Positions 1 to 64,000 of a stretch of DNA of 64,000 nucleotides are shown here, one piece after another; positions within the stretch are counted from its first letter, which is position 1, and each line of letters opens with the position of its first letter. The notes under the pieces were generated by a model. The model was not told the origin of the DNA. It searched no databases and was given only the letters and a program-made list of their open reading frames with translations. Source of the DNA: Halioglobus sp. (GTDB lineage: Bacteria; Pseudomonadota; Gammaproteobacteria; Pseudomonadales; Halieaceae); contig JAGRIH010000035.1 in the NCBI GenBank assembly GCA_020443345.1, positions 1 through 64,000 of the forward strand. Reading direction: 5' to 3'. The position numbers and the translations under genes were made by a program.

Positions 1-31
1 TGTTCAGCTTCGCAGGAATACGCAGGACGAT

Positions 32-706
32 GTGCGCACCCCCATTCCGGTGGGATCTACCCGGTTTATGGCCCAGGTACGTGCTGATATGCGGGCTCGC
101 GGTTATGCTTTTCCCACTGAGCGCACCTACCTGCACTGGATAAAGCGTTTCATTATTTTCAACCAACGGCGCCATCCAGCAGAACTGGGCAAAGCTGAAA
201 TCGAGAGTTTCCTCAATCACCTGGCAGTGCACGCTACGGTGGCGCCCTCCACTCAGCGCACTGCTTTAAACGCACTGATGTATCTATACACCAAATATTA
301 CGGACGGGAGCCGGAATCGTTGAGCTTCAGTTACGCCAAGCCTACTCGACGGCTGCCAACAGTAGTCACACACGAGGAGGCCAAAGATATCATCGGCCAT
401 ATGTCAGGCACTCCCCGGCTGATGGTGGAATTGCTTTACGGTAGCGGCCTGCGATTACAGGAGTGCTTGACCCTGCGCATCAAAGACATAGATTTTTCAC
501 TCAATACAATTACTGTTCGACAAGGCAAAGGCGACAAAGATCGGGTAACCTTGCTGCCCTCCTCAGTCAGCATTCCCGCCATGGCGTATGAAAATGGCTC
601 GAAACTGGTAATAGTGAACCAGCAGCCTACTGCGATGGATGCCGTGGCGGATGTCGCCATCCACGCCGGGATCGGCGACACCCTGCAGGCTGTGCTGGGG
701 TGTTAG
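32..706 (+). pseudogene. Chimeric remnant: IntI-like tyrosine recombinase fused to Sir2-type C-terminus
   Basis: Residues 1-176 resemble integron-type tyrosine recombinases: an N-terminal SAM-like domain (ERTYLHWIKRF), then the start of the catalytic domain with the first Arg (LLYGSGLRLQECL, about 135-146) and the beta-turn Lys motif (GKGDKDRVTLLP, 165-176). The second half of the catalytic domain (HxxR, H and Tyr boxes) is missing. From about residue 180 the chain instead reads like the last 45 residues of a Sir2 NAD-dependent deacetylase (IPAMAYENGSKLVIVNQQPT, then ADVAIHAGIGDTL). The join lies near nt 557-571 and keeps frame. I infer a deletion that fused two genes; the product cannot be an active recombinase or deacetylase. 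GTG start; the true 5' end could lie outside the window. Confidence 0.75.
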
Positions 707-863
707 CGGCTTTCGCTAAAGGTGTCCAGGCAAGAAGCCTTTAAGAGGCCCACTCAAAACTGATAAATCCGGCGTCGTCGCTGCAAAACAACAGGGCTTC
801 CACGAGTTTGTGATAGCCGCGGACACCGCCACAGTCCTCGGGCGGGCATGCACGTTCGCCGGC

Positions 864-2074
864 TCAAATACAAGTAAGCGTCGCTTCCTTCCCCTCCCAG
901 CCGCGCGCCGCAGCGGCTTCGCGTAAACGCTCAAAAGCCGGTTTCGGGATGCCTGACTCGGTGCGCAATCCGAGCGTGCGTAGAAATTCGACAAAACCTG
1001 GCGAGGGAGGAACACCACCGCCAAACGCGGGGTCAGCGATGATGTCCTGTACGTTCGTTTCAGTTTCGTCGTTCAGCCAGGTAAAGCTGATCAGGGCGAT
1101 ATGCTCGATATGAGTGTCCCAGGCTGAAAACACGGCTTCAATAAATTCAGCCTGTATTACATCAGAGCTGCCTATGGTCGCGATCACCTCGTGGCGCGCC
1201 AGCTCAGGATAAGCCGCACTGTCATAGTAGCCCGAGGGATAGCCCAGTTGAAAAAACACAATCGGCTTGTCGCCGTACAATGCAACCAGGTCGCTGAAAT
1301 CCGTGGCGACTCTGTCGGGTGGCAGCACCTGATCATTGTCAAGCGGATAGTAGGAGACACCGATAGTATCGCTGTGGCTGTGCAGATCGAGATAGTAGCT
1401 GCTCAGGATTGGGTCGAGCAGTGCTGCATGCCTCACCTCGGTAGTAACTCGCAGCGGCGCCTTCTCCGGATAGAGCGACCTGTAGGTGGCCCGGGCGTAG
1501 TCCGCGACCGCCGCGTAAAAAATGGCAAATTGGGCGCGTTGCGTGTCGTTCAGCAGATAGAGGTCAATTTCCGAGCCGATAGCCAACTGGTCAGGGTGAT
1601 ATCGGGAATCAGCTTGAACACATGATCCAGTGTTTGCTGGAATCGGGCAATCATGGCTGGGTCGTCAAAGGGTAGTTTTTCAAATCCCGGGGGAGCCCGC
1701 TTCGCCAGTGTAGTGATGGGGCGCAACATCATACTGACCCGGGTATCGCTGTTCGGATAGCAGCTGTTGGCGATAGCGAGGAATTCTGAGCCGACGCCGC
1801 CTTCATAGATCGGCTGATCAGCGCCGTCGCTGCCGAGGTCGATTGCGTTCCAGTCCACGGAAAACGTCTGTGACTGCACGCCCAGTGCCAATGCGTCCTC
1901 GAATGAGGGAACAAACTCACCGTCGGCAGTCGTATTTATCGCCACCTCAAGCATTCTATCGCCTTTGGGTATGACGGCGGGGCCGCTGGGGGGCCGTGTT
2001 TCGGATTGGCGTTCCCCGCCGCCGCCCCCTCCGCCGCAGGAACTAACCGCGAGGAATGCCAGCAGTGCGAGCAA
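864..2074 (-). pseudogene. Frameshifted glycosidase-like lipoprotein
   Basis: Two minus-strand frames join into one protein of about 400 residues. The 5' part (2074 to about 1580) has a lipoprotein-like leader ending in a Cys (LAVSSCGGGG) and then a TIM-barrel-like domain. The 3' part (about 1590 to 864) continues with AIGSEIDLYLL, which looks like the acid/base strand of clan GH-A glycosidases (normally G-N-E), and later IVFFQLGYPS, where the nucleophile strand would be. The frames meet at 1580-1590, where adding one base after ACCAGTT would restore LTS-LAIGSEID. The first in-frame initiator is a TTG at 2074 and the true start may lie further upstream. A sequencing error is possible. No substrate can be named. 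Confidence 0.65.
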
Positions 2075-2421
2075 CAGGACTGAACGCTGATAAAAAATAG
2101 TGGGTGGACCCGTTGGAGAAGACGCCGTGTGATGGAATCTAAATGAATGGGCAAAGCGAAGTCAAATGGCCGCGCGGGCTCAGTTCTCTATTGGACAGGA
2201 CTCTGAGTAGTGGCCGAGAGGAATTGATGCGCGTGCAACTGTCGAGTGTCAAAGGTGAATAGTTGGAAATGCGAATCACTTACGATGACAGCTACCGAGC
2301 GCGGGAAGCCAGACGTCGAGCTTTACGGAAGACGTCTGCTACTTCAGGTGTCCACGGCACGGCGCCCATTCGTACTATACTTTCCTGTAATGCGGTTATC
2401 GCCTATGAGGGAGATCGGGAG

Positions 2422-4710
2422 ATGTCGTCACCATTTTTTGGCAAGGTCTTCAAGTTTACTCAGCCGGATGGATCTCAGTTCGAAGCCCGAGGATGGGGCG
2501 ATCAGCATTACGCGGTATTTGAAACTCTGGATGGCTATACGGTTGTGAAAAATCCGGCCACCGGGTTTTATGAGCTCGCTGAGCTGTCGCGCGATGGAAC
2601 CATGTTGGAACCGATCCCGGGTCGGCCGCAGGGTAACCTGGATGGCAGGAGGAGTTCCGTACCACGGGGCTTACGCATCAATCGCGATGCCGCCCGGGCT
2701 AGCGGCATGGAAGGCGCCATGCGTTTGGGGGGACGTCGCTGCGATCAGCGGCGCCTGGAGAGAAAGAACCTGATGCGAGCGGCGCGCACTCTGGGAGGGC
2801 CTGTGATGGCACCGCCGCAGCGAGCGACGGTCGGAGATTTCACAGGTCTCTGTCTTTTAATCGAGTTTCCCGACGAAGCGGGGGCAGTTCCCAGAGACGA
2901 AGTCGAGCAATTCTGCAATCAGCCGGGTTACCGTGGATTTGGAAACAACGGTTCCGTATCCGACTATTTCCGTGACAATTCCAATGGTCTATGTCGATAT
3001 CAGAACATCGTGGCCGACTATTATCGGGCCCAGCATCCTAAATCTTACTATACGGACCCGACCATCCCGCAAGGTGTCCGGGCGAGACAGTTGATTCTCG
3101 AGGCCATTGCGCATCTCGAGGCCAATAATTTCGATTTCACACCGTTGACAGCCGACGGCCAGGGCTTTGTCTATGCCATGAATATTTACTATGCGGGCGA
3201 GGTGGTAAACAACTGGTCTGAAGGCTTATGGCCACACGCCTGGCATCTTGCGAACCCGGTTCAGGTGGCGCAGGGCAAATCGCTATTTGACTATCAATTC
3301 ACTGACCTTAGTCAACAGCTTACCCTGGGTACGTTCTGTCACGAGAACGGTCATATGCTGTGCGATTACCCAGACCTTTATGACTATGGTGGTGAGTCGG
3401 GCGGGGCGGGTGCATACTGCCTGATGTGCGCAGGCGGTAATATAAATGAAAGAAACCCTACGAATATTTCAGCTTACCTGAAAAGGTTGTCCGGATGGGC
3501 GAGCAGCGTGATCTCCATTCAACAAAACCAGACCGTCTCGCTTCACGCCGGTAATAATGAATTCGCGTTTTATGCAAAAAATACGGGGGAGTATTTCATT
3601 GTTGAGAATCGCGCTAAAACCGCTCGCGACGCAGCGCTGCCGGACGAAGGACTTGCGATCTGGCATGTGGATGAAGACGGTAACAACAGTAATGAACAGA
3701 TGTTACCAAACCGACATTATGAACTCTCACTGGAACAGGCGGACGGACAATTCCGTCTCGAGACCAGTCGCAGTATCGGCGATTCAACCGATCTGTACGG
3801 TCAGGTGAACAAGCGATTCGCCACCTCCACCGTTCCCAGTAGCCGATGGTGGGATGGTTCGGTGTCTAATCTGGAAATTTATGACATCTCCTTGCCAGGC
3901 GCTGTAATGACATTCAAAACCAGGCTCTTTGACGACGGTGGCGGTTCACAGAGCGTACGTGCCGAATCGACTCCTGGGCTTGCTATACCCGATAACCAGA
4001 CCTCGGGAGTAATTGACAACATTACCATTGACCAGGATGCGATAATTGTCGGAGTCAGTGTGACCCTCGACATCACCCACACCTATCGTGGAGATCTGCG
4101 CGTCACATTGCTGACCCCCTGGGGTGACTCGATCATACTGCATGAGCGAAACCATGGCGGCGGGAGCGATGATATAAAGCGAACGATCGAAGAGAGTGAT
4201 CTGCCTGCCCTGGCACTGCTCCACGATCACAGCACCCAGGGTGATTGGAGCCTGTTGGTACAAGATTTAGCGCGAATTGACACCGGTACCCTCAATCACT
4301 GGGCTTTGAATTTTGACGCCAGTGAGGCTCTGCTCGGTCCAATCGTTCTGGAGGAAAGTCCTGGAACACACATTCCTGATAACGACCCGTTGGGAATTGA
4401 AAGGACCCTGTCCGTGGCGGCTGGGGGCCAGGTAGAGCGTGTCGAATTGTCCGTGAATATTTCCCACACATGGATTGGAGATCTCCAGGTCGCTCTGCGT
4501 TCAGCCGCAGGAACGGAAGTTATTCTGCATGATCGCAGTGGTCGCGACGCAGATGATCTGGTGAAAACCTACACGGTGGACAATACACCTGCATTGGGCA
4601 ACCTGGCCGGTGAAACCGTCGGCGGTGACTGGCGGCTTTGGATATCGGATCACGCCGGTCAGGATATTGGCAAACTAAATACCTGGCGACTTGTTATTCA
4701 CCCTGTTTAG
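2422..4710 (+). CDS. M6-family metalloprotease with two C-terminal P domains
   Basis: A zinc metalloprotease of the immune-inhibitor-A/M6 type. The zinc motif HENGH lies at about residues 307-311, followed by DLYDYGG, as expected in M6 enzymes. The N-terminal segment (FTQPDGSQFEARGWGDQHYA, then LDGYTV) matches the M6 pro-region. The C-terminus carries two proprotein-convertase P domains (about 508-632 and 641-762), each with the IPDN start and the H-T-[YW]-x-GDL core. The frame is open back to a TTG at 2263 and an ATG at 2269, but the segment from there does not resemble the family. I chose the ATG at 2422, preceded by a purine-rich stretch. No signal peptide is visible from any start, which is odd for a secreted protease. 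Confidence 0.8.
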   Translation: MSSPFFGKVFKFTQPDGSQFEARGWGDQHYAVFETLDGYTVVKNPATGFYELAELSRDGTMLEPIPGRPQGNLDGRRSSVPRGLRINRDAARASGMEGAMRLGGRRCDQRRLERKNLMRAARTLGGPVMAPPQRATVGDFTGLCLLIEFPDEAGAVPRDEVEQFCNQPGYRGFGNNGSVSDYFRDNSNGLCRYQNIVADYYRAQHPKSYYTDPTIPQGVRARQLILEAIAHLEANNFDFTPLTADGQGFVYAMNIYYAGEVVNNWSEGLWPHAWHLANPVQVAQGKSLFDYQFTDLSQQLTLGTFCHENGHMLCDYPDLYDYGGESGGAGAYCLMCAGGNINERNPTNISAYLKRLSGWASSVISIQQNQTVSLHAGNNEFAFYAKNTGEYFIVENRAKTARDAALPDEGLAIWHVDEDGNNSNEQMLPNRHYELSLEQADGQFRLETSRSIGDSTDLYGQVNKRFATSTVPSSRWWDGSVSNLEIYDISLPGAVMTFKTRLFDDGGGSQSVRAESTPGLAIPDNQTSGVIDNITIDQDAIIVGVSVTLDITHTYRGDLRVTLLTPWGDSIILHERNHGGGSDDIKRTIEESDLPALALLHDHSTQGDWSLLVQDLARIDTGTLNHWALNFDASEALLGPIVLEESPGTHIPDNDPLGIERTLSVAAGGQVERVELSVNISHTWIGDLQVALRSAAGTEVILHDRSGRDADDLVKTYTVDNTPALGNLAGETVGGDWRLWISDHAGQDIGKLNTWRLVIHPV

Positions 4711-4856
4711 GGCACTCGCCGGCTACCTCGACGACTCCACCGTCGTGCGATGGATCATCGAGGCGGCCTCAGGACGAGGCGGGAAGCCGCTGCGCTGTCC
4801 ACGCCATGAAGATGCAGTCCGGCTGGCGCTATTGCTGGATTACTTTATTCAGAAAT

Positions 4857-6053
4857 TTATTTTTTCCCAACCGGCTGAGTTTTTGAAAACACACCGGGGT
4901 GTTCCACCTGCTCGCGCGGCGCCGCGACTGGGGAAAACAGTGCAAATCGGTACCAACACGCAGATTCAGCGCCAAAGCCACACCACTCTGGCGCTGCAAA
5001 AATTTCCACTTCGCTGCGATCCTCCTCCGGAACGCCCTCCAGCAAATCCGCTTTATCCGGCTTCGCATCGGTGGACCAGACCAGGCCGGAGTAGCGCATC
5101 TCGCTTTTGCGCGTGGTCAGGGACTGGTAGAGACCGAAAATGAATCCGCGGGTCAAGGCGAAAGACTGTTGGTTGCGAAACCCGAATGAGCGCTTGAAGT
5201 CCAGTGCGACAATCCTGGCCAGGGTAGCCCCCGACAATTGGTAAACCAACCTGCCATTGTCGGCCCGGTTGGGTGCTTCCACATAGGCCAACGGCGACAG
5301 TTCCACCATATCCTCAAACAGTCCATCACCAGTGCCCAGTACCGCTCTCACACTGATAAATACCTGCTCGCAGGGACCCATACAGACGCCGTTCTCCGGG
5401 CGCAGAACCAGCCGAATAATCTCTGCGGCCAATACATCATCAAGCGTCAGTCCGGGGTTTGTCACCGGGTAATCAAAGGTTATCGCGCAAATTGTAGGAT
5501 CGGTACCGCCCGGGCTTCGCAGCGCCTGTTGTTTGATAAAACCCGATGCAATACAGCCTATTTTCCTGAACGCCTGGATGGTTTTCTCACTGCCAAAACG
5601 GTTGGTCACCACTGTGGCCCGCGTCACTCCCAGACGTGCCGCATTGGGGATATTGGCTGGCGAGAACACATCAGACAGTGCAATTCGCGTTTCCGGTTCA
5701 CCGCTGGCGTCGGTGATATTCACGCCGTCGATGGTGAACACCGCGTCCTGCAGGAATGAATTGATATCCGATGCCTTGGTGAAGCCGTCGGCCAGCAACA
5801 CTTCGACCTCCAGCGCGACTACCTTCGCCGCTTCAATTATGGGCCAACGCCTTTCCAGCAGCGCCCGGGCCTGCGTCAGTTGATCCCCCCTGTACTTGGC
5901 TTCGAACCCCGCGACGATACCGACGATAGAACACAGCGCAGTGATCAAACCCAGAGTGCGTTTTCTGGCAGGACTTTCAACTGTGGCGGCACCAAAGCCC
6001 GCCACGACGGCGCCTATCAGAGCGCATATCGTAGTGACGATTTCGATAGTCAT
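4857..6053 (-). CDS. Unrecognised membrane-anchored protein
   Basis: I do not recognise this family. From the ATG at 6053 (preceded by AGGGTGG) it is 398 residues long. It has two N-terminal membrane segments (about 5-22 and 34-50) with a short charged turn between them. A soluble domain of about 340 residues follows, with several Cys, including CMGPCEQVF and a pair near the C-terminus (EWCGFGAESACW). An ATG at 6128 would add 25 residues. It is the last gene of a same-strand run containing an ExbB/MotA-like channel pair and two zinc-ribbon proteins, so it may belong with them, but the gap upstream is about 200 bp. Long reading frames on the opposite strand here look like shadows. Confidence 0.55.
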   Translation of the reverse strand: MTIEIVTTICALIGAVVAGFGAATVESPARKRTLGLITALCSIVGIVAGFEAKYRGDQLTQARALLERRWPIIEAAKVVALEVEVLLADGFTKASDINSFLQDAVFTIDGVNITDASGEPETRIALSDVFSPANIPNAARLGVTRATVVTNRFGSEKTIQAFRKIGCIASGFIKQQALRSPGGTDPTICAITFDYPVTNPGLTLDDVLAAEIIRLVLRPENGVCMGPCEQVFISVRAVLGTGDGLFEDMVELSPLAYVEAPNRADNGRLVYQLSGATLARIVALDFKRSFGFRNQQSFALTRGFIFGLYQSLTTRKSEMRYSGLVWSTDAKPDKADLLEGVPEEDRSEVEIFAAPEWCGFGAESACWYRFALFSPVAAPREQVEHPGVFSKTQPVGKK

Positions 6054-6255
6054 TATGGTTATCCACCCTGGTGTGCTTGGCAGGACAGAAACGGCGTCGA
6101 CGTTGCACAGCCACCAGAATAGGCTCATAGCGCTCGCTGGAAAAGTTTTAATTTTAGCAGCGGCGAAACCTTATTCCCCCTGCGCCACCATTGCCGACGA
6201 GAGTGTAAATCTCAAACTGCAACGTACGGTGCCTTACGGGGCTGAAAATCCTCGA

Positions 6256-6420
6256 TCAGGACTTTTTGGACGTCTTTACGCTCACCGAGCTGACTACATT
6301 CTGAAGACTCCGGCTGCCACACGCGGGGCATTTCTCCCGGTGCTTGTCATGCTGGCTGATCGATTCCGCCAGTTCGAAACGATTTCCACATTTCTTGCAC
6401 TTGAATTCGTAGACCGGCAC
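6256..6420 (-). CDS. FmdB-type zinc-ribbon protein
   Basis: A 54-residue protein read directly from the minus strand. It starts MPVYEFKCKKCGNRFEL and has a second CPACG pair 20 residues on. This is the four-Cys FmdB/CxxC_CxxC_SSSS putative regulatory zinc-ribbon pattern, ending in a Ser/Lys-rich tail (SSVSVKTSKKS). The start is GTG at 6420, supported by a strong GGGAGG site about 7 bases upstream. It lies downstream of the zinc-ribbon membrane protein ending at 6577, with about 156 bp between. FmdB-type proteins are usually regulators or unknown; no target can be named here. Confidence 0.8.
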   Translation of the reverse strand: MPVYEFKCKKCGNRFELAESISQHDKHREKCPACGSRSLQNVVSSVSVKTSKKS

Positions 6421-6576
6421 GGGCAATCCTCCCGACGACGCGCTGTTGACGTGATTGAACTGCGGGGGAAAGCGTCGTCATCGGCAAGTATAGATCGGAA
6501 ATTACGCGCTGTGGATAGGGTTGTGCAGCCGCCGTGCGGCAGCGCAGCGGCTCTGTCTCCCGGGACCGGATCGCCC

Positions 6577-7671
6577 TCAGCGGGACATCACCTGGCCCGT
6601 CACCGCGTGAATGGGTGGCGGGTGAACGCCGTGCGTATCCGCGCTGATACGCCAAACCGCTTGCGCTGGGCGCCAGCCGCTGTCCATACGCAGCTCGGCC
6701 CGGCTGATCAGGCCGCGCAGCCCGTTTTCGCGTGCAATCTTCACCGCGTCGGGAAAATCGATGAATTCTGCGGGAAGCGGCTCCACGCCCCAATTGACCG
6801 AACCCGCCTCCATCACCTGGTTGCGGCCGCGATGACTGCTGACCCACAGTCCGGTTCCCTCGGAGGGGGAGTAGTACTCAATCTGTACATAATGGGACCC
6901 CTTGTTCGGAAAGCCGTCCTGACGTATCCGCAAGCCCACCGCATAGGCATCCGCCCGCCAGTTGGCCGCGACCGAATCCGCCGTCTGGAGCAGTTGCGGC
7001 AGCTTGTAGGGAATCTGGCGGGAGCCGGATTGTTTGAACTGCAGCGGTGGCATTCCCGCGGTCGGATCGATATAGCGCGAGCCCGACACCTCGACACCGA
7101 CATTGTTGCTGCCGCTGATCAGATTGCCGTTCTGATATACCCGGATGGTCTCGGTAAAGCCATTGGACCAGCTCACGGTATAGCTTCCGGTAGACGGATC
7201 ACACTGCCACTGCGCGTGAACCGCCGGCGGTGCATCCTCGGTGGGCTGGAAAAAGGCCCTGCCATCGTCCGCAAAAGTCACGAAACCGCCCGTGAACCAA
7301 TTCCATTTCCCCAGGGCCTCCCGGCAGACCGCAGCTTGGGACAGCTCCGTTTCGGCCTGGCGGGTGGTTGCCGGCACGGTCGTCTCGCCCTCGCCCGGGT
7401 GATCTGGGTCGAACAGCGAACTGACCACGGTTATCAATAGGAGCAGCCCGATCGAAGCCGCACCCAGTTTCCAGATCCAGCCGGGTGCGGTTTGCGCCGG
7501 CGGTGCGGGTGTGCCGGGGGCAGGCTTTTCGGCGGGCGCGGGCTGCACCGGCGGGGGCGGAACCGCCTTCGGTGCGCGCGGGCTTTTGCGCTCTCTCCCG
7601 CATGCGGGGCAGGCGGGGAGAGACTCCGGGTCGTACATGTGGCCGCACAGGCAACGAATCAATCCGGCCAT
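6577..7671 (-). CDS. Zinc-ribbon membrane protein of unknown function
   Basis: 364 residues. The N-terminus is a cytoplasmic-looking zinc ribbon (CLCG at about 8-11, CPACG at 20-24). A Pro/Ala-rich linker (about 33-65), one membrane segment (about 68-85, ending SSLFDPD) and an extracytoplasmic domain of about 270 residues with two Cys follow. The first part of that domain resembles small beta-rich modules that report sample composition (GKWNWFTGGFVTFADDG), but I cannot assign a family. Its start is 30 bp downstream of the ExbD/MotB-like gene, consistent with an operon. It could couple a cytoplasmic signal to the ion-channel pair; that is inference only. Confidence 0.65.
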   Translation of the reverse strand: MAGLIRCLCGHMYDPESLPACPACGRERKSPRAPKAVPPPPVQPAPAEKPAPGTPAPPAQTAPGWIWKLGAASIGLLLLITVVSSLFDPDHPGEGETTVPATTRQAETELSQAAVCREALGKWNWFTGGFVTFADDGRAFFQPTEDAPPAVHAQWQCDPSTGSYTVSWSNGFTETIRVYQNGNLISGSNNVGVEVSGSRYIDPTAGMPPLQFKQSGSRQIPYKLPQLLQTADSVAANWRADAYAVGLRIRQDGFPNKGSHYVQIEYYSPSEGTGLWVSSHRGRNQVMEAGSVNWGVEPLPAEFIDFPDAVKIARENGLRGLISRAELRMDSGWRPAQAVWRISADTHGVHPPPIHAVTGQVMSR

Positions 7672-7701
7672 ATTCAGCTCCTCCTCGAGCCTCTCGGCTT
7701 G

Positions 7702-8553
7702 TTACCTCGCCCTGACTTCGGCGTGCTCGGCGGCGCGCTCGTCTTCGGTGGCCTTTCGAAAGGTCACGACACGCTCATCGTCGACGGCCAGCGAGCCCAC
7801 ATAGATCCAAGGCTGCTGTGGACTCAGGCGCTGTCTCTCTATGCCGGTGGTGCCATCCGGGGTAACCAGCCAGCTCTCAACCGCACAGTTGGAGAGCGGT
7901 GAATCCTGCCTGTTGATGCGATAGTAGAGTTTGTGCTCGCTGTCGATGTCGGACAGGCTGCTGGTCCACACCTCCAATCCAACCTCGGTGTTCCTGAGCC
8001 CCTGTTCGAGCTCCTCCGCAAAAAACTTGTTCTGCACCTTGTCCGGGTCAAATGCCGGCATGGGCTGCCCCGGCCGGCCATCGCGTCCATCGCTTTTCGC
8101 GTTGTTCCAGAGGTAGATATCGATGTCGGTGGCCTCGTCACAGGACCACTTGGTCATGATAAAAAAGGGCTTGAACCTGACAAGCCGGGATTCCAGAGCG
8201 GCGATCTGTTCCGTCTGCTGCTCGATGGTCGCATTGGCCTCCTGTAACTCGTCATAAATTTCCTTGACATAGGCCTTGCTCCGATCCACATTGCTTTTCG
8301 CTGCCTGCAGAGAACGCTCGATAAGATCGGTGTTCGAGATATCTCCGGAGACCAGTTCACTGACCTCGGACAGGCTGCCGGTGGCCTCTACCAACTGTTT
8401 CTGCAGGTCGAGAATACGTTGGGTATTGATAAACTCGCTGTTGTAGTGCCGCGAGAGGATCACCACCAGGATCAGAAAGGCCCCCATGGCACCGGAAATC
8501 ACATCCATCATCGACAGGTTGAAGATACTGATTTCCCGATTGATGCGCTTCAT
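7702..8553 (-). CDS. ExbD/MotB-like partner of an ion-channel pair
   Basis: 283 residues. A short cytoplasmic N-terminus leads into one membrane helix with a membrane-embedded Asp (SMMDVISGAMGAFLILVVI, Asp17). That is the proton-carrying arrangement of ExbD/TolR/MotB-type subunits. A predicted coiled coil follows (about 43-128, rich in Q/E/L heptads), then a periplasmic domain of about 150 residues (FKPFFIMTKWSCDEATDIDIYLW onward) that is not a standard OmpA or ExbD fold by eye. It starts 15 bp after the ExbB/MotA-like gene ends, so the two are almost certainly cotranscribed. Function beyond ion-driven force generation is unknown. Confidence 0.75.
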   Translation of the reverse strand: MKRINREISIFNLSMMDVISGAMGAFLILVVILSRHYNSEFINTQRILDLQKQLVEATGSLSEVSELVSGDISNTDLIERSLQAAKSNVDRSKAYVKEIYDELQEANATIEQQTEQIAALESRLVRFKPFFIMTKWSCDEATDIDIYLWNNAKSDGRDGRPGQPMPAFDPDKVQNKFFAEELEQGLRNTEVGLEVWTSSLSDIDSEHKLYYRINRQDSPLSNCAVESWLVTPDGTTGIERQRLSPQQPWIYVGSLAVDDERVVTFRKATEDERAAEHAEVRAR

Positions 8554-8568
8554 GACTACCGGGTTCCG

Positions 8569-9375
8569 TTAGCCGGCACTACCGCTGTACAGCCGGTTAA
8601 TCAGATTTTTCAGGCAGTAGTCACCGGCCTGGTTCAGCGCCATCTCCTCGCTTTTCTGCACTACATGCAGCAAGAAAACGAGTACCGCGCTCAGCACCAG
8701 CGCCATAATGGTCGTGTAAAACGCAATCGCCAGCCCGCCCGTAATGGCGGGCAGATCCATTTTGCCGGGATCGATCAGTATCAGCGACCGGGAGATCCCC
8801 ACCACCGTGCCGATAAACCCGATGGTGGGAATCACCCACACCACATAGCGGATAGCGGAGTAGCGCAGGTCCACGCGGTGCATAATCAATTCCAGGGTGG
8901 AGTTCAGCACGCTCACGGTCTGGTCCACCGAACGGCTGGTCTGGAACTGCAGGATGGACTGATCGATGAGCCGCGGCAAAAAGCCGTTTTCGGCGTCGTA
9001 GTGATCGATAACCCGCTCCCGTATGGACCCGAGCTCCGCCGGCTGCAGCACCACCTCGTCGTCCTCGGGCAGGTAGGCCTGCTGCAGGTATCCCAGCTCC
9101 CGCTGCGCGACAACCCAGCGCACGAACAGGTCGCCAAGGCAGAAAAAAAAGAACAGGTACATCAGGTTCTGAATCGTGAAGGGGTAGGGGAAGATCGAAT
9201 AGGAGGAGTAGTCCAGCAGCAATTTTGCCGCCTCGCTGTCCTTGCTCAACAGCAGCGTGAATACCGCCACCCAGAGGCAGCACAGCGCCAGTGCCAGCCC
9301 CAGAACACTGCTTCTGGAAAGACTGGCAAGATAGGCGACCAGACCCAATACGCGCGGCTTCCACCCCTGTGTCAT
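8569..9375 (-). CDS. MotA/TolQ/ExbB-type proton channel subunit
   Basis: 268 residues from the ATG at 9375, which has GGAGGA six bases upstream; the frame is open to 9450. Four membrane segments lie at about 24-44, 67-90, 176-199 and 213-238. The last two carry the family signature: IPTIGFIGTVVGI in TM3 and the Thr pair of GLAIAFYTTIMAL in TM4. A cytoplasmic segment of about 85 residues lies between TM2 and TM3. It is the first gene of a minus-strand run with a MotB/ExbD-like partner. No tonB, tolA or flagellar gene is adjacent, so this is a stand-alone motor of unknown output. Confidence 0.85.
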   Translation of the reverse strand: MTQGWKPRVLGLVAYLASLSRSSVLGLALALCCLWVAVFTLLLSKDSEAAKLLLDYSSYSIFPYPFTIQNLMYLFFFFCLGDLFVRWVVAQRELGYLQQAYLPEDDEVVLQPAELGSIRERVIDHYDAENGFLPRLIDQSILQFQTSRSVDQTVSVLNSTLELIMHRVDLRYSAIRYVVWVIPTIGFIGTVVGISRSLILIDPGKMDLPAITGGLAIAFYTTIMALVLSAVLVFLLHVVQKSEEMALNQAGDYCLKNLINRLYSGSAG

Positions 9376-9552
9376 TTTAGTCCTCCGGCAGGTCTGGATG
9401 ATCAACGGTCGTACAGAATACAGAATAGCCGTGAATTGCGTACCGGTCATATGCTGGGGGGGTCTACGCTGCCGCAGAAACGTGGAGATTGGGGAGTGTA
9501 TTCAACTGAGGCTATGCTACACTAAGTCCGATTAGCTAAGCCCGGAGAGCTG

Positions 9553-9795
9553 ATGATGGAAATCGTTAACATGCATGAAGCCAAGACTCGGCTGTCCCAA
9601 CTGGTGGACAAGGCGGCGAAGGGCGAGCCTGTGGTGATCGCACGGGCTGGCAAACCGGTGGCGCGGCTAACCGCGATTGACAGCCCTGGGCCGGGCGAGC
9701 AGAGACGCACGGGGTTCCTGGCGGGGCAGTTTGCGGTGCCCGATGACTTTGATCGCATGGGGGATGCGCAAATTGCCGAGATGTTCGGGGGCTAG
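9553..9795 (+). CDS. Phd/YefM-type antitoxin
   Basis: 80 residues with the Phd fold signature: EIVNMHEAKTRLSQLVDKA at the N-terminus, then GEPVVIARAGKPVARL. The C-terminal tail (FDRMGDAQIAEMFGG) is the usual toxin-binding extension. It would bind its own promoter and neutralise the PIN-domain toxin encoded one base downstream. The start is ATG at 9553 or 9556; GGAGAG lies just upstream. It is divergent from the ExbB-like gene. Confidence 0.9.
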   Translation: MMEIVNMHEAKTRLSQLVDKAAKGEPVVIARAGKPVARLTAIDSPGPGEQRRTGFLAGQFAVPDDFDRMGDAQIAEMFGG

Positions 9796-9796
9796 G

Positions 9797-10183
9797 GTGA
9801 ACCTGCTTTTGGACACGCATTTATTACTCTGGGCGGCCTCTGCACCTCAGCGGCTGTCGGCAGATGCGCTGGCGCTCATCGAGGATAGCGCCAATAAACT
9901 GTATTTCAGTGCCGCCAGTCTCTGGGAAGTCGTTATTAAAAACAGCCTGGGGCGCGCCGACTTCAGGGTGGACCCGCATTTGCTGCGGCGCGGGCTGGTG
10001 GAGAATGGCTATCTCGAATTGCCGATCACTGCGCAGCACGCGCTGGCCTTAAGCCATTTACCGCCAGTGCATTACGATCCCTTCGACCGCATTCTTGTAG
10101 CACAGGCGGAGTCCGAGGGCATCGTGTTGCTCACGGCGGATGAGTCGGTAGCCCAATACCCCGGCCCGGTGCGCAAAGTTTGA
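9797..10183 (+). CDS. PIN-domain toxin (VapC type)
   Basis: 128 residues from a GTG at 9797, one base after the antitoxin stop codon. The frame is open upstream, but that part overlaps the antitoxin and lacks family similarity. PIN-domain features are LLLDTHLLLW with the first acidic residue, SAASLWEVVIK with Glu, HYDPFDRILVAQA with Asp, and the final LLTADESV. These form the Mg-dependent RNase site. The type II pair is complete and looks intact. Next to it lie helicase-gene remnants, so the pair may mark a former accessory island. Confidence 0.9.
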   Translation: MNLLLDTHLLLWAASAPQRLSADALALIEDSANKLYFSAASLWEVVIKNSLGRADFRVDPHLLRRGLVENGYLELPITAQHALALSHLPPVHYDPFDRILVAQAESEGIVLLTADESVAQYPGPVRKV

Positions 10184-10214
10184 TCGAATCCCCCTGAACC
10201 AGTAAGAGACACCT

Positions 10215-10582
10215 ATGGTACCCGGCCTCCTCGCCAGCGAAGTCGCCGCCGCGCTGCGTGAATGCACTGTCAGCGGTTTCGAGACGGAAACCGCACCGTT
10301 CAGCGGTGCATTCCGTCGCCTGGTGGAGGGACAGCAGGAGGGCGAAGCTTTTCTCAAAGGGCCCACAATGTAAATGTATCGGTGGGGCTGCCGTTGACAC
10401 AGCGACAAGCGGAAAACGGCAATGGTGAAACGCACATCCCGCCGCCACCGCTGCTGTCCTTCGGCGACGATCAGCCAGCGCCAGACCGGCAACCGGTTCG
10501 CCTGCCGCTGGTGCAGTGCCGGGAGTGCCACGGGACGGCCTGGTTGACCCGGATGGAAGGGGTCATCCGGCGGATGAGATGA
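10215..10582 (+). pseudogene. Remnant of a large helicase-like gene
   Basis: The first frame (10215-10373) encodes VPGLLASEVAAALRE, then FSGAFRRLVEGQQEGEAFLKG, and stops after 52 residues. The next frame (10370-10582) continues with VNVSVGLPLTQRQAENG and then jumps to PVRLPLVQCRECHGTAW. As I recall, these blocks occur far apart in very large DEAD/DEAH-box helicase proteins of defence or accessory islands. An indel near 10366-10372 plus an internal deletion of most of the gene would give this structure. No helicase motors remain. The family link is from memory and moderate only. Confidence 0.45.
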
Positions 10583-10643
10583 TCGAGACGGACCTGACGC
10601 TGACCGGCCTGGCGTTTTTCGGCAAGCAGGAGGAAACCGCCTT

Positions 10644-10693
10644 GTTGTTGCCCTGGCGAGTAATATTCGTTGTTGCCCTGGCGAGTAATATTC
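10644..10693 (+). repeat. Perfect tandem duplication of 25 bp
   Basis: Two adjacent identical 25-bp units (10644-10668 and 10669-10693) beginning GTTGTTGCCC and ending TAATATTC. They lie in noncoding sequence between helicase remnants and the sulfatase gene. The rest of 10583-10955 shows no gene that I can support. Confidence 0.9.
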
Positions 10694-10955
10694 GGCAATA
10701 CCTGAACAAGGTGTGACCCGACGGCAGCGGGAAAATGAGGAGCGTGCTCTGATCTACGTGAGTCTGACGAGAGCCAGGAAATTGGCGTATGTCTATGGAT
10801 ATAGAGTGATGAGCCCCTGGTTTGAACGTGTGCAGGGATAGCGGTCTGGTCAACATCGACACACTGCCGGGGACGCCGTTTGTGGACTGTGTGTTTAGAT
10901 TCTGCTTTGATCTATGATATTGCCCATAAGCAACCACGAATGAAGGAAAATAGCG

Positions 10956-12572
10956 ATGAAATCATTGCTCGCTTTGAGTTTGTTGTTGGCCGCTGGTGTG
11001 GCGTGGGCACAGATGTCTGTGCCGGCCGGGCTGACGCCGGGGTCGATGAGCCGGGTTTCGCCGCTGCTGCAGGCGCAGCGGTTTGCGGAGAACTTTGAAC
11101 CGGCACTGGCCCATCCAGAACAGGCGCGCGCGGTCAAAGCAAAGCTCGAGGCGCTGCGCGCACGCACCGGTGCGCCGCCCAACATCCTGCTGCTGATCGT
11201 CGATGATATGGGCTATGGCGACACCGGGGCCTACGGCGGCGGTGAGTCGCTGGGAGCGCCGACACCGCATATCGACCGCCTGGCACGGGAGGGGCTGAAA
11301 CTCACCTCCGCCTATGCGCAACCAAGCTGTACACCGACGCGGGCAGCGCTCAATACCGGGCGATTGCCGGTGCGCTCCGGTCTGCTGAAACCCGCCATGC
11401 TCAATGACAAGGCTGATATTTCCAATGAGATTCTGGCGGCAAAACTGCTCTCGAATGCGGGTTATCACACGGGGCTGTCAGGCAAATGGCACCTGGGTGA
11501 GATGGATGGAACACGCCCCTGGCAGGTGGGTTTTGACGAGTTTGAAGGCTTCCTCGGCGTGGTCAACTCGTATCAGGAGGAGCATCCGAGCGCACCTGAC
11601 GTGGCAAATGATCCCGTCTTGCAGGCGATGCTGCGCTCGATGCCGGGTGACCGCTCATTGTGGCGCGCAACCAAGACGGGCGGGGGCAAGGCGCTCGAGA
11701 CAATCAACTGGGAAAACAGCCGCGATCTCGATCAGAAATTTGCTGATTTTTCCGCAGATTTTATTCGCCGCGCTGTGCAACAGGGCAAGCCTTTCTACCT
11801 CTCGCACAACTTTTCGAAAGTCCATTATTTCAACATGCCTTCGGCAGATTTTGTCGGACGATCGGCAACCAAAGACGTCTATCGCGATAGCGTGGTTGAG
11901 GTCGATGCTATCGTCGGACGACTGGTTGCACTGCTGGAGGAACTGGAGATTGCCGACAATACACTCGTTTTCTTCACCTCGGACAATGGGCCGGAGGAAG
12001 ACAGCTATCCCGACACCGGGGTGACGCCGTTTCGTGGAGCCAAGGGCATGACCACCGAGGGCGGGGTGCGCGTACCGGGTCTGTTCTGGTGGCCAGGGGT
12101 TATCAAAGGCGGTCGCGTTTCCGACGGTTTATTCGACCTGACCGACATGTTCAACACCTCGCTGGCGCTGGCAGGGGTGGACGTAACCGCGGCAATTCCT
12201 GCCGATCGCTATATTGACGGCATCGACCAGACGGGCTTTCTGCTGGCCGACGATGGCCAGTCGGCGCGGGAGGCAATCTACTATTACAATGCTGATATGT
12301 TTGCAGGCGTGCGCTGGCGCTACTACAAAATGGCTCTCAACGAATTACAGGTGGGCAGTGGCACCCACCGTGATTTTGGCGGGCTCGACAATGTTCAGCT
12401 CATGACGCCGACCAACGGCTACATGTACAACCTGTACCTCGATCCCCGCGAACGTAAATCAGTGCTCATTAAAAAGGGCTGGGTACCCTCCTACGCATTG
12501 GGACCATTGATGGCGGTACACCTGGGCACCATGGCGAAATATCCGCCCGAGGTGGCGATCAGGATGCGATGA
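10956..12572 (+). CDS. Secreted sulfatase (arylsulfatase-type)
   Basis: 538 residues with a clear signal peptide (MKSLLALSLLLAAGVAWA). Sulfatase signatures are ILLLIVDDMGYGDTG (metal-binding Asp pair near 83-84), the Cys-type formylglycine motif CTPTR at 125-129 followed by AALNTGR, and GLSGKWHLG. The later FFTSDNGPEED supplies the remaining metal ligands. It should hydrolyse sulfate esters in the periplasm after formylglycine maturation. No anaerobic-type maturase or FGE gene is in the window. The start is ATG after AAGGAAA. The substrate cannot be read from sequence. It stands alone, not in a polysaccharide locus. Confidence 0.88.
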   Translation: MKSLLALSLLLAAGVAWAQMSVPAGLTPGSMSRVSPLLQAQRFAENFEPALAHPEQARAVKAKLEALRARTGAPPNILLLIVDDMGYGDTGAYGGGESLGAPTPHIDRLAREGLKLTSAYAQPSCTPTRAALNTGRLPVRSGLLKPAMLNDKADISNEILAAKLLSNAGYHTGLSGKWHLGEMDGTRPWQVGFDEFEGFLGVVNSYQEEHPSAPDVANDPVLQAMLRSMPGDRSLWRATKTGGGKALETINWENSRDLDQKFADFSADFIRRAVQQGKPFYLSHNFSKVHYFNMPSADFVGRSATKDVYRDSVVEVDAIVGRLVALLEELEIADNTLVFFTSDNGPEEDSYPDTGVTPFRGAKGMTTEGGVRVPGLFWWPGVIKGGRVSDGLFDLTDMFNTSLALAGVDVTAAIPADRYIDGIDQTGFLLADDGQSAREAIYYYNADMFAGVRWRYYKMALNELQVGSGTHRDFGGLDNVQLMTPTNGYMYNLYLDPRERKSVLIKKGWVPSYALGPLMAVHLGTMAKYPPEVAIRMR

Positions 12573-12674
12573 CTTCGAAGGCCGGCGGCAAGTCCGATTA
12601 AAACGCGATATGTGATTTGCAAGACCATGCAATGTCAACGCGACAGGTGAGCACAGTCGGTATTCCGCGCCAGT

Positions 12675-13493
12675 TCAGGGCTTGGTAAATACCAGCGTCA
12701 TGCGTTCGCTCTCCCCGATCGCGAGGTAGGGCGCTTTCTCCTCGTCGCTCTGCAGGTCTCGCAGGGAGGGCGGTAGCTGCCAGACACCTTTTTCGTAGCG
12801 TTTGTGGTCGCGCGGATTCAGATTGAAGAACCCCTCCGCTTCAAGGCTGAAACCCGCCTTTAGCGCACGTCCGATAATGTACTCGCGCCCGACGTAGCCG
12901 ATGTTGCCGCTCAGCCAGTTCTGCTCGGGGTCCGCCATGTGCTGCACGATGCCCAGTTTACCGCCCGGCTTCAGGATAGCGAAAAAATGCCCGAACATGG
13001 CATCGCTAATCCCCCTGGCAGCCCAGCCATGGGCGTTGCGAAATGTCACCACGCGGTCTACCGAGTTGTGCGACGCCGCGGCCTTTTCAATGTCGCCCGT
13101 GCTCTCATTGATCATCAGTGAGACGACCTTAACTCTGCCGTAATGTGCGGGGTCAGCCGCGAGCTTTTTGTCAAAGGCTTTTCGCGAATCCGGCCGGTAA
13201 CTGGCCTGAGTATCCTCGCCGTCGTAATGCGCCGCGATCAGCAGGCCGTCTTCGTGCAGGTAGGGGGCCAGGATCTCCGTATACCAGCCTCCGCCGGGCC
13301 AGACTTCGACCACGGTGTGGTCCGGTTGCACGTCAAACAGCGTGAGGGTTTGCAACGGGTGGCGATACTGGTCACGGGCAACCCAGGCCGGTGTGCGGTG
13401 GGCGCCGGCAATGGCCGCTTCCAGGGCGCTCTGGTCGGCGACTGCAGGTACGGCAAGTGCCAGGCCAAGGCACAGGTGGGTCAGTAGTTTCAT
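12675..13493 (-). CDS. Exported SAM-methyltransferase-like protein
   Basis: 272 residues from ATG 13493 (AAGGAG nine bases upstream); the frame is open to 13562. A signal peptide (MKLLTHLCLGLALAVPAVA) precedes a class I methyltransferase-like fold. Its SAM-binding motif I reads VVEVWPGGGWYTEIL, so the usual acidic-Gly loop is modified to W-P-G-G-G. Later come VVTFRNAHGW and the ILKPGGKLGIVQH strand. As I recall, exported methyltransferase-like proteins of this kind are common in proteobacteria, but their substrates are unknown. A periplasmic location is hard to reconcile with SAM use. Confidence 0.75.
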   Translation of the reverse strand: MKLLTHLCLGLALAVPAVADQSALEAAIAGAHRTPAWVARDQYRHPLQTLTLFDVQPDHTVVEVWPGGGWYTEILAPYLHEDGLLIAAHYDGEDTQASYRPDSRKAFDKKLAADPAHYGRVKVVSLMINESTGDIEKAAASHNSVDRVVTFRNAHGWAARGISDAMFGHFFAILKPGGKLGIVQHMADPEQNWLSGNIGYVGREYIIGRALKAGFSLEAEGFFNLNPRDHKRYEKGVWQLPPSLRDLQSDEEKAPYLAIGESERMTLVFTKP

Positions 13494-13677
13494 GCCGGAG
13501 AACTCCTTGGTCAGCTTCCTGATCGAAACCCCAGTGTAGCGGCACGGCCTGTGGCAGTTCAATGAGTTTGCACGAAGTTCTATGGGAGTCGGCGAGATCG
13601 GTTACCACACGCGTGTCGATAAGAACTACCGTCATCGATTTAGTCGGACTGGTGAGTCCATGGATAAAAGCAAAGCA

Positions 13678-13705
13678 AAACTGACTGCTCGAGACCGGTC
13701 AGTTT
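13678..13705 (-). terminator. Likely Rho-independent terminator
   Basis: Read on the minus strand, AAACTGAC and GTCAGTTT form an 8-bp stem with a 12-base loop. They are followed by the T-rich run TTGCTTTGCTTTT. The stem overlaps the stop codon of the minus-strand gene ending at 13704, so it fits as that gene's terminator. The stem is only moderately GC-rich. Confidence 0.6.
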
Positions 13706-14399
13706 AACCCTCTCCATCTCGCTCTTTTACCGCCAGCTTCCAGCCCGCCTGGCGCCAGACAAAATAACCGGCCAGGAAATTACTCTGCAGCAGCAGGGTC
13801 AGCACCCATTCAAGGGCGTCTTCCACCGTCTCGTACCAGGCTGCATTCCAGGCCTGCAGAATGACGGTAAGCACACCGGTAGCCAGCAAGGTGCCGCAGG
13901 CAGATCCCATATAGACAAGCGAGCCGGAACGTATCCCGGGAACGTCCAGTCGGCGCAGTTGTTCCAGCAATAACAACTGCGCGATAAACGTGAATGAGAA
14001 AAACAGGATAGTGCCCACCCGGCGCTGTGCGGCCCAGGCCTGACCCCGCTCCCCGAGTACGGTGACGTAGAGGATAAGACCGATACAGGCCAGTACGCCA
14101 AGGCCCAGCATCCAGTGATTGGCGCGCTGACGGTGGTGACCCGCCCGGTGATGCACAGCGGCCAGCCAGGTATGGTTCAACCACCAGTAAGCCATCATGA
14201 ACACTGCGGCCGGCAGCATGGTCGCGCGGAAAATAAAACTCGCCGGGGCTTGACGCCCCGTCGCGCTGATCGAGGTACAGCTATCCAGATAAGGGTTGCA
14301 CCAGTCCACGGTGCCGTGGCTCGCCGCCACCAGATAAGTGACATGCACCGAGACGAAGGGCACCAGCGCTGCCAGTAGCGCGATGATTCTGACATTCAT
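13704..14399 (-). CDS. Six-TM protein, Frag1/DRAM/Sfk1-like
   Basis: 231 residues with about six membrane segments. The first (IIALLAALVPFVSVHVTYLVA) is followed by a periplasmic-side loop with two Cys (WCNPYLDSCTSIS), then FRATMLPAAVFMMAYWW. This order, with a Cys loop after TM1 and an F-R in TM2, fits the Frag1/DRAM/Sfk1 superfamily, which has few bacterial functions assigned. The assignment is by eye and tentative. It ends in a probable terminator and is divergent from the DUF3047 gene. Confidence 0.55.
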   Translation of the reverse strand: MNVRIIALLAALVPFVSVHVTYLVAASHGTVDWCNPYLDSCTSISATGRQAPASFIFRATMLPAAVFMMAYWWLNHTWLAAVHHRAGHHRQRANHWMLGLGVLACIGLILYVTVLGERGQAWAAQRRVGTILFFSFTFIAQLLLLEQLRRLDVPGIRSGSLVYMGSACGTLLATGVLTVILQAWNAAWYETVEDALEWVLTLLLQSNFLAGYFVWRQAGWKLAVKERDGEG

Positions 14400-14640
14400 G
14401 GCGGCAGTCTAGCAGATGCGTCGATCCGCAGTAGCGACGCGCCTGCACAAGCGCGGAGCAATGCCGGAAGTGACAGCGGGCGGCAGGGCAACGTCCTGTG
14501 CGCCGCTGCGCCAGCAGGAAAACAGAAGATACCTTTGTTACATTGCGCGTGTCGGTTTCATCACGACTGGCGCAAATTAAACTGTACAATGTCCGAGGTG
14601 GCAGCCAGCAGGTGCCGCGATCAGTTGGAGGGACTCGGTC

Positions 14641-15303
14641 ATGGCCGGGAAAGCGCACCACGCCGCATTGCGCGCGTTGGGTCTGGTAATCGCATGCGGT
14701 GTATCGCTTGGCGCACATGCCCAGCGCCTGGAAGTGGCGCGCTTCTCCGCGGCCGACCTCAGCGGTTGGGAGGAAAAGCACTTTGCCGGTGAGACCCGCT
14801 ATCAGTTGCGCGACAATTCAGGTCGACACGCATTGTGTGCGCACAGTGAGGCCGCCGCGTCCGGGTTGTTCAAGAAAATTGACGTCGACCTCGAGCGCAC
14901 TCCATACCTGCACTGGTCATGGAAAGTCGACACCCTGGTTGACGGCGGCGATGAGCGTCGCAAACAGGGGGACGACTACCCGGCGCGCATCTATGTCGTG
15001 TTCTCGGGTGGACTGTTTTTCTGGCGCACGCGCGCGGTCAACTACGTCTGGTCACGCAGCGAGCCGCCCGGCAGTGCATGGCCCAATGCCTTTACCGCCA
15101 ACGCCCAGATGATCGCGGTGCGTTCGGGCACGGAAGAACTGGGTCAGTGGCTGTCTGAGCGCCGGGACGTCAAAGCGGACTACCGGCGCCTGTTCGGCAG
15201 CGAGGCGGGTACCATTGCGGCTGTCGCGCTGATGACTGATAGCGACAACACGAAATCGACAGCAGCGGCCTGCTATGGTGATATTTGGTTTGCGGCGGAT
15301 TGA
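14641..15303 (+). CDS. DUF3047-family exported protein
   Basis: 220 residues with an N-terminal signal peptide ending near SLGAHA-QR. The body matches DUF3047: VARFSAADLSGWEEKHFAG, then TPYLHWSWKVD, GDDYPARIYVVFSGG and NAQMIAVRSG. These proteins are likely periplasmic beta-sandwich domains of unknown role. The ATG at 14641 is preceded by GGAGGG at good spacing. It appears monocistronic, with 240 bp upstream to the divergent membrane-protein gene. Confidence 0.85.
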   Translation: MAGKAHHAALRALGLVIACGVSLGAHAQRLEVARFSAADLSGWEEKHFAGETRYQLRDNSGRHALCAHSEAAASGLFKKIDVDLERTPYLHWSWKVDTLVDGGDERRKQGDDYPARIYVVFSGGLFFWRTRAVNYVWSRSEPPGSAWPNAFTANAQMIAVRSGTEELGQWLSERRDVKADYRRLFGSEAGTIAAVALMTDSDNTKSTAAACYGDIWFAAD

Positions 15304-15526
15304 AACGAAGCGCTAAAAACCGGTTGTAGCGCCGCCAGAGCTGCCGGCAATGCGTTCAGGGCACAGGCGCAAAACGGACCGACAAATTACGCTGCAAATC
15401 GGCACTGGCTACGGGCCGGAGAGGGTAGCGTCGCGGCCTCGGAGGATGCAGGCACAGGCTTGGCTTGATTGTGCTCATTCTGGAAAATGCGCGCCTCTTT
15501 CGGATAGTAGACCCCATTACAGATCT

Positions 15527-15601
15527 TGACACGTAGCTCAGTTTGTTAGAGCACAGCAGATACGATGCTGCTGTCGGTAGGTTCAGACCATCCGCATACC
15601 A
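15527..15601 (+). pseudogene. Degenerate tRNA-Met remnant
   Basis: The segment reads ACGTAGCTCAGTTTGTTAGA then GCACAGCA, which is the D arm and 5' anticodon stem of bacterial elongator tRNA-Met. The matching TGCTG and a decayed T arm (GGTTCAGACC) follow, and the end is CATACCA. The anticodon loop reads GATACGA, lacking the invariant U33 and the CAU anticodon. Acceptor arms do not pair. It is therefore a decayed copy, not a working tRNA. It sits four bases outside the last codon of the LysR-tandem gene, at the left edge of the catabolic cluster. 15304-15526 upstream holds nothing else I can support. Confidence 0.65.
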
Positions 15602-15605
15602 GCTC

Positions 15606-17447
15606 TCAGGACTCAACCTTGCGCTCCTGTGTTGTCACCTGATCGACGTCTTTCCGCTCACTGTTGCCAGAGTCAAGGTTTTTGATCAACAATGAGATGA
15701 TTTTCTGCTCAGGTGGACCGAAGACCTCCTCCGCTCGGTGAACCAGGTAGAGGGTGCGCGCCAGTGAAGCACTGTGGAGTTCGCGTTTTCGGAGTTCGCT
15801 GTTTGTTTCCATGATGGCGTTCTCCGGGAGAATGGTGGCGTAGTTTCCCGATTTTACCAGCATGACCAGGCTGGCAAGTGAATCGATCTCCAGTTCAGGC
15901 TGGAGTTTGATCCCAAGCTTTGCGAACTGCCGATCTATCAGTGTGCGAATGCCATGATCGGGGCTCGGAAGTATTAGTTTCAAATGCATCAAATCTTCAG
16001 GCATCAAAGGAGCGCTGATATCTCTCGCTTCAACTCCCGGTCCAAGGTAGACGCTGAGCGGATCCTGTCGCAAGCGGATGCTATGCAGGCCCTCCATATT
16101 GTACAGTGATTCGACGATCGCAAAGAGAATACGTTTTTCCTGTAGCCATAGAAATTGTTTCTTGCTGTATCCCTCGAGACTGATCAGGTGAAGCAACGGG
16201 TAGGTTTTGCGCCATTCCTCAATGGTGTCTCGCAGCGCCACGGCAATTGCGCTGCGGCTGTCGTAAGCCGGCAGGTAGCCGATCGTTACGATGGTATGTT
16301 CGCTGCCTACGACTTTCTTGTCCGGCGTAAGAAGGTTTTCCACCTGTGCCAACAATTGCTTTGTCACTCGATGTAATCGGTGAGCGGATTCACGCGGGGT
16401 GACGCCCGTAGTGGAGCGATCAAACAGCTTGGTTCCAATACTGGCCTCTAGGTTCTTGATCTGTTTGCTCATTGCAGGCTGTACCACATGAAGTTGGCGG
16501 GCGGCTTTTGACACGCTGCGCGTGGTATACAGTGTCTCGAAAGACCTGAGGCCGCGGTGTGTGACGCTGAATTGCCGGACCCGATTCTTACTGAAGTCTG
16601 CGATGAGCGCGCGCAGCTGCTCTGCAAGTCGTTCGGTGTCTTCCGGTTGCGGGTCTTCCTTATCTCGGTCGATAACCAATGCCAGGCGGTCTGTGTTTTT
16701 GAGTGGATAGCTTTCCAGCCAGCCACCGGTCATCACCGGCAGTAGGGTATGCTCGGGCACTATTAGCACGCGGCCGGGTTCCTCTATGAGATAGCGTGGT
16801 ATCTGCCAGTGCTGCAAGGAAAGATGGGTGAGCCGTTTCATCACGTCTTCGACCAGCATCTTCTCCAGTGCCTGCTGTTCGAAATCCCCCAGGCCGGCGA
16901 TGGCAATGCTTCTGTGTCGGAGCAAATCCATATCGAGAGGGCTTCCCGGTACCGTATCCATGGTTTTCGCCAGGGCAACCACCGACCAGCCGTAGTCGCA
17001 CACATGACTGGACTGTGGAGAGATCGAGTCGGGAACGCTCATCCGCAGGCGGTGTCCTCGAGGAAAACTGTTGTCTTCTATGATCAGACGAAACATACCG
17101 CTGCCGACACCGGCGCGCAGAGACCTGTGCAACTGCCCGCCCGCCATGGTTTCTGGCAGGACGATAGTCGGGGAGCAGCTCGTATCCTCACCGTGACTTT
17201 CTCTGAGGGATTCTACGCGGCGCAACTGCCAATCTATCTCGTCCATCTGGCAGTAAATGGACCATGCGGATGCCAGGGGATAGACCCCGCGGAACGCCCG
17301 TTCGAACAGCCGATTTCCAACGATCTGTTCGAGACCGGCCACGGAAGCGCTCAAGGTCGACTGACTGATCCCGAGAGTCCTGGCTGCCTCGGAAATGCTC
17401 TGGTACTCGCAAATGGTGGCGGCCTGGAAAAGACGTTTGAAGAGCAT
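15606..17447 (-). CDS. Double LysR-family regulator (two LTTR units in one chain)
   Basis: 613 residues from ATG 17447 (GGAG upstream); an in-frame start at 17468 coincides with the expected transcription start and is less likely. The first unit begins with a LysR winged-helix domain (SISEAARTLGISQSTLSASV) and a degenerate effector domain. A second complete LysR helix-turn-helix begins near residue 295 (SVSKAARQLHVVQPAMSKQI), followed by a second effector domain ending near 600. Single LTTRs are about 300 residues, so this is a tandem fusion. It is divergent from the amidohydrolase-led cluster and probably controls it, sensing ergothioneine or a thio-imidazole product. That ligand is inference. 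Confidence 0.85.
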   Translation of the reverse strand: MLFKRLFQAATICEYQSISEAARTLGISQSTLSASVAGLEQIVGNRLFERAFRGVYPLASAWSIYCQMDEIDWQLRRVESLRESHGEDTSCSPTIVLPETMAGGQLHRSLRAGVGSGMFRLIIEDNSFPRGHRLRMSVPDSISPQSSHVCDYGWSVVALAKTMDTVPGSPLDMDLLRHRSIAIAGLGDFEQQALEKMLVEDVMKRLTHLSLQHWQIPRYLIEEPGRVLIVPEHTLLPVMTGGWLESYPLKNTDRLALVIDRDKEDPQPEDTERLAEQLRALIADFSKNRVRQFSVTHRGLRSFETLYTTRSVSKAARQLHVVQPAMSKQIKNLEASIGTKLFDRSTTGVTPRESAHRLHRVTKQLLAQVENLLTPDKKVVGSEHTIVTIGYLPAYDSRSAIAVALRDTIEEWRKTYPLLHLISLEGYSKKQFLWLQEKRILFAIVESLYNMEGLHSIRLRQDPLSVYLGPGVEARDISAPLMPEDLMHLKLILPSPDHGIRTLIDRQFAKLGIKLQPELEIDSLASLVMLVKSGNYATILPENAIMETNSELRKRELHSASLARTLYLVHRAEEVFGPPEQKIISLLIKNLDSGNSERKDVDQVTTQERKVES

Positions 17448-17474
17448 GGTCTGGGCTCCGGCTGGCAAAGCTCC

Positions 17475-17503
17475 TTTATATATCGAAAAAATCTATATGA
17501 CAA
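17475..17503 (-). promoter_or_regulatory. Sigma70-type promoter of the double LysR gene
   Basis: On the minus strand, TTGTCA (17498-17503) and TATAAA (17475-17480) are separated by exactly 17 bases. The predicted start is near 17468, giving a leader of about 20 bases with GGAG before ATG 17447. The elements overlap the inverted repeat at 17478-17498, which suggests negative autoregulation, as is typical of LysR genes. Confidence 0.65.
17478..17498. promoter_or_regulatory. Candidate LysR operator, ATATA-N11-TATAT
   Basis: A 21-bp imperfect palindrome with arms ATATA and TATAT and an 11-base centre fits the T-N11-A shape of LTTR boxes. It lies in the 210-bp intergenic region between the double LysR gene and the divergent amidohydrolase gene, directly over the regulator's promoter. 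A LysR-bound site here could both repress the regulator and activate the cluster. No binding data can be inferred beyond position and symmetry. Confidence 0.5.
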
Positions 17504-17656
17504 ATCGATGTATCTTATCTTTGGGTGATTTTCAATCTGCTCGCGGGGTGCCAGTATGGCGCTTCACGAGTATGGGCTTGCCACCTCGGCGGGACGCACC
17601 GGCGTAGCCCATGACCGGCGCGAATAAGGACACAACAGACATAGGTACACTGGGTA

Positions 17657-19057
17657 ATGGAACTCCATGATCGGGTATTACTGGGCAACGTTCTGACGGC
17701 AGATACTGTCTTAGAAGACGGTTTCGTTGCCATGAAGGGAGAATCAGTTTCCGCTGTCGGGCGGGGAAAGCCGCCACAAGCCAGGGAGCTCGTCGATTAC
17801 AAAGGCTGTTGGTTACTTCCCGGCATTGTAGACGGCCAAGTCCATACCAAGAGTCAGAGAGACCAGGAGGGCTTCGAAAAAGCAAGTTGCGCAGCCGCCG
17901 CAGGGGGTGTGACCACCATGGTGGATATGCCCTACGATGAGGCAGGACTCGTCTGCTCCGCGGTCAAACTGACTGAGAAGGCGGACGAGGCCGGAGCACG
18001 GAGTCGGGTCGATTTCGCTTTGTATGGCACCATATCGCCGCGAGACGGCATCGACGAAATCCAGGGCATTGTCGATGCCGGTGCCTGTGCATTCAAATTT
18101 TCGACTTTTGAGACCCACCCGGAACGCTTTCCCAGAATCAGCCCGCCGCTGATGTACGAGGCATGCCAGGTCATAGCGTCCTCGGGGCTGGCGGTGGGCG
18201 TTCACAACGAGCACCAGGAGACCGTCGCCTATTTCACCGACCATGTACGCGCCAGCGGTGATACTTCCCCCGCCAGTCACGGTCGCTCGCGCCCGCCGAT
18301 CAGCGAGTTGCTGGCAATCAACGAAATCTACGAGATCGGCGCGGCGACCGGTTGCCGTGTACACGTCGTGCACTGCTCCCTCGGACGCGGATTTGACATC
18401 TGTGAGCAGTACCGTCGACAGGGGTATCCGGTGTCCATAGAAACCTGCATTCACTACCTCATGCTCAACGAGGACGATGTCATACGCCAGGGTGGGCTGT
18501 GCAAAGTCAATCCACCGATCCGGGGGCCGCGAGAGCAGAATAGGCTTTGGCGGTACCTTGAACGCGATGCGATTGATTTCGTATCAACCGACCACGTGGC
18601 GTGGTCCCTGGATCGCAAGAACAAACCGGTGATGGCTGAAAATTCCTCCGGGATGCCGGGTATGGAGTCGCTCTGCGCGCTGTTGTTCAAGGGTTGTATG
18701 GAGCGTGGCTTAGATCTTCGCGTTATTCCCCGAGTACTTTCGCGGAGGCCCGCGAGGCATTTTTGTCTACATGGGCGCAAGGGGGAACTGCAGGAGGGGT
18801 ATGATGCCGACGTGGTGGTCGTAGAGCCCGGAGATTTCCAACTGGACTGCAGGCGATTCCAGACCGTAGTGAAATGGAGCCCATTCGATGGCACCCGCCT
18901 GCCGGTGCGTATCCGCGCTACCTACAATCGGGGGCGGCAGGTGTGGGACGGCGAGACGGTGATGGCTAGCCCCGGTGACGGTCGATTCCAAAGGGCGGTG
19001 CCGACGGATACCGCGCAGCGCCAGGATGGATCGCTAACACCGGCTCTCGGTAGCTGA
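17657..19057 (+). CDS. Amidohydrolase of the hydantoinase/allantoinase group
   Basis: 466 residues. The fold is that of cyclic amidases: an N-terminal beta domain (LLGNVLTADTVLEDG), then the metal strand LLPGIVDGQVHTKS (residues 53-66). The carboxylated Lys candidate is Lys147 in AFKFST, His183/186 lie in GVHNEHQE, His236/239 in HVVHCS, and the final Asp312 in STDHVAW. The usual H-x-H is Q-V-H here (Gln61, His63), which should alter the alpha-metal site. In the proposed pathway it opens the ring of hydantoin-5-propionate to N-carbamoyl-glutamate. It is the first gene of the plus-strand cluster, 16 bp before the HAL homologue. No strong ribosome site is visible. Confidence 0.8.
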   Translation: MELHDRVLLGNVLTADTVLEDGFVAMKGESVSAVGRGKPPQARELVDYKGCWLLPGIVDGQVHTKSQRDQEGFEKASCAAAAGGVTTMVDMPYDEAGLVCSAVKLTEKADEAGARSRVDFALYGTISPRDGIDEIQGIVDAGACAFKFSTFETHPERFPRISPPLMYEACQVIASSGLAVGVHNEHQETVAYFTDHVRASGDTSPASHGRSRPPISELLAINEIYEIGAATGCRVHVVHCSLGRGFDICEQYRRQGYPVSIETCIHYLMLNEDDVIRQGGLCKVNPPIRGPREQNRLWRYLERDAIDFVSTDHVAWSLDRKNKPVMAENSSGMPGMESLCALLFKGCMERGLDLRVIPRVLSRRPARHFCLHGRKGELQEGYDADVVVVEPGDFQLDCRRFQTVVKWSPFDGTRLPVRIRATYNRGRQVWDGETVMASPGDGRFQRAVPTDTAQRQDGSLTPALGS

Positions 19058-19073
19058 AAGGTAAGGAAGCACA

Positions 19074-20618
19074 ATGGTTCAAGGTAACGGCGTTGAGGTG
19101 GTAGTGTTTGACGGGAAAACATGGGTGTCCGCCGCTGATATCGTCGCGATCGCACGGGGAGCACCGGTTCAGGTGGCGGATTCTGTCTACTGCGAACTCT
19201 CCGATGTCGAGGAATGGATCCAGAGCGTGATCAAGTCTCGCAAGCCGGTCTATGGCCTGAATACCGCGCTGGGACACCTCAAGGCTCAGACCATCGACGA
19301 GGCTCAGATCGCCGAAAACCAATACAGGATGTTACGCGTGCACAACGGTGCAGTTGGCCCCGGTCTGCCCGCGGAGCAGGTGCGTGCGGCGATGGCCGCC
19401 CGCCTGGTCGGCATGTGTAAGCGCAGCACTGCGGCATCGCCACGCGCGGTGCGCTTGATGGCAGGCATGCTAAATGCAGGCGTTCACCCAATCGTCCCCC
19501 GAGTCGGGTCTGTCGGGGCGGGCGATTTGGGCAACATGGCCGCCATCGGTTGTGCGATGATTGCAGAGGGCAAGGTCGAATATCGGGGCGCAATCATGCC
19601 GGCTTCAACGGCACTGGCGTCTGCCGAGCTGGAGCCGTTGGTGCAGGGGCCCCGTGATGGCCTGGTAATCGTAGCGGGAAATGGCTTCTCCATCGGCGCC
19701 GGCACACTGCTCGTTGCCGAATCAAATCGTATCGCAGATATTGCGGATATCGTGCTCGCCATGTCGCTAGAGAATATTCGAGGCAATCTGTCGGTACTTC
19801 ACCCGGCCCTGGATAAGGGCATTGCCGGGCAGGCGCGTTCGAGCGCAAATATCAGAACGATTCTGCGCGGGAGTTATCTGGAAAACCCGGGCGCCGCGAA
19901 AGAACTGCAGGATCCGCTGTCTTTCCGTGTGGCGCCGAATACCCACGGCGCCCTGCGTGAAACAACGGATTTTCTTACCAGGGCGGTGGAGGCCGAACTC
20001 AATGCCGATGCGCACAACCCCTCCCTTGTGGGAGAGGAATTCGTGCACAACGGCAACTTCCAACCCATGTTTCTTACGGCTGCGCTGGAAGCGCTGCGAC
20101 CGGCGCTGGTCCATCTCGCCAAGTTGTCCGAACGGCGTGTGAATCATGTCGTCGCCGATCTGATGCACGATGAAAATTTTGTCAAAAAAGAATTGGGAAG
20201 CAGCTTTTCGAAGTCATCCATTCTGTTCCTATACTCCTCCGCTGCGCTGACCGCGGAGGCGCGCCAACTTGCAGCGCCTGCATCTCTGGACTGCCCCCCT
20301 CTGGACTTCAATATTGAAGATCACGGGAGCAATGCTCCGCTAGCGGCGCAACGGGGATTTGAGGTGATTGCGTGCCTGGATAGCATTCTAGCCGTGGAAG
20401 CGATGATTGCGACGGAGTTGCAGCCGCCCGGTAGTATGGACAGGCCGTCGGGTCGAGGTGCAGCAGTCGCTCGAGACGCTGTTTATTCGACCATGAGTGG
20501 CATGGAATCGTGCAGTTCTCCTTCGGAAAATCATGCTGCAGTGGTAGCGTTGTTGCGTGACGGCCTTGTTAGTCAGGTTGCCAAAGCACATTCAAATAGT
20601 GAGAGTGTACCAAGATGA
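19074..20618 (+). CDS. HAL-family lyase lacking the MIO Ser; probable ergothionase
   Basis: 514 residues, alignable throughout with histidine ammonia-lyase: VYGLNTALG (59-67), GSVGAGDLGNMA (145-156), IVAGNGFSIG, LQDPLSFRVAP and NGNFQPMFL. Histidase has the triad Ala-Ser-Gly in GSVGASGDL, whose Ser is needed to build the MIO cofactor. Here one residue is deleted, leaving Ala149-Gly150. The enzyme therefore cannot form MIO by the usual route. Ergothionase, a HAL relative, removes trimethylamine from ergothioneine by acid/base catalysis without needing an amine-activating electrophile, as I recall. With a urocanase and DUF917 neighbours this is the best guess; product thiourocanate. Start ATG after AAGGAAG; overlaps the next gene by 4 bp. 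Confidence 0.75.
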   Translation: MVQGNGVEVVVFDGKTWVSAADIVAIARGAPVQVADSVYCELSDVEEWIQSVIKSRKPVYGLNTALGHLKAQTIDEAQIAENQYRMLRVHNGAVGPGLPAEQVRAAMAARLVGMCKRSTAASPRAVRLMAGMLNAGVHPIVPRVGSVGAGDLGNMAAIGCAMIAEGKVEYRGAIMPASTALASAELEPLVQGPRDGLVIVAGNGFSIGAGTLLVAESNRIADIADIVLAMSLENIRGNLSVLHPALDKGIAGQARSSANIRTILRGSYLENPGAAKELQDPLSFRVAPNTHGALRETTDFLTRAVEAELNADAHNPSLVGEEFVHNGNFQPMFLTAALEALRPALVHLAKLSERRVNHVVADLMHDENFVKKELGSSFSKSSILFLYSSAALTAEARQLAAPASLDCPPLDFNIEDHGSNAPLAAQRGFEVIACLDSILAVEAMIATELQPPGSMDRPSGRGAAVARDAVYSTMSGMESCSSPSENHAAVVALLRDGLVSQVAKAHSNSESVPR

Positions 20619-20962
20619 TCTATGAGTTGCGTCGTTATGGTATAGCAGAGAATCGCATGGTCGACATGGAGGAGCGCTTCCGCGAGGTTACCCTTCCGCT
20701 GTTTAAAAAATATGGTATCGAGTTGGTGGGCTGTCTGCATACCACTCGGCATGTGCAGGTTTGCGGTGATCAGGTTAATGAGGTTCCGACGGGGAAGAGT
20801 CAGTTCGTTTTTATGATGTCGTTTGCCGATGCGCACAGCAGACAGGCAGCCTGGGAGGGATATCATGCCGACGCCGACTTTCTCGCCGCGCGCCAGGAGC
20901 AGGCGGAAATAATCGAATCAATGGATATCGAGGTGTTCGAGGTCGTGCCATCGGCTGATTGA
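20615..20962 (+). CDS. NIPSNAP-family small protein
   Basis: 115 residues starting MIYELRRYGIAENRMVDMEE, the classic NIPSNAP opening, and ending with a predicted beta strand (DIEVFEVVP). It overlaps the HAL-like gene stop by 4 bp (ATGA), so the two are translationally coupled. NIPSNAP proteins form ferredoxin-like dimeric alpha-beta barrels and appear as accessory proteins in catabolic operons; few have defined activities. It may act on or shield a pathway intermediate here. That role is inference. Confidence 0.8.
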   Translation: MIYELRRYGIAENRMVDMEERFREVTLPLFKKYGIELVGCLHTTRHVQVCGDQVNEVPTGKSQFVFMMSFADAHSRQAAWEGYHADADFLAARQEQAEIIESMDIEVFEVVPSAD

Positions 20963-21046
20963 AGCGCCCCGGGCGTATCACGTGAGATATTAATTGGTAA
21001 GATCGCCGATTGCCGGTCTGCTATTTGTTTTTCCCGAGGAAACAAT

Positions 21047-22411
21047 ATGGATCGCGCCACGACCATAAGAAATATTGCCTACGGACAACTCATGCTGCCT
21101 CTGTCTCTGGCTGCTCTTCCCGTGGGCATCTACCTGGTGCCGATGTACGCTATCGAACTGGGCGTCACACTCACTCAACTTGGTCTGGTGATGATGATCG
21201 CCCGTATTTTCGATGTACTCACCGATCCACTGATCGGCTACCTCAGCGACAAGGAGCACCCGATACTCGGTTCGTACTATTTCTGGTTGGGAGCGGGCAC
21301 CGTCGTGATGTTGAGTGGCATCTATTTCCTGTTTCTGCCGGGTGAAATCTGGGGCACCAGCTATGTGTTCCTGTGGTTGATCGTTTTCTATCTGGGTTGG
21401 ACCATGATTTTTATCCCTTATCTTTCCTGGGGTACGCGTATCGCAGACAGTTATGCCAGCCGGTCTTCACTTGCCGGTATGCGGGAGTTTTTCAATTTTC
21501 TCGGTATGCTGATTACCGCCAGCATACCGGTCGTCGTAACCTACCTGGCCAACGACGATGCGAACCAGAATTCCCGCAATGTCGCCGCGCTTGGAACAAG
21601 CGCGATGATAACGCTGCCGCTCTCTATTCTGGTCCTGTTCTTCGCAATGCCGCGCGCCAGCGCCGCGGGTGTCGACAACCCGTCCGACCCGCAGCAAGGC
21701 TTTATGGCCCGAATGAGCGTCATTCTGACTGATGCGCCTTTTCGCAAGTTACTTACCGCCGTATTGATTATCGGTATCGGCAGTGGTATGTGGAACTCCA
21801 CCATCATCCTGTTTCTGACCTATTGGGCAAAACTGAAGACGCAAGCGCCGACGCTGATATTCATCTATCTGCTTTTCGCCTGTGTAGGCACCTGTGTCTG
21901 GGTTCGACTGTCCAAATCGATTTCAAAGCACGGCGCCATGGTGGTCGCCGGTTTTGGCACTGCGCTGGGCGCGACCGGTTTGTACTTTGCAGAACCCGGC
22001 CAATTCTGGGAATATGCGGCGGTTTACGGCTTTATGGGCGTCATGGCCCCCTCGATACAGATACTCGTCACCTCAATCATTGCCGATCTCGTGGAAATTG
22101 ATGCGAGAAATACGGGTATCGAACGCGCGGGACTGTTCTTTTCTTTCTGGTCCCTGTTCAAAAAGGCGGCTGACGCCATAGGCATTGGTGTTGCACTGAA
22201 TACACTGGCCTGGCTTGGTTTCAGAACGGAGGGTGTGAATTCCGAAACCGGTCTGCAGGCTCTGATGGCGTTCGTGGTAATAGCACCACAGCTAATGATT
22301 GTGTTGGGTGTGCTTGTCGTTCGCAATTTTCCGATCAATGCCAGTGTGACTGAATTAGCCGCCATCCCCGGGGACGACCTGGTGCCCCGGAGTGACGCCA
22401 AGACTGGCTGA
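21047..22411 (+). CDS. GPH/MFS-type inner-membrane transporter
   Basis: 454 residues with about twelve membrane segments. The N-terminal half has the glycoside-pentoside-hexuronide (MelB) signature: ARIFDVLTDPLIGYLSDK, then a long TM and WTMIFIPYLSWGTRI. GPH carriers couple uptake of sugars and other organic solutes to Na+ or H+. The start ATG follows GAGGAAACAAT. Placed between the HAL/NIPSNAP pair and the first DUF917 gene, it probably imports the pathway's substrate across the inner membrane. Specificity for ergothioneine is not demonstrated by any motif. Confidence 0.8.
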   Translation: MDRATTIRNIAYGQLMLPLSLAALPVGIYLVPMYAIELGVTLTQLGLVMMIARIFDVLTDPLIGYLSDKEHPILGSYYFWLGAGTVVMLSGIYFLFLPGEIWGTSYVFLWLIVFYLGWTMIFIPYLSWGTRIADSYASRSSLAGMREFFNFLGMLITASIPVVVTYLANDDANQNSRNVAALGTSAMITLPLSILVLFFAMPRASAAGVDNPSDPQQGFMARMSVILTDAPFRKLLTAVLIIGIGSGMWNSTIILFLTYWAKLKTQAPTLIFIYLLFACVGTCVWVRLSKSISKHGAMVVAGFGTALGATGLYFAEPGQFWEYAAVYGFMGVMAPSIQILVTSIIADLVEIDARNTGIERAGLFFSFWSLFKKAADAIGIGVALNTLAWLGFRTEGVNSETGLQALMAFVVIAPQLMIVLGVLVVRNFPINASVTELAAIPGDDLVPRSDAKTG

Positions 22412-22461
22412 TGAACTGGCTCTAACCCATGTACTCGCAGAGCGTTTCCCGGAGTAAACCT

Positions 22462-23541
22462 ATGCAACTGAATGAGCAGACTTTGAAGCACAGCGCACTG
22501 GGCGCTGCAATACTCACCTGCGGTATCGGCAGCGAGGCACGACTGGAACAATCGATGGGCATGGGACGCACGGCCCTGAACATGGGCGCTCTGAGGCTTG
22601 CCAATCTGGACGAACTGGACGATGACGAAACGGTTATCAGCGCGTCGGTCGTTGGAAGAGCGCTCGATAAAAACGGAAAGCTGACTATCGAGTTGCGGGA
22701 GGTGTTCCGTTCCGTCGAATTGTTGCTGGAGACCGAGGAGCGCCGACCACGAGCCGTGATCAATGGCCACCCCGGGGGCTTCCTGCACTGGTTGCTGGCC
22801 GCTTACTTTGACCTCGACGTCCTCGACGCTTATGCCAACGGCCGCGGCCATCCGACCCTGGCCATGGGCGGTCTGGGCTTGGCGCGGCCGGGGTCGGCGA
22901 GCACGCGAATGACCAGTTATGGTTCGCTGCGCGATGGTAGCAGCGAACCCTTTAAACTCTACTTTGAGGGCAATCTCGGTCGAGCTGAGGAACTCGTGCG
23001 GTACAACGCGCTTCGTGGCGATGGCGCCGCTGCTATCGCCCGCGGACCCTACAAGGCAAGCTTCCTCAGGAGAACATCAGCCAAACAAATGGTTCAATTT
23101 GAAGCTGCGCTGGGCGAACGCGCGTGGGCTGCCGGAGATGCACAGGGACGCATCGATGCCATAACTGATTTCATTCAGGGTACAGAACTGCTGCGCGGAG
23201 AAGTCGTGAACAACCATTGCAAGTGGGGTGGCGGCTATTCCTCCGGATTCATAGAGGTGGACTGCTCAGGCTCTGACACCCGGGTAGGCGTGGTCAATGA
23301 ATTCATGTCCGTTGATATCGACGGTCGACGCGTCGCCACATTTCCCGACTTGATCATCAGCATCAACCCCGAGACAGGAATGCCCGTGTCAATAATTGAA
23401 CTGCAAGCTGGCAGCAAGGTCTTGTTCCTGCACGCCTCCTCCAAGAACTATCCGACCGGGGCGGGCGTCCGGGATGCTTCCGTGTTCCCATTGATAGAAG
23501 AACTCCTCGGTATCGAGATCGGCCGATACGCCCTGAGTTAG
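22462..23541 (+). CDS. DUF917 / S-methyl-thiohydantoin desulfurase-family protein (copy A)
   Basis: 359 residues from ATG 22462, which has GGAG eight bases upstream; an upstream ATG at 22429 has no such site. DUF917 landmarks are LGAAILTCGIGSEARL (12-27), where the family's Gly-rich GTGGGG is altered, GHPGGFLHW (102-110), DAYANGRGHPTLAMGG (122-137), and a C-terminal TFPDL plus GAGVRDASVFPLIEELLG. The family is named for desulfuring a thiohydantoin, which would yield hydantoin-5-propionate in the proposed pathway. A second, divergent copy lies at 28477. The pair may be two subunits or two steps. Direct role is inference. Confidence 0.7.
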   Translation: MQLNEQTLKHSALGAAILTCGIGSEARLEQSMGMGRTALNMGALRLANLDELDDDETVISASVVGRALDKNGKLTIELREVFRSVELLLETEERRPRAVINGHPGGFLHWLLAAYFDLDVLDAYANGRGHPTLAMGGLGLARPGSASTRMTSYGSLRDGSSEPFKLYFEGNLGRAEELVRYNALRGDGAAAIARGPYKASFLRRTSAKQMVQFEAALGERAWAAGDAQGRIDAITDFIQGTELLRGEVVNNHCKWGGGYSSGFIEVDCSGSDTRVGVVNEFMSVDIDGRRVATFPDLIISINPETGMPVSIIELQAGSKVLFLHASSKNYPTGAGVRDASVFPLIEELLGIEIGRYALS

Positions 23542-23865
23542 AGTCCCGGGCAGCAGGGTGAGCCGATAGCTCCTCTCTTCGCTCGACGCGATGGAAAATC
23601 CACTGTACAAGCGGATAAAGACTACCGCGGACGTGGTTTATCTGATTTCTGCTCTGGCCAGCGCGGTGGGAAATCCGGACAGGCGACGGGGTCGCTTCAC
23701 CCTCTCACTATCGATAAAGGTTATACCACTTACCTGTTTTTATGATGTTACTCCTGTTCTGGTTTCCCGGCCTGCGATTTATAGTTTTAGTGGACGGTCG
23801 CTCTGGACCGATGCGCGGCCATGACAGGTAAATAAAAAATTACGTACTTCGTGAGGAATCGAACC
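23542..23865 (+). other. Intergenic region before the TonB receptor
   Basis: About 320 bp without a supportable gene. It contains an AT-rich stretch and a short inverted repeat (CGGTC-N6-GACCG around 23798-23813). Because the TonB receptor has its own ribosome site and a long leader, this is the likely place for a second promoter of the cluster, but I see no convincing -35/-10 pair. Confidence 0.4.
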
Positions 23866-26025
23866 GTGAGCATAAACGACCTACCCAGGAAACATTCTGC
23901 AAGCTCTTGTGTATTGACGAGTGCAGTCCGCCACGTGATCGGCTGCTCGGTGGCAATGACGACCTTGTTAGGCCTGCAATCAACGGCCCATGCGGCCGGC
24001 GAAGTCGGCGTGTTGGAGGAAGTTATCGTCACTGCTACCAAGCGGGCGGCCAGCGTTCAGGATATTTCCGGCGCCGTGTCGGCACTGTCTGCAAAGACGA
24101 TGGAAGATTTGCGCCTGGAGAATATCGCAGATGCAGCCCTGCAGGTGCCCAACGTGACCCTCTCGACCGCAGGCAACCACACGCCGTTCATCTTCATCCG
24201 TGGGTTGGGTCTCAGTGATTTTAACGCAATCTCCGTCGGATCTGTCGGCATCTACCAGGACGAAGTCTACATGAACAGTACGGCTGCGCAATTGCAGCAG
24301 ATGTACGACCTTCAGCGCATCGAAGTTTTGCGCGGTCCGCAGGGTACGCTCTACGGCCGCAATACAACAGGCGGTGTGATAAACCTGGTGTCCAATCGCC
24401 CGGAGCAGGAAAACAGCTTGAGTTTGAAGGGCAGCTATGGCCGTTACGATCAGGTCGATCTTGAGGCCGTGGGCAATCTGGCATTCACTGAAGAACTGGC
24501 GAGTCGTTTGGCGATAGTACGCCATACGCGAGACGCCATCTTCGAAAACACCAACAACACCGGCGATGCCACTGATGCCGACAGCTGGGCCGCACGAGCC
24601 ATGTTGCGGTGGGACGCGACTGAAGAGCAGTCATGGTATTTCAGCCTCTACGGATCCAAGGTGGATGAGAGTGCCCGTGGCCGGGATCGCTCCAACATCG
24701 CCGAGCACCCCAACCGGTCTGACCCGGGCAAGCCCCGGTCTGAACCACTGACTGATCCGGGGCATGAAAAGATTGACGTTTTCGGCTCGACGCTGATAGG
24801 TAATATTGATTTCAGTTCTTTCACCCTGACCTCGGTAACTGGCTTCCTCAACAGTGAGAGGGACACGGAAGAGGACATCGACTCGTTGGCGATCGACACG
24901 CTGTGGGACATGCGCCGCAACGAGGCGGACCAGTTCAGCCAGGAACTGCGCCTGGCGTCTGACGGCAGTAGCAACCTCGATTGGACGGTCGGACTGTACT
25001 ACTTCTACGAGGACCTGGAGGCGGAGGTCGATCTGGAAGCCAATAACCTTTTCAATGCAACGTTCGTTTCGATGACCGATTACACCCAGGAAACTACGAC
25101 CTACGCGCTGTTTTCTGATCTCAGCTACCAGTTGAGCGAGCGAATCGAGTTGTTCGGCGGATTGCGCTGGACATACGAAGAGAAGGACTTCGAGACAGCG
25201 CAGGAGGGCTTTTTCTTCGCCCCCTTCGAGACGCAGCGACAAAAGGACGACTGGTCAGAAATGAGCGGAGCCGTCGGGGTGAATTACGCGTTCAGCGATA
25301 GCAGCATGGTCTACCTCAAGTACAGCAATGGCTTCCGTGCAGGCGGCTTCAATGCCGGAGGCGCTGTATCGGACCCAAGCTTTGATCCGGAAACAGTGGA
25401 ATCTTTGGAGCTGGGATACAAGTTCGAAAACGACCCGCGGACCCTGCGTCTGAATCTGGCCGCCTTCGTCAACGACTACAAGGACATGCAGGTGTTTGCA
25501 CTGGTGGTGGAAAATGGCGTGCCCCGACAATACCTGACGAATGCCGCCGAGGCGAGCATCTCTGGATTTGAGGCGGAAATGGTCTGGCAGCCCACGGCCA
25601 GTCTTCAGTTTAATTTCAGCGCCGGCATTCTCAACACGGAGTTCGACGAGTACATTGACGGCAACGGCGTCGACCTTTCCGGTAACAGCCTGGTCGGAGC
25701 ACCTGAAACCACCGCAAGCGGCATTGTCAGTTACGAGCTGCCCCTTTCCAATGGTGGGGCCATACGCTTTATCAGCGATGTCAGCTACAGCGACGAGTAC
25801 TACTTTGATAATGAAAATACCGACCGACGGGCGGCACAGGAAAGGACTTTAGTCGGTGCGAGGCTGGCCTACGAGCCGGAGGATCGTCACTACAGCATCG
25901 CCCTGTGGGGGCGTAATCTGACGGACGAGGAGTACTTCACTCGTACCACGAACATCATTAACTGGGATTCGATCTTCCTCGGTGATCCCCGCACTTATGG
26001 TATAGAGGTTCGCTATGATTTCTGA
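23866..26025 (+). CDS. TonB-dependent outer-membrane receptor
   Basis: 719 residues from GTG 23866, chosen because GAGGA lies eight bases upstream; a GTG at 23851 also opens the frame. A signal sequence (about 20-45, ending STAHA) precedes a TonB box-like segment and the plug domain (EEVIVTATKRAASVQDISGA, later LRGPQGTLYGRNTTGGVINL). A long series of beta-barrel strands ends in ...GIEVRYDF, with the aromatic C-terminal residue required by the BAM machinery. It imports a solute into the periplasm with energy from ExbBD-TonB. Its place in the cluster suggests the thiol substrate. The TonB/ExbBD genes themselves are not in the window unless the 7.7-9.4 kb pair serves. Confidence 0.92.
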   Translation: MSINDLPRKHSASSCVLTSAVRHVIGCSVAMTTLLGLQSTAHAAGEVGVLEEVIVTATKRAASVQDISGAVSALSAKTMEDLRLENIADAALQVPNVTLSTAGNHTPFIFIRGLGLSDFNAISVGSVGIYQDEVYMNSTAAQLQQMYDLQRIEVLRGPQGTLYGRNTTGGVINLVSNRPEQENSLSLKGSYGRYDQVDLEAVGNLAFTEELASRLAIVRHTRDAIFENTNNTGDATDADSWAARAMLRWDATEEQSWYFSLYGSKVDESARGRDRSNIAEHPNRSDPGKPRSEPLTDPGHEKIDVFGSTLIGNIDFSSFTLTSVTGFLNSERDTEEDIDSLAIDTLWDMRRNEADQFSQELRLASDGSSNLDWTVGLYYFYEDLEAEVDLEANNLFNATFVSMTDYTQETTTYALFSDLSYQLSERIELFGGLRWTYEEKDFETAQEGFFFAPFETQRQKDDWSEMSGAVGVNYAFSDSSMVYLKYSNGFRAGGFNAGGAVSDPSFDPETVESLELGYKFENDPRTLRLNLAAFVNDYKDMQVFALVVENGVPRQYLTNAAEASISGFEAEMVWQPTASLQFNFSAGILNTEFDEYIDGNGVDLSGNSLVGAPETTASGIVSYELPLSNGGAIRFISDVSYSDEYYFDNENTDRRAAQERTLVGARLAYEPEDRHYSIALWGRNLTDEEYFTRTTNIINWDSIFLGDPRTYGIEVRYDF

Positions 26026-26168
26026 TTTGGCCCTTTCTGATGCGCTTAACGGCGGCGCGCCGCCAGAGCCAGACTACTGGCAGGTGGCGGCCCGGGCCTG
26101 TGTCAGAAGACTCTCAACCGGAAGGGTCTCGGACGAGGCCAGATTCTCGACGGCATTGCGGAGGCGAC

Positions 26169-27062
26169 ATGAACCCGAAAAAAAATGACCCGGGGCTCGT
26201 AACGACGCAGTGGCTGGCCCGGAATTTGTCCAATCCAGACCTGCGCATTTACGATTGCTCGGTAATTCTTCAACCGACAAACGAACCAGGGCAGCCTTTC
26301 GCGGCCGTTTCGGGCAGGAGGGCCTTTGAACAGGCGCATATACCCCGCGCCCAATTCCTGGACGTACCGGGTGAGTTATCCGCGCCGACACCTCCTGGCA
26401 GTCGGCTCACCCTTAGCTTTCCCGAGCGCACGCAACTCGAAGAGGTGATGCGCGCGAAGGGACTAAACCAGGACAACATGGCGGTACTTTACAGTACCAG
26501 TGCTTCGATGTGGGCCACCAGGGTGTGGTGGATTTTGCGCGCTTACGGGTTTACCAACGCAGCGGTACTGGACGGCGGTTTCCCGAAGTGGTCCGTGGAA
26601 AGGCGAGAGACGACCGGTACGGTCGAGTCGCCGCCGGTGGGCGATTTTGTCGCCGCTCCCAGAAATGACGACATGGTTGCCACGCGGGAGGATGTTCTGT
26701 GCGCAATCGATAGCGACTCGTCCGCCATCATCGATTCTCTCAGCTGCGCCATGTACCGTGGGAGAGCGGATAACTACTATGGCAGGCCGGGTCACATCAA
26801 ATCTGCCAAAAATGTATCTGTGGTGGAGGAACTGCATGACAGCGACACGAATTGCTTCATCAGCCTGGCAGCTGCGCAACGGATCTACGATGAGCGCGGC
26901 CTGGACAAAAGCCGTACTGTGATCAGCTACTGCGGCGGCGGCATTGCCGCGACGGTCAACGCGTTCATGCTTACGCGACTGGGTTATGAAAATGTAGCGA
27001 TTTATGATAACTCGATGAACGAGTGGGGCTTCGACGAGAGCCTGCCGATGGATGCGCCCTGA
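26169..27062 (+). CDS. Two-domain rhodanese (thiosulfate/mercaptopyruvate sulfurtransferase type)
   Basis: 297 residues from ATG 26169, preceded by GGAGGCGAC. Two rhodanese domains: an inactive first one (IYDCSVILQP, HIPRAQFLDV, LDGGFPKW) and a C-terminal domain with catalytic Cys255 in SYCGGGIAAT. In SseA/TST enzymes this Cys carries a persulfide. It fits a cluster that releases sulfide or a sulfane from a thio-imidazole ring, taking up or detoxifying the sulfur. It lies 44 bp before the BASS carrier. An acceptor cannot be named from sequence. Confidence 0.88.
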   Translation: MNPKKNDPGLVTTQWLARNLSNPDLRIYDCSVILQPTNEPGQPFAAVSGRRAFEQAHIPRAQFLDVPGELSAPTPPGSRLTLSFPERTQLEEVMRAKGLNQDNMAVLYSTSASMWATRVWWILRAYGFTNAAVLDGGFPKWSVERRETTGTVESPPVGDFVAAPRNDDMVATREDVLCAIDSDSSAIIDSLSCAMYRGRADNYYGRPGHIKSAKNVSVVEELHDSDTNCFISLAAAQRIYDERGLDKSRTVISYCGGGIAATVNAFMLTRLGYENVAIYDNSMNEWGFDESLPMDAP

Positions 27063-27105
27063 TGCTTCGCAGGCGAAAAACAGTGTCCGGCACCGGGGCT
27101 GATTG

Positions 27106-28068
27106 ATGTCTCTGAGCGCAAATATTGCAGCGCTGCTCATTGCCATTTTGCTGTTCAATGCCGGACGCTGTTGTAACGTCGATGGATTGTTTGCCTCCAT
27201 AAAAAATTGGCGGCCGATCTTCATCGCTCTGGCGTTGAATCTCTGCGTGATGCCCGTCCTCGCTTTGGCGCTCATTACGCTGTTCAGGCCGAGCGAGCCA
27301 TTCAGCCTGGCGATGATAATTCTTGCCTGCAGCCCGGTGGCACCTGTGGTGTCGGCGATCGCGACCGGTGCGCGCCTGGACGGTCATCTGGCCGTGGTGA
27401 TTGTTTTGCTTTTCTCCGTCATTGCGCCCGTTTCGGCACCCCTGATCCTGCATCTTGCGCTGGAGTGGGCCGATCTGCCCCCGTTTGCGTCAGTGGATTC
27501 CCTGCGCCTGGCGAAGCAATTGCTGTTGGTGGCGGTCCTTCCTCTTTTTGCGGGCCTGCTGGTAGCTCGCCTGCTGCCCGCGCCCGGCCGACGCCTTGAG
27601 CGGGGCATCAATTTCTCGGTCAATGCGCTGGCGGCCGGTTTGCTCACAATGCTGGTGTGGCAGTACGCCGACGTGATGTCGGACATCAGTACCGTGCATG
27701 TGGGTATGTTCATCGTATTTACAGAGATAGCGCTGGTATCCGGTTACCTCGCAGGAGGTAAGTCGCCATCAGCGCGCCGTTCGGTGGCCCTGTGTACGGG
27801 GCTGCAGAATGCCGGTCTGGCGGTGTTGATCGCAGCGTTGGCCTACCCGGACCCGCGCGTGACGGGATTCGTCCTGGTGCTCCACGTGACACAACTGCTG
27901 CAGGTGTACTTACAGGACAAGATCGGTCGCGACCGTCTGGTTACGCCCTCTGAACGGGCGCGCTCTGACTGCGTCGATGACGAACGACAAATGCAACGGG
28001 AGATGAACAGTGGGCTTCTGCGAGAGGAACTTAGGACGCATCCAAACCTGACTCAACAAGGAATCTAA
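27106..28068 (+). CDS. Bile acid:Na+ symporter (BASS) family transporter
   Basis: 320 residues, ATG at 27106, one codon after an in-frame TTG. About nine membrane segments. The BASS core is visible: NLCVMPVLALAL, IILACSPVAPVVSAIATGA (the Pro/Ser-rich discontinuous helix) and GLQNAGLAVLIAAL near the C-terminus, matching R-N-x-G-L-A-L-x-x-A. BASS carriers move organic anions with sodium. Here it might take up an anionic intermediate such as thiourocanate or hydantoin-propionate, or export a product. It is followed after 1 bp by the cupin gene. The hydrophilic C-terminal tail of about 45 residues is unusual. Confidence 0.8.
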   Translation: MSLSANIAALLIAILLFNAGRCCNVDGLFASIKNWRPIFIALALNLCVMPVLALALITLFRPSEPFSLAMIILACSPVAPVVSAIATGARLDGHLAVVIVLLFSVIAPVSAPLILHLALEWADLPPFASVDSLRLAKQLLLVAVLPLFAGLLVARLLPAPGRRLERGINFSVNALAAGLLTMLVWQYADVMSDISTVHVGMFIVFTEIALVSGYLAGGKSPSARRSVALCTGLQNAGLAVLIAALAYPDPRVTGFVLVLHVTQLLQVYLQDKIGRDRLVTPSERARSDCVDDERQMQREMNSGLLREELRTHPNLTQQGI

Positions 28069-28069
28069 A

Positions 28070-28435
28070 ATGAAAACCAATTACGAATCACTACCCGTAG
28101 CAGCTCGACTGGACGGCATCGACATTCGCCGCTGCCCCATGGGAGACGATATGATCCTGACTCTCGAAGAGTCACATAAGCCCACCGACTATGGCGACAT
28201 GTTCAAAAATTGCAAGGACGGCATGTGCCAGGTGCGGCACTGGATCTATGTCATTCGCGGAAAAATTTGTGTGGACTACACCGATGGCAGCTCTGAAACC
28301 CTCCACCAAGGAGACATCGGCTATCTACCTCCAGGACACCATCCGCGTTATCTCAAGCCGGGCCTGGCGGCTGTGTTCAGTCCTGCAAGCGAATTGTTGG
28401 TTGAGCGTGAGAAGTTCACGTTTCTCGAGCACTGA
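28070..28435 (+). CDS. Small cupin-domain protein
   Basis: 121 residues. The cupin core reads CQVRHWIYVIRGKICVDYTD, then GDIGYLPPGHHPRY, with His and Glu residues placed for a metal site. It starts 1 bp after the BASS gene with AAGGA just upstream, so it is in the same transcript. Cupins of this size can be metal-dependent oxygenases, isomerases or ligand binders. No substrate can be assigned. One possibility is an intermediate-processing or sensing role in the pathway. Confidence 0.75.
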   Translation: MKTNYESLPVAARLDGIDIRRCPMGDDMILTLEESHKPTDYGDMFKNCKDGMCQVRHWIYVIRGKICVDYTDGSSETLHQGDIGYLPPGHHPRYLKPGLAAVFSPASELLVEREKFTFLEH

Positions 28436-28476
28436 GCAGCGGGTTCCATCGAGAGAAACGCACTAGCGGCATTGGC

Positions 28477-29583
28477 ATGTCGGAATCTAGAAGAAAACTC
28501 AACGCGGATGATATCGAGAGCACCCTAGTGGGAGGTACGGCCCTCGGTTGTGGTCTTATGGGTACGGACAGGTATCCGGAGCAGAGGGAGTACGCCAACA
28601 GGGCGCTGCGTCAGGCAGACATCTATCTGACGAGCCTGGACAATTACTCTAGCCATGACAGTCTGGCGCTGGTCACAGGAATTGGACGTCCATCGTCAAC
28701 AGCGCTCGCCCTGGATATGTTCTCCGGCATCGGGGGCGCTGTGGACCTGTTGTTGCGTACTGCGCAATCTTCAGCGGTAGGTGTGTTCGTGGGGCACCCA
28801 GGTGGATTTCTGAATTGGATAGCGGCGTCTCGTACTGGGCTCGACGTGGTCGATCTGGCCGCCAACGGGCGTGGTCATCCGACAGCTGCAATGGGTGCAA
28901 TGGGGCTGGCCGGGGACAACAATGCGCGCATTACGCAGACGGTATGGTTCGAGCCGCCGCCAGAGTCAGGCGCCGTGCCGGTCTCGGCAGTCTTCACCAC
29001 CAGTCATACGCTGGGGGAGAAGTTTCTGCGCTACGTCGCGCATGAGAACGGCGGCGCCATCATGGCGGCCAGAGGCTTGTACGAGGTCGGTTTTCTGAAA
29101 TCACACGCGGCTCTCGGCGCTATGTCGTTCCAGCAGCGGATCGGAGAGGCTTTACTCTCAGTCTCCGGTGGGGACGAACGTATCGCGCAATTGATGAACG
29201 TGGTCGAGGAGAGTTGGTGCCTCAAGGGGCGCATTCAATCCGTGCGACTTGAGCCCACTCGGGATGCGTTTCTCGCGGGAATCCTGTGGCTGGAAACGGA
29301 GCGTGGTCCAACTGCCATCCTGATTTGCAACGAAGTCATGGGAGTCGATGTTGCCGGGACGCGCATTTCCACGTTTCCTGATCTGCATATCCTGCTCAAC
29401 CGCGATGGCGAACCGCTGGCGGCGAGGGCTTGTGAAGCAGGAAAGGAAGTCGTGATCGTCGGCGCACCCCACCGCAGCATCCCGCTGGGTAGCGGCGTCT
29501 GGGACGCCTCAGTATACCCTCAGGTCGAGCAAGCGCTCGGGCAACCCTTGGCAAGACATGTATTAGCCGCTGGTGAAGACTGA
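28477..29583 (+). CDS. DUF917 / S-methyl-thiohydantoin desulfurase-family protein (copy B)
   Basis: 368 residues. It shares with copy A the blocks GHPGGFLNW (about 106-114), DLAANGRGHPTAAMGAMGLA (126-145), STFPDLHILLN and SGVWDASVYPQVEQALG, in the same order; the rest is divergent. The N-terminal Gly-rich motif reads LGCGLMGTD rather than GTGGGG. Two paralogues in one cluster suggest a heteromer or a split of desulfuration and a following step. Typical DUF917 length is about 360. It is followed after 3 bp by the M20 amidase, and its own ribosome site is weak. Confidence 0.7.
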   Translation: MSESRRKLNADDIESTLVGGTALGCGLMGTDRYPEQREYANRALRQADIYLTSLDNYSSHDSLALVTGIGRPSSTALALDMFSGIGGAVDLLLRTAQSSAVGVFVGHPGGFLNWIAASRTGLDVVDLAANGRGHPTAAMGAMGLAGDNNARITQTVWFEPPPESGAVPVSAVFTTSHTLGEKFLRYVAHENGGAIMAARGLYEVGFLKSHAALGAMSFQQRIGEALLSVSGGDERIAQLMNVVEESWCLKGRIQSVRLEPTRDAFLAGILWLETERGPTAILICNEVMGVDVAGTRISTFPDLHILLNRDGEPLAARACEAGKEVVIVGAPHRSIPLGSGVWDASVYPQVEQALGQPLARHVLAAGED

Positions 29584-29586
29584 AGA

Positions 29587-30879
29587 ATGACTGAAGTAGT
29601 GCAGCACAATCGTGGCGATAACCGAATGTACACTGATGGCAAGCGACTATGGGATTCGGTTGAAGCGTTGGCTGAATACACGGACGCCGAAATGCCCTTC
29701 TCTCGCCTGCCTTTTTCGCAGATGCATGGGCACGCGCGGAAAAAGTTGGAGCACATGTTCCGCGGCGCCGATCTTGAGGTCAGGATCGACAGCGCCGGCA
29801 ACTTGATCGGAAGGCTTGAAGGCGCAAAGTGGAAAGACCGCGTGATCATGATCGGCTCTCACTCGGACACTGTTCCCGGAGGGGGGCGCTTCGACGGTAT
29901 CGCGGGGATACTGGCGGGACTGGAGCTGGCGCATACACTGAAGGATCGAGGCGTTCGCCTGGAGCATTCTCTGGAAATAGTTGATTTTCTCGCCGAGGAG
30001 CACAACGAATTCGGCGTATCGTGTATCGGCAGCCGTGGCATGTCGGGCCATCTCTCCAGCGAACATTTGACAATAGTCAATGACAATGGCGAATCCTTGT
30101 CCGCTGCCATTGACAGGATGGGCGGCAATACGATCCGGCTCGGTGATGCGCGCAGAACGGATCGGGATCTACACGCTTTTCTGGAACTCCATATCGAACA
30201 GGGTCCCGTGCTATACAGTACGGACATTGAAATCGGAGTAGTGGCCGACGTCGTGGGCATCCGACGCATGGAAGTCGAGGTCCAGGGACAGGCAAATCAT
30301 GCTGGAACGACGCCTATGAACCTGCGCCACGACGCCATGGTGGCGGCGGCCGACATGGTAGTCGCGGTCAACTGCGAAGCGCTGAAGCTCGATGCCGAGG
30401 GAAAAAGCTACTTTGTCGCGACTGTCGGCAGACTTTGCGTCAGTCCCAACGGCGCAAATGTCGTTCCCGGACGAGTGAATTTCGTCATCGACGCGCGCAG
30501 CAGCGATGACAAAATGCTCGAGCGGTTTGCAGTGGCGTGCGATGCGGCATTTGAGCGTATCTGCGAAGAGAGATCGACGAAGTATTGCAGCTCGGTGTCC
30601 ACGGATTCACCATCAACCCGTTGTAACTCCCGAGTTGTCGAGGCTATCGCTAGCACTTGCGAAGCACTGGGTGCGTCCCACCTACGCATGAGCAGTGGCG
30701 CGGGGCACGACGCGGTGTTCATGGGCAAGATAGCGCCAATGGGCATGTTATTCGTGCCATCGCGCGCGGGAATCAGCCACTCCTCGGAGGAGTGGACGGA
30801 GCCGGCGGCTCTCCATCTGGGAACAGAGGCGCTTTATCGGACGGTGTTGACTTTGGATAAATGCAGGATTGAAGACTGA
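29587..30879 (+). CDS. M20-type Zn amidase, N-carbamoyl-L-amino-acid hydrolase group
   Basis: 430 residues from ATG 29587; ATG 29626 is an alternative. Metal motifs are GSHSDTVPGGGRFDG (His92, Asp94/Asp103), FLAEEHNEFG (catalytic Glu137, metal Glu138), and LHIEQGPVLY (His202). The dimerisation-domain block NHAGTTPM and a C-terminal SGAGHDA with a following SHSSEEWT complete the hydantoinase/carbamoylase family. These enzymes cleave N-carbamoyl-amino acids or allantoate. In the proposed route it converts N-carbamoyl-glutamate to glutamate, CO2 and ammonia. The gene is 3 bp from DUF917 copy B, so they are coupled. Confidence 0.85.
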   Translation: MTEVVQHNRGDNRMYTDGKRLWDSVEALAEYTDAEMPFSRLPFSQMHGHARKKLEHMFRGADLEVRIDSAGNLIGRLEGAKWKDRVIMIGSHSDTVPGGGRFDGIAGILAGLELAHTLKDRGVRLEHSLEIVDFLAEEHNEFGVSCIGSRGMSGHLSSEHLTIVNDNGESLSAAIDRMGGNTIRLGDARRTDRDLHAFLELHIEQGPVLYSTDIEIGVVADVVGIRRMEVEVQGQANHAGTTPMNLRHDAMVAAADMVVAVNCEALKLDAEGKSYFVATVGRLCVSPNGANVVPGRVNFVIDARSSDDKMLERFAVACDAAFERICEERSTKYCSSVSTDSPSTRCNSRVVEAIASTCEALGASHLRMSSGAGHDAVFMGKIAPMGMLFVPSRAGISHSSEEWTEPAALHLGTEALYRTVLTLDKCRIED

Positions 30880-30985
30880 CAGCATATCGACCATGCGCTG
30901 TGGCGAAAGCACAGCCATTGCTGGAAGGGGAGCAAAATCGCCGGGGCAGCGTGCCTGAGCATCGGCGTAAGACGAGGAGAGACTG

Positions 30986-32635
30986 ATGACTAAGGCGGAA
31001 AAAATTAGGAAATACAAAGCGTATCGTGGCTCGGATTTGCGTTGTAAAGGCTGGTGACAGGAGTCGATTTTGCGCATGCTGGAGAACAACCTGGAAAACG
31101 CGGAGGATGCGGACAACCTGGTTATCTACGCTTCGCTTGCAAAGGCGGCGAGGGATTGGGATGCATACCATGCGATCGAGCGCTGCCTGAAGACGATGGG
31201 CGAGGACCAGACACTGGTGGTGCAGTCAGGCAAACCTGTAGGTTTGTTCAACACCTACGCCACCGCACCGATTGTCGTGATCGCCAACGGTTTCGTGGCA
31301 GCTCCCGAGGGATCGAACCCGCGCAAGTATACCTACGACATGCTGGAAAAAAAGAAGCTCATGCTACCCGGAATGACCGCTGGCGCATGGCAGTATATCG
31401 GCAGCCAGGGAATTATCCAGGGCACGTACGAAACTTTTGCCGCAGCCGGCCGCGAGTACTTTGGCGGCAGTCTTTCCGGTCGCACCATACTCACCGCCGG
31501 CTGCGGCGGCATGGGCGGCGCTCAACCGTTGGCTGGCGTGATGGTCGGTGCTTCCATACTCGTAGCTGATGTGCGCGCGGAACCGATGAAAATGCGGCTC
31601 GAACAGAAATATCTTGAAGAGATGACGGAAGACCTGGATGCGGCAATCGACAGATGGCTGGATGCTGCTCGGCGAGGGAAGCCGCGATCTGTGGGAGTGG
31701 TCGCAAATATCGTCGATGTTAACGATCGATTGATCGCCCGGGGCATTGTCCCCGATATCGTCACCGACCAGACGACCACGGAGCTTCGCTTGGGTTACTA
31801 TCCCGCCGGACTGTCGGCCGAAGAGGCGGATCAACTTCGCGAGACCGACCCGGAGCGAATAGAGGAACTCAACAAAAAAACCATTGCCCGACATGTGCGC
31901 GCAATGCTTGCTTTCCAGGAGCAGGGGGCCGTGGTCTTCGAGTACGGTAATGCACTGCGAAGGGTGGCAAGACAGCACGCGGGCGTCGACAACTCCTATG
32001 ATATAGGACTGTACATGACCATGTTCATCCGCCCGCTGTTCTGCCAGGGCATCGGACCATTCCGCTGGCTGTCCATTTCAGGAGACCCGGAGGACATTTA
32101 CCGAATCGATGCCATGTTGCTGGAAATGTTTGCCGATACCTCTCGGGTGACCAACTGGTTGAAGATTGCCAACCGTATCGAGTTTACCGGTCTGCCGGCA
32201 CGGATATGCTGGCTAGGTCACGGTGAGCGGGAGCGTGCTGCAAAGGAGGTCAACGCGATGGTGCGTCGTGGTGAGTTGTCGGGCCCCATTGCGTTCACCC
32301 GGGATCATCATGATTGCGGTGGCGCCTCGATACCGGAGCGCGAGACATTCCAGATGAAGGACGGCTCGGATGCCATAACGGATTGGGCCCTTCTCAACTG
32401 TCTGTTGAACGCCAGCAGCGGGGCTGATCTGGTGGCGCTGCATTCTCATTTTGCCGCCGGCGTCAGCTCCGGCGTCACTGTCGTCGCTGACGGAAGCGAA
32501 CAGGCCGACAGCAGAATAACCCGTGTGTTGACCGCAGATACAGGGCTGGGAGTGTTGCGATACGACGATGCGGGCTACGAGATAGCCGCTGAAACCAGAC
32601 GTGCACACGGCTTGGGACTGCCGGGTGAACAGTGA
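30986..32635 (+). CDS. Urocanase-family protein (thiourocanate hydratase-like) with in-frame TGA
   Basis: A urocanase homologue of about 550 codons. The start ATG 30986 has a strong GAGGAGA site, and the first 23 codons read MTKAEKIRKYKAYRGSDLRC then KGW, fitting the family N-terminus. Codon 24 (31055-31057) is TGA where relatives have a residue such as Gln or Arg; the frame then continues QESILRMLENN to the end. A TTG at 31070 and ATG at 31076 could reinitiate. NAD motif AGCGGMGGAQPLAG (about 171-184) and the Cys in ARICWLG (about 408) are kept. The urocanase block LHHGGGVG is replaced by LHSHFAAGVSSG, which suggests a different substrate, presumably thiourocanate. Confidence 0.75.
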
Positions 32636-32787
32636 TGTGTGCGAACCAAAGAACACAGTGAGTGTTTTTCGATGTGGGCAGACAAATCAGGCCTGCTAAC
32701 GTTTTTTTCCGGCTATGTGGACCAGGACTGTTTCTTCCGCGAGAGCCGTGAAATATGTAGGTCTGCACGGGCTGAGGTTGGAAAGTC

Positions 32788-33630
32788 TTGAGCTGGAAGG
32801 ATTATCTCGTCGACGGGGAAGCATTTTTTCGGTTGAGCACGTTCCTGATCGCATTCGTTCTGATGGCTCTGTGGGAGGTCCTGGCGCCTCGTCGGCAGCT
32901 CCGGGTTGCAAAGCCTCATCGCTGGCTCAATAATCTCGCGCTGGTGGCCTTCAACAGTGTCGCGCTGCGGCTGCTGTTCCCGGCCACGGCCGTCGCTACA
33001 GCGGCCTTCGCCCACGCGCAGGGCTGGGGGTTGATCAACTATTTTGAAACGCCTTATGTGGTCGGTCTCTTGCTGGCGATGGTGGCACTGGATGGCGTTA
33101 TTTACCTTCAGCACGTCATGTTCCATTCCGTGCCTGTGTTGTGGCGTATTCACCGCGTGCATCACGCGGACCTGGATTACGACGTCACCACGGGGCTGCG
33201 CTTTCATCCGATCGAGATCGTGCTCTCCCTGATGGTCAAATGCGCGGCCATTTTACTGCTAGGCCCCCCGGTAACGGCGGTAGTGTTGTTCGAAATCCTG
33301 TTGAACGCCACTTCCCTGTTCAATCACGGCAACGTGTCGCTCCCCGGTAAAACAGATCGCGTGCTACGCTGGTTGGTGGTGACCCCAGATATGCACCGCG
33401 TGCATCACTCGGTGGAGGACGACGAGGCCAACAGCAACTTCGGATTCAATCTGCCCTGGTGGGACCGACTGTTCGGCACCTACCGCGAGGCGCCGAGAGG
33501 GGGGCACGTGAAGATGGTGATAGGCATACGCGGCTGCCGCGACACGGATCAAACAGTCCCATTGCCGGCGTTGTTGCTGCAACCATTCAGAGGTGACACC
33601 CGGGGCTATGCAATCAATCGCCAGGAGTGA
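32788..33630 (+). CDS. Fatty acid hydroxylase/sterol desaturase-family membrane protein
   Basis: 280 residues beginning at TTG 32788 with GGAAAG upstream. Membrane segments surround diiron His clusters: YLQHVMFHS, WRIHRVHHAD, FNHGN and MHRVHHSVEDD, the H-x3-4-H and H-x2-HH pattern of the family. It should hydroxylate or desaturate a lipid at the membrane using O2. It follows the urocanase by 152 bp and probably is a separate unit, though transcription could read through. Nothing links it to sulfur metabolism. Confidence 0.88.
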   Translation: MSWKDYLVDGEAFFRLSTFLIAFVLMALWEVLAPRRQLRVAKPHRWLNNLALVAFNSVALRLLFPATAVATAAFAHAQGWGLINYFETPYVVGLLLAMVALDGVIYLQHVMFHSVPVLWRIHRVHHADLDYDVTTGLRFHPIEIVLSLMVKCAAILLLGPPVTAVVLFEILLNATSLFNHGNVSLPGKTDRVLRWLVVTPDMHRVHHSVEDDEANSNFGFNLPWWDRLFGTYREAPRGGHVKMVIGIRGCRDTDQTVPLPALLLQPFRGDTRGYAINRQE

Positions 33631-33672
33631 GTAACCCGCAAACGCGTGCGAGCAAACATTGGAGGTCCCGGT

Positions 33673-34338
33673 ATGTTGTCTGTACCCCTGCAAACAGTCG
33701 AGTTGAACCCGGATGAAACCCCGGTTGCGGTGGTGATCTGGCTGCACGGCCTGGGTGCCGACGGCCATGACTTCGAACCGATCGTGCCGGCGCTGCATCT
33801 GCCCAACGACCTGCCGATCCGCTTTGTGTTTCCCCATGCCCCTGAAATACCGGTGGCGGCTTTTGGCGGGCAGCGCGCCCGCGCGTGGTTTGATTTTGCT
33901 ATGGGCGGCACTACCGATCTGGCGGGTTTGCGGAAGTCCGTTATCCGGGTTAGCGATCTCATCCAGAACGAGATCGACAGTGGTACCCCGGCGGAGCGTA
34001 TCGTCCTGGCCGGTTTTTCCCAGGGCGGCGTGCTGGCCTTTCAGACGGCGCTGTATTACCCCAGGCGCCTGGCGGGAATTCTCGCGCTGTCGACCTTCCT
34101 CGCCGACGGCGAGAGCCTGGGTTCCGCGACGGCCGCGGCGAATGCAAAAATCCCCATTCTCATGTGCCACGGCCAGCAGGACGCCGTGCTGCCCATGGCC
34201 ATGGGCAAGTCCGCCTTCCGGACGCTGAAGAGCCGGGACTACAACATCGAGTGGCGCGAGTACCCCATGGGCCACGAAGTGTGCCCGGAAGAAATCCAGC
34301 ATATCAGCGCCTGGCTGCAAACCGTGCTGGCGTCGTAG
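33673..34338 (+). CDS. Carboxylesterase/lysophospholipase-type alpha/beta hydrolase
   Basis: 221 residues from ATG 33673 with GGAGG upstream. The fold starts VVIWLHGLGADGHDFEPIV, the nucleophile elbow is GFSQGG, and the later MCHGQQDAVLP and MGHEVCPEE carry Asp and His of the triad. These match the EstB/acyl-protein thioesterase-like family of cytosolic esterases. It lies 42 bp after the fatty acid hydroxylase gene, on the same strand. Confidence 0.9.
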   Translation: MLSVPLQTVELNPDETPVAVVIWLHGLGADGHDFEPIVPALHLPNDLPIRFVFPHAPEIPVAAFGGQRARAWFDFAMGGTTDLAGLRKSVIRVSDLIQNEIDSGTPAERIVLAGFSQGGVLAFQTALYYPRRLAGILALSTFLADGESLGSATAAANAKIPILMCHGQQDAVLPMAMGKSAFRTLKSRDYNIEWREYPMGHEVCPEEIQHISAWLQTVLAS

Positions 34339-34445
34339 CCGCCGGCGCAAGACCCGCTACAACAGACGCGGGCAAAAAATAGCAAGATGGCGCGATGGTC
34401 GCGCCACTGCCGCGCAGATAAACGCATGCGGACGGTGCCGGGATC

Positions 34446-34871
34446 TCACGTGCGGAGAAAATCGAGCGTTTTTTGGTCGCGCTGGCCGGCGAAATACCTG
34501 TCCAGCACACTCTGGAATACCGATTGTCCCCCGCTGACGGCAGCAAACAGCGTCATACAGGAGCGCAGTTTTTGCTCGTCTACGGGCCCGAAGATATCCA
34601 GCGCGGAAACGTGCTCCAACTCCAGCAACACCTCGGCGCACAGCGTCAGCCGCGGCCCGAGCAGCGGATGAGCAGCATACGCTGCGGCCTCTGCCTGCGA
34701 TTCAAGTGCGTAAAATTGCGCGGTGCTGGAAAAACCCAGGCCCTGTATCTGCGGGAAAATAAACCACATCCAGTGTGTTTGCTTTTTACCGCGCCTCAGC
34801 TCGCGCAGGACCTGCTCGAATACCGGCGCCTGCGCAGCGATAAAGCGCTGTAAATTGAAGGTGTCGGCCAC
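34446..34871 (-). CDS. DUF1810-family protein
   Basis: 141 residues from GTG 34871, preceded by GGGGAG; the frame runs open to 34967 but the family begins about here. DUF1810 signature: NLQRFIAAQAPVFEQVLREL, then HWMWFIFPQIQGLGFSSTA and AAHPLLGPRL. Function of the family is unknown; related YbiA/DUF1768-type proteins act on nucleotide-like amadori compounds, but I do not claim that here. It is convergent with the esterase upstream, leaving 107 bp between. Confidence 0.85.
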   Translation of the reverse strand: MADTFNLQRFIAAQAPVFEQVLRELRRGKKQTHWMWFIFPQIQGLGFSSTAQFYALESQAEAAAYAAHPLLGPRLTLCAEVLLELEHVSALDIFGPVDEQKLRSCMTLFAAVSGGQSVFQSVLDRYFAGQRDQKTLDFLRT

Positions 34872-35318
34872 TGTGTTGTGCTCCCCGTTCACTCGATGCC
34901 ACGGCGCTTGGCATCCCGCCACAAGGGCGCGGTATCCCGTACAGTGCTGCGGCTGTACCGGCCGCAAGTTCTGACGCAGTCAGGGTAACGCAGATTCGAC
35001 GGTCGCTCCACCGGAGGATGAACGTCGCACGGATCGCCCTCCCGACTGTCTGGTCATACGTGCCAATGCCGCGAAATCTGTTGGCAAAAATCTTACACAA
35101 TGGCCGCGTAGTGTTGGGTATCCGCCGTAACCGCGGCCGGTTGCTTGCATTCCGAATGTACTAATTCACCGTTGCCGAGCGTGAATTACTGTTTAAAAAC
35201 AAGGAGTTGGCATTACTGTCGAAAAACTGTACGACACCTGTCGCCGCCGCGGCTGCCACTTGGCCTGAACTATGCATCAACCTATGTAAGTACATTGCGC
35301 ACTGCAGGATTGGGAGTC
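34872..35318 (+). other. Intergenic region, about 450 bp
   Basis: No supportable gene in either strand; the open frames lack family similarity and ribosome sites. It should carry divergent promoters for the DUF1810 gene and the small protein at 35319. No clear element was identified. Confidence 0.4.
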
Positions 35319-35636
35319 ATGAACACGCCGTTTTCAGTCGATACCCTCGCCCGGGAAAACCGTCAATTTCGCCATACCGCCGGCGTCAGCGAGGGCTGCC
35401 GTTCGCGGCATTTTGTCCCGGCGTTTTACGATGCGGCCACTGGCAGGTCTTATCCATCGCGCTTTGCCGATGGCCGGCCGGCTCCGCTCCACCTGCTCGA
35501 CGGCCTGCCGGAAAACCTGGTGCTCAAACGCGACCGAAGCGGAGCAGTCAAAGCCGTGCGCCATACGATTATTGCGGGTTTCCTGCGCGACGGCCAATTC
35601 TATACTCGGGACCAGGCCGCGGCCGCAGCCGAGTAG
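35319..35636 (+). CDS. Small conserved-looking protein of unknown function
   Basis: 105 residues from ATG 35319 (GGGAG just upstream); the open frame extends to 35145 but that part is not credible. It is hydrophilic and basic, with a central region (HLLDGLPENLVLKRDRSGAV) and a final FLRDGQFYTRDQAAAAAE. I do not recognise a domain. There is no signal peptide or membrane segment. It stands 150 bp upstream of a lipoprotein esterase gene and is likely monocistronic. Confidence 0.55.
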   Translation: MNTPFSVDTLARENRQFRHTAGVSEGCRSRHFVPAFYDAATGRSYPSRFADGRPAPLHLLDGLPENLVLKRDRSGAVKAVRHTIIAGFLRDGQFYTRDQAAAAAE

Positions 35637-35789
35637 GCTGCTGGGCTGTGTGGCTTCGGGCTGTGCAGGGAACCTCGAGGCAGGCCTCACGGGCCGGTCT
35701 GTAGCGACTGCCGGTTCGGGTTGATCCGAATTGCACCCGGCGCAGTATACTCTCACAGATAGTCACAGACAGGCGGCTGCGAGCATGCA

Positions 35790-36647
35790 ATGCGCGCTTT
35801 AACGTTGATCCCTGCGGCCCTACTTGCCGGCACTTTCCTGAGCGGGTGCGACGCGCTGGCGATCTACAATTACGTGCAGGTCGGCGGCTACCAGCCGACG
35901 ATAGCAGACATCCCCTATGGCGCGCACCCGCGTCAGAGGCTGGATATTTATCTGCCGGTGCAACAGTCTCGGCCGGCGCCGCTGCTGGTCTGGTTTTATG
36001 GGGGTTCCTGGGCATCGGGCGACAAATCCGGTTACGCGTTCATTGCCAGGCGCTTCACGGCCATGGGCTACGCCGTGGCGATACACGATTACCGGCTGGT
36101 TCCCGAGGTGCAGTTTCCCGCCTTTGTCACGGATGGCGCCCTGGCGCTGCGCCATCTGCGGGATTTTGCGCTGCGGCACCCGCAGGACATCGATGCCCGG
36201 TCGATGGTTCTCGCGGGCCACTCCGCCGGCGCCTACAACGCGGTGCAGTTGGTGGCCGACCCCGCCTATTTGCAACAGGTGGGTCTGCGCGCGAACGACA
36301 TCGAGGGTATTATCGGGCTCTCCGGGCCCTACGATTTTTATCCGTACGCCGTCGATGCCACCCGCGAGGCCTTTGGCGATACGCCGGCCAGTGCCAGCCA
36401 GCCGGTCGCGCGGGACCTGTCTCACATGCCCCCCTTGCTGCTCCTGGCCGGCAGTGCGGATGCAACGGTCAAGCCGCGCAACTCCATGCACCTGGCAGAC
36501 GCCGCGCCCGATGCGCGTCTGTTGCTGGTCGATGGCATGGACCATATCGGCACGCTGCTCGCTATAGGACAGCGCCTGACGACAAAGCAGGCGGTGCTGG
36601 AACCGATAAGGGACTTTTTATCCGCCCTGCAGCGGCCCCGTCGCTAG
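35790..36647 (+). CDS. Lipoprotein alpha/beta hydrolase (esterase)
   Basis: 285 residues with a lipobox leader (LLAGTFLSGCD, Cys20). The catalytic domain resembles BD-FAE/esterase-lipase members: LLVWFYGGSWASGDKSG (oxyanion region), VAIHDYRLVPEVQFPAF and GHSAGAYNA with the nucleophile Ser. GSADATVKPRNS holds the acid and GMDHIG the His. It is predicted to be anchored to a membrane facing the periplasm. Substrate is unknown. Confidence 0.88.
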   Translation: MRALTLIPAALLAGTFLSGCDALAIYNYVQVGGYQPTIADIPYGAHPRQRLDIYLPVQQSRPAPLLVWFYGGSWASGDKSGYAFIARRFTAMGYAVAIHDYRLVPEVQFPAFVTDGALALRHLRDFALRHPQDIDARSMVLAGHSAGAYNAVQLVADPAYLQQVGLRANDIEGIIGLSGPYDFYPYAVDATREAFGDTPASASQPVARDLSHMPPLLLLAGSADATVKPRNSMHLADAAPDARLLLVDGMDHIGTLLAIGQRLTTKQAVLEPIRDFLSALQRPRR

Positions 36648-36663
36648 CCGACAGGCTCCTGTA

Positions 36664-37482
36664 CTACCGTCCCTTAAAATTTGGTTTTCGCTTGTCAATC
36701 CACCACGCAATGGCGCCCTCGCGGTAGTCCTCGGTATTAAAGCCGCGCACCAGGGCGCCGTGTTCCCGTTCAATCTGGGTGCCGATATTGCTTTCGTGCA
36801 GGCCGCGGTAAATGAGCTGTTTGGTCAGCTCCATGGCGATGGGGCCGTTGCCGGCGATTTTTTCGGCCAGTTGCATGGCTTGCGTCAATACTTCACCGGC
36901 CGGTACCGCGCGGTTTGCCAGCCCCAGGCGCTCGGCCTCGGCACCGCTGACCAGATCGCCGGTCAGCAGCAACTCACAGGCTTTGCTCAGGCCCACGATG
37001 CGCGGCAGCGTGTAGGTGATCCCGCCCTCGGGCGGCAGGGCGTAGCGGTGTGTGGAGGCCATCCCGAATTTGGCGTCCTCGGCGATGATGCGCATGTCGC
37101 AGGCCATGGCCAGGGCGAAACCGCCTCCCGCGGCCGAGCCGTTGATGGCCGCTATGGTGGGCTTTTCCAGTTGGGCAATCTCGGCACCGAACCAGCCTAT
37201 GGGTTCCATGTAGTGGCGGCGGCTGTCTTCACTGCTGCTGTTTTGCGCGGGTTTACCCTGTGCCAGGGCAATGAGCAACTCCGTGTCGGCGCCGGAACAA
37301 AAGCCGCGGCCACGGCCGGTGAGCACCACCACCCGCACCTGGTCATCGCCGCGGGCGGCCTCGACCGCCCGGGAAAACGACGTCACCATCTGTGCCGTCA
37401 TGGCGTTCATTTTTTCGGGGTTGTCCAGGGTGATAAGCGCAATGTGGTTCTGTGTCTCGTAGGTCAGGTTCTGGTAAGTCAT
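36664..37482 (-). CDS. Enoyl-CoA hydratase/isomerase (crotonase family)
   Basis: 272 residues from ATG 37482 with GGAAACC upstream. Crotonase hallmarks: LDNPEKMNAMT at the N-terminus, GRGFCSGADTE (first oxyanion loop), INGSAAGGGFALAMACD (second), then PPEGGITYTLPRIVG and ELLLTGDLVSGAEAERLGLAN. It acts on acyl-CoA in beta-oxidation-like routes. It is divergent from the CoA-transferase gene at 37653, which may share the pathway. Confidence 0.92.
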   Translation of the reverse strand: MTYQNLTYETQNHIALITLDNPEKMNAMTAQMVTSFSRAVEAARGDDQVRVVVLTGRGRGFCSGADTELLIALAQGKPAQNSSSEDSRRHYMEPIGWFGAEIAQLEKPTIAAINGSAAGGGFALAMACDMRIIAEDAKFGMASTHRYALPPEGGITYTLPRIVGLSKACELLLTGDLVSGAEAERLGLANRAVPAGEVLTQAMQLAEKIAGNGPIAMELTKQLIYRGLHESNIGTQIEREHGALVRGFNTEDYREGAIAWWIDKRKPNFKGR

Positions 37483-37652
37483 CCGGTTTCCGCTCGGGTT
37501 GGATTTGAGGTTAATCTGAACGTTTGTGATAGTAATATACTCAGGCAACTGGCTGATTGCGATGCCATTGTCTGCGGGAGAACCGGTCTGACTGCTGTCT
37601 GCATGGGTCTGCCAGGCGTCTGTTGTCCGATTACTGCGTAAGGTAAACCAGT

Positions 37653-40028
37653 ATGAGCTTCGCTGAAGGAACGTTCCCCTTGCCGGATGTGCGCGTCCTC
37701 GACATGAGCCAGACCCTGGCCGGAGCCTATGCGGGCAAAATGCTCAGCGACGCCGGTGCCGAGGTCATTATGGTGGAACCGCCCGGGGGCGACCCCTTGC
37801 GCCGCTGGAAGAAATCCGCCCTGCTGGGCCTGTCCGAGCCGCTGCCACCGGCAGAGGATGGCGCGCTGTTTCACTATCTGCACGGCAATAAAAAAAGTGT
37901 CGTGATCGACAGGACAAAGGAGAGCGACCGGCAGCGCCTGGCGGACCTGTGTACCAATGCCGATCTGCTCATCTGCGATGCGCGCTCGGCACTGCCGGCT
38001 GCCTATGGCCTGGATGTCGAGGATTTGCGAGCCCGTAACCGGGGCCTGTCAGTGATTGCAATCAGTGCCTACGGGCGCGATGAAACGGGAACCGCCACGG
38101 AGTTTACTCTGCAGGCCGAGACCGGCAGCGTCGATTTTCGCGGCTATGCCGACCGCCCGCCGGTCGCCGCGGGCGGCCAGTTGGGCGAGTACCTGGTTGC
38201 CAGCTTCGCGGCGGTGGCAGCATTGACGGCGTGGCTGCGCTCGCGCGAGCAGGGCGGGGGGCAGGATGTCGATTTGTCGATGTTTGAAGCGATGCTGCTG
38301 ACGTTTCAGCCCTATCAGTACATTCACCAGCAACTGGACCCCGGGGTGCCGATGCGCCGGGAAGTCGAGGTGCCGTCGGTGGAGCCCTGCAAAGATGGCT
38401 GGGTGGGTTTTTGCACGGTTACCGCGCAGCAGTGGCAGGCCTTTACGCAAATGATAGACAGCCCCGAACTGGCCGAGCTGAGCACTCAGACTCAGCGCTT
38501 CGAGCAAATGGAGCGGGTGCTTGCGGCGGTGCACCACTGGACCCGCCAGCGCACCGCGGAAGAAATCCTGCAGTTGGCGGAGGCGTATCGGGTGCCCGCG
38601 GTGCCGCTCGGCGACGGTGCGTCGGTGTTTGCCATTACCCACCTGCAGCAGCGGCAGGTTTTCGCGGCGAATCCGGCGGGGTTTCAACAGCCGCGGGTGC
38701 CCTATCATTTCAGCGAGTCGGCGACGCGCTCCGCGGGTGCGGGCCCGCGCCTGGGACAGCACGACACGGGATTTAAAGCGGGCAAAGCTCGAGACACGGG
38801 CGGTGAAGCCCTGTGTATGGACACCCTTCGCGTGGTGGATTTGACTGCATTCTGGGCCGGCCCGGTGGTCGGCGTCTATTTTGCCGCCCTCGGGGCGCAG
38901 GTGATCAAGGTCGAATCTGCCAGCCGGCCCGACGGCATGCGTTTTGCCGGCGGTTTTGACGTGCCGGGAGACATCCCGGTGTGGGAGTCATCCGCCGTGG
39001 CGCACGGCGCCAATGCCGGCAAGTACGGCCTGACACTGGACCTGACTACCGACGAGGGGCTGGCACTGCTGCGCGAACTGCTCCGGACGGCGGATATCGT
39101 GGTGGAGAACTCGACGCCGCGGGTGATGGAAAAATACGGCCTCGACTGGCCGCAAGTCCAGTCCCTGAACCCGCGGATCATCATGGTGCGCATGCCCGCC
39201 TTTGGCCTGGACGGCCCCTGGAAGAACCGCACCGGCTTTGCCATGAACATCGAGCAGGTGTCGGGCATGGCGGCTGTCACCGGCTATGCCGACCGGGCGC
39301 CGCTGACGCCGCGCGGCTGCGTGGACCCGCTGGGCGGTATGCAGGCGACATTTGCGACGCTGTGCGCACTGCACGTCCGCCAGTCGTCGGGACGCGGTCA
39401 GCTGATAGAAGTGCCGCTGATGGAGGCCGGATTGAGCGTGGCCGCGGAGCCTATCCTTGAGTACAGCGCCTATGGGGCCCGCCTGGGTCGCATCGGCAAC
39501 CGGGCGCCCGACGTGCTGCAGCTCATCCTGTCCTGTAAGGACGATCGCCTGATTGCGCTGGTGGTGGACAGTTATCCCCGGCTGCTGGCGTTGTTCGACT
39601 GTCTGGGTATTGCACAGTCACCGCAGCTCGAGCACTACAGTGCGGCCAGCTGGCTGCAGCACGAACCGGATATAAGTGCAACACTGCAGGCGTATTGCGC
39701 ACACTGCGAGGCGCAAGCAGTCATCGACAAACTGCGGGAAAATCACTACGCCGCGGCGCCGCTGCACAATGTGAGAGAGCTGTTTGGCCACCCGCGCCTG
39801 ATGCGGCGCGGCTTCTTCGCGAGGTTGCAGCACCCGGCCGCGGGTACGCTGCATTACCCCAGCTTTCCCTTCAAGCTGAACGGTGCGTATCTGCCGGTGC
39901 CCAGGCCCGCGCCCTGTCTGGGCCAGCACAACCGGGAGCTGCTGCGCGACTTGCTGGGCAAGAGCGACGCGCAGATCGCGCGGTTGCGTGAACAGGGCGT
40001 CATCGGCGAGCGCCCGTCGTTTATGTAG
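37653..40028 (+). CDS. Fused double family III CoA transferase (CaiB/BaiF)
   Basis: 791 residues: two complete CaiB/BaiF units in one chain, the second starting near residue 390 (LRVVDLTAFWAGPVVGVYFA). Each begins with the substrate loop (LDMSQTLAGAYAGKMLSDAG; GAQVIKVES). The catalytic Asp is kept in the second unit (RGCVDPLGGMQ), but the corresponding position in the first reads GQLGEYLV, with Glu. Fused double CoA transferases are known from acyl-CoA-degrading actinobacteria and gammaproteobacteria. The divergent crotonase suggests a shared acyl-CoA pathway. Start ATG with a weak GGTAA upstream. Confidence 0.88.
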   Translation: MSFAEGTFPLPDVRVLDMSQTLAGAYAGKMLSDAGAEVIMVEPPGGDPLRRWKKSALLGLSEPLPPAEDGALFHYLHGNKKSVVIDRTKESDRQRLADLCTNADLLICDARSALPAAYGLDVEDLRARNRGLSVIAISAYGRDETGTATEFTLQAETGSVDFRGYADRPPVAAGGQLGEYLVASFAAVAALTAWLRSREQGGGQDVDLSMFEAMLLTFQPYQYIHQQLDPGVPMRREVEVPSVEPCKDGWVGFCTVTAQQWQAFTQMIDSPELAELSTQTQRFEQMERVLAAVHHWTRQRTAEEILQLAEAYRVPAVPLGDGASVFAITHLQQRQVFAANPAGFQQPRVPYHFSESATRSAGAGPRLGQHDTGFKAGKARDTGGEALCMDTLRVVDLTAFWAGPVVGVYFAALGAQVIKVESASRPDGMRFAGGFDVPGDIPVWESSAVAHGANAGKYGLTLDLTTDEGLALLRELLRTADIVVENSTPRVMEKYGLDWPQVQSLNPRIIMVRMPAFGLDGPWKNRTGFAMNIEQVSGMAAVTGYADRAPLTPRGCVDPLGGMQATFATLCALHVRQSSGRGQLIEVPLMEAGLSVAAEPILEYSAYGARLGRIGNRAPDVLQLILSCKDDRLIALVVDSYPRLLALFDCLGIAQSPQLEHYSAASWLQHEPDISATLQAYCAHCEAQAVIDKLRENHYAAAPLHNVRELFGHPRLMRRGFFARLQHPAAGTLHYPSFPFKLNGAYLPVPRPAPCLGQHNRELLRDLLGKSDAQIARLREQGVIGERPSFM

Positions 40029-40054
40029 GTTGCGCCCGCGGGATTTGCGGCCTG

Positions 40055-40071
40055 CGCCCGCGGCGGGCGCT
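40055..40071. terminator. GC-rich hairpin between convergent genes
   Basis: GCGCCC and GGGCGC pair around GCGGC. It lies 27-50 bp from the ends of the CoA-transferase (+) and carboxylase (-) genes. No T-run follows on either strand, so it is a possible bidirectional terminator or mRNA 3' stabiliser only. Confidence 0.35.
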
Positions 40072-40121
40072 CCATTTGCCGGGCGGCATCCAGGTGGACA
40101 GCCGGTGCACCGCGTTCCGAC

Positions 40122-41606
40122 CTATTCCACCGCAGACGCGCTGCGCAATGCGCTAATGATCTCATTGCGCAACTCCGCGGGGTCGATGATCTTGTCGAAA
40201 GCCATGGCATCGGCGGCCACCCAGGCGCCGGACTGCAGCCGCTCGAGCCGCGCCGCTTCCTCGGCGCCGGCGTGGGCGGCCGCCGCACCGCCGATGGCGG
40301 GCACGCCCCCCAGGCTGACTCCCGGCAGGGCGAGGCTTATCACCTGCCGGTCCCAGGGGTTCATGCCCATCACTGAACTGCCGAAGCCGAAGGCCTTGCG
40401 CAGGGTCGCGACGATTTTCGCACCGCGATAGCGGCGCTGGGCCACAAACATGCCGGCCGCCGCCCGGAGGACGCCGGATCGCTCCGCATCCGGGCCGGGC
40501 ATAACCCCCGGATTGTCCAGCAGACTGACCAGCGGCAGCCCGAAGTTACTGCCGACGTGCATAAAGTGGGTGGCTTTTTCCGCCGCTTCGCGGGTGATGG
40601 CGCCAGCGAGCACCGCCGGCTGGTTGGCCAGCACCAGGCAGGGCGTGCCGCCGATCCTGGCGAAGGCCGTGATAATTGTGCGGCCGTACCCGGGTTGTGT
40701 TTCCAGCAGTGTGTCTGCGTCGACCAGCACCGCGATTACTTCGCGCATGTCGTAGGCCTGGTCGGTCCGGGTCGGGATGATGTCCAGCAAGGTGTCGAGC
40801 CGGCGCGCGGCGGCGCCGGGCTGCTCGCGCGTCAGCGGCACTGTACCGCGCGCGTGCTGCGGCAGCAGCGACAGGAAGTGCCGCGCCATGGCGAAACAGT
40901 CCTGTTCGCTGGTGCCCGTGTTGTGCGCCACGCCGCTGGCGCTGGCGTGCATCTGCGCGCTGCCCAGTTCCTGCGCCGTCACCTCGATGCCCAGAGCGGC
41001 CTTTACCAGCGGCGGGCCGGCGCTGAACATGGCTGCGTCCTGCGCCATGATGACCAGATCGGCAAGCAGGGCGCACAGCGCGCCGTGCCCGGCCGACACG
41101 CCCAGTACCAGGGCGACGACGGGAACCCGGCCCTGCAGGTCTGCAAGTAGTTGCAGATCTCCCGGGCTATTGGGGTAGCGCTCGGTCTGGTTGCTGCTGC
41201 GCTCGCCCGCGCCGTCGAGCAGCAGCACCAGGGGCAGGCGCTGCTCCAGCGCCAGGCGCACCAGCCGGGCGCGCTTGGCGGCGTTGACGTGGCCGATCGA
41301 GCCGCCCTTGACGGTCGCGTCCTCGGCGATGACCACTACCGGTCTGCCGTCGATCTGTCCGGTACCGCCGACGACGCCGTCGCCGGCCAGCGGCGGCTCG
41401 CCCCCCGGGTGACTGGTCCCGGCCAGTTGGCCGTACTCGCTGAAGGTACCGGCATCGTACAGCTGCCCGATGCGCGCTCGCGCATCGAGGCGGCCGCGGC
41501 TATGCTGGCGGCTGACTTTCTGCGCACCCCCCATCGATTCCGCGAGCGCCGAGCGTCGCTGCAGTTCCGCCAGCAGCGGCTGCCAGTCCTCACGATGATT
41601 GGTCAA
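40122..41606 (-). CDS. Acyl-CoA carboxylase, carboxyltransferase (beta) subunit
   Basis: 494 residues with the two-crotonase-fold carboxyltransferase layout. The N-half has RLDARARIGQLYDAGTFSE and VIAEDATVKGGSIGHVNAAKRARL. The C-half has AFARIGGTPCLVLANQPAVLAG and SLLDNPGVMPG, then GMNPWDRQVISLALPG. It transfers a carboxyl group from biotin to an acyl-CoA (propionyl, methylcrotonyl or geranyl type; not decidable). The biotin carboxylase/BCCP alpha subunit is not in the window, so a partner must come from elsewhere. Confidence 0.9.
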   Translation of the reverse strand: MTNHREDWQPLLAELQRRSALAESMGGAQKVSRQHSRGRLDARARIGQLYDAGTFSEYGQLAGTSHPGGEPPLAGDGVVGGTGQIDGRPVVVIAEDATVKGGSIGHVNAAKRARLVRLALEQRLPLVLLLDGAGERSSNQTERYPNSPGDLQLLADLQGRVPVVALVLGVSAGHGALCALLADLVIMAQDAAMFSAGPPLVKAALGIEVTAQELGSAQMHASASGVAHNTGTSEQDCFAMARHFLSLLPQHARGTVPLTREQPGAAARRLDTLLDIIPTRTDQAYDMREVIAVLVDADTLLETQPGYGRTIITAFARIGGTPCLVLANQPAVLAGAITREAAEKATHFMHVGSNFGLPLVSLLDNPGVMPGPDAERSGVLRAAAGMFVAQRRYRGAKIVATLRKAFGFGSSVMGMNPWDRQVISLALPGVSLGGVPAIGGAAAAHAGAEEAARLERLQSGAWVAADAMAFDKIIDPAELRNEIISALRSASAVE

Positions 41607-41650
41607 TGCTGTCTTTCCGCTCTCGTCACAAGTGCATGGCGCGCCGCGCC

Positions 41651-43198
41651 TCAGGGCGCCGTCGTTTCGGCGACATAGGCTGCGAGCGCGTCGATTTCGT
41701 GCTGGCTCAATTGTGCCCCAAACGAAGGCATGGCGCCCACCCCCTGCGATACCGCCGCGCGTACCCGCGCCGCCGTGGGCTGCAGTACATCGAGGTTCGG
41801 CCCTACCGGCCCCTCGGTGCCGGCGTCAGCCAGGCGGTGGCAGACGCCGCAGGCGGGCTGCGCCCGTTGCAGGAAGATATCGCGGCCCTCCTGCGCCAGC
41901 GGCGACAAATCCACGGTTCTTGCACTGGCCGCCGCTGCCACTCCGGTAGAGGCTGCAGCCGCCTGCGCCGCCGGCCGGTTTTCGGCAGCGGGCAGTTGCG
42001 CCACCACATTTATCGCCAGGGCGGGGTCCAGCCAGCCAGTGTGCCCGTAACCGCGCTGGTTCATCACGGCTTCGCGGGGCTGGCTGTCGCCCTCGGTATC
42101 GGTGGCGCGCGACACAAAACGGTGCCGGCCCGCTTCGAGTTCGACCGGGAACACGAAGCTGCGCCAGGCGTTGGGTCCCAGATCCGGCCCCACCAGTTGC
42201 GCCGCTTGCCAACTGCTGCCTGCGTCCCCGGAGATCTCCACCCTGTCGATGCCGCGCTCCCCGGAAAAGGCCACCCCGTGCAGCCACACGCGGCCGCGCA
42301 ACACCGGTTCCCCGTCCGCGCCGGGACCGTTGAGCCAGGATTTGACGGGCATGCGCCACATGGTGGGATGCTGCGGCCCGCCCGCGTCACCGACGGGTCG
42401 CAAGCGGTAGCCGCTCTGCTGGATATGGGCGCCCGACTGGCCGCTTGTCAGTGCGATGCGCTTGACCCACTTGATATTGTTGACGCCGTAGTACCCCGGC
42501 ACGATCAGGCGCAGCGGTCCGCCGTGCACCAGTGGCAGCGGCGCCCCGTTCATCTCCCACACCAGCAGGCAATCGCGCAGGCCTTTTTCCAGCGGTACCG
42601 AGCGCTCCACCACCACCTGCTCCGGGTCCACGCCCGGCGGCAGCGGCTCGGCGCCCGTCGTAGTCAAAAACTCAGCGTCCTCCCCGGCGGCGCCGCCGAA
42701 ACGCTCGATAACATCGCCGATGCGCACACCCGTCCACAGGGCGCAGCCGGCGGCCCCGACCCCCCAGGGTGAACCCGAGGGGTGGTGGGGGAAGAAGGCC
42801 CGGCCGTTGCCCGAGCACTGCAGTACGGTGGCGATCACCTGCACCGGTAATGATTGCAACTCGGCGAGGGACAGGCTGCCCGTTTCTGTGGTGCCGGCAA
42901 TTTCGAAGCGCCACTGCGGCCGGTTATCGACAATGGATGCCGGCGGCGTGGGCAGGTTGTTGCGCACGAAAAAAGCCGACTGCGGCGTGATCGGCGCGAT
43001 GCCATAGCGCGAGCGGCGCGTCTCCAGGGCCCAGGGCAGGTCGTTGTGAACCAGGAAGTTCTCGGGGTATTTGCCGCGCGGCAGCGCCCGCTGTGCGTTT
43101 TGCACGGCAGCATAGGCGCGCAGTGGAGCGCCGATGGCGGCCGCGGCGCTGCCCAGGGCCAGCGCTTGCAACAGTAGTCGCCGTTCGCAGTACAGCAT
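41651..43198 (-). CDS. Sulfite-oxidase-type molybdoenzyme fused to cytochrome c
   Basis: 515 residues. A leader with an Arg pair (CERRLLLQALALGSAAAA) suits Tat export. The molybdenum domain has the Mo-ligating Cys128 in VLQCSGNGR and later PLRLIVPGYYGVNNIKWVKRI. A Mo-co dimerisation domain follows (GEPVLRGRVWLHGVAF, then WRSFVFPVEL). A Pro/Ala linker leads to a mono-haem cytochrome c with CGVCH near residue 445 and a Met (GAMPSFG). It should oxidise sulfite or a similar sulfur compound in the periplasm and pass electrons to the attached haem. Sulfite could come from the sulfur released by the 15-32 kb cluster, but that is speculative. Confidence 0.9.
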   Translation of the reverse strand: MLYCERRLLLQALALGSAAAAIGAPLRAYAAVQNAQRALPRGKYPENFLVHNDLPWALETRRSRYGIAPITPQSAFFVRNNLPTPPASIVDNRPQWRFEIAGTTETGSLSLAELQSLPVQVIATVLQCSGNGRAFFPHHPSGSPWGVGAAGCALWTGVRIGDVIERFGGAAGEDAEFLTTTGAEPLPPGVDPEQVVVERSVPLEKGLRDCLLVWEMNGAPLPLVHGGPLRLIVPGYYGVNNIKWVKRIALTSGQSGAHIQQSGYRLRPVGDAGGPQHPTMWRMPVKSWLNGPGADGEPVLRGRVWLHGVAFSGERGIDRVEISGDAGSSWQAAQLVGPDLGPNAWRSFVFPVELEAGRHRFVSRATDTEGDSQPREAVMNQRGYGHTGWLDPALAINVVAQLPAAENRPAAQAAAASTGVAAAASARTVDLSPLAQEGRDIFLQRAQPACGVCHRLADAGTEGPVGPNLDVLQPTAARVRAAVSQGVGAMPSFGAQLSQHEIDALAAYVAETTAP

Positions 43199-43391
43199 GG
43201 AAAAGCCCCTTCAGCCTGGTGCTGGTCAAAGTGTACGGTGCACAGAGTATAGCAGGACGCCGCTGCCTCGATCGCAGTGCGCGGCGCCGCCCCTGCCCGC
43301 CGCGGTCGGGGCGCGTGCATTTGAGCGCTGTCTGGCGGCGCGCAATGTGGTCTATAGTGGCAGCAACCGGTGTTGTTTAACGGGGCCAGCG

Positions 43392-45215
43392 ATGCCCGCA
43401 CTGCAGCGACCGCTGTTGATCTATGACGGTGACTGTGCGTTCTGCCGCTACTGCGTCGAGTATGCGCGCTCTGCCACTGGTGAGGCTGTGGACTATGAGC
43501 CTTACCAGGCCGTCGGGCGGGACTTCCCCGCCATCAGTGAGGATGAATTCCGCTCTGCCATCAAGCTGGTGCGGCCCGATGCTGCAGTGAGCAGTGGGGC
43601 CGCAGCGGCCTGGCAAACGCTGGCCCTGGCGGGGCACTCCCGTTTCTGGGCTGCGTTGTATGCCGCGGTTCCATGGTTCGCGGCCTTATGCGAATGGTGC
43701 TACCGTCGGGTGGCGGCGCACCGCGGCGCCTGTCTGCGCCTTTGCCGGGCGCTGTTTGGCGCGCGGCTCGAGGTCGCCTCGACGACGCTTGTAACCTGGT
43801 TATTTCTGCGTTTGCTGGGCCTGATTTACCTGGCCGCTTTCGTCTCGTTTACCCTGCAGGCGCGCGGTCTGGTCGGCGCCGAGGGTATCGCCCCCTTCGC
43901 CGACTTCCTCGGAGCGATCGATAACAGCTACGGCCCGGAGAAATACCGCCTACTGCCCACGCTGTTGTGGCTGGATGCCTCGGATACCGCCATCGTAGCG
44001 GCTGGCGTGGCCGGCTGCCTGCTCGCTGCGGCGCTGTTCCTGAATGTGCTGCCGCGGCTGTGCCTGATCGGCCTTTATGTGTGTTACCTGAGCCTGTACC
44101 ACGCCGGTCAGCTGTTCCTGTCCTACCAGTGGGATATTCTGCTGCTCGAATGCGGCTTCCTGGCCATTTTCCTGTCCGCCAGCCCGCGGCTTTTTACCTG
44201 GCTGTACCGCTGGCTGCTGTTTCGTTTCATGCTGCAGTCGGGTCTGGTGAAGCTGCTCAGTGGCGATCCCGCCTGGCGCGACCTGAGCGCGCTGCAGTAC
44301 CACTTCCACACGCAGCCCCTGCCCACGGCGCTGGCCTGGTACACGGACAAACTGCCGCAGGCAGTGCTGCAGGCAGGGGTCGTGTTTACCTTTGTGGTCG
44401 AACTGCTGGTGCCGTTTTTAATTTTACTGCCCCGGCGTCCGCGGGCGCTGGCCGCCTGGTGTATCACGCTGTTGCAGCTCTCGATCATCGCCACCGGCAG
44501 CTACAATTTCTTCAACCTGCTGACGATCTGTCTGTGCCTGCTGCTGCTGGACGACCGCTACGCCGCCCGCTTTTGTCCGGCGATTATCAGGCGCTGGGCG
44601 CGCGCCCGCGGGTCGGTAAACCGAGTTGCCGGCAGGTCGCTACTGTGCGCTCCGGTCGCAGTGGTCTATATCGCTTTGACCTGCATCCTGCTGGCTTTTA
44701 CCGGCGGCCGCCATGCGCTGGAGGGTTTTCCCCGGCAGCTACTGAGCTGGAGCGAGCCCTTTCATATCGCCAACGGCTATGGTCTGTTTGCGGTGATGAC
44801 CACCCGGCGCGACGAGATTGTATGGGAGGGCTCCCGCGATGGGCGCAACTGGCAAGCTTATGTGCTGCCCTACCAGCCGGGCCCGCTGGAGCGGCCGCCG
44901 GTATGGGCCACGCCGCACCAGCCGCGGCTGGACTGGCAGCTGTGGTTTGCGGCGCTGGCGCCGCGCGAGCACAACCCCTGGCTGCGCGGCCTGGTGCGCG
45001 GGCTGCTGACCGGCGCCGATCCGGTACTCGCGCTGTTTGACTACAACCCTTTCCCCGCTGCGCCGCCGAGGTACGTGCGCGCCTCGCTGTACCACTACCG
45101 TTTTTCCGATTGGCGTACGCGGCGCGCCACGGGGCACTGGTGGGTGCGCGAGTACGCCGGAGTGTTCTGGCCGGTGACGGCCTGGCAGTTGCCCGTTGAG
45201 CGGGCCGTTCCATAG
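43392..45215 (+). CDS. DCC-thioredoxin/lipase-maturation-factor fusion membrane protein
   Basis: 607 residues from ATG 43392; the frame is open to 43134 but that part is an artefact of the antisense region. Residues 1-120 are a DCC1-like thiol-disulfide oxidoreductase (LIYDGDCAFCRYC, with Cys15 and Cys18). The remainder is a polytopic protein of about eight membrane segments resembling lipase maturation factor/HTTM proteins: WDILLLECGFLAIFLSA, LLFRFMLQSGLVKLLSGDP, YHFHTQPLPTALAWY and FNLLTICLCLLLLDD. The C-terminus has NPWLRGLVRGLL and FDYNPFP, as in LMF1-like proteins. It is divergent from the molybdoenzyme gene. Confidence 0.85.
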   Translation: MPALQRPLLIYDGDCAFCRYCVEYARSATGEAVDYEPYQAVGRDFPAISEDEFRSAIKLVRPDAAVSSGAAAAWQTLALAGHSRFWAALYAAVPWFAALCEWCYRRVAAHRGACLRLCRALFGARLEVASTTLVTWLFLRLLGLIYLAAFVSFTLQARGLVGAEGIAPFADFLGAIDNSYGPEKYRLLPTLLWLDASDTAIVAAGVAGCLLAAALFLNVLPRLCLIGLYVCYLSLYHAGQLFLSYQWDILLLECGFLAIFLSASPRLFTWLYRWLLFRFMLQSGLVKLLSGDPAWRDLSALQYHFHTQPLPTALAWYTDKLPQAVLQAGVVFTFVVELLVPFLILLPRRPRALAAWCITLLQLSIIATGSYNFFNLLTICLCLLLLDDRYAARFCPAIIRRWARARGSVNRVAGRSLLCAPVAVVYIALTCILLAFTGGRHALEGFPRQLLSWSEPFHIANGYGLFAVMTTRRDEIVWEGSRDGRNWQAYVLPYQPGPLERPPVWATPHQPRLDWQLWFAALAPREHNPWLRGLVRGLLTGADPVLALFDYNPFPAAPPRYVRASLYHYRFSDWRTRRATGHWWVREYAGVFWPVTAWQLPVERAVP

Positions 45216-45328
45216 CCTGCATCGCGCGCGGTGATGATAGCCGCCATATCTCACCGATCGGCAGCCATATCACGAGTTTTGCCTTTTGTTTCACTGGAAA
45301 CAGCCTATGTGGTTTCTCGCCGGATCTT

Positions 45329-45404
45329 GCACGCTGTACGGGATTTTTCTCCTGCGGCCAAAGCTATGGCTATGTCCACAGTCGAAAAATTCCGTACAGC
45401 GCAC
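45329..45404. repeat. Imperfect inverted repeat between convergent genes
   Basis: Arms 45329-45349 and 45384-45404 pair in 18 of 21 positions (core GCTGTACGG and ATTTTTC) around a 34-base loop. Weaker pairing extends both inward (CTGCGG/CCACAG) and outward. It lies between the LMF-fusion gene (+) and the dynamin-like gene (-). It may be a MITE-like remnant or a bidirectional terminator/RNA structure. Confidence 0.6.
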
Positions 45405-45447
45405 AATCTCTCGACTAGAATTCCAAATATCGGTGAGATAGGGCGGT

Positions 45448-46893
45448 CTAGTCCTTTGTCGCCGCCTGTGCGGCGTCGCCCGAAGGCCTGGCGTAGCGGT
45501 CGTTGAGCGACTGCACCAGCGTGTCGGCCTCGGCCAGCACTTCCTTGAGTTTACGCCGGGTATGCCAGTGCCAGCCGCGCGGCCGTGACTGGGCCAGGGA
45601 ACGCCACCAGGCCGCCAGGTTGTGCTTGAACGCAGTCACCAGGGCCTCGCCGTCGGCGCTGGCGGCCGCTTCCCGGGTCAGTTTTTTCAGTACGCTGCGT
45701 CCTGCCAGCGCGCGCAAATACATGTAGAGAAGCCATACCAGAACGGCGGCCGCGCCCGCGGTGGCAAGCTGATGGTACCTGTCGAGATTGGCCACCGGGG
45801 TCAATCTGAAGCCGTCCCAGTACCCGGCCTGCACACTCCAGAAGAGAAGCAGTGCAGTCAGCAGACCGAACACGCCCGCGCTCAGCCAGATGGTGCGCCG
45901 GCGCCAGCGCTGGCGTGCGGAGGTCAGGGCCGGTACCAACTGATCTTCAATGTGCCGGGCGTTTTTTTCCAGCACACCGGCCACGCGGTAGGAGCGCTCG
46001 ACCTCGACCTGCCGGATACGATCCTCGATGTCGCTCAGATCCTCGTCGCGCTTGCGCTCGAAACGCTGCTTCACCTGCTCGTCTTCCACCGGTACTGCCA
46101 TATCGCGGGCGTAGATGCGGTAGAACCTGCCCGCGGTCAGATTGTGCTGCGCCAGCGCCCGCTGCCAGGCGGCGACCACCTCTTCGGGGTTGTCCTCACG
46201 CGCAGTGAGGTCGATTTGATTGAGAATGAACAGAAACTTGGCGGCATCCGGTCGCTCGATGGTTCTGCTCACCAAATGTTCCAGGGTGTCGCCCATGGCG
46301 CCCGGCTCGGGATGCCGTGCATCGAAGAACACCAGCACCAGGTCCGAGAGATTGATGATGTGGTCGACAATCAGCAGGGTGGAGTTGCGTTGCTGGTCGG
46401 CGTCGAAGCCCGGCGAGTCGATCAGTATTTTCCCCCGCAGCGCCTCGGCCTGGCAGGTCTTTAGCTGCAGGTAGGAATCCACGCGCCGTCCCTCGCCCTC
46501 TGCCACCTTCTCGATGGCGCGACTGATCTGGTAAAACGGAAAGCGCGGATCGGTGTCCAGCGCCAGACCGGGCAGGGTGGTCGTCTCGCCGGTGCCGTAG
46601 CAGATCACGGTAAACTTGTCGTCCACCGCCTGGTTGCCGGTGCGTTGCAGGTTGCGACCGGTGTATTGATTGAGGAACGTCGACTTGCCCGCGGAGAAGG
46701 TGCCCAGTACGGAAATTACGGGCCACCAGGACACCTGTTCCGCAAACGAGTGGCTGGCGTCCATCAGTCCCAGCTTGCGACTGATCCGGTCCAGCTTTCT
46801 GAAGCTCGCCACGCTGGCGGCCAGTATCGGGTTTTCCCGCTTGAGGTGCTGCTCCAGCCGCTTGATTCTTTTTTGCATCGATGTCTGTGTCAT
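45448..46893 (-). CDS. Dynamin-like GTPase with C-terminal membrane segments
   Basis: 481 residues. GTPase motifs are G1 GTFSAGKST (64-72), G2-like TTLPG, G3 DSPGFD and G4 NQID, and an AAKFLFILNQ strand leads into G4. An N-terminal helical segment (residues 1-50) and a helical stalk (about 270-325) are followed by two membrane helices near 335-352 and 377-395. This is the architecture of bacterial dynamin/EHD-like proteins that remodel membranes. A pair-partner gene is not seen next to it; the neighbour at 47000 is a host-attachment-family protein. Confidence 0.85.
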   Translation of the reverse strand: MTQTSMQKRIKRLEQHLKRENPILAASVASFRKLDRISRKLGLMDASHSFAEQVSWWPVISVLGTFSAGKSTFLNQYTGRNLQRTGNQAVDDKFTVICYGTGETTTLPGLALDTDPRFPFYQISRAIEKVAEGEGRRVDSYLQLKTCQAEALRGKILIDSPGFDADQQRNSTLLIVDHIINLSDLVLVFFDARHPEPGAMGDTLEHLVSRTIERPDAAKFLFILNQIDLTAREDNPEEVVAAWQRALAQHNLTAGRFYRIYARDMAVPVEDEQVKQRFERKRDEDLSDIEDRIRQVEVERSYRVAGVLEKNARHIEDQLVPALTSARQRWRRRTIWLSAGVFGLLTALLLFWSVQAGYWDGFRLTPVANLDRYHQLATAGAAAVLVWLLYMYLRALAGRSVLKKLTREAAASADGEALVTAFKHNLAAWWRSLAQSRPRGWHWHTRRKLKEVLAEADTLVQSLNDRYARPSGDAAQAATKD

Positions 46894-46999
46894 GGTGATG
46901 GCTTCTTCTGCGGTTTATAGGGTTCGCGACTGACGTGTCTGGCGCTGAGTGTGGCCGCGGCAGCGCGAGTCGATGGTCGAGACACGGGGTATAGCGCCT

Positions 47000-47446
47000 T
47001 TAAATGTACAGGGTCTGGCTGATCACTTGCCCGAGCTTCTGGTCGGAGTATTGCAGCAGGTTCTTGTCTATTTCGTGTTTCACGCAGCGCCTGGTGTCCC
47101 GGTCCAGCGCCTTGCGCAGTACGCCCAGAAAAGCCGGCGGCGCGATCAGTACCAGTGACTCGAACGCGCGCTCGACCCGCCCCCGGGACAGGCGCTGGGC
47201 AAGCTGCCCGGCGAATACCTGCGCCTCGTGTTCAGTGGCGGAGACTTCCGGTTCCGTGTCGCGCCGCTGGCCCTGCCCGCCGCTCTGCATCACCGCGGCG
47301 CCGGAGTCGGTTACCAGATCACCCTCGTGTGCACGCCCTTCGGGGTGTTCAAACTGCTCTATCAGTGACAGCGGCTTGCCGCGCCCGTGCAACCGGTACA
47401 ATCGCGCCTGCGCGCGGTCCGCAGCGAGAATCCAGGTGGTGGCCAT
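47000..47446 (-). CDS. Host-attachment (AtsE-like) family protein
   Basis: 148 residues. It starts with TTWILAADRAQARLYRLHG, then HPEGRAHEGDLVTDSGA, and ends near SLVLIAPPAFLGVLRKALDRD. This matches the host-attachment family, whose members have a release-factor-like fold and were first linked to plant attachment in Agrobacterium. In free-living bacteria the role is unknown and possibly translational. It lies 106 bp upstream of the dynamin-like gene on the same strand. Confidence 0.85.
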   Translation of the reverse strand: MATTWILAADRAQARLYRLHGRGKPLSLIEQFEHPEGRAHEGDLVTDSGAAVMQSGGQGQRRDTEPEVSATEHEAQVFAGQLAQRLSRGRVERAFESLVLIAPPAFLGVLRKALDRDTRRCVKHEIDKNLLQYSDQKLGQVISQTLYI

Positions 47447-47565
47447 AGGTCCTCCTTGGCTTTGTGGTGTGTTCGCCTACCGCGGTGGGTGCGCCAGCAG
47501 GCTGCATGGTCTGCCACGCGACACCTCGCGGGTGGTTCTTCAGGTTTCCTACTGCCAAGGGTGGC

Positions 47566-47733
47566 TCAGATATCGCGCAAAGTCACGTACAGCATTGCAA
47601 TGCGGCGCGCCTGTGCATCGACGTCGCGCCACAGGGTGTCCAGTTCCTGCGCCACGTCCGCCGGCAGGTCATTGTCCGCCGCGACCCGCAGCTCGCCCGC
47701 CCGGCTTTGTAACTCGCAACACTTGCCGTTAGG
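47566..47733 (-). CDS. Small open frame that appears to have lost its start codon
   Basis: The minus strand has a 55-codon open frame starting PNGKCCELQS and ending LYVTLRDI, with a strongly amphipathic helical middle (ELDTLWRDVDAQ). It is preceded by GAGG and the bases AT directly before CCT. Inserting a single G would give GAGG-CT-ATG-CCT, an excellent start. As written there is no usable ATG, GTG or TTG at the right place. Either a one-base deletion killed the gene or a base is missing from the sequence. I do not recognise the family. Confidence 0.35.
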   Translation of the reverse strand, partial: PNGKCCELQSRAGELRVAADNDLPADVAQELDTLWRDVDAQARRIAMLYVTLRDI

Positions 47734-47778
47734 ATAGCCTCAGAATAACGCAGTCGGCGTGCGAGAGTATCTGTGCCA

Positions 47779-49236
47779 ATGACAAAAGTGCCCTATGTGC
47801 GTCTTATCCGCCAGTTTGCGCAAAATACCCCGCAGCGCGTCACGCTGGAATTCGAGGATGCGCGCGTCACCTGCCTGGAACTGGAACTGCGCTCCAATCG
47901 CCTGGCGCGCGCCTATGCGCAGTACGGCGTCCGGCAGGGCGATCTGGTCACCATCTGCCTGCCCAACGCGCCGGAGTACTTTTTCGCCTGCGTGGCGGCG
48001 TGGAAGTTGGGCGCTGTGCCCAACCCGCTGTCTGCCGGTCTGCCGGACACCGAGCGCAACGCCATTGTGGAGCGGGCGGATCCGGCGCTGATTGTCGGTG
48101 TCCGCAAACCGGTCGGGCAGCGACCGACACTGCCGCCGGACTTCGAGCCTGACCCGGCGCTGCCGGATACGCCGCTGCCGGAAAAAATCGCGCCCCACGA
48201 GCGGGCGCTGACCTCCGGCGGCAGTACCGGAGTGCCCAAGCTCATCATGCCCGGTAACCCCGCCGTGTACGATGTCGACAACCCGTCGCCGCTGTTCACT
48301 CCGCGCAATGCGATGCTGGTGCCCGGGCCGCTTTATCACGCCGGCCCCTACAGTGCCGCCTGGGGCGCGGTATTTGCCGGCGGCAAGGCGGTCATCATGC
48401 ACCGCTTCGATGCGGCGCGCTGCCTGCAGCTTATTGAAAAGCACTGCGTGGACCGCGTGTTCTTCGTGCCGACCATGCTCAATCGCATCTGGCGGTTGCC
48501 GCAGCAGGTGCGCACGCGCTACGACCTGTCGTCGCTGGAAAGCGTGGTCAGCGGCGGCGCCCCCTGTCCGCAGTGGCTGATGCGCGCGTGGATCGAATGG
48601 CTGGGTCCGCAGCGACTGTGCGAGGGCTATGGCCCCAGCGAACGCATCGGGCGCACCTTCATCACCGGCGAGGAATGGCTGCGCAAACCCGGCTCAGTGG
48701 GCCGTGCGATGGACGGCTGCCGCATCAGAATCCTCGATCCCCAAGGCAGGGAATTGCCGGCGGGTGAGATCGGTGAGATCTACATGATGCCGGCGACGGG
48801 CTCCGGATCGACGTTCGTCTACCGCGGCGCCGAGCGGCGCACCACCGAGGACGGCTGGGAGTCGGTGGGCGACATGGGCCACCTGGACGAGGACGGCTAC
48901 CTCTTTATCGCCGATCGCCGCACCGACATGATCGTCTGCGGCGGCCGCAATATCTATCCGGCTGAAATCGAGGCGGCCCTCAATGCCCACCCCGACGTGC
49001 GTGCCAGCGTCGTCGTCGGTCTGCCCGACGACGACCTGGGCCAGCGCATTCACGCCATCGTCGAGTGCGAGGCACCGGTCGGCGACGAGCTGCTGCGCAG
49101 CCACCTGAAAACGCAGTTGGTGCCCTACAAGTGGCCCCACAGTTTCGAGTACGTGAGCGAGCCCCTGTTCAACGAGGCGGGCAAGGTGCGTCGCTCCGCG
49201 CTGCGTGCCCAGCGCGTCGCGGGCTGCGGCAACTGA
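47779..49236 (+). CDS. AMP-dependent acyl-CoA synthetase/ligase
   Basis: 485 residues from ATG 47779; an in-frame GTG at 47773 also fits. ANL-superfamily motifs are the P-loop SGGSTGVPK, GYGPSERIG (A5-like), TEDGWESVGDMGHLDEDGYL and RRTDMIVCGGRNIYPAEIE. A GKVRR motif near the C-terminus supplies the adenylation Lys. It resembles bile-acid/aryl-CoA ligases that activate carboxylates before beta-oxidation. The promoter is probably in the short gap after the small minus-strand frame. Confidence 0.88.
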   Translation: MTKVPYVRLIRQFAQNTPQRVTLEFEDARVTCLELELRSNRLARAYAQYGVRQGDLVTICLPNAPEYFFACVAAWKLGAVPNPLSAGLPDTERNAIVERADPALIVGVRKPVGQRPTLPPDFEPDPALPDTPLPEKIAPHERALTSGGSTGVPKLIMPGNPAVYDVDNPSPLFTPRNAMLVPGPLYHAGPYSAAWGAVFAGGKAVIMHRFDAARCLQLIEKHCVDRVFFVPTMLNRIWRLPQQVRTRYDLSSLESVVSGGAPCPQWLMRAWIEWLGPQRLCEGYGPSERIGRTFITGEEWLRKPGSVGRAMDGCRIRILDPQGRELPAGEIGEIYMMPATGSGSTFVYRGAERRTTEDGWESVGDMGHLDEDGYLFIADRRTDMIVCGGRNIYPAEIEAALNAHPDVRASVVVGLPDDDLGQRIHAIVECEAPVGDELLRSHLKTQLVPYKWPHSFEYVSEPLFNEAGKVRRSALRAQRVAGCGN

Positions 49237-49254
49237 ACGGCGCTGAGCCGGGCG

Positions 49255-50115
49255 CTATGGCGGCGCCGCGCAGGTCTTGCGCCAGTCGAAATCACTGGGA
49301 GGGCGCCCGTCGAAGCACGGTTGCGCAGCGGGCAGAGTCACCCACGGCGCCCTGTCGGCACAGTAGATATGGTACAGCAGCCGCACTGGCGGCGGGGAGT
49401 CCAGCGTCCCGGCGGCGATCACCGCCCGGTCGGTGCCGGGCAGTGCACCGGGCAAGATGGTGCCGCACCCGCGACAGAAGCGATAGCGGTAATACTGAGT
49501 GTCCGGCAGGGCGAAGGACGTCAGTGCGCCGGTATCGCCGCGCAGCTGGAAATCGCTGATCAGCACCGGCATGCCGGTAAAAAAACCGGCCCCGCAGCGG
49601 CGGCGGCAGCGCGAACAGTGGCAGGCGCGGATGGCATCGGTCTGCCCCGTCACGGTGTAAGTCACCGCGCCGCACAGGCAGCTTCCCGTGTGCCGACAGC
49701 GGCGCAAGTCGGCCTCGAGGTCCGCTTGCCTGCAGGGGGTGTCGTCGTCATACCAGGTGCCCGCACTGGCATTGTACAGGTCGGCGGCAGGAGTCAGGCC
49801 GTGTGCCGTTGCAATGCCGCCGGCGGGCAGCATCATGTAGTCGCCCGCCAGGTGGTGTGCGGGCAGCACACTGCCGCAGCGCGCGCAGAACGCGCGCCGC
49901 AGCGCGGGGGATGAGTCGTAGCTGGCCACTGCGCTGCCGCCGCGCAGCCATTTGAAGCCGGCCGGTGCGGATTTTATCCAGGTGGCAAACGCCACGCCGC
50001 TGGCCTTGCGGCAATTGACGCAGTGACAGTTCCACATCTGCTCGTGTGCCTGGTGGGACTGGTAGGCCACAGCGCCGCACAGGCAAGAGCCGATAAGTTT
50101 CTCTTTCCCGGCCAT
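49255..50115 (-). CDS. Tandem GFA-domain protein (two Gfa/CENP-V units)
   Basis: 286 residues with two glutathione-dependent formaldehyde-activating-type zinc domains: GSCLCGAVAYQ, NCHCVNCRKASGVAF and FCARCGSVLP in the first; GSCLCGAVTYTV, ACHCSRCRRRCGAGFF and FCRGCGTILPG in the second. Each has the C-x-C, CxxC and CxxC zinc ligands. Usual members are single-domain of about 130-190 residues. These bind glutathione adducts or act as zinc carriers, with few proven activities. It is convergent with the ligase gene. Confidence 0.88.
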   Translation of the reverse strand: MAGKEKLIGSCLCGAVAYQSHQAHEQMWNCHCVNCRKASGVAFATWIKSAPAGFKWLRGGSAVASYDSSPALRRAFCARCGSVLPAHHLAGDYMMLPAGGIATAHGLTPAADLYNASAGTWYDDDTPCRQADLEADLRRCRHTGSCLCGAVTYTVTGQTDAIRACHCSRCRRRCGAGFFTGMPVLISDFQLRGDTGALTSFALPDTQYYRYRFCRGCGTILPGALPGTDRAVIAAGTLDSPPPVRLLYHIYCADRAPWVTLPAAQPCFDGRPPSDFDWRKTCAAPP

Positions 50116-50205
50116 GGTTGCTTCTCAGTGCCTCCCGGACAGCCAGTCGGGCATTGTTGGTCCAGCGGGCTCCCCGGGGGCAGCCCGGTGCGGGTTTGCC
50201 GCGGA

Positions 50206-52332
50206 TCAGAAATCAAACACCACGTCGATACCATAGGTCCGCGGGGTGCCGTACACCGCCCCCACCACGCCGAAGTTGGTGGTCAGGGTGGTGTATTCCT
50301 CGTCGGTGATGTTCTTGCCCCAGAGGCCGACTCGCAAATTGTTCTCGCCGATGGCGATATCGTCTATCTGCAGGCGCGCGTTCCACAGGTCATAGGAGCG
50401 GTTGAAATCCGACGGGCGCGGACCGGAGTAGGTCTTGGTCTGGTGCTGGTAGTCCAGGTGGGCGCTGTAGTTGCCGAAGCGGGTCTGTCCCAGATCGTAG
50501 GTCAGACCCAGCTTGCCGGCATTGCGCGGCGCATAGGGCACCGTGTTGATATCCGACAGGTCGACGTCGTTATCCAGGTACTCCTCGAACTCGGCGTCGA
50601 TATACGCATAGAACATCTGCGTGCTCAGCCGGTCGGTCAGGTAGGCGGTGATTTCAATCTCCGCGCCCTTGGTGACGGCCTTGCCGGCATTGAGGATGTC
50701 GGTGAAGACGATGCCGGGGCGGATCTGCGATACCTGCAGGTCATCGTAATCGTTGTAGTAGATGGCGCTGTTGATCCGCACCCGGTTGTCGAACAACTGG
50801 CTTTTCAGGCCCAGTTCGTAGGACAGCACGTTTTCCTCGTCGAAGCCCGCGGCGAAGCCCGTCTCGGTGCTGCGGGTATTGAAGCCGCCCGAGCGATAGC
50901 CGGTGGCCACCTTGAAGTAGGAGTTGATGTCGTCGCTGAGCGCCAGGTCGAAGGTGATCATGGGGTTTATCTTGTCGTTGCTGATGTCGCCCTTCAGGAA
51001 CAGCGGTGTGGGGTCGGGGCCGGTGAAGAGGTTGCTCAGAAACAGTTTTTCTGCGGAGCGGTCATCATCGGTGTAGCGCAGCCCGAGCGTGATGCTCAGG
51101 CGATCGTCCAGAATCCCCGGTGTCCAGGTGCCCTGGCCGAATATCGCCCGGGATTCGGCCTCTCCCTCGACCTGCCAGATGTCTTCGAAGGGGGCGAAGC
51201 CAAAGGCCGAGGAAGCCCACTCGTCGGATTCCTCCTTGTAGTAAAACAGGCCGGCCACGTAGTCAAAGCGCTCGCCCAGGTTGCCGATAAACTGGAACTC
51301 CTGGGAGAACTGGTTCTGGTCGATAAAGGTGTGCTGGTAGAAGGCGCCGATATAGTTCTGGTAGACCTCGGCATCCAGTTCCCGGTAGGAGGTGATGGAC
51401 TTGAACGTGATGTTTTCCCTTTCCAGCATAACGGTCAGGGTATGGCCGTCAATTTTGGTGTCGCTGGGGTTGAGACCGAAGGCCTGGGCGGTTTCATCCG
51501 CGCGGTCGACATCCTGGCCCAGGGTGACCTGATAGAACGAGTTGCCGTATTCCATGTCGGAGATGTCATAGGAGTAATCGATGGTCAGTGCCTCGGTGGG
51601 CAGGTAACGCACCGCCACGTTGCCGGCCTTGTTTTTCTGCTCGTAGTAGTCGGTCTGGTCCGGTAGCGCGGCGTTGTTATCGACCCAGCCGTCCTCCTCG
51701 ATGTACAGGTAGGTGAACTTGGTCAGCAATTTATCGCCCAGGGGCAGGTCGATACCCGTCCTGGACTGGAACTTGTCGTAGTTGCCAAAGGTCAGCGCCT
51801 GCTCGACGCCAAACGTCTCGGCGGGCTTTTTCGTCAGGTAGTTGATCGCGCCGGCGGTGGCGTTTTTGCCGTACAGGGTGCCCTGGGGACCGCGCAGCAC
51901 TTCGATGCGCTCGATATCCGCGATGTCGGCTGCCAGCCCCGTCGCCCGGCCTAGGGGCACGCCGTCGACGTACAGGCCAACCGCTGTATCCTGAGTGGTT
52001 TGCACGGTGATAGTGCCCATGCCGCGCACGAATACGATAGGCGTGGCGCGGTCTCCGGCAAATGGCGCGATGCTCAGCGACGGCGTGGTGCCGCGCAAAT
52101 CGGTCAGGTCGGCTATACCCTGCAGCTCCAGCTCGCGGGTGCCCAGTGCGGTGATGGCCAGGGGAGCCTCCTGCAGGGACTCCGCCTTGCGCTGCGCAGT
52201 GACGACGACTTCTTCCAGCATGGGGGATGCATTCTGCGCCGCGGCGATGCCAGCTCCCCAGGCTGCCAGTAGCGGGCTCAGCAGGATGGCGCGGGACAGC
52301 TTGTGCAGCGGAAAACTACTGGTGTTTTGCAT
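50206..52332 (-). CDS. TonB-dependent outer-membrane receptor (second)
   Basis: 708 residues from ATG 52332 with AAGGA upstream; the frame runs on to 52428. A signal peptide ends near AGIAAAQ, and plug motifs are EEVVVTAQRKAESLQEAP, VLRGPQGTLYGKNATAGAINYL and GVPLGRATG. Barrel strands follow and the chain ends GIDVVFDF, with terminal Phe. Unlike the receptor at 23866, it sits among acyl-CoA and lipid genes and was probably recruited for a lipid, sterol or aromatic ligand. Ligand assignment is inference. Confidence 0.92.
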   Translation of the reverse strand: MQNTSSFPLHKLSRAILLSPLLAAWGAGIAAAQNASPMLEEVVVTAQRKAESLQEAPLAITALGTRELELQGIADLTDLRGTTPSLSIAPFAGDRATPIVFVRGMGTITVQTTQDTAVGLYVDGVPLGRATGLAADIADIERIEVLRGPQGTLYGKNATAGAINYLTKKPAETFGVEQALTFGNYDKFQSRTGIDLPLGDKLLTKFTYLYIEEDGWVDNNAALPDQTDYYEQKNKAGNVAVRYLPTEALTIDYSYDISDMEYGNSFYQVTLGQDVDRADETAQAFGLNPSDTKIDGHTLTVMLERENITFKSITSYRELDAEVYQNYIGAFYQHTFIDQNQFSQEFQFIGNLGERFDYVAGLFYYKEESDEWASSAFGFAPFEDIWQVEGEAESRAIFGQGTWTPGILDDRLSITLGLRYTDDDRSAEKLFLSNLFTGPDPTPLFLKGDISNDKINPMITFDLALSDDINSYFKVATGYRSGGFNTRSTETGFAAGFDEENVLSYELGLKSQLFDNRVRINSAIYYNDYDDLQVSQIRPGIVFTDILNAGKAVTKGAEIEITAYLTDRLSTQMFYAYIDAEFEEYLDNDVDLSDINTVPYAPRNAGKLGLTYDLGQTRFGNYSAHLDYQHQTKTYSGPRPSDFNRSYDLWNARLQIDDIAIGENNLRVGLWGKNITDEEYTTLTTNFGVVGAVYGTPRTYGIDVVFDF

Positions 52333-52672
52333 GGCGGGATCGTCCTTATTAAATATCAGGTGCGTTTGACGGGTCTGTGCAGTGCTTTCGTTCAGGCTGC
52401 AGTCGGTACTGTGTAAAGCTTGCCCCAATCATTCCAAATGCTGGCTCGGCTGTGCCAGTCGGGCTGTATGTCGTATGCGGTCACTGCGGTGTCATAAGCG
52501 GTCGCGTATGCCTGTCCACTCGCGGCATTCTGGCGGCCTGAATTGAGGCCCTATCGTCCGGATTTGCATTCGCGGCCAGATTTCTGTTGCCCGGGACAGC
52601 TATTAGACTAGGCGTTATCATAGGTGTTCGCGCGTCAGGCGTGAGTGGACTGATCGACGAGGAATGAGTGAT

Positions 52673-52984
52673 ATGGCTGATCTGAAAGCTGGAACCCGGA
52701 TGAAAAGTGCAGTTTGCGCGACGGAGGTGATGGTGATCGCCGCCGCCCGTCCCGATGTGGCGCTCACCTGCGGCGGTGCGCCAATGATCGGCATGGCCGC
52801 AGAACCTGCGGCGGGCGCTGCGATCGATGCGGAGCACGCGGCGGGTACCCTGTTGGGCAAGCGCTATGTGAATGAGGCCGGCGACCTGGAGGTGCTGTGT
52901 ACCAAGCCCGGCGACGGCTCTCTCGCGGTCGATGGCGAGCCGTTGGTGCTCAAGGAAGCGAAGGCGCTGCCATCCTCCGACTGA
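52673..52984 (+). CDS. Small protein upstream of an acyl-CoA ligase, unrecognised
   Basis: 103 residues from ATG 52673, chosen because GAGGA lies nine bases upstream; an ATG at 52664 overlaps that site. Sequence features are AVCATEVMVIAAARP, LTCGGAPM, then GTLLGKRYVNEAGDLEVLCTKPG, which suggests a small beta-rich domain with Cys pairs. I cannot name a family. It starts 63 bp upstream of the ligase at 53048 and is likely cotranscribed. Confidence 0.65.
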   Translation: MADLKAGTRMKSAVCATEVMVIAAARPDVALTCGGAPMIGMAAEPAAGAAIDAEHAAGTLLGKRYVNEAGDLEVLCTKPGDGSLAVDGEPLVLKEAKALPSSD

Positions 52985-53047
52985 CCGCGCCGGCATGGGT
53001 TCGAGAGGTAAACTGCACTCGCTCCTGAAGTAAAGGATTGGGAATTC

Positions 53048-54544
53048 ATGAACATAATGATGTTGCTGGAAATGGCCGCGCAGGGATTTGGGGATCGCGT
53101 GGCCTTTGTCAACGAGGACGACTCTCTCACCTACCAGGAGCTCTACGATGCGGCCGGTGCCGCGGCGGCCTACATCAGGCAGTCCGGTTGCGAGTATGTG
53201 GCGATGCTCGATGTGACCAGCCTCGCCATGCCGGTTGCCCTGTTTGCCAGCGCCTGGGCCGGCGTACCCTACGTGCCGCTCAACTACCGTCTGACCGAGC
53301 ATGAGATCAAGGGCCTGGTGGAGCGCGTAGAGCCGGCGCTATTGATCACCGAGACCGATTGCACGCGGGATTTCAGTGGACACGAGGCGGTGCAGGTGGT
53401 TACCCGCGACGCGTTCCTGACACGGGCGCGCTCCGCTAAGGCGCTGGAAACCCCCTGGTCGATGGATGCCGAGGACATCGCGGTGCTGCTGTTCACCAGC
53501 GGCACCACCGGTGCACCCAAGGCGGCGGTCCTGCGCCAGAAGCACCTGGTTGCCTATATCCTCGGATCGGTGGAATTTGGCGGCGCGGCACTCGAAGATG
53601 CGTCGCTCGGCTGTGTGCCGCCGTATCATATCGCCGGTATTTCCGCGGTGATCAGTTCGGTTTACTCGGGCCGCCGCGTGGTGCAACTGGCGAACTTCAC
53701 CCCAGAGAAGTGGATAGAACTGGTCGCCCGCGAGCGGGTGACCAACGCCTTCGTGGTGCCGACCATGCTGGCCCGTATCATTGAACTGCTGGATGCCGAT
53801 TCCGCCGCGCAGTTGTCCAGCCTGCGCGCTATTGCCTACGGCGGCGGCAAGATGCCGCTGGCCGTCATCGAAAAGACCATTCAGCTCCTGCCGCAAACAG
53901 ATTTCACCAACGCCTACGGTCTGACCGAAACCAGCTCCACCATCGCTGTCCTGGGGCCGCAAGATCACCGCGACGCGGCCGCCAGCGACGATCCGGCCGT
54001 CCACCGCCGCTTGGTTTCCGTGGGCAGGGCGCTGCCGGGTGTCGAGATACAGATTCGCGACGACGAGGGACAGCCGGCGAGCGCGGGCGAGCGCGGCGAG
54101 ATCTACGTGCGCGGCGAACAGGTGTCGGGGGAGTATGTCGGCCGCGGCAGTTTGCTGGACGCCGAGGGCTGGTTTCCCACGCGCGATGCCGGTTCGATGG
54201 ATGAAGAGGGCTATCTGTTCCTGGAAGGTCGCGCCGACGACGTCATTATCCGCGGCGGCGAGAATATGTCCCCCGGTGAAATCGAGGATATTCTCCTGGA
54301 GCACCCGGCGGTGGCCGACGTGGCGGTGGTGGGTATTCCCGATGAGCAGTGGGGCGAAGCGGTGGCCGCGGCGGTGGTGCTCAAGGCGGAACACAGCGCC
54401 GGCGCGGCAGAGCTGCAGGCCTGGGTCCGCGATCGCATGCGCTCCTCGCGCGTGCCGCAGTCGCTGGAGTTCTGGGACGAGCTGCCCTACAACGAAACCG
54501 GCAAGTTGTTGCGCCGCATAGTTAAGGAAAAGCTCTCGACTTGA
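53048..54544 (+). CDS. AMP-dependent acyl-CoA synthetase/ligase (second)
   Basis: 498 residues. P-loop LLFTSGTTGAPKAAVLRQ, then YHIAGISAV, YGLTETSS, RDAGSMDEEGYLFLEGRADDVIIRGGENMSPGEIE and the C-terminal Lys motif NETGKLLRRIVKE. It is closest by feel to fatty-acyl or sterol-side-chain CoA ligases. It activates a carboxylate for the CoA-dependent enzymes downstream. The crotonase at 54555 is convergent, only 10 bp away. Confidence 0.92.
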   Translation: MNIMMLLEMAAQGFGDRVAFVNEDDSLTYQELYDAAGAAAAYIRQSGCEYVAMLDVTSLAMPVALFASAWAGVPYVPLNYRLTEHEIKGLVERVEPALLITETDCTRDFSGHEAVQVVTRDAFLTRARSAKALETPWSMDAEDIAVLLFTSGTTGAPKAAVLRQKHLVAYILGSVEFGGAALEDASLGCVPPYHIAGISAVISSVYSGRRVVQLANFTPEKWIELVARERVTNAFVVPTMLARIIELLDADSAAQLSSLRAIAYGGGKMPLAVIEKTIQLLPQTDFTNAYGLTETSSTIAVLGPQDHRDAAASDDPAVHRRLVSVGRALPGVEIQIRDDEGQPASAGERGEIYVRGEQVSGEYVGRGSLLDAEGWFPTRDAGSMDEEGYLFLEGRADDVIIRGGENMSPGEIEDILLEHPAVADVAVVGIPDEQWGEAVAAAVVLKAEHSAGAAELQAWVRDRMRSSRVPQSLEFWDELPYNETGKLLRRIVKEKLST

Positions 54545-54554
54545 GGTCAATCAC

Positions 54555-55595
54555 TCATCGTTGTGATGTTGACTCCGCAATCTCATCAATCAGACCCCAC
54601 TGCAGCGCTTGCGCGGCCCTGATCCTTTTTGCGGACAGCGTGAGCCAGGCCGTGCGCTGTCGCCCGATGCGCCGCAGTACGCTGACCGTACCGCCGGCGC
54701 CCGGAATCAGGCCCATGGTGATTTCCGGCAGCTGAAACGTGGTGTCCCCGGTGGCCACGATACGGTGACAGAAAGCGGGGAGCTCTAGCCCCGAGCCGAT
54801 ACAGGATCGGTGCACGCGGCATTCGATGCGCCCGGCGAGCTCGGCGATCAACAGGCCGACGTTGCGTGTGGAGCGGATCGCGTGCGCCTCGGCCGTGTTG
54901 TCAAACAGCCCGAACTCGTCCAGGTCGCCGCCCACGCAGAAGCACGAGCCCGCACCGCGGATGATACACCGTGCGATGGCGGTGTCGCTGGCCAGCAGTT
55001 GCAGACCCTCCAGCAACTGGTCGCGCATGGCGATGGAGTAGGCGTTGCGTCGCTCGGGCCGGTTCAGGGTCAGCCACAGCTCGCCCTCCCGGCGCTCTGC
55101 CAGCACCGCTGGTGCAGCCTCTCGCGCCCGCTCGCCCGGCCTGCGACTGGCGTCCCTGGCCGCCATAAAGTCGGCAAATTCCCGGCCGCCCTGCAGCGCG
55201 GCGTAGGCCAGCGATTCGGCGAACAGGCCCTGGTGGATACTGGCGCGCTCGTTGTGCCGCAATAACTGCACCAGGGTCATGGCTGCCAGTGGCGCGCGCA
55301 GGATATTTTTGACCAGTGGGCGCGCTGCCTGCGTCGAGCCGACCACCACGTCCAGTGACGACAGCAGTGCTGCCGCTGCGGCGCCGGTGCCGTCCGCGCG
55401 GCGCAGGCCGATCACCGGGCAGGGCAGTTGCGCCAGGGCCGCGCAGGCCGCCCGCAGCTGCGTCGGGCTCAGGCCGTGGCCGCTGTCATCGGCATCCAGC
55501 AGCACATAGGCGGTACCATTGAGCGGCGAAAAACGCTCCCGAGCGCAGGGCGAGAGCAGTTGCGGTGCCAGAACCGCCAGGGACGTCGCCGGCAT
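54555..55595 (-). CDS. Crotonase-family protein with an extra degenerate N-terminal half
   Basis: 346 residues; a normal crotonase is about 260. The C-terminal 190 residues carry the family marks LTLNRPERRNAYS, GSCFCVGGDLDEF, the oxyanion loop GSGLELPAFC, and PEITMGLIPGAGG with acidic residue. The N-terminal 150 residues (LLDADDSGHGLSPTQL, CPVIGLR, LDVVVGST) look like a second, decayed crotonase unit without an active site. It may be a pseudo-dimer. The CHR-SCIGSG loop has His where Asn/Ala is usual. Confidence 0.75.
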   Translation of the reverse strand: MPATSLAVLAPQLLSPCARERFSPLNGTAYVLLDADDSGHGLSPTQLRAACAALAQLPCPVIGLRRADGTGAAAAALLSSLDVVVGSTQAARPLVKNILRAPLAAMTLVQLLRHNERASIHQGLFAESLAYAALQGGREFADFMAARDASRRPGERAREAAPAVLAERREGELWLTLNRPERRNAYSIAMRDQLLEGLQLLASDTAIARCIIRGAGSCFCVGGDLDEFGLFDNTAEAHAIRSTRNVGLLIAELAGRIECRVHRSCIGSGLELPAFCHRIVATGDTTFQLPEITMGLIPGAGGTVSVLRRIGRQRTAWLTLSAKRIRAAQALQWGLIDEIAESTSQR

Positions 55596-55673
55596 GGGCT
55601 GGTCGATGATGCGTACCTCCTGTGCTGTAGGGCTGGCGCTGGGCGGTGCGCCGGTAGCTGCGCGCTGTGCCGC

Positions 55674-57152
55674 TCAGTCCAGGGGCGGCGTCTGCGCGGT
55701 GTCACGCCGGTAAATCACTTCGCCACCGCGAATAGTAGCCGCCACATCGCCGGCTGTTAAGCGTGCCCGCGCGTCGGCCCAGGGGCGATCCAACAGGCAC
55801 AAGTCCGCCAGCATCCCGGGTGCAAGGCGTCTGGGCGGTCCTCCGGGCGCCGTGGCTGACGAGGTAAAGAGGGCGAGTGCGCGCTCCGGTGACAACTGCT
55901 CTGTACTGCCGATATTTTGACCAGACCGCGTCCTGCGCTGCACGGCGGCAGCCATGGCGGACCAGGGATCCGCGCTGCCGTAGGGGGCATCGGTGCTGCC
56001 GCCCAGGGGTATACCGCTGTCCACCAGACTTCTGCAGCGATACAGCCAGGGCTGTTCCCGGCGCTCGACCTCGGCCAGGTACTGGTCACCGCGTTCCCGG
56101 ACCAGACCCGGCTGGGTCACGACGGTGACCGCAGCGTCCCGCAGCAGGGCGAGCGCCGCATCGGGGGTGACCGAGGCGTGCTCGATGCGATCCCCAGGCA
56201 TAGAGCCGGTCTCGATCAGGGCCGACAGCGCGAAGACCAGCTCCGTCGGCGTCACACAGTGAATCGCCACTGACCGGTCCTGGCAGTGGGTCCGGGCAAT
56301 GCGCTCGCACAGCCCATCGAACGCCGGCAGACGGTAGTCGTCGAGCAGGATCTTCAGCGGCCCGCGCGTCAGCAGCCGGTGACCGGGTTCCGGTAGCTGT
56401 TCGTCCCCCATGAGCAGTACCCGTTGCAGCAGTTGCCCGGACTGCACCGCTGTGGTCAGTAAGGCCAGCAGTGTGGCGGAGTTGGTCGGTGTGGCATCGG
56501 TGACACCGGTGACGCCCATTCCGGCCAGTTGTAGCGAGGTGTGGGAGAGATCGGGCACGTCCCGGTTCCCGAGTTGATCGCGCAGCCAGTCGTCCAGGCG
56601 GAACAGGCGGCCAGTGGCGCGACCGCTGTCATCGCGCTCGATTCCCGATTCGACCAGCGGATGCGCCCGGGGCCTGTCCAGGTTCAGGAGTGCACAGGCG
56701 GCGGAGTTGAGCATCCACAGCTTGCCGCTGCGGTGCTGCACCCTTACCGGCCGCTCGGCCACCATCCGATCCAGGTGCCAGCGATCCAGTGCTCCGGCTA
56801 CGCTGTCGTGGTAGCCGGTGCCGCGGATCCAGCCCGTCGTCCCGGGGGGCTCCTGGTGGAGTCGTGCGTGGCGCTGCTGCAGTTGCAATGCGCGCCCCTG
56901 CAATGCGCGCGCCAGCGCCCCGGGCGACGTCACCTGCGGCGGACCGCAGTCTACGGACAGCTGTGCCGCCGCCAGGGCGTAGAGATGGATGTGGTGATCG
57001 TGGAGGCCGGGCAGCAGGGCGCCACCGCCCGCATCGAGACGGGTTTCCCCCGCACGGCGCTGCAGCGCGACGCCGATTTCGACGATCCTCTCCCCCGTGC
57101 AGCGCAGATCCACCGGACGGTAGCCTGCAATTTCGGCCCCGCTGATCAACAC
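55674..57152 (-). CDS. YtcJ-like amidohydrolase (amidohydrolase family 3)
   Basis: 492 residues from GTG 57152, whose first codons overlap the stop of the CoA-transferase gene (GTGTTGA), giving translational coupling. The frame is open to 57332 but that part overlaps the coding region upstream. Metal motif LPGLHDHHIHLYAL near the N-terminus and PDAALALLRDAAVTVVTQPG in the second half fit YtcJ-like hydrolases, often described as amidases or exo-type deacylases. In this context, behind a CoA transferase, it may process an acyl chain, but no substrate is evident. Confidence 0.75.
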   Translation of the reverse strand: MLISGAEIAGYRPVDLRCTGERIVEIGVALQRRAGETRLDAGGGALLPGLHDHHIHLYALAAAQLSVDCGPPQVTSPGALARALQGRALQLQQRHARLHQEPPGTTGWIRGTGYHDSVAGALDRWHLDRMVAERPVRVQHRSGKLWMLNSAACALLNLDRPRAHPLVESGIERDDSGRATGRLFRLDDWLRDQLGNRDVPDLSHTSLQLAGMGVTGVTDATPTNSATLLALLTTAVQSGQLLQRVLLMGDEQLPEPGHRLLTRGPLKILLDDYRLPAFDGLCERIARTHCQDRSVAIHCVTPTELVFALSALIETGSMPGDRIEHASVTPDAALALLRDAAVTVVTQPGLVRERGDQYLAEVERREQPWLYRCRSLVDSGIPLGGSTDAPYGSADPWSAMAAAVQRRTRSGQNIGSTEQLSPERALALFTSSATAPGGPPRRLAPGMLADLCLLDRPWADARARLTAGDVAATIRGGEVIYRRDTAQTPPLD

Positions 57153-58573
57153 GGCAGCCGGAACTCGTGCACGATACGCGCGGTGTGCGTGCCCGGGCGC
57201 GGCGCTGGACTGTCGCTGCGGCGGGCCACCGGCGCCTGGACCGCGATGCGTCGGTCGCCGCTGTGCAGGTGCCAGGCGCCGTGTTCGCCCGCCACTGCGC
57301 CGCGCGGTACGTCGGGCAGGAACTGCAGGCAATGGGCAGTGGTGTCGCGCAGGGAGAGATCGAGCAGGCCGCCCCTGCCCGAGCGCCAGAATGCCAGTGC
57401 GGCCACGGCGGCGTGCAGGCCGGTCAGGGGGTCGGCCAGAGCGTCACCGCAGAAGACGGGCGGGTCACTGGTAGCCGCCGCGACGCCGGCGGCCACCGCC
57501 GCATCATCGCCAAATGCCGTCCAGTTGGCCCCGGGTTCGCGCCGGCCGTAGCCGCTGATCGCTACCCACACCAGCCCCGGACTGGCCGTCACCAGCGCCT
57601 CGGCATCGACACCCAGTTGCCGCAGCGCCCGCGGCCGGGAAGCCTCAATCACGATATCGGCCCGCGTCAGCAGGGCGGCCAACTGGCGCCGGCCGGACGC
57701 GGCGGCAAAGTCCAGCAGTACGGATTCCTTGCCGGCGTTGAGCAAATCGAAGAACGCGGCGTTGCCGCGGCGCGCGCCGTCGGGCCGGCCCCGGCATTCG
57801 ATCTTGATTACCCGGGCGCCGGCCGCCTGCAGCAGGTGCGCGCACAGGGGCCCGGCCCACAGGGCGGACAGATCGATCACCAGCGGCCGGTCGCGCGGCA
57901 TCTGTCGCGGTGTTGTACGGGCGCCGGCGCAGTGCAGGCGGAACCAGGTGGGGGCGGGCGGTGCGGTGCCCGCCGCGGCCAGTGGCAGGCCCAGCAGCCT
58001 GCCGCGCTCTACCAGAGGCTGTGGCACCTCATCTGCAACCCGCTGTTCGATGGCGGCCCAGTCGCCGGGTGCAGTGTGCGGCTCTTGGTGCGCTGTCGCC
58101 GCGAGCCAGGCGGGCAGCAACTGCCAGTCATCCTCGCGCGCGAGGTTCAAGGCCAGCCAGCCGTCGCGCGTGCGCAGCAGCCGGCAACTGCCGTTAGCAG
58201 AGACCGCGCCGCGGCGCTGCAGGTTCAGTAGCGCCGCGCGTTCGCCCAGCACGGTGGCACCGTCGCAGCCGGGCAGCAGCGCGGTACCGGCCAGCAGCCT
58301 GAGCGCATCCAGCGCGCCGCGCGCGCAACTGGGAATGCAGCCGGGTCCCTGCCGGGGCGGGCCGTCGGGCGGCCCGGTCAGCGGGACCAGCCCGGAGTGC
58401 GCCCAGTCCGCGGCGACCTGGAACGCCGTGTCCGGCTCGCGTGCACCGGCACAGGTCGACGTCGCGCCCAGGCCTCGCAGCAGCGCGGCGCAGTAGTCCC
58501 ACGCCGGCGTTGCGGCGGGCAGGGTGAATGCCAGACCTGCCAGTGTCGCTGCCGTATCGGCGGGGGAGTCCAT
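57146..58573 (-). CDS. Family III CoA transferase with a permuted-looking domain order
   Basis: 475 residues from ATG 58573; the frame is open to 58738. The N-terminal 200 residues resemble the C-terminal part of a CaiB/BaiF unit (LLRTRDGWLALNLAREDDWQ). From about residue 225 a fresh N-terminal unit begins (LVIDLSALWAGPLCAHLLQA, GARVIKIECRG), and the catalytic Asp lies in DALADPLTG. This is the order of a fused transferase that has lost its first N-terminal half. It is followed by an overlapping amidohydrolase gene. Confidence 0.75.
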   Translation of the reverse strand: MDSPADTAATLAGLAFTLPAATPAWDYCAALLRGLGATSTCAGAREPDTAFQVAADWAHSGLVPLTGPPDGPPRQGPGCIPSCARGALDALRLLAGTALLPGCDGATVLGERAALLNLQRRGAVSANGSCRLLRTRDGWLALNLAREDDWQLLPAWLAATAHQEPHTAPGDWAAIEQRVADEVPQPLVERGRLLGLPLAAAGTAPPAPTWFRLHCAGARTTPRQMPRDRPLVIDLSALWAGPLCAHLLQAAGARVIKIECRGRPDGARRGNAAFFDLLNAGKESVLLDFAAASGRRQLAALLTRADIVIEASRPRALRQLGVDAEALVTASPGLVWVAISGYGRREPGANWTAFGDDAAVAAGVAAATSDPPVFCGDALADPLTGLHAAVAALAFWRSGRGGLLDLSLRDTTAHCLQFLPDVPRGAVAGEHGAWHLHSGDRRIAVQAPVARRSDSPAPRPGTHTARIVHEFRLPC

Positions 58574-58619
58574 AGGGTTTTGCCGTGCGAGTGTGGATCG
58601 TCTGGAGTAGTCTACACCG

Positions 58620-59816
58620 TCACGGCGGCACGGCATCGAGTGCGAGGTCGCCAGCCACGCGAACAGCGTCGATTTCCCGCGGCAGCGTGGCGCGCAGATA
58701 CTGCTCGTCGCGCTGCCGGCTTTCGATGGCGGCGTCAAAGACCGCTCCCAGGAATGCCTGCACCGCCAGTTTGGTCAGGTCGTGCTGGCGTCCCACCGGC
58801 ATCGCCGGCTCCAGTTTGCCCAGGCATATGCCCTCCGGCGGCGCCCGCAGGATGCCCTCCTGTTCACTGCCCAGCAGATCGTAAAGCGGCATGTCCTCCA
58901 TCGGTGTTTCCTCATTGACGGCAGTTGCCACCATCGCGCAACCCAGACGGTCCGGGTTGTCGAGAAACCGCAGGTAGCGGGCCTGGTCGGTAAAGCCGGT
59001 ATGAGAGGCCCGGTGCAGGCTGACCAGCACGGAATGGTTGACCCGCTGCAGCAGTACGCCCGCGTTTTTGTGGTAATCCACCATCGGGTCGGTGTCGCTG
59101 GCCAGCATCAGAAACGGCGTGTCGTAGGGTGCAAACAACTGGCGCCCGAACATTTCCAGCGGTCCGGCCAGGGAGACGGCGGCGGCCACGCGCGGGTCCC
59201 GTAGGCGCGGATGATAGGTGGCCAGGACCGTGGTCATGCCGCCCAGGGAATGGCCGATCAGGGCGATTCGTTCGGGGTCGAGTTGCCGGTACAGGACGCT
59301 GTCAGGGTCCGTATTCCAGTCCAGCAGGGTATCGATCACGAAACTGACGTCGCCGGGCTGGTTGATGACATCCATCACCGCGGGACCGTCCGGTGCGTGA
59401 AGGTTGGTCAGTGGAAAATCCATCGCTACCAGCACATACCCGTGGCTGGCCAGAAAGCGCGCCAGGTATTGCGGGTCATCCCTGGTTCCGGAAAAACCGT
59501 GGCTGTACACCAGCAGGGGAAAGCCCCCGCTGGTACCCGGCATGGCGCCGCTGTCCCGTTGTGGTTGCCAGACTTTGATCGGCAGTTGGCGGGACGCGGC
59601 GCCGGGATAGGTGCCGTTGGCGTCGGTCGGGCGGCTGGTGTCGGTCAGGGTATGCTCATGTACCGCGACCCGATAGGGGCCGCTGGCCAGCCTGGCGGCA
59701 CTGTCAGTTCCCGCCGGGATGGGGTCGGAGTGCAGATAAACCAACACCGCGACGACGACGGCCGTCGCGGCCGCCAGCGCCAGGATTCCCAACAGCAGTT
59801 TTTTCAGCGCGTTCAC
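58620..59816 (-). CDS. Membrane-anchored alpha/beta hydrolase (chlorophyllase/PAF-acetylhydrolase-like)
   Basis: 398 residues from GTG 59816 (a TTG at 59822 is an alternative). A signal anchor (LLLGILALAAATAVVVAVLVYL) precedes the hydrolase fold: LLVYSHGFSGTRDD, the elbow GHSLGG, MLASDTDPMVDYH and SHTGFTDQ. This resembles exported dienelactone/PAF-acetylhydrolase-type lipases. It is one of several same-strand genes in a lipid region and is 41 bp after the wax-ester synthase starts on the same strand. Confidence 0.82.
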   Translation of the reverse strand: MNALKKLLLGILALAAATAVVVAVLVYLHSDPIPAGTDSAARLASGPYRVAVHEHTLTDTSRPTDANGTYPGAASRQLPIKVWQPQRDSGAMPGTSGGFPLLVYSHGFSGTRDDPQYLARFLASHGYVLVAMDFPLTNLHAPDGPAVMDVINQPGDVSFVIDTLLDWNTDPDSVLYRQLDPERIALIGHSLGGMTTVLATYHPRLRDPRVAAAVSLAGPLEMFGRQLFAPYDTPFLMLASDTDPMVDYHKNAGVLLQRVNHSVLVSLHRASHTGFTDQARYLRFLDNPDRLGCAMVATAVNEETPMEDMPLYDLLGSEQEGILRAPPEGICLGKLEPAMPVGRQHDLTKLAVQAFLGAVFDAAIESRQRDEQYLRATLPREIDAVRVAGDLALDAVPP

Positions 59817-59856
59817 TGGCAAGCTGCGTTACAGGCTGCCGTGGAGACTGTGGTTG

Positions 59857-61398
59857 TCACGCGCTAGCTGCGGCTTTTCGCGGCCGCCCGGCGGTTTTCT
59901 TTTTGCTGCTCGCTCGCGGTTTTTTCACGCGGCCGGCCGCGGCGGATTTCTTGCGCCCTGCCCGTTTGGGCTGTTCACCCAACACCGCCTGCTGCACCTC
60001 GCGGAAGGACTCCTCGAGACACTGCCGGTAAAAGGCCGGGTCGGGCACGATGCCGCGATCCGCCAGAATAGTGATCGTCACCATCCCGTTGTAGCTGAAC
60101 ACCAGATGAAACAGGCCGGTTCCCGGGGTCAACAGACCGAGCCCGTAAAACCGCACCAACTGTGCACCGGCGCAGTACAGGGGGAAGTTGGGCCCCGGCA
60201 CGTTGGAAATCACCGTGCTGATGCTCATCGGCAGGAAGCGGCACAGGTATTTTTCCGAGTAGGCCCGGGCCAGCGGCCGGGCGATCATCGGCGAAAACAC
60301 GCCCGGCAGCTTGATGCCGTCCGCCAGGGGGGAATTCTCGGTAAATACCTTGGCGTCGTCCATACTCGCCTTGATGGCCCGCATTCTCTCCAGCGGATCT
60401 GCGATATTGGTGTGGAGTTTGGAGAACACCGAGCCCACCTGGTTGGCCTCGTCATTTTCCGCCCGGCGCTTGCGCATATTGATCGGTACCGACCCGGTCA
60501 GGGACTCCTCCGGCAGGTCGTCGTAGGCCAGCAGGTACTTGCGCAACGCACCGCCGATAACCGTCAGCACCACATCGTTCATCTTGACTTCCGCACGGGT
60601 GCGTATATCCATAAAGTCCTTGAGCGGAATGGCGACACCCTCCACGACCCGGTAGGGTCCAACCGGCTTGTTGAGACGGGTTTGCGGCGGCCGGATGTCC
60701 GGCATGGGTATCTTGTCGCGGCTGATATCTATCGCCATTTTCGCCACATCGCGGGTGACATTGAAAAAACCACGGGCCATACTCGCGGTATTCACGGTGC
60801 GATTGACCAGCGCCCGACCCACCAGCGCCATGGGCCCGGGTGGCTTTTCGATGGCCACTGGCTGGCGCTCTTCCTCCGCCCTGGGCTCCGGGTTCGGCAC
60901 CAGGTCGTGCAGGGCCGACATAAAGGCCTCGCTGCCGGCGCCGTCGATCAGGGCGTGGTGCATCTTGGTATAAACCGCAAACAGACCCTTGGGCAGCTCT
61001 GAGATGTTGTCCAGCCCCTCGATGACATAGCACTCCCACAGCGGGCGGGACATATCCAGCGGCCGCGAATGCAGCCGCGCCACCTGGATCATCAGTTGGC
61101 GCCAGTCGCCGGGCGCGGGCAGCGCCACGTGCCGCAGGTGGTATTCGATATTGAAGCGTTCGTCCTCGATCCAGTAGGGCCGATCGAGTCCGCCCGGCAC
61201 CTCCACCAGCCGCTGGCGAAAGATCGGCAACCTGGACAGGCGCTGGTCGAAACTGGCGAGCACTTGTTTGAACCGCACGAAGCCATCCGGCGCGGTCGAC
61301 GGATCGTAAATACTCAGTCCGCCGATGTGTTGCGGGGTGGGACCGGTTTCCAGGTTGACAAAGGCCGTATCGAGAACACCCAGTTGTTTCACAGCCAC
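59857..61398 (-). CDS. Wax ester synthase/diacylglycerol acyltransferase (WS/DGAT)
   Basis: 513 residues. The condensation-fold active site HHALIDGAG (His147, His148, Asp152) is intact; other family blocks are PLDMSRPLWECYVIEGL, KMNDVVLTVIGGALRKYL and a STVISNVPGPNFPLY loop. The C-terminal tail (about 475-513) is very rich in Lys/Arg/Ala, a histone-like extension that is unusual. The enzyme joins acyl-CoA to fatty alcohols or diacylglycerol, giving storage lipids. The SDR next door may act on the same lipids. Confidence 0.93.
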   Translation of the reverse strand: MAVKQLGVLDTAFVNLETGPTPQHIGGLSIYDPSTAPDGFVRFKQVLASFDQRLSRLPIFRQRLVEVPGGLDRPYWIEDERFNIEYHLRHVALPAPGDWRQLMIQVARLHSRPLDMSRPLWECYVIEGLDNISELPKGLFAVYTKMHHALIDGAGSEAFMSALHDLVPNPEPRAEEERQPVAIEKPPGPMALVGRALVNRTVNTASMARGFFNVTRDVAKMAIDISRDKIPMPDIRPPQTRLNKPVGPYRVVEGVAIPLKDFMDIRTRAEVKMNDVVLTVIGGALRKYLLAYDDLPEESLTGSVPINMRKRRAENDEANQVGSVFSKLHTNIADPLERMRAIKASMDDAKVFTENSPLADGIKLPGVFSPMIARPLARAYSEKYLCRFLPMSISTVISNVPGPNFPLYCAGAQLVRFYGLGLLTPGTGLFHLVFSYNGMVTITILADRGIVPDPAFYRQCLEESFREVQQAVLGEQPKRAGRKKSAAAGRVKKPRASSKKKTAGRPRKAAASA

Positions 61399-61485
61399 CT
61401 CCGAATTGATTGTTAATTTATCTGGTTACAAAACGCGCAATGGCAACGCTCCCGGCAACGGCCAGTCACGCGGTCGTCGCGGTGT

Positions 61486-62496
61486 TCAGCTTTGCTCCTG
61501 CCGCACCCAGCTCCGGTCGATATGGCCCGCCGTTGCCAGCCACTCTACTGTGTCGCGCAGCGTATCGTGTACCGTGTGAAAGTCGAGGTCCAGTTCGCGG
61601 TGCAGCTTGCTGTCGTCGACGACTACCCACTCGGTAGTGTAGGTCACCGCCTCGCGCGATATCGGGGTATCGAAGCGCTTGATGTGCACCGCGGCATCCA
61701 CCAGGCTGCCAATGATGCGAAAGAGAAAGCGCGGCATCGGTATTTTGCGCACCTTTCTGGCGGTGATCCCGTTGAGTGCGTGGTACAGTTCGCGCCAGGT
61801 CAGGTAGCCCCCGCCGACCACGTAGGAGCCGGATTTGCGCCCCTCCAGCAACTTGACATGGGCCTGGGCCAGATCGCGCACATCGGTAAACTGGGCGCCG
61901 GTGGTGGTGATCGGCACCGCGCTGTGGATGAAATACGCCACCCCCTGGTTGCCCTCGCTCAGCATTGGGTCATCCGGGCCGACAATCATCGACGGATAGG
62001 TGATGGCCACGGGTGCGCCGCCGGCGATCAGCCCTCTGACGTATTTCTCACACTCGATTTTCGAGCGGCCGTAGCCGGAAGTGGCCTCACCCAGGGACGA
62101 GGTTTCATTGATGGTCTGCGCATGCCGGTCATAAATCGCGGTGACACTGGACACATAGACAATGGCCTCGATCCCGCGCTGCACGGCGCCGCCGATAACC
62201 AGTTCGGTGCCGCGCACGTTGGTCTGGCGGACGGTTTCCGCCAGTGAGGGGTCCATGCTGACCATCGCCGCGGTGTGTACCACCGCATCGCAGCCGTCGA
62301 GCGCTTTGGCGACGGCTTCCTCGTCGGTAATCGCCCCCACGGCGAAATCGGACACCTCGATACCGTGGGCCTGGTACAGTTGCTGCATCTTGTCGACGTT
62401 GCGGATGCCCAGGCGCACACTGTGGCCGGCTCGCTGCAGAGCAACGGACGTATGAAAGCCGACGAAGCCCGTCGCTCCCGTAACCAGTACCCGCAT
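61486..62496 (-). CDS. NAD(P)-dependent epimerase/reductase (extended SDR)
   Basis: 336 residues. Rossmann motif VTGATGFVGFHTS at the N-terminus, the acceptor DAVVHTAAMVS, YVSSVTAIYD and the catalytic YGRSK pair (SGYGRSKIECEKY). It resembles dihydroflavonol reductase/3-beta-hydroxysteroid-type SDRs. It is 88 bp upstream of the wax ester synthase in transcription order. The substrate cannot be read from sequence. Confidence 0.9.
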   Translation of the reverse strand: MRVLVTGATGFVGFHTSVALQRAGHSVRLGIRNVDKMQQLYQAHGIEVSDFAVGAITDEEAVAKALDGCDAVVHTAAMVSMDPSLAETVRQTNVRGTELVIGGAVQRGIEAIVYVSSVTAIYDRHAQTINETSSLGEATSGYGRSKIECEKYVRGLIAGGAPVAITYPSMIVGPDDPMLSEGNQGVAYFIHSAVPITTTGAQFTDVRDLAQAHVKLLEGRKSGSYVVGGGYLTWRELYHALNGITARKVRKIPMPRFLFRIIGSLVDAAVHIKRFDTPISREAVTYTTEWVVVDDSKLHRELDLDFHTVHDTLRDTVEWLATAGHIDRSWVRQEQS

Positions 62497-62538
62497 GGTG
62501 TGTTTCGTCCTGTTTTATGAACGGTTATATGTCATGTC

Positions 62539-62568
62539 GTTTTATTATAAGTAAGGGCAAAATAAAAC
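62539..62568. repeat. AT-rich inverted repeat GTTTTATT...AATAAAAC
   Basis: Arms of 8 bp (62539-62546 and 62561-62568) around a 14-base centre, just upstream of the SDR gene start. It could be an operator for the adjacent AraC-type regulator or a transcript hairpin. The symmetry is partly AT-rich chance. Confidence 0.35.
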
Positions 62569-62741
62569 ACCAAAACAAATGCGAAAACAACGCGGCAGAA
62601 CCCGCCCGCCCGGCCGCATTCGCATGGCCGCCACGGCGTATTGCCTCGCGGTGCCGTGATGGTGTATTTTCTGCGCCTTGAAACGCCCCGGACGCCGCGC
62701 ACAGGCAGGTGGCCAGACTCCTTTTGTGCAGTGATAAGTTG

Positions 62742-62769
62742 TTGATTTTGTTTGCATAATTGATATGCT
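62742..62769 (+). promoter_or_regulatory. Possible promoter of the AraC-family gene
   Basis: TTGATT (62742-62747) and TATGCT (62764-62769) are 16 bases apart. It would give a leader of about 140 bases before GTG 62921. Weak matches only. Confidence 0.35.
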
Positions 62770-62920
62770 GCACGGATGGGGTGGCACGCTTTGCAGCGGC
62801 TTGCTGCGGCAGCGATGCCGTCCGCGGCGGCTGGCTGCAGCCCCGGTGGCCGGGTGCAGTTGGCCGCGGAGTATTGCGGTGCGGGCGTGCACCGGCAAAG
62901 GCACAGGGCGAAGGGGCATC

Positions 62921-63925
62921 GTGACAGGCGAATACAAGGCAATCAACAAGACGTCGTTCTACCTCCGGCGCATGTTGCACAGAGGGTTTTCGTCCGACCA
63001 GGTGCTGGAGGGGAGCGGTTTGCGCGAGGAGGACGTAAAAGCCGCTGCGTTTCGCCCCAATCCCCGACAGTACCGCAAAATCATCCAGAACATCATGCGC
63101 CTGACACAGGACCCGTATATCGGCATTGCCCTGGGCGCCGAATTCAAGATCAGCGACCTGGGTATGCTGGGTTACGCTGCGCTGAGCAGCCCCACCATGT
63201 CCCGGGCCCGCGAGATGTGGAACAAGTACAGCGTACTGGATGAGCGTATTCTGCATACCATCAACGACCTCAGTAGCGGCAAGTGGTATTCGGAAATCCG
63301 GGAGATCTTTCCCCTGGGCGAGCTGCTGCCGTTCGCTATCGAGGAGTTCGTCAGCCAGACCATGGCACTGGGGTCCCAGGTGACCAATCGGCCGTACCCC
63401 ATACTGGAGATGCACCTGACCTACGGCCAGCCGGACGACCTGAGCGCCTACCGGCAACGCTTTGACTGCCCGATGTATTTCAACCAGCCCAAGAACATTA
63501 TCCTGTTCGATATCCAGACGCTCGATTACCCGGTCAGTCTCGCCAACGAGGAGGTGTTCGAACTCTGCGAGCAGCAGTGCCGGCAGATTCTGGACAGGCT
63601 CGAGCACAGTGACCTGTTGTCCGACGAGATTCGCGATGACCTGGTGAAGAACCCCGGCCAGTTTCCGTCCCTGGAGGAGATGGCGGCGCGGCTGAAGATG
63701 GGCTCCAGAACCTTGCGCCGGCGCCTGGTCAAGGAAAACCTGACTTACCAGCAGATCCTGGATGAGACGCGCAAGGACCTGGCGATTCAGTATCTGGAGC
63801 ACACCTCGCTGGCGCCCAAGGAAATCGGTTTTCTGCTGGGTTATAACAGCGTCAGCAATTTTCGCCGCGCCTTCAAGAGCTGGACCGGCAAGAAATTGAC
63901 CGATTACCGCGGCGCGGCGCACTAG
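62921..63925 (+). CDS. AraC-family transcriptional regulator
   Basis: 334 residues from GTG 62921; the frame opens at 62765, but AAGGGG sits just upstream of this GTG and the protein starts like the family. The N-terminal 230 residues are the arabinose-binding-like domain used by OruR/ArgR-type regulators (GIALGAEFKISDLGMLGYAA). The C-terminus is the AraC DNA-binding domain: SLEEMAARLKMGSRTLRRRL and LAPKEIGFLLGYNSVSNFRR. It is divergent from the SDR/WS-DGAT genes and may control them or the lipid region. Confidence 0.9.
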   Translation: MTGEYKAINKTSFYLRRMLHRGFSSDQVLEGSGLREEDVKAAAFRPNPRQYRKIIQNIMRLTQDPYIGIALGAEFKISDLGMLGYAALSSPTMSRAREMWNKYSVLDERILHTINDLSSGKWYSEIREIFPLGELLPFAIEEFVSQTMALGSQVTNRPYPILEMHLTYGQPDDLSAYRQRFDCPMYFNQPKNIILFDIQTLDYPVSLANEEVFELCEQQCRQILDRLEHSDLLSDEIRDDLVKNPGQFPSLEEMAARLKMGSRTLRRRLVKENLTYQQILDETRKDLAIQYLEHTSLAPKEIGFLLGYNSVSNFRRAFKSWTGKKLTDYRGAAH

Positions 63926-64000
63926 TCCGGCCCGGTGCCCCGTGTCCTGGCTTGCGGCCCGGGCTCGCTGCGGCGTCGGGGCTGCCCGGTGACATCGGCC

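Follow-up and report, generated by a model that had tools for sequence, protein, structure and literature searches.

Ergothioneine, a histidine derivative that contains sulfur, is an antioxidant which humans take from the diet and do not synthesise, and its turnover by microbes gives trimethylamine and sulfur compounds. The type of pathway which dismantles it is already known, in that curated NCBIfam models exist and a five-step route is in print, bacterial ergothioneine catabolism reportedly having been described in five steps by Beliaeva, Leisinger and Seebeck in 2021. The reference loci used here fall into a thio type (L088, L089, L090 and L094, with L125 from the same order as our genome) and an S-methyl type (L043 of Chelativorans, L087 of Agrobacterium tumefaciens pAt and L092 of Lichenihabitans; models NF058531 and NF058532). 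Histidine utilisation, through HutH and HutU, draws on the same protein families and runs its first two reactions in the same order. Among the matches listed from the open-licence literature there was no paper on the type of cluster considered below.

The window, a 64,000-nucleotide stretch of a Halioglobus genome, contains at 15606-32635 a 13-gene cluster with families for all five ergothioneine-breakdown enzymes. An initial annotation made from the sequence had named these gene families, and Pfam and NCBIfam profiles recover every one of them at that place, at E-values remote from chance level: 2.3e-106 for the HAL family, and 6.8e-71 and 8e-70 for the two domains of the urocanase. Scores are in bits, followed where given by the model cut-off:

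15606..17468, minus strand: tandem-HTH LysR-type regulator of 620 aa, divergent from the cluster (Pfam: two HTH_1 stretches and one LysR_substrate domain)
17478..17513, no strand: imperfect 9-bp inverted repeat, 8/9 complementary, 18 bp apart, in the gap between the regulator and ErtD genes
17657..19057, plus strand: ErtD-type hydantoin-5-propionate amidohydrolase (NF058538 637.8, cut-off 600; second ErtD model NF058539 377.4/650, not reached)
19074..20618, plus strand: ergothionase-like lyase of the HAL family, without MIO and predicted to set trimethylamine free (PF00221)
20615..20962, plus strand: NIPSNAP-domain protein (PF07978, 42.5)
21047..22411, plus strand: GPH/MFS_2-type carrier (PF13347, 197; TIGR00792 below cut-off)
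22429..23541, plus strand: THD1, DUF917/S-Me-THD desulfurase homologue (PF06032 and PF20906; NF058532 282.2/450; NF058529 174.1/440)
23851..26025, plus strand: TonB-dependent receptor (PF00593, PF07715)
26040..27062, plus strand: two-domain rhodanese or 3-mercaptopyruvate-sulfurtransferase-like protein with a CGGGIAA loop (PF00581; NF008557 127.1/250)
27103..28068, plus strand: BASS/SBF-family carrier (PF01758, 57; TIGR00841 61.7/326.3)
28070..28435, plus strand: small cupin-like protein (PF07883, Cupin_2, 21, below the 27.2 cut-off)
28477..29583, plus strand: THD2, second DUF917/S-Me-THD desulfurase homologue (DUF917/S-Me-THD Pfam match; NF058532 260.2/450; NF058529 169.3/440)
29587..30879, plus strand: ErtE-type N-carbamoyl-glutamate amidohydrolase, M20 (NF058540 540.5, cut-off 520)
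30986..32635, plus strand: urocanase-family hydratase, frame from ATG 30986 with a TGA at 31055-31057 (codon 24); listed ORF from TTG 31070

Judged from these sequences, the cluster probably turns an ergothioneine-type histidine betaine into glutamate, the substrate more likely being S-substituted (S-methyl-ergothioneine, for example) than free ergothioneine, a reading to which we give a probability of about 0.62. The MIO-less lyase would eliminate trimethylamine, a reaction that can dispense with MIO since quaternary amines leave readily; the urocanase homologue would then hydrate the thiourocanate-type product and THD1, THD2 or both would take the sulfur group off the (S-substituted) thiohydantoin. 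By assignment to curated models, ErtD would open hydantoin-5-propionate and ErtE hydrolyse N-carbamoyl-glutamate. The order of five steps proposed in the initial annotation is supported, as are the MIO-less lyase, the type of pathway, and ErtD and ErtE, which pass curated equivalog cut-offs. Its choice of free ergothioneine as substrate fares less well, in that the hydratase and both desulfurase homologues fail the thio models and lean to the S-methyl side. The pathway kind is both curated and published. The initial annotation missed that the same genome encodes the ergothioneine-synthesis enzymes EgtB (534.1/360 bits) and EgtD (405.2/290.9).

The lyase, sole PF00221 protein of the genome, has as its nearest solved structure by sequence the ergothionase 6s7j (E 8.5e-54), and the MIO motif is absent as first annotated, the loop reading GSVGAGDL, alongside the motifs QDPLSFR and EDHGSNAPLA. 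QDPLSFR, EDHxSNxPLA and the absence of the MIO triad are common to this lyase and the Treponema denticola ergothionase (6s7j/6s7q), which was left out of the trees, and a 2026 paper (PMC13405746) describes ergothionase as an enzyme without MIO. The MIO-containing lyases of the related loci L092, L093 and L095 carry Tyr in the first of these two motifs and show EDHVSM at the second. In the lyase tree the cluster lyase shares one clade with the Chelativorans lyase, and those of L087 and of the MIO-containing L092 fall outside it. Lone lyases of Actinomycetota were also considered as a source of clues to the substrate and then dropped, since pathway genes accompany them in too few loci: 2 of 50 (L015 and L043) also have ErtD and ErtE together with relatives of the hydratase and of the desulfurases, and another, L028, has ErtD and a hydratase relative, several contigs of the 50 being short.

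The hydantoinase-type amidohydrolase and carbamoylase-type M20 protein of the initial annotation both lie above equivalog cut-offs, of ErtD and ErtE respectively. ErtD and ErtE homologues also adjoin MIO-containing lyases, in L093 and L095, and so the two alone are no proof of an ergothioneine substrate; in their trees, made by a quick method, the branches are not clearly separated.

It is the middle enzymes that diverge. The hydratase reaches 721.8 bits of 880 on the S-methyl model NF058531 and 635.7 on the thiourocanate hydratase model NF058530, where the cut-off of 930 is not reached and thio references score 1018.7 to 1053.9 (four proteins) and 999.2 (L125); it does pass hutU (621.8/375), a cut-off which thio and S-methyl reference hydratases exceed too. 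In its tree it belongs to a clade of 22 rows (100/100) which also contains the S-methyl class and unassigned proteins but not the thio class. It retains Arg424-Glu425, as do the S-methyl and HutU types, whereas the thio class has lost the pair, with Ile-Met in its place and a longer GGGGYAGYM-type loop; the loop here is short as in the S-methyl class, the HutU loop HHGGGVG being replaced. The 64 columns that separate the branches divide into 25 S-methyl, 23 thio and 16 neither. P0126, a relative of the hydratase with an intact gene, is 61% identical to it.

THD1 and THD2 are 30% identical to each other, and their confidently predicted structures (pLDDT 84.8 and 89.6) both have as best fold match, and as sole match at E below 0.001, the DUF917 structure 2o3i. 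Of the 11 charged or amide positions that do not vary among 18 desulfurase relatives, each protein keeps 10, and the one lost, an Asp, is missing in the two alike. Five thio reference desulfurases score 597.4 to 611.4 bits on NF058529, whose cut-off neither copy reaches. In a first, unrooted tree THD1 and THD2 joined (96/91) and stood apart from the thio rows (100/99); as this tree gave a long-branch warning, the analysis was repeated with an outgroup, for the pair together and for each copy by itself. The S-methyl rows were then joined by THD2 alone (92/99) and by the pair (93/90), and THD1 alone grouped with S-methyl plus the proteins P0123 and P0124 (92/99), its direct join to S-methyl having only 83/54; every one of these placements carries a long-branch warning. 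The preference for an S-substituted substrate follows from this combination, as hydratase and desulfurases miss the cut-offs of both branches and yet lean to the S-methyl side in trees.

Set against the thio route, the locus has the same five enzyme families, a MIO-less lyase, and ErtD and ErtE above cut-off as also in L125, but its hydratase and desulfurases lie outside the thio equivalogs, it has two desulfurases and not one, and its transport genes are TonB, GPH and BASS, in contrast to the TRAP genes close by in L088 and L089. The S-methyl branch is nearer in its hydratase and desulfurases, the Arg-Glu pair, the short loop and the clade shared with the Chelativorans lyase; membership was nevertheless rejected, NF058531 and NF058532 being reached by none of the three proteins, and the cluster differs further by its second desulfurase and by the absence of the GST-family gene that stands beside the desulfurase in 3/3 S-methyl reference loci.

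The urocanase homologue was correctly recognised at the outset, but an in-frame TGA at 31055 went unnoticed, the frame starting at ATG 30986 and the listed 521-aa ORF (31070-32635) missing the conserved N-terminus. Hence the cluster does not hold five intact pathway genes as assembled, and step 2 would need re-initiation downstream of the stop, or else the gene may be inactive. That the cluster is decaying, with step 2 blocked by the stop and the pathway out of use in this strain, is a possibility we regard with some doubt: the TGA falls in a motif kept open by 10 aligned relatives, and a genome-wide search found no second urocanase to take over from the sole copy, which has that one TGA. It is however the only interruption seen, the frames of the other 12 genes being open, AGGAG lies six bases before TTG 31070 so that the 521-aa protein could be re-initiated, and a single-base assembly error is conceivable in a genome of 70 contigs. 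The canonical route from free ergothioneine, through thiourocanate and thiohydantoin, with divergence of the middle enzymes as lineage drift, would fit ErtD and ErtE, the EgtB and EgtD of the genome (by which free ergothioneine is likely at hand), a rhodanese that could serve in sulfide handling, and the lack of a GST gene in the window cluster and of any match in the genome to SBP56, the family of methanethiol oxidase. This too seems a tentative alternative, given the low thio-model scores and the different residues and loop of thio-type hydratases, and given that L125 passes the thio models, so that the branch is available in the order and yet the cluster differs.

Action of the lyase and hydratase on some other C2-modified histidine betaine, such as a sulfonate or selenoneine, with THD1 and THD2 for different substituents, appears unlikely. 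The position of hydratase and desulfurases in a third branch, the low identity of the two copies, the ergothioneine sulfonate route reportedly published by Yan in 2022, and the regulator's best NCBIfam match, a selenium-metabolism LysR model far below cut-off (129.3/250), speak for it; no selenium-specific enzyme was found among the products of the 13 cluster genes, and EgtB scores 534.1 on its own model against 337.0 on that of SenA. Most improbable is an altered histidine utilisation pathway acting on an imidazole ring without sulfur. HAL and urocanase family membership and the hutU score would agree with it, the latter shared with the thio and S-methyl references, but MIO is lacking, Leu replaces the Tyr of QDPY, the HAL motif, the HutU loop is replaced and two desulfurase homologues would be left without a role. 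The claim that hutI is absent holds genome-wide, with 6 HutI matches and none over cut-off (best 59.5 bits against 298.15) in a genome 96.37% complete, and a Pfam scan of 39 window proteins, a subset of the window ORFs, gave no hutF or hutG family. As the genome has neither a further HAL or urocanase nor a HutI that reaches its threshold, a Hut role is unlikely, and the canonical pathway is ruled out by MIO loss and the HutI result.

The cluster is a new form, perhaps an interrupted one, of a known kind of catabolic route. A bolder and more doubtful version makes it a third sulfur-betaine branch, in which the organism would make ergothioneine and dismantle an S-modified form through its own hydratase subfamily, the diverged THD pair acting as two halves or on two substituents, and the TonB receptor and GPH and BASS carriers feeding it. 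The receptor would serve outer-membrane uptake, and the GPH and BASS carriers would take the substrate further inward; the cluster has no ABC transporter. It offers candidates for outer-membrane uptake, and its hydratase and two desulfurases are candidates from beyond both curated branches; that one genome probably both makes and breaks down ergothioneine raises the question of modified-ergothioneine turnover. Should only the known pathway operate, the cluster would still extend it to a new lineage, and with an unusual set of genes.

No window-type cluster was found in 139 other genomes of the family by the ErtD test or in 389 others of the order by the desulfurase test. An empty insertion site in the genus was not demonstrable, the flanking proteins at 14641 and 32788 being only distantly matched (28-30% and 26-38% identity). 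The window has no tRNA and no direct repeat brackets the cluster; one inverted pair of 24 nt that is imperfect (79% complementary, at 13763 and 33995) flanks it, lies inside predicted genes at either end and was put down to chance.

The rhodanese gene may have an alternative start at 26169. The two-HTH regulator is present as the initial annotation said, and both HTH stretches are also matched in regulators of the relatives' loci L089 (566 aa) and L093 (618 aa); further regulators of L088 (440 aa) and L089 (401 aa) match confidently to the second stretch only. The tandem-HTH protein would control the cluster genes, and the inverted repeat at 17478..17513 is a possible candidate for its site.

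The pathway predicted here is of a kind already known, since curated NCBIfam models cover both the thio (thiourocanate, thiohydantoin) and S-methyl (S-methyl-thiourocanate) branches and a paper on the five-step ergothioneine pathway exists (cited as ref. 63 in PMC9732360; PMC13405746 gives a list of organisms with ergothionase and refers to a sulfonate pathway). As far as the literature searched shows, what is new is this variant, in which a hydratase of a third branch and two diverged desulfurases go with TonB/GPH/BASS genes, and EgtB and EgtD co-occur in the genome. That the pathway is known, and that a stop codon interrupts one gene, lessen the interest of the cluster. The features concerned are:

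17657-19057, plus strand, ErtD
19074-20618, plus strand, HAL-family lyase (step 1)
22429-23541, plus strand, THD1, desulfurase homologue (step 3)
28477-29583, plus strand, THD2, desulfurase homologue (step 3)
29587-30879, plus strand, ErtE
30986-32635, plus strand, hydratase frame (step 2)
L126:4983-7231 (G000:C66 near 123-125 kb), elsewhere in the same genome, EgtB and EgtD, equivalog models over cut-off

All 13 genes that the initial annotation placed at 15606-32635 were found there, twelve on the plus strand behind a divergent regulator, and adjacent plus-strand genes overlap by 4 bases at the closest and lie 309 bases apart at the widest, which leaves room for more than one transcript. With families assigned by Pfam and NCBIfam, ErtD and ErtE match pathway-specific equivalogs (637.8 bits, cut-off 600, and 540.5, cut-off 520), and a second ErtD model stays below its cut-off (377.4/650). 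Third-position GC is 0.62-0.69 in the cluster genes, 0.74-0.79 in four genes sampled on the right flank and 0.56-0.72 in three on the left, values compatible with acquisition of the cluster without proving it. An integrase ORF with Phage_int_SAM_4 lies at 32-706 of the window and may be a fragment, its catalytic domain matching just positions 2-75 of 172. At 43134-45215 lipase maturation factor (LMF1) domains are fused to a DCC1-like thiol-disulfide domain.

The lyase, in whose reaction trimethylamine would be the leaving group, is the sole PF00221 protein of the genome and does lack MIO as first read, the triad being absent and the loop reading GSVGAGDL; no ASG[DN] motif was found at residues 91-220 in any of 120 lyase rows, its own included, these being the best 120 of 612. 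Among solved structures it is closest to ergothionase 6s7j (E 8.5e-54), QDPLSFR and EDHxSNxPLA being common to both; in the lyases of related loci L092, L093 and L095, which keep MIO, the first motif carries Tyr and the second reads EDHVSM. A 73-row tree places the window lyase with P0002-P0005 (100/98), inside a 50-row clade lacking the MIO-type motif (100/99) to which the Chelativorans lyase, from an S-methyl-type cluster (L043), belongs as well. The lyases of the other S-methyl loci (L087, Agrobacterium tumefaciens pAt, and L092, Lichenihabitans) are placed outside this clade, and the six lyases found in thio-type loci make up a group apart (99/92). The MIO-containing lyases (L092:10368-11897, L093:14693-16306, L095:7023-8558) adjoin ErtD/ErtE relatives, which hints at other entry routes to hydantoin-5-propionate; that of L092 also adjoins an S-methyl-type hydratase and desulfurase. 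A large MIO-less clade occurs in Geodermatophilus, Arthrobacter and relatives (L018, L021, L022, L026, L027, L035, L040 and other Actinomycetota loci), and near these lyases no relatives of ErtD, ErtE, hydratase or desulfurase were found.

The hydratase passes the HutU model (621.8 bits, cut-off 375), as do all 10 reference hydratases, and reaches neither the S-methyl-thiourocanate (721.8, cut-off 880) nor the thiourocanate model (635.7, cut-off 930). The S-methyl cut-off is passed by the references of L043, L087 and L092, the thio cut-off by those of L088, L089, L090 and L094, and neither by those of L096, L015 and L095. Its relative P0126 (61% identity) is likewise below both (719.7 and 595.2 bits) and pairs with it in a 39-row tree (100/99), within a 22-row clade (100/100) holding the S-methyl class and unassigned proteins, apart from the thio class. 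At 64 columns discriminating 3 S-methyl from 9 thio sequences it is S-methyl-like in 25, thio-like in 23 and neither in 16. The missed cut-offs, the placement with P0126 and this split together make it, by sequence, a branch of its own. It has Arg424-Glu425, as in the S-methyl and HutU types, Ile-Met being found in the thio class, and its substrate-side loop is short, of S-methyl length, without the HutU loop HHGGGVG. PDB entries 8q9v and 8q9u, presumably the S-methyl enzyme, have Arg versus Ala at the position of Arg424, so the depositors probed that arginine. The unassigned urocanase-family proteins P0133, P0134, P0135, P0218 and P0227 cluster with one another in the hydratase tree; they have short loops and GPFRW changed to GPFRMM, GPFRLL, GPFRII or GPFRLT.

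The hydratase frame starts at ATG 30986, meets a TGA at 31055-31057 (codon 24) and is open thereafter to 32635. The TGA falls in an N-terminal motif, [KR][GS]W-x-[QT]E, that is conserved and stays open in all 10 aligned relatives; a genome search found one TGA in the gene, matching the window reading, and no second urocanase in the genome. The stop may be a genuine nonsense mutation or an artefact of the assembly, or translation may re-initiate after it; a 521-residue form may be made from TTG 31070, since AGGAG stands six bases upstream.

THD1 and THD2 are 30% identical, and each has both S-Me-THD domains. Both miss both cut-offs, the S-methyl model outscoring the thio model by 108 and 91 bits respectively. 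They keep 34 and 31 of the 43 columns invariant among 18 relatives and each 10 of the 11 invariant charged or amide residues, the same Asp being lost. At 34 columns that tell 3 S-methyl rows and 10 thio rows apart, THD1 has 11 S-methyl, 5 thio and 18 neither, and THD2 14, 4 and 16. In outgroup trees, all carrying a long-branch warning, THD2 alone goes with the S-methyl rows (92/99), as does the pair (93/90; 96/99 with P0123 and P0124), and THD1 alone joins them directly at just 83/54 (92/99 with P0123/P0124). Without an outgroup, in a tree rooted for drawing only, the thio rows and those of L096 and L015 lie on one side of a split (100/99), and the pair, P0122-P0125 and the S-methyl rows on the other. 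AlphaFold models from 8-row alignments (pLDDT 84.8 and 89.6) match only the DUF917 structure 2o3i at E < 0.001. Next to its desulfurase, each of the three S-methyl reference loci has a GST-family gene (L043:2123-2746, L087:6086-6697, L092:6673-7284); the window cluster has none. L087 also has a molybdopterin S/N-oxide reductase.

Elsewhere in the genome EgtD (405.2/290.9 bits) adjoins EgtB (534.1/360), both over equivalog cut-offs, so the organism likely makes ergothioneine besides carrying the breakdown cluster; one genome thus holds two predicted synthesis enzymes together with it. The EgtB is below the SenA cut-off (337.0/420). Genome searches found no SBP56 protein and, in agreement with the absence of hutI noted initially, no HutI over cut-off.

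Of 58 near genomes, 8, counting its own, have a THD1-like protein; the matches elsewhere are at ≤27% identity, and the four other genomes of the genus have none. ErtD at E 1e-90 or better is confined to its own genome among 140 of the family; in the phylum, 7 of 398 genomes, this one among them, have an ErtD over cut-off. Two of the 50 loci that the lyase search turned up contain relatives of all four other enzymes. Across 390 genomes of the order, a THD1 match at E 1e-25 or better is present in 2, its own and G795, whose cluster passes the thio-branch models (ErtD 688.2, ErtE 524.6, desulfurase 601.4, hydratase 999.2 bits). That cluster (L125, G795:C23) is compact, and ORFs 5' of its ErtD resemble an ABC transporter by eye.

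The regulator combines a pair of HTH stretches with a single effector domain (Pfam), its top NCBIfam match being a selenium-metabolism LysR model below cut-off (129.3/250). Set against four regulators from related loci, it is matched in both HTH stretches by two (L093, 618 residues; L089, 566), neither of which adjoins ErtD; the other two confidently match only the second (L088, 440; L089, 401), and both adjoin ErtD.
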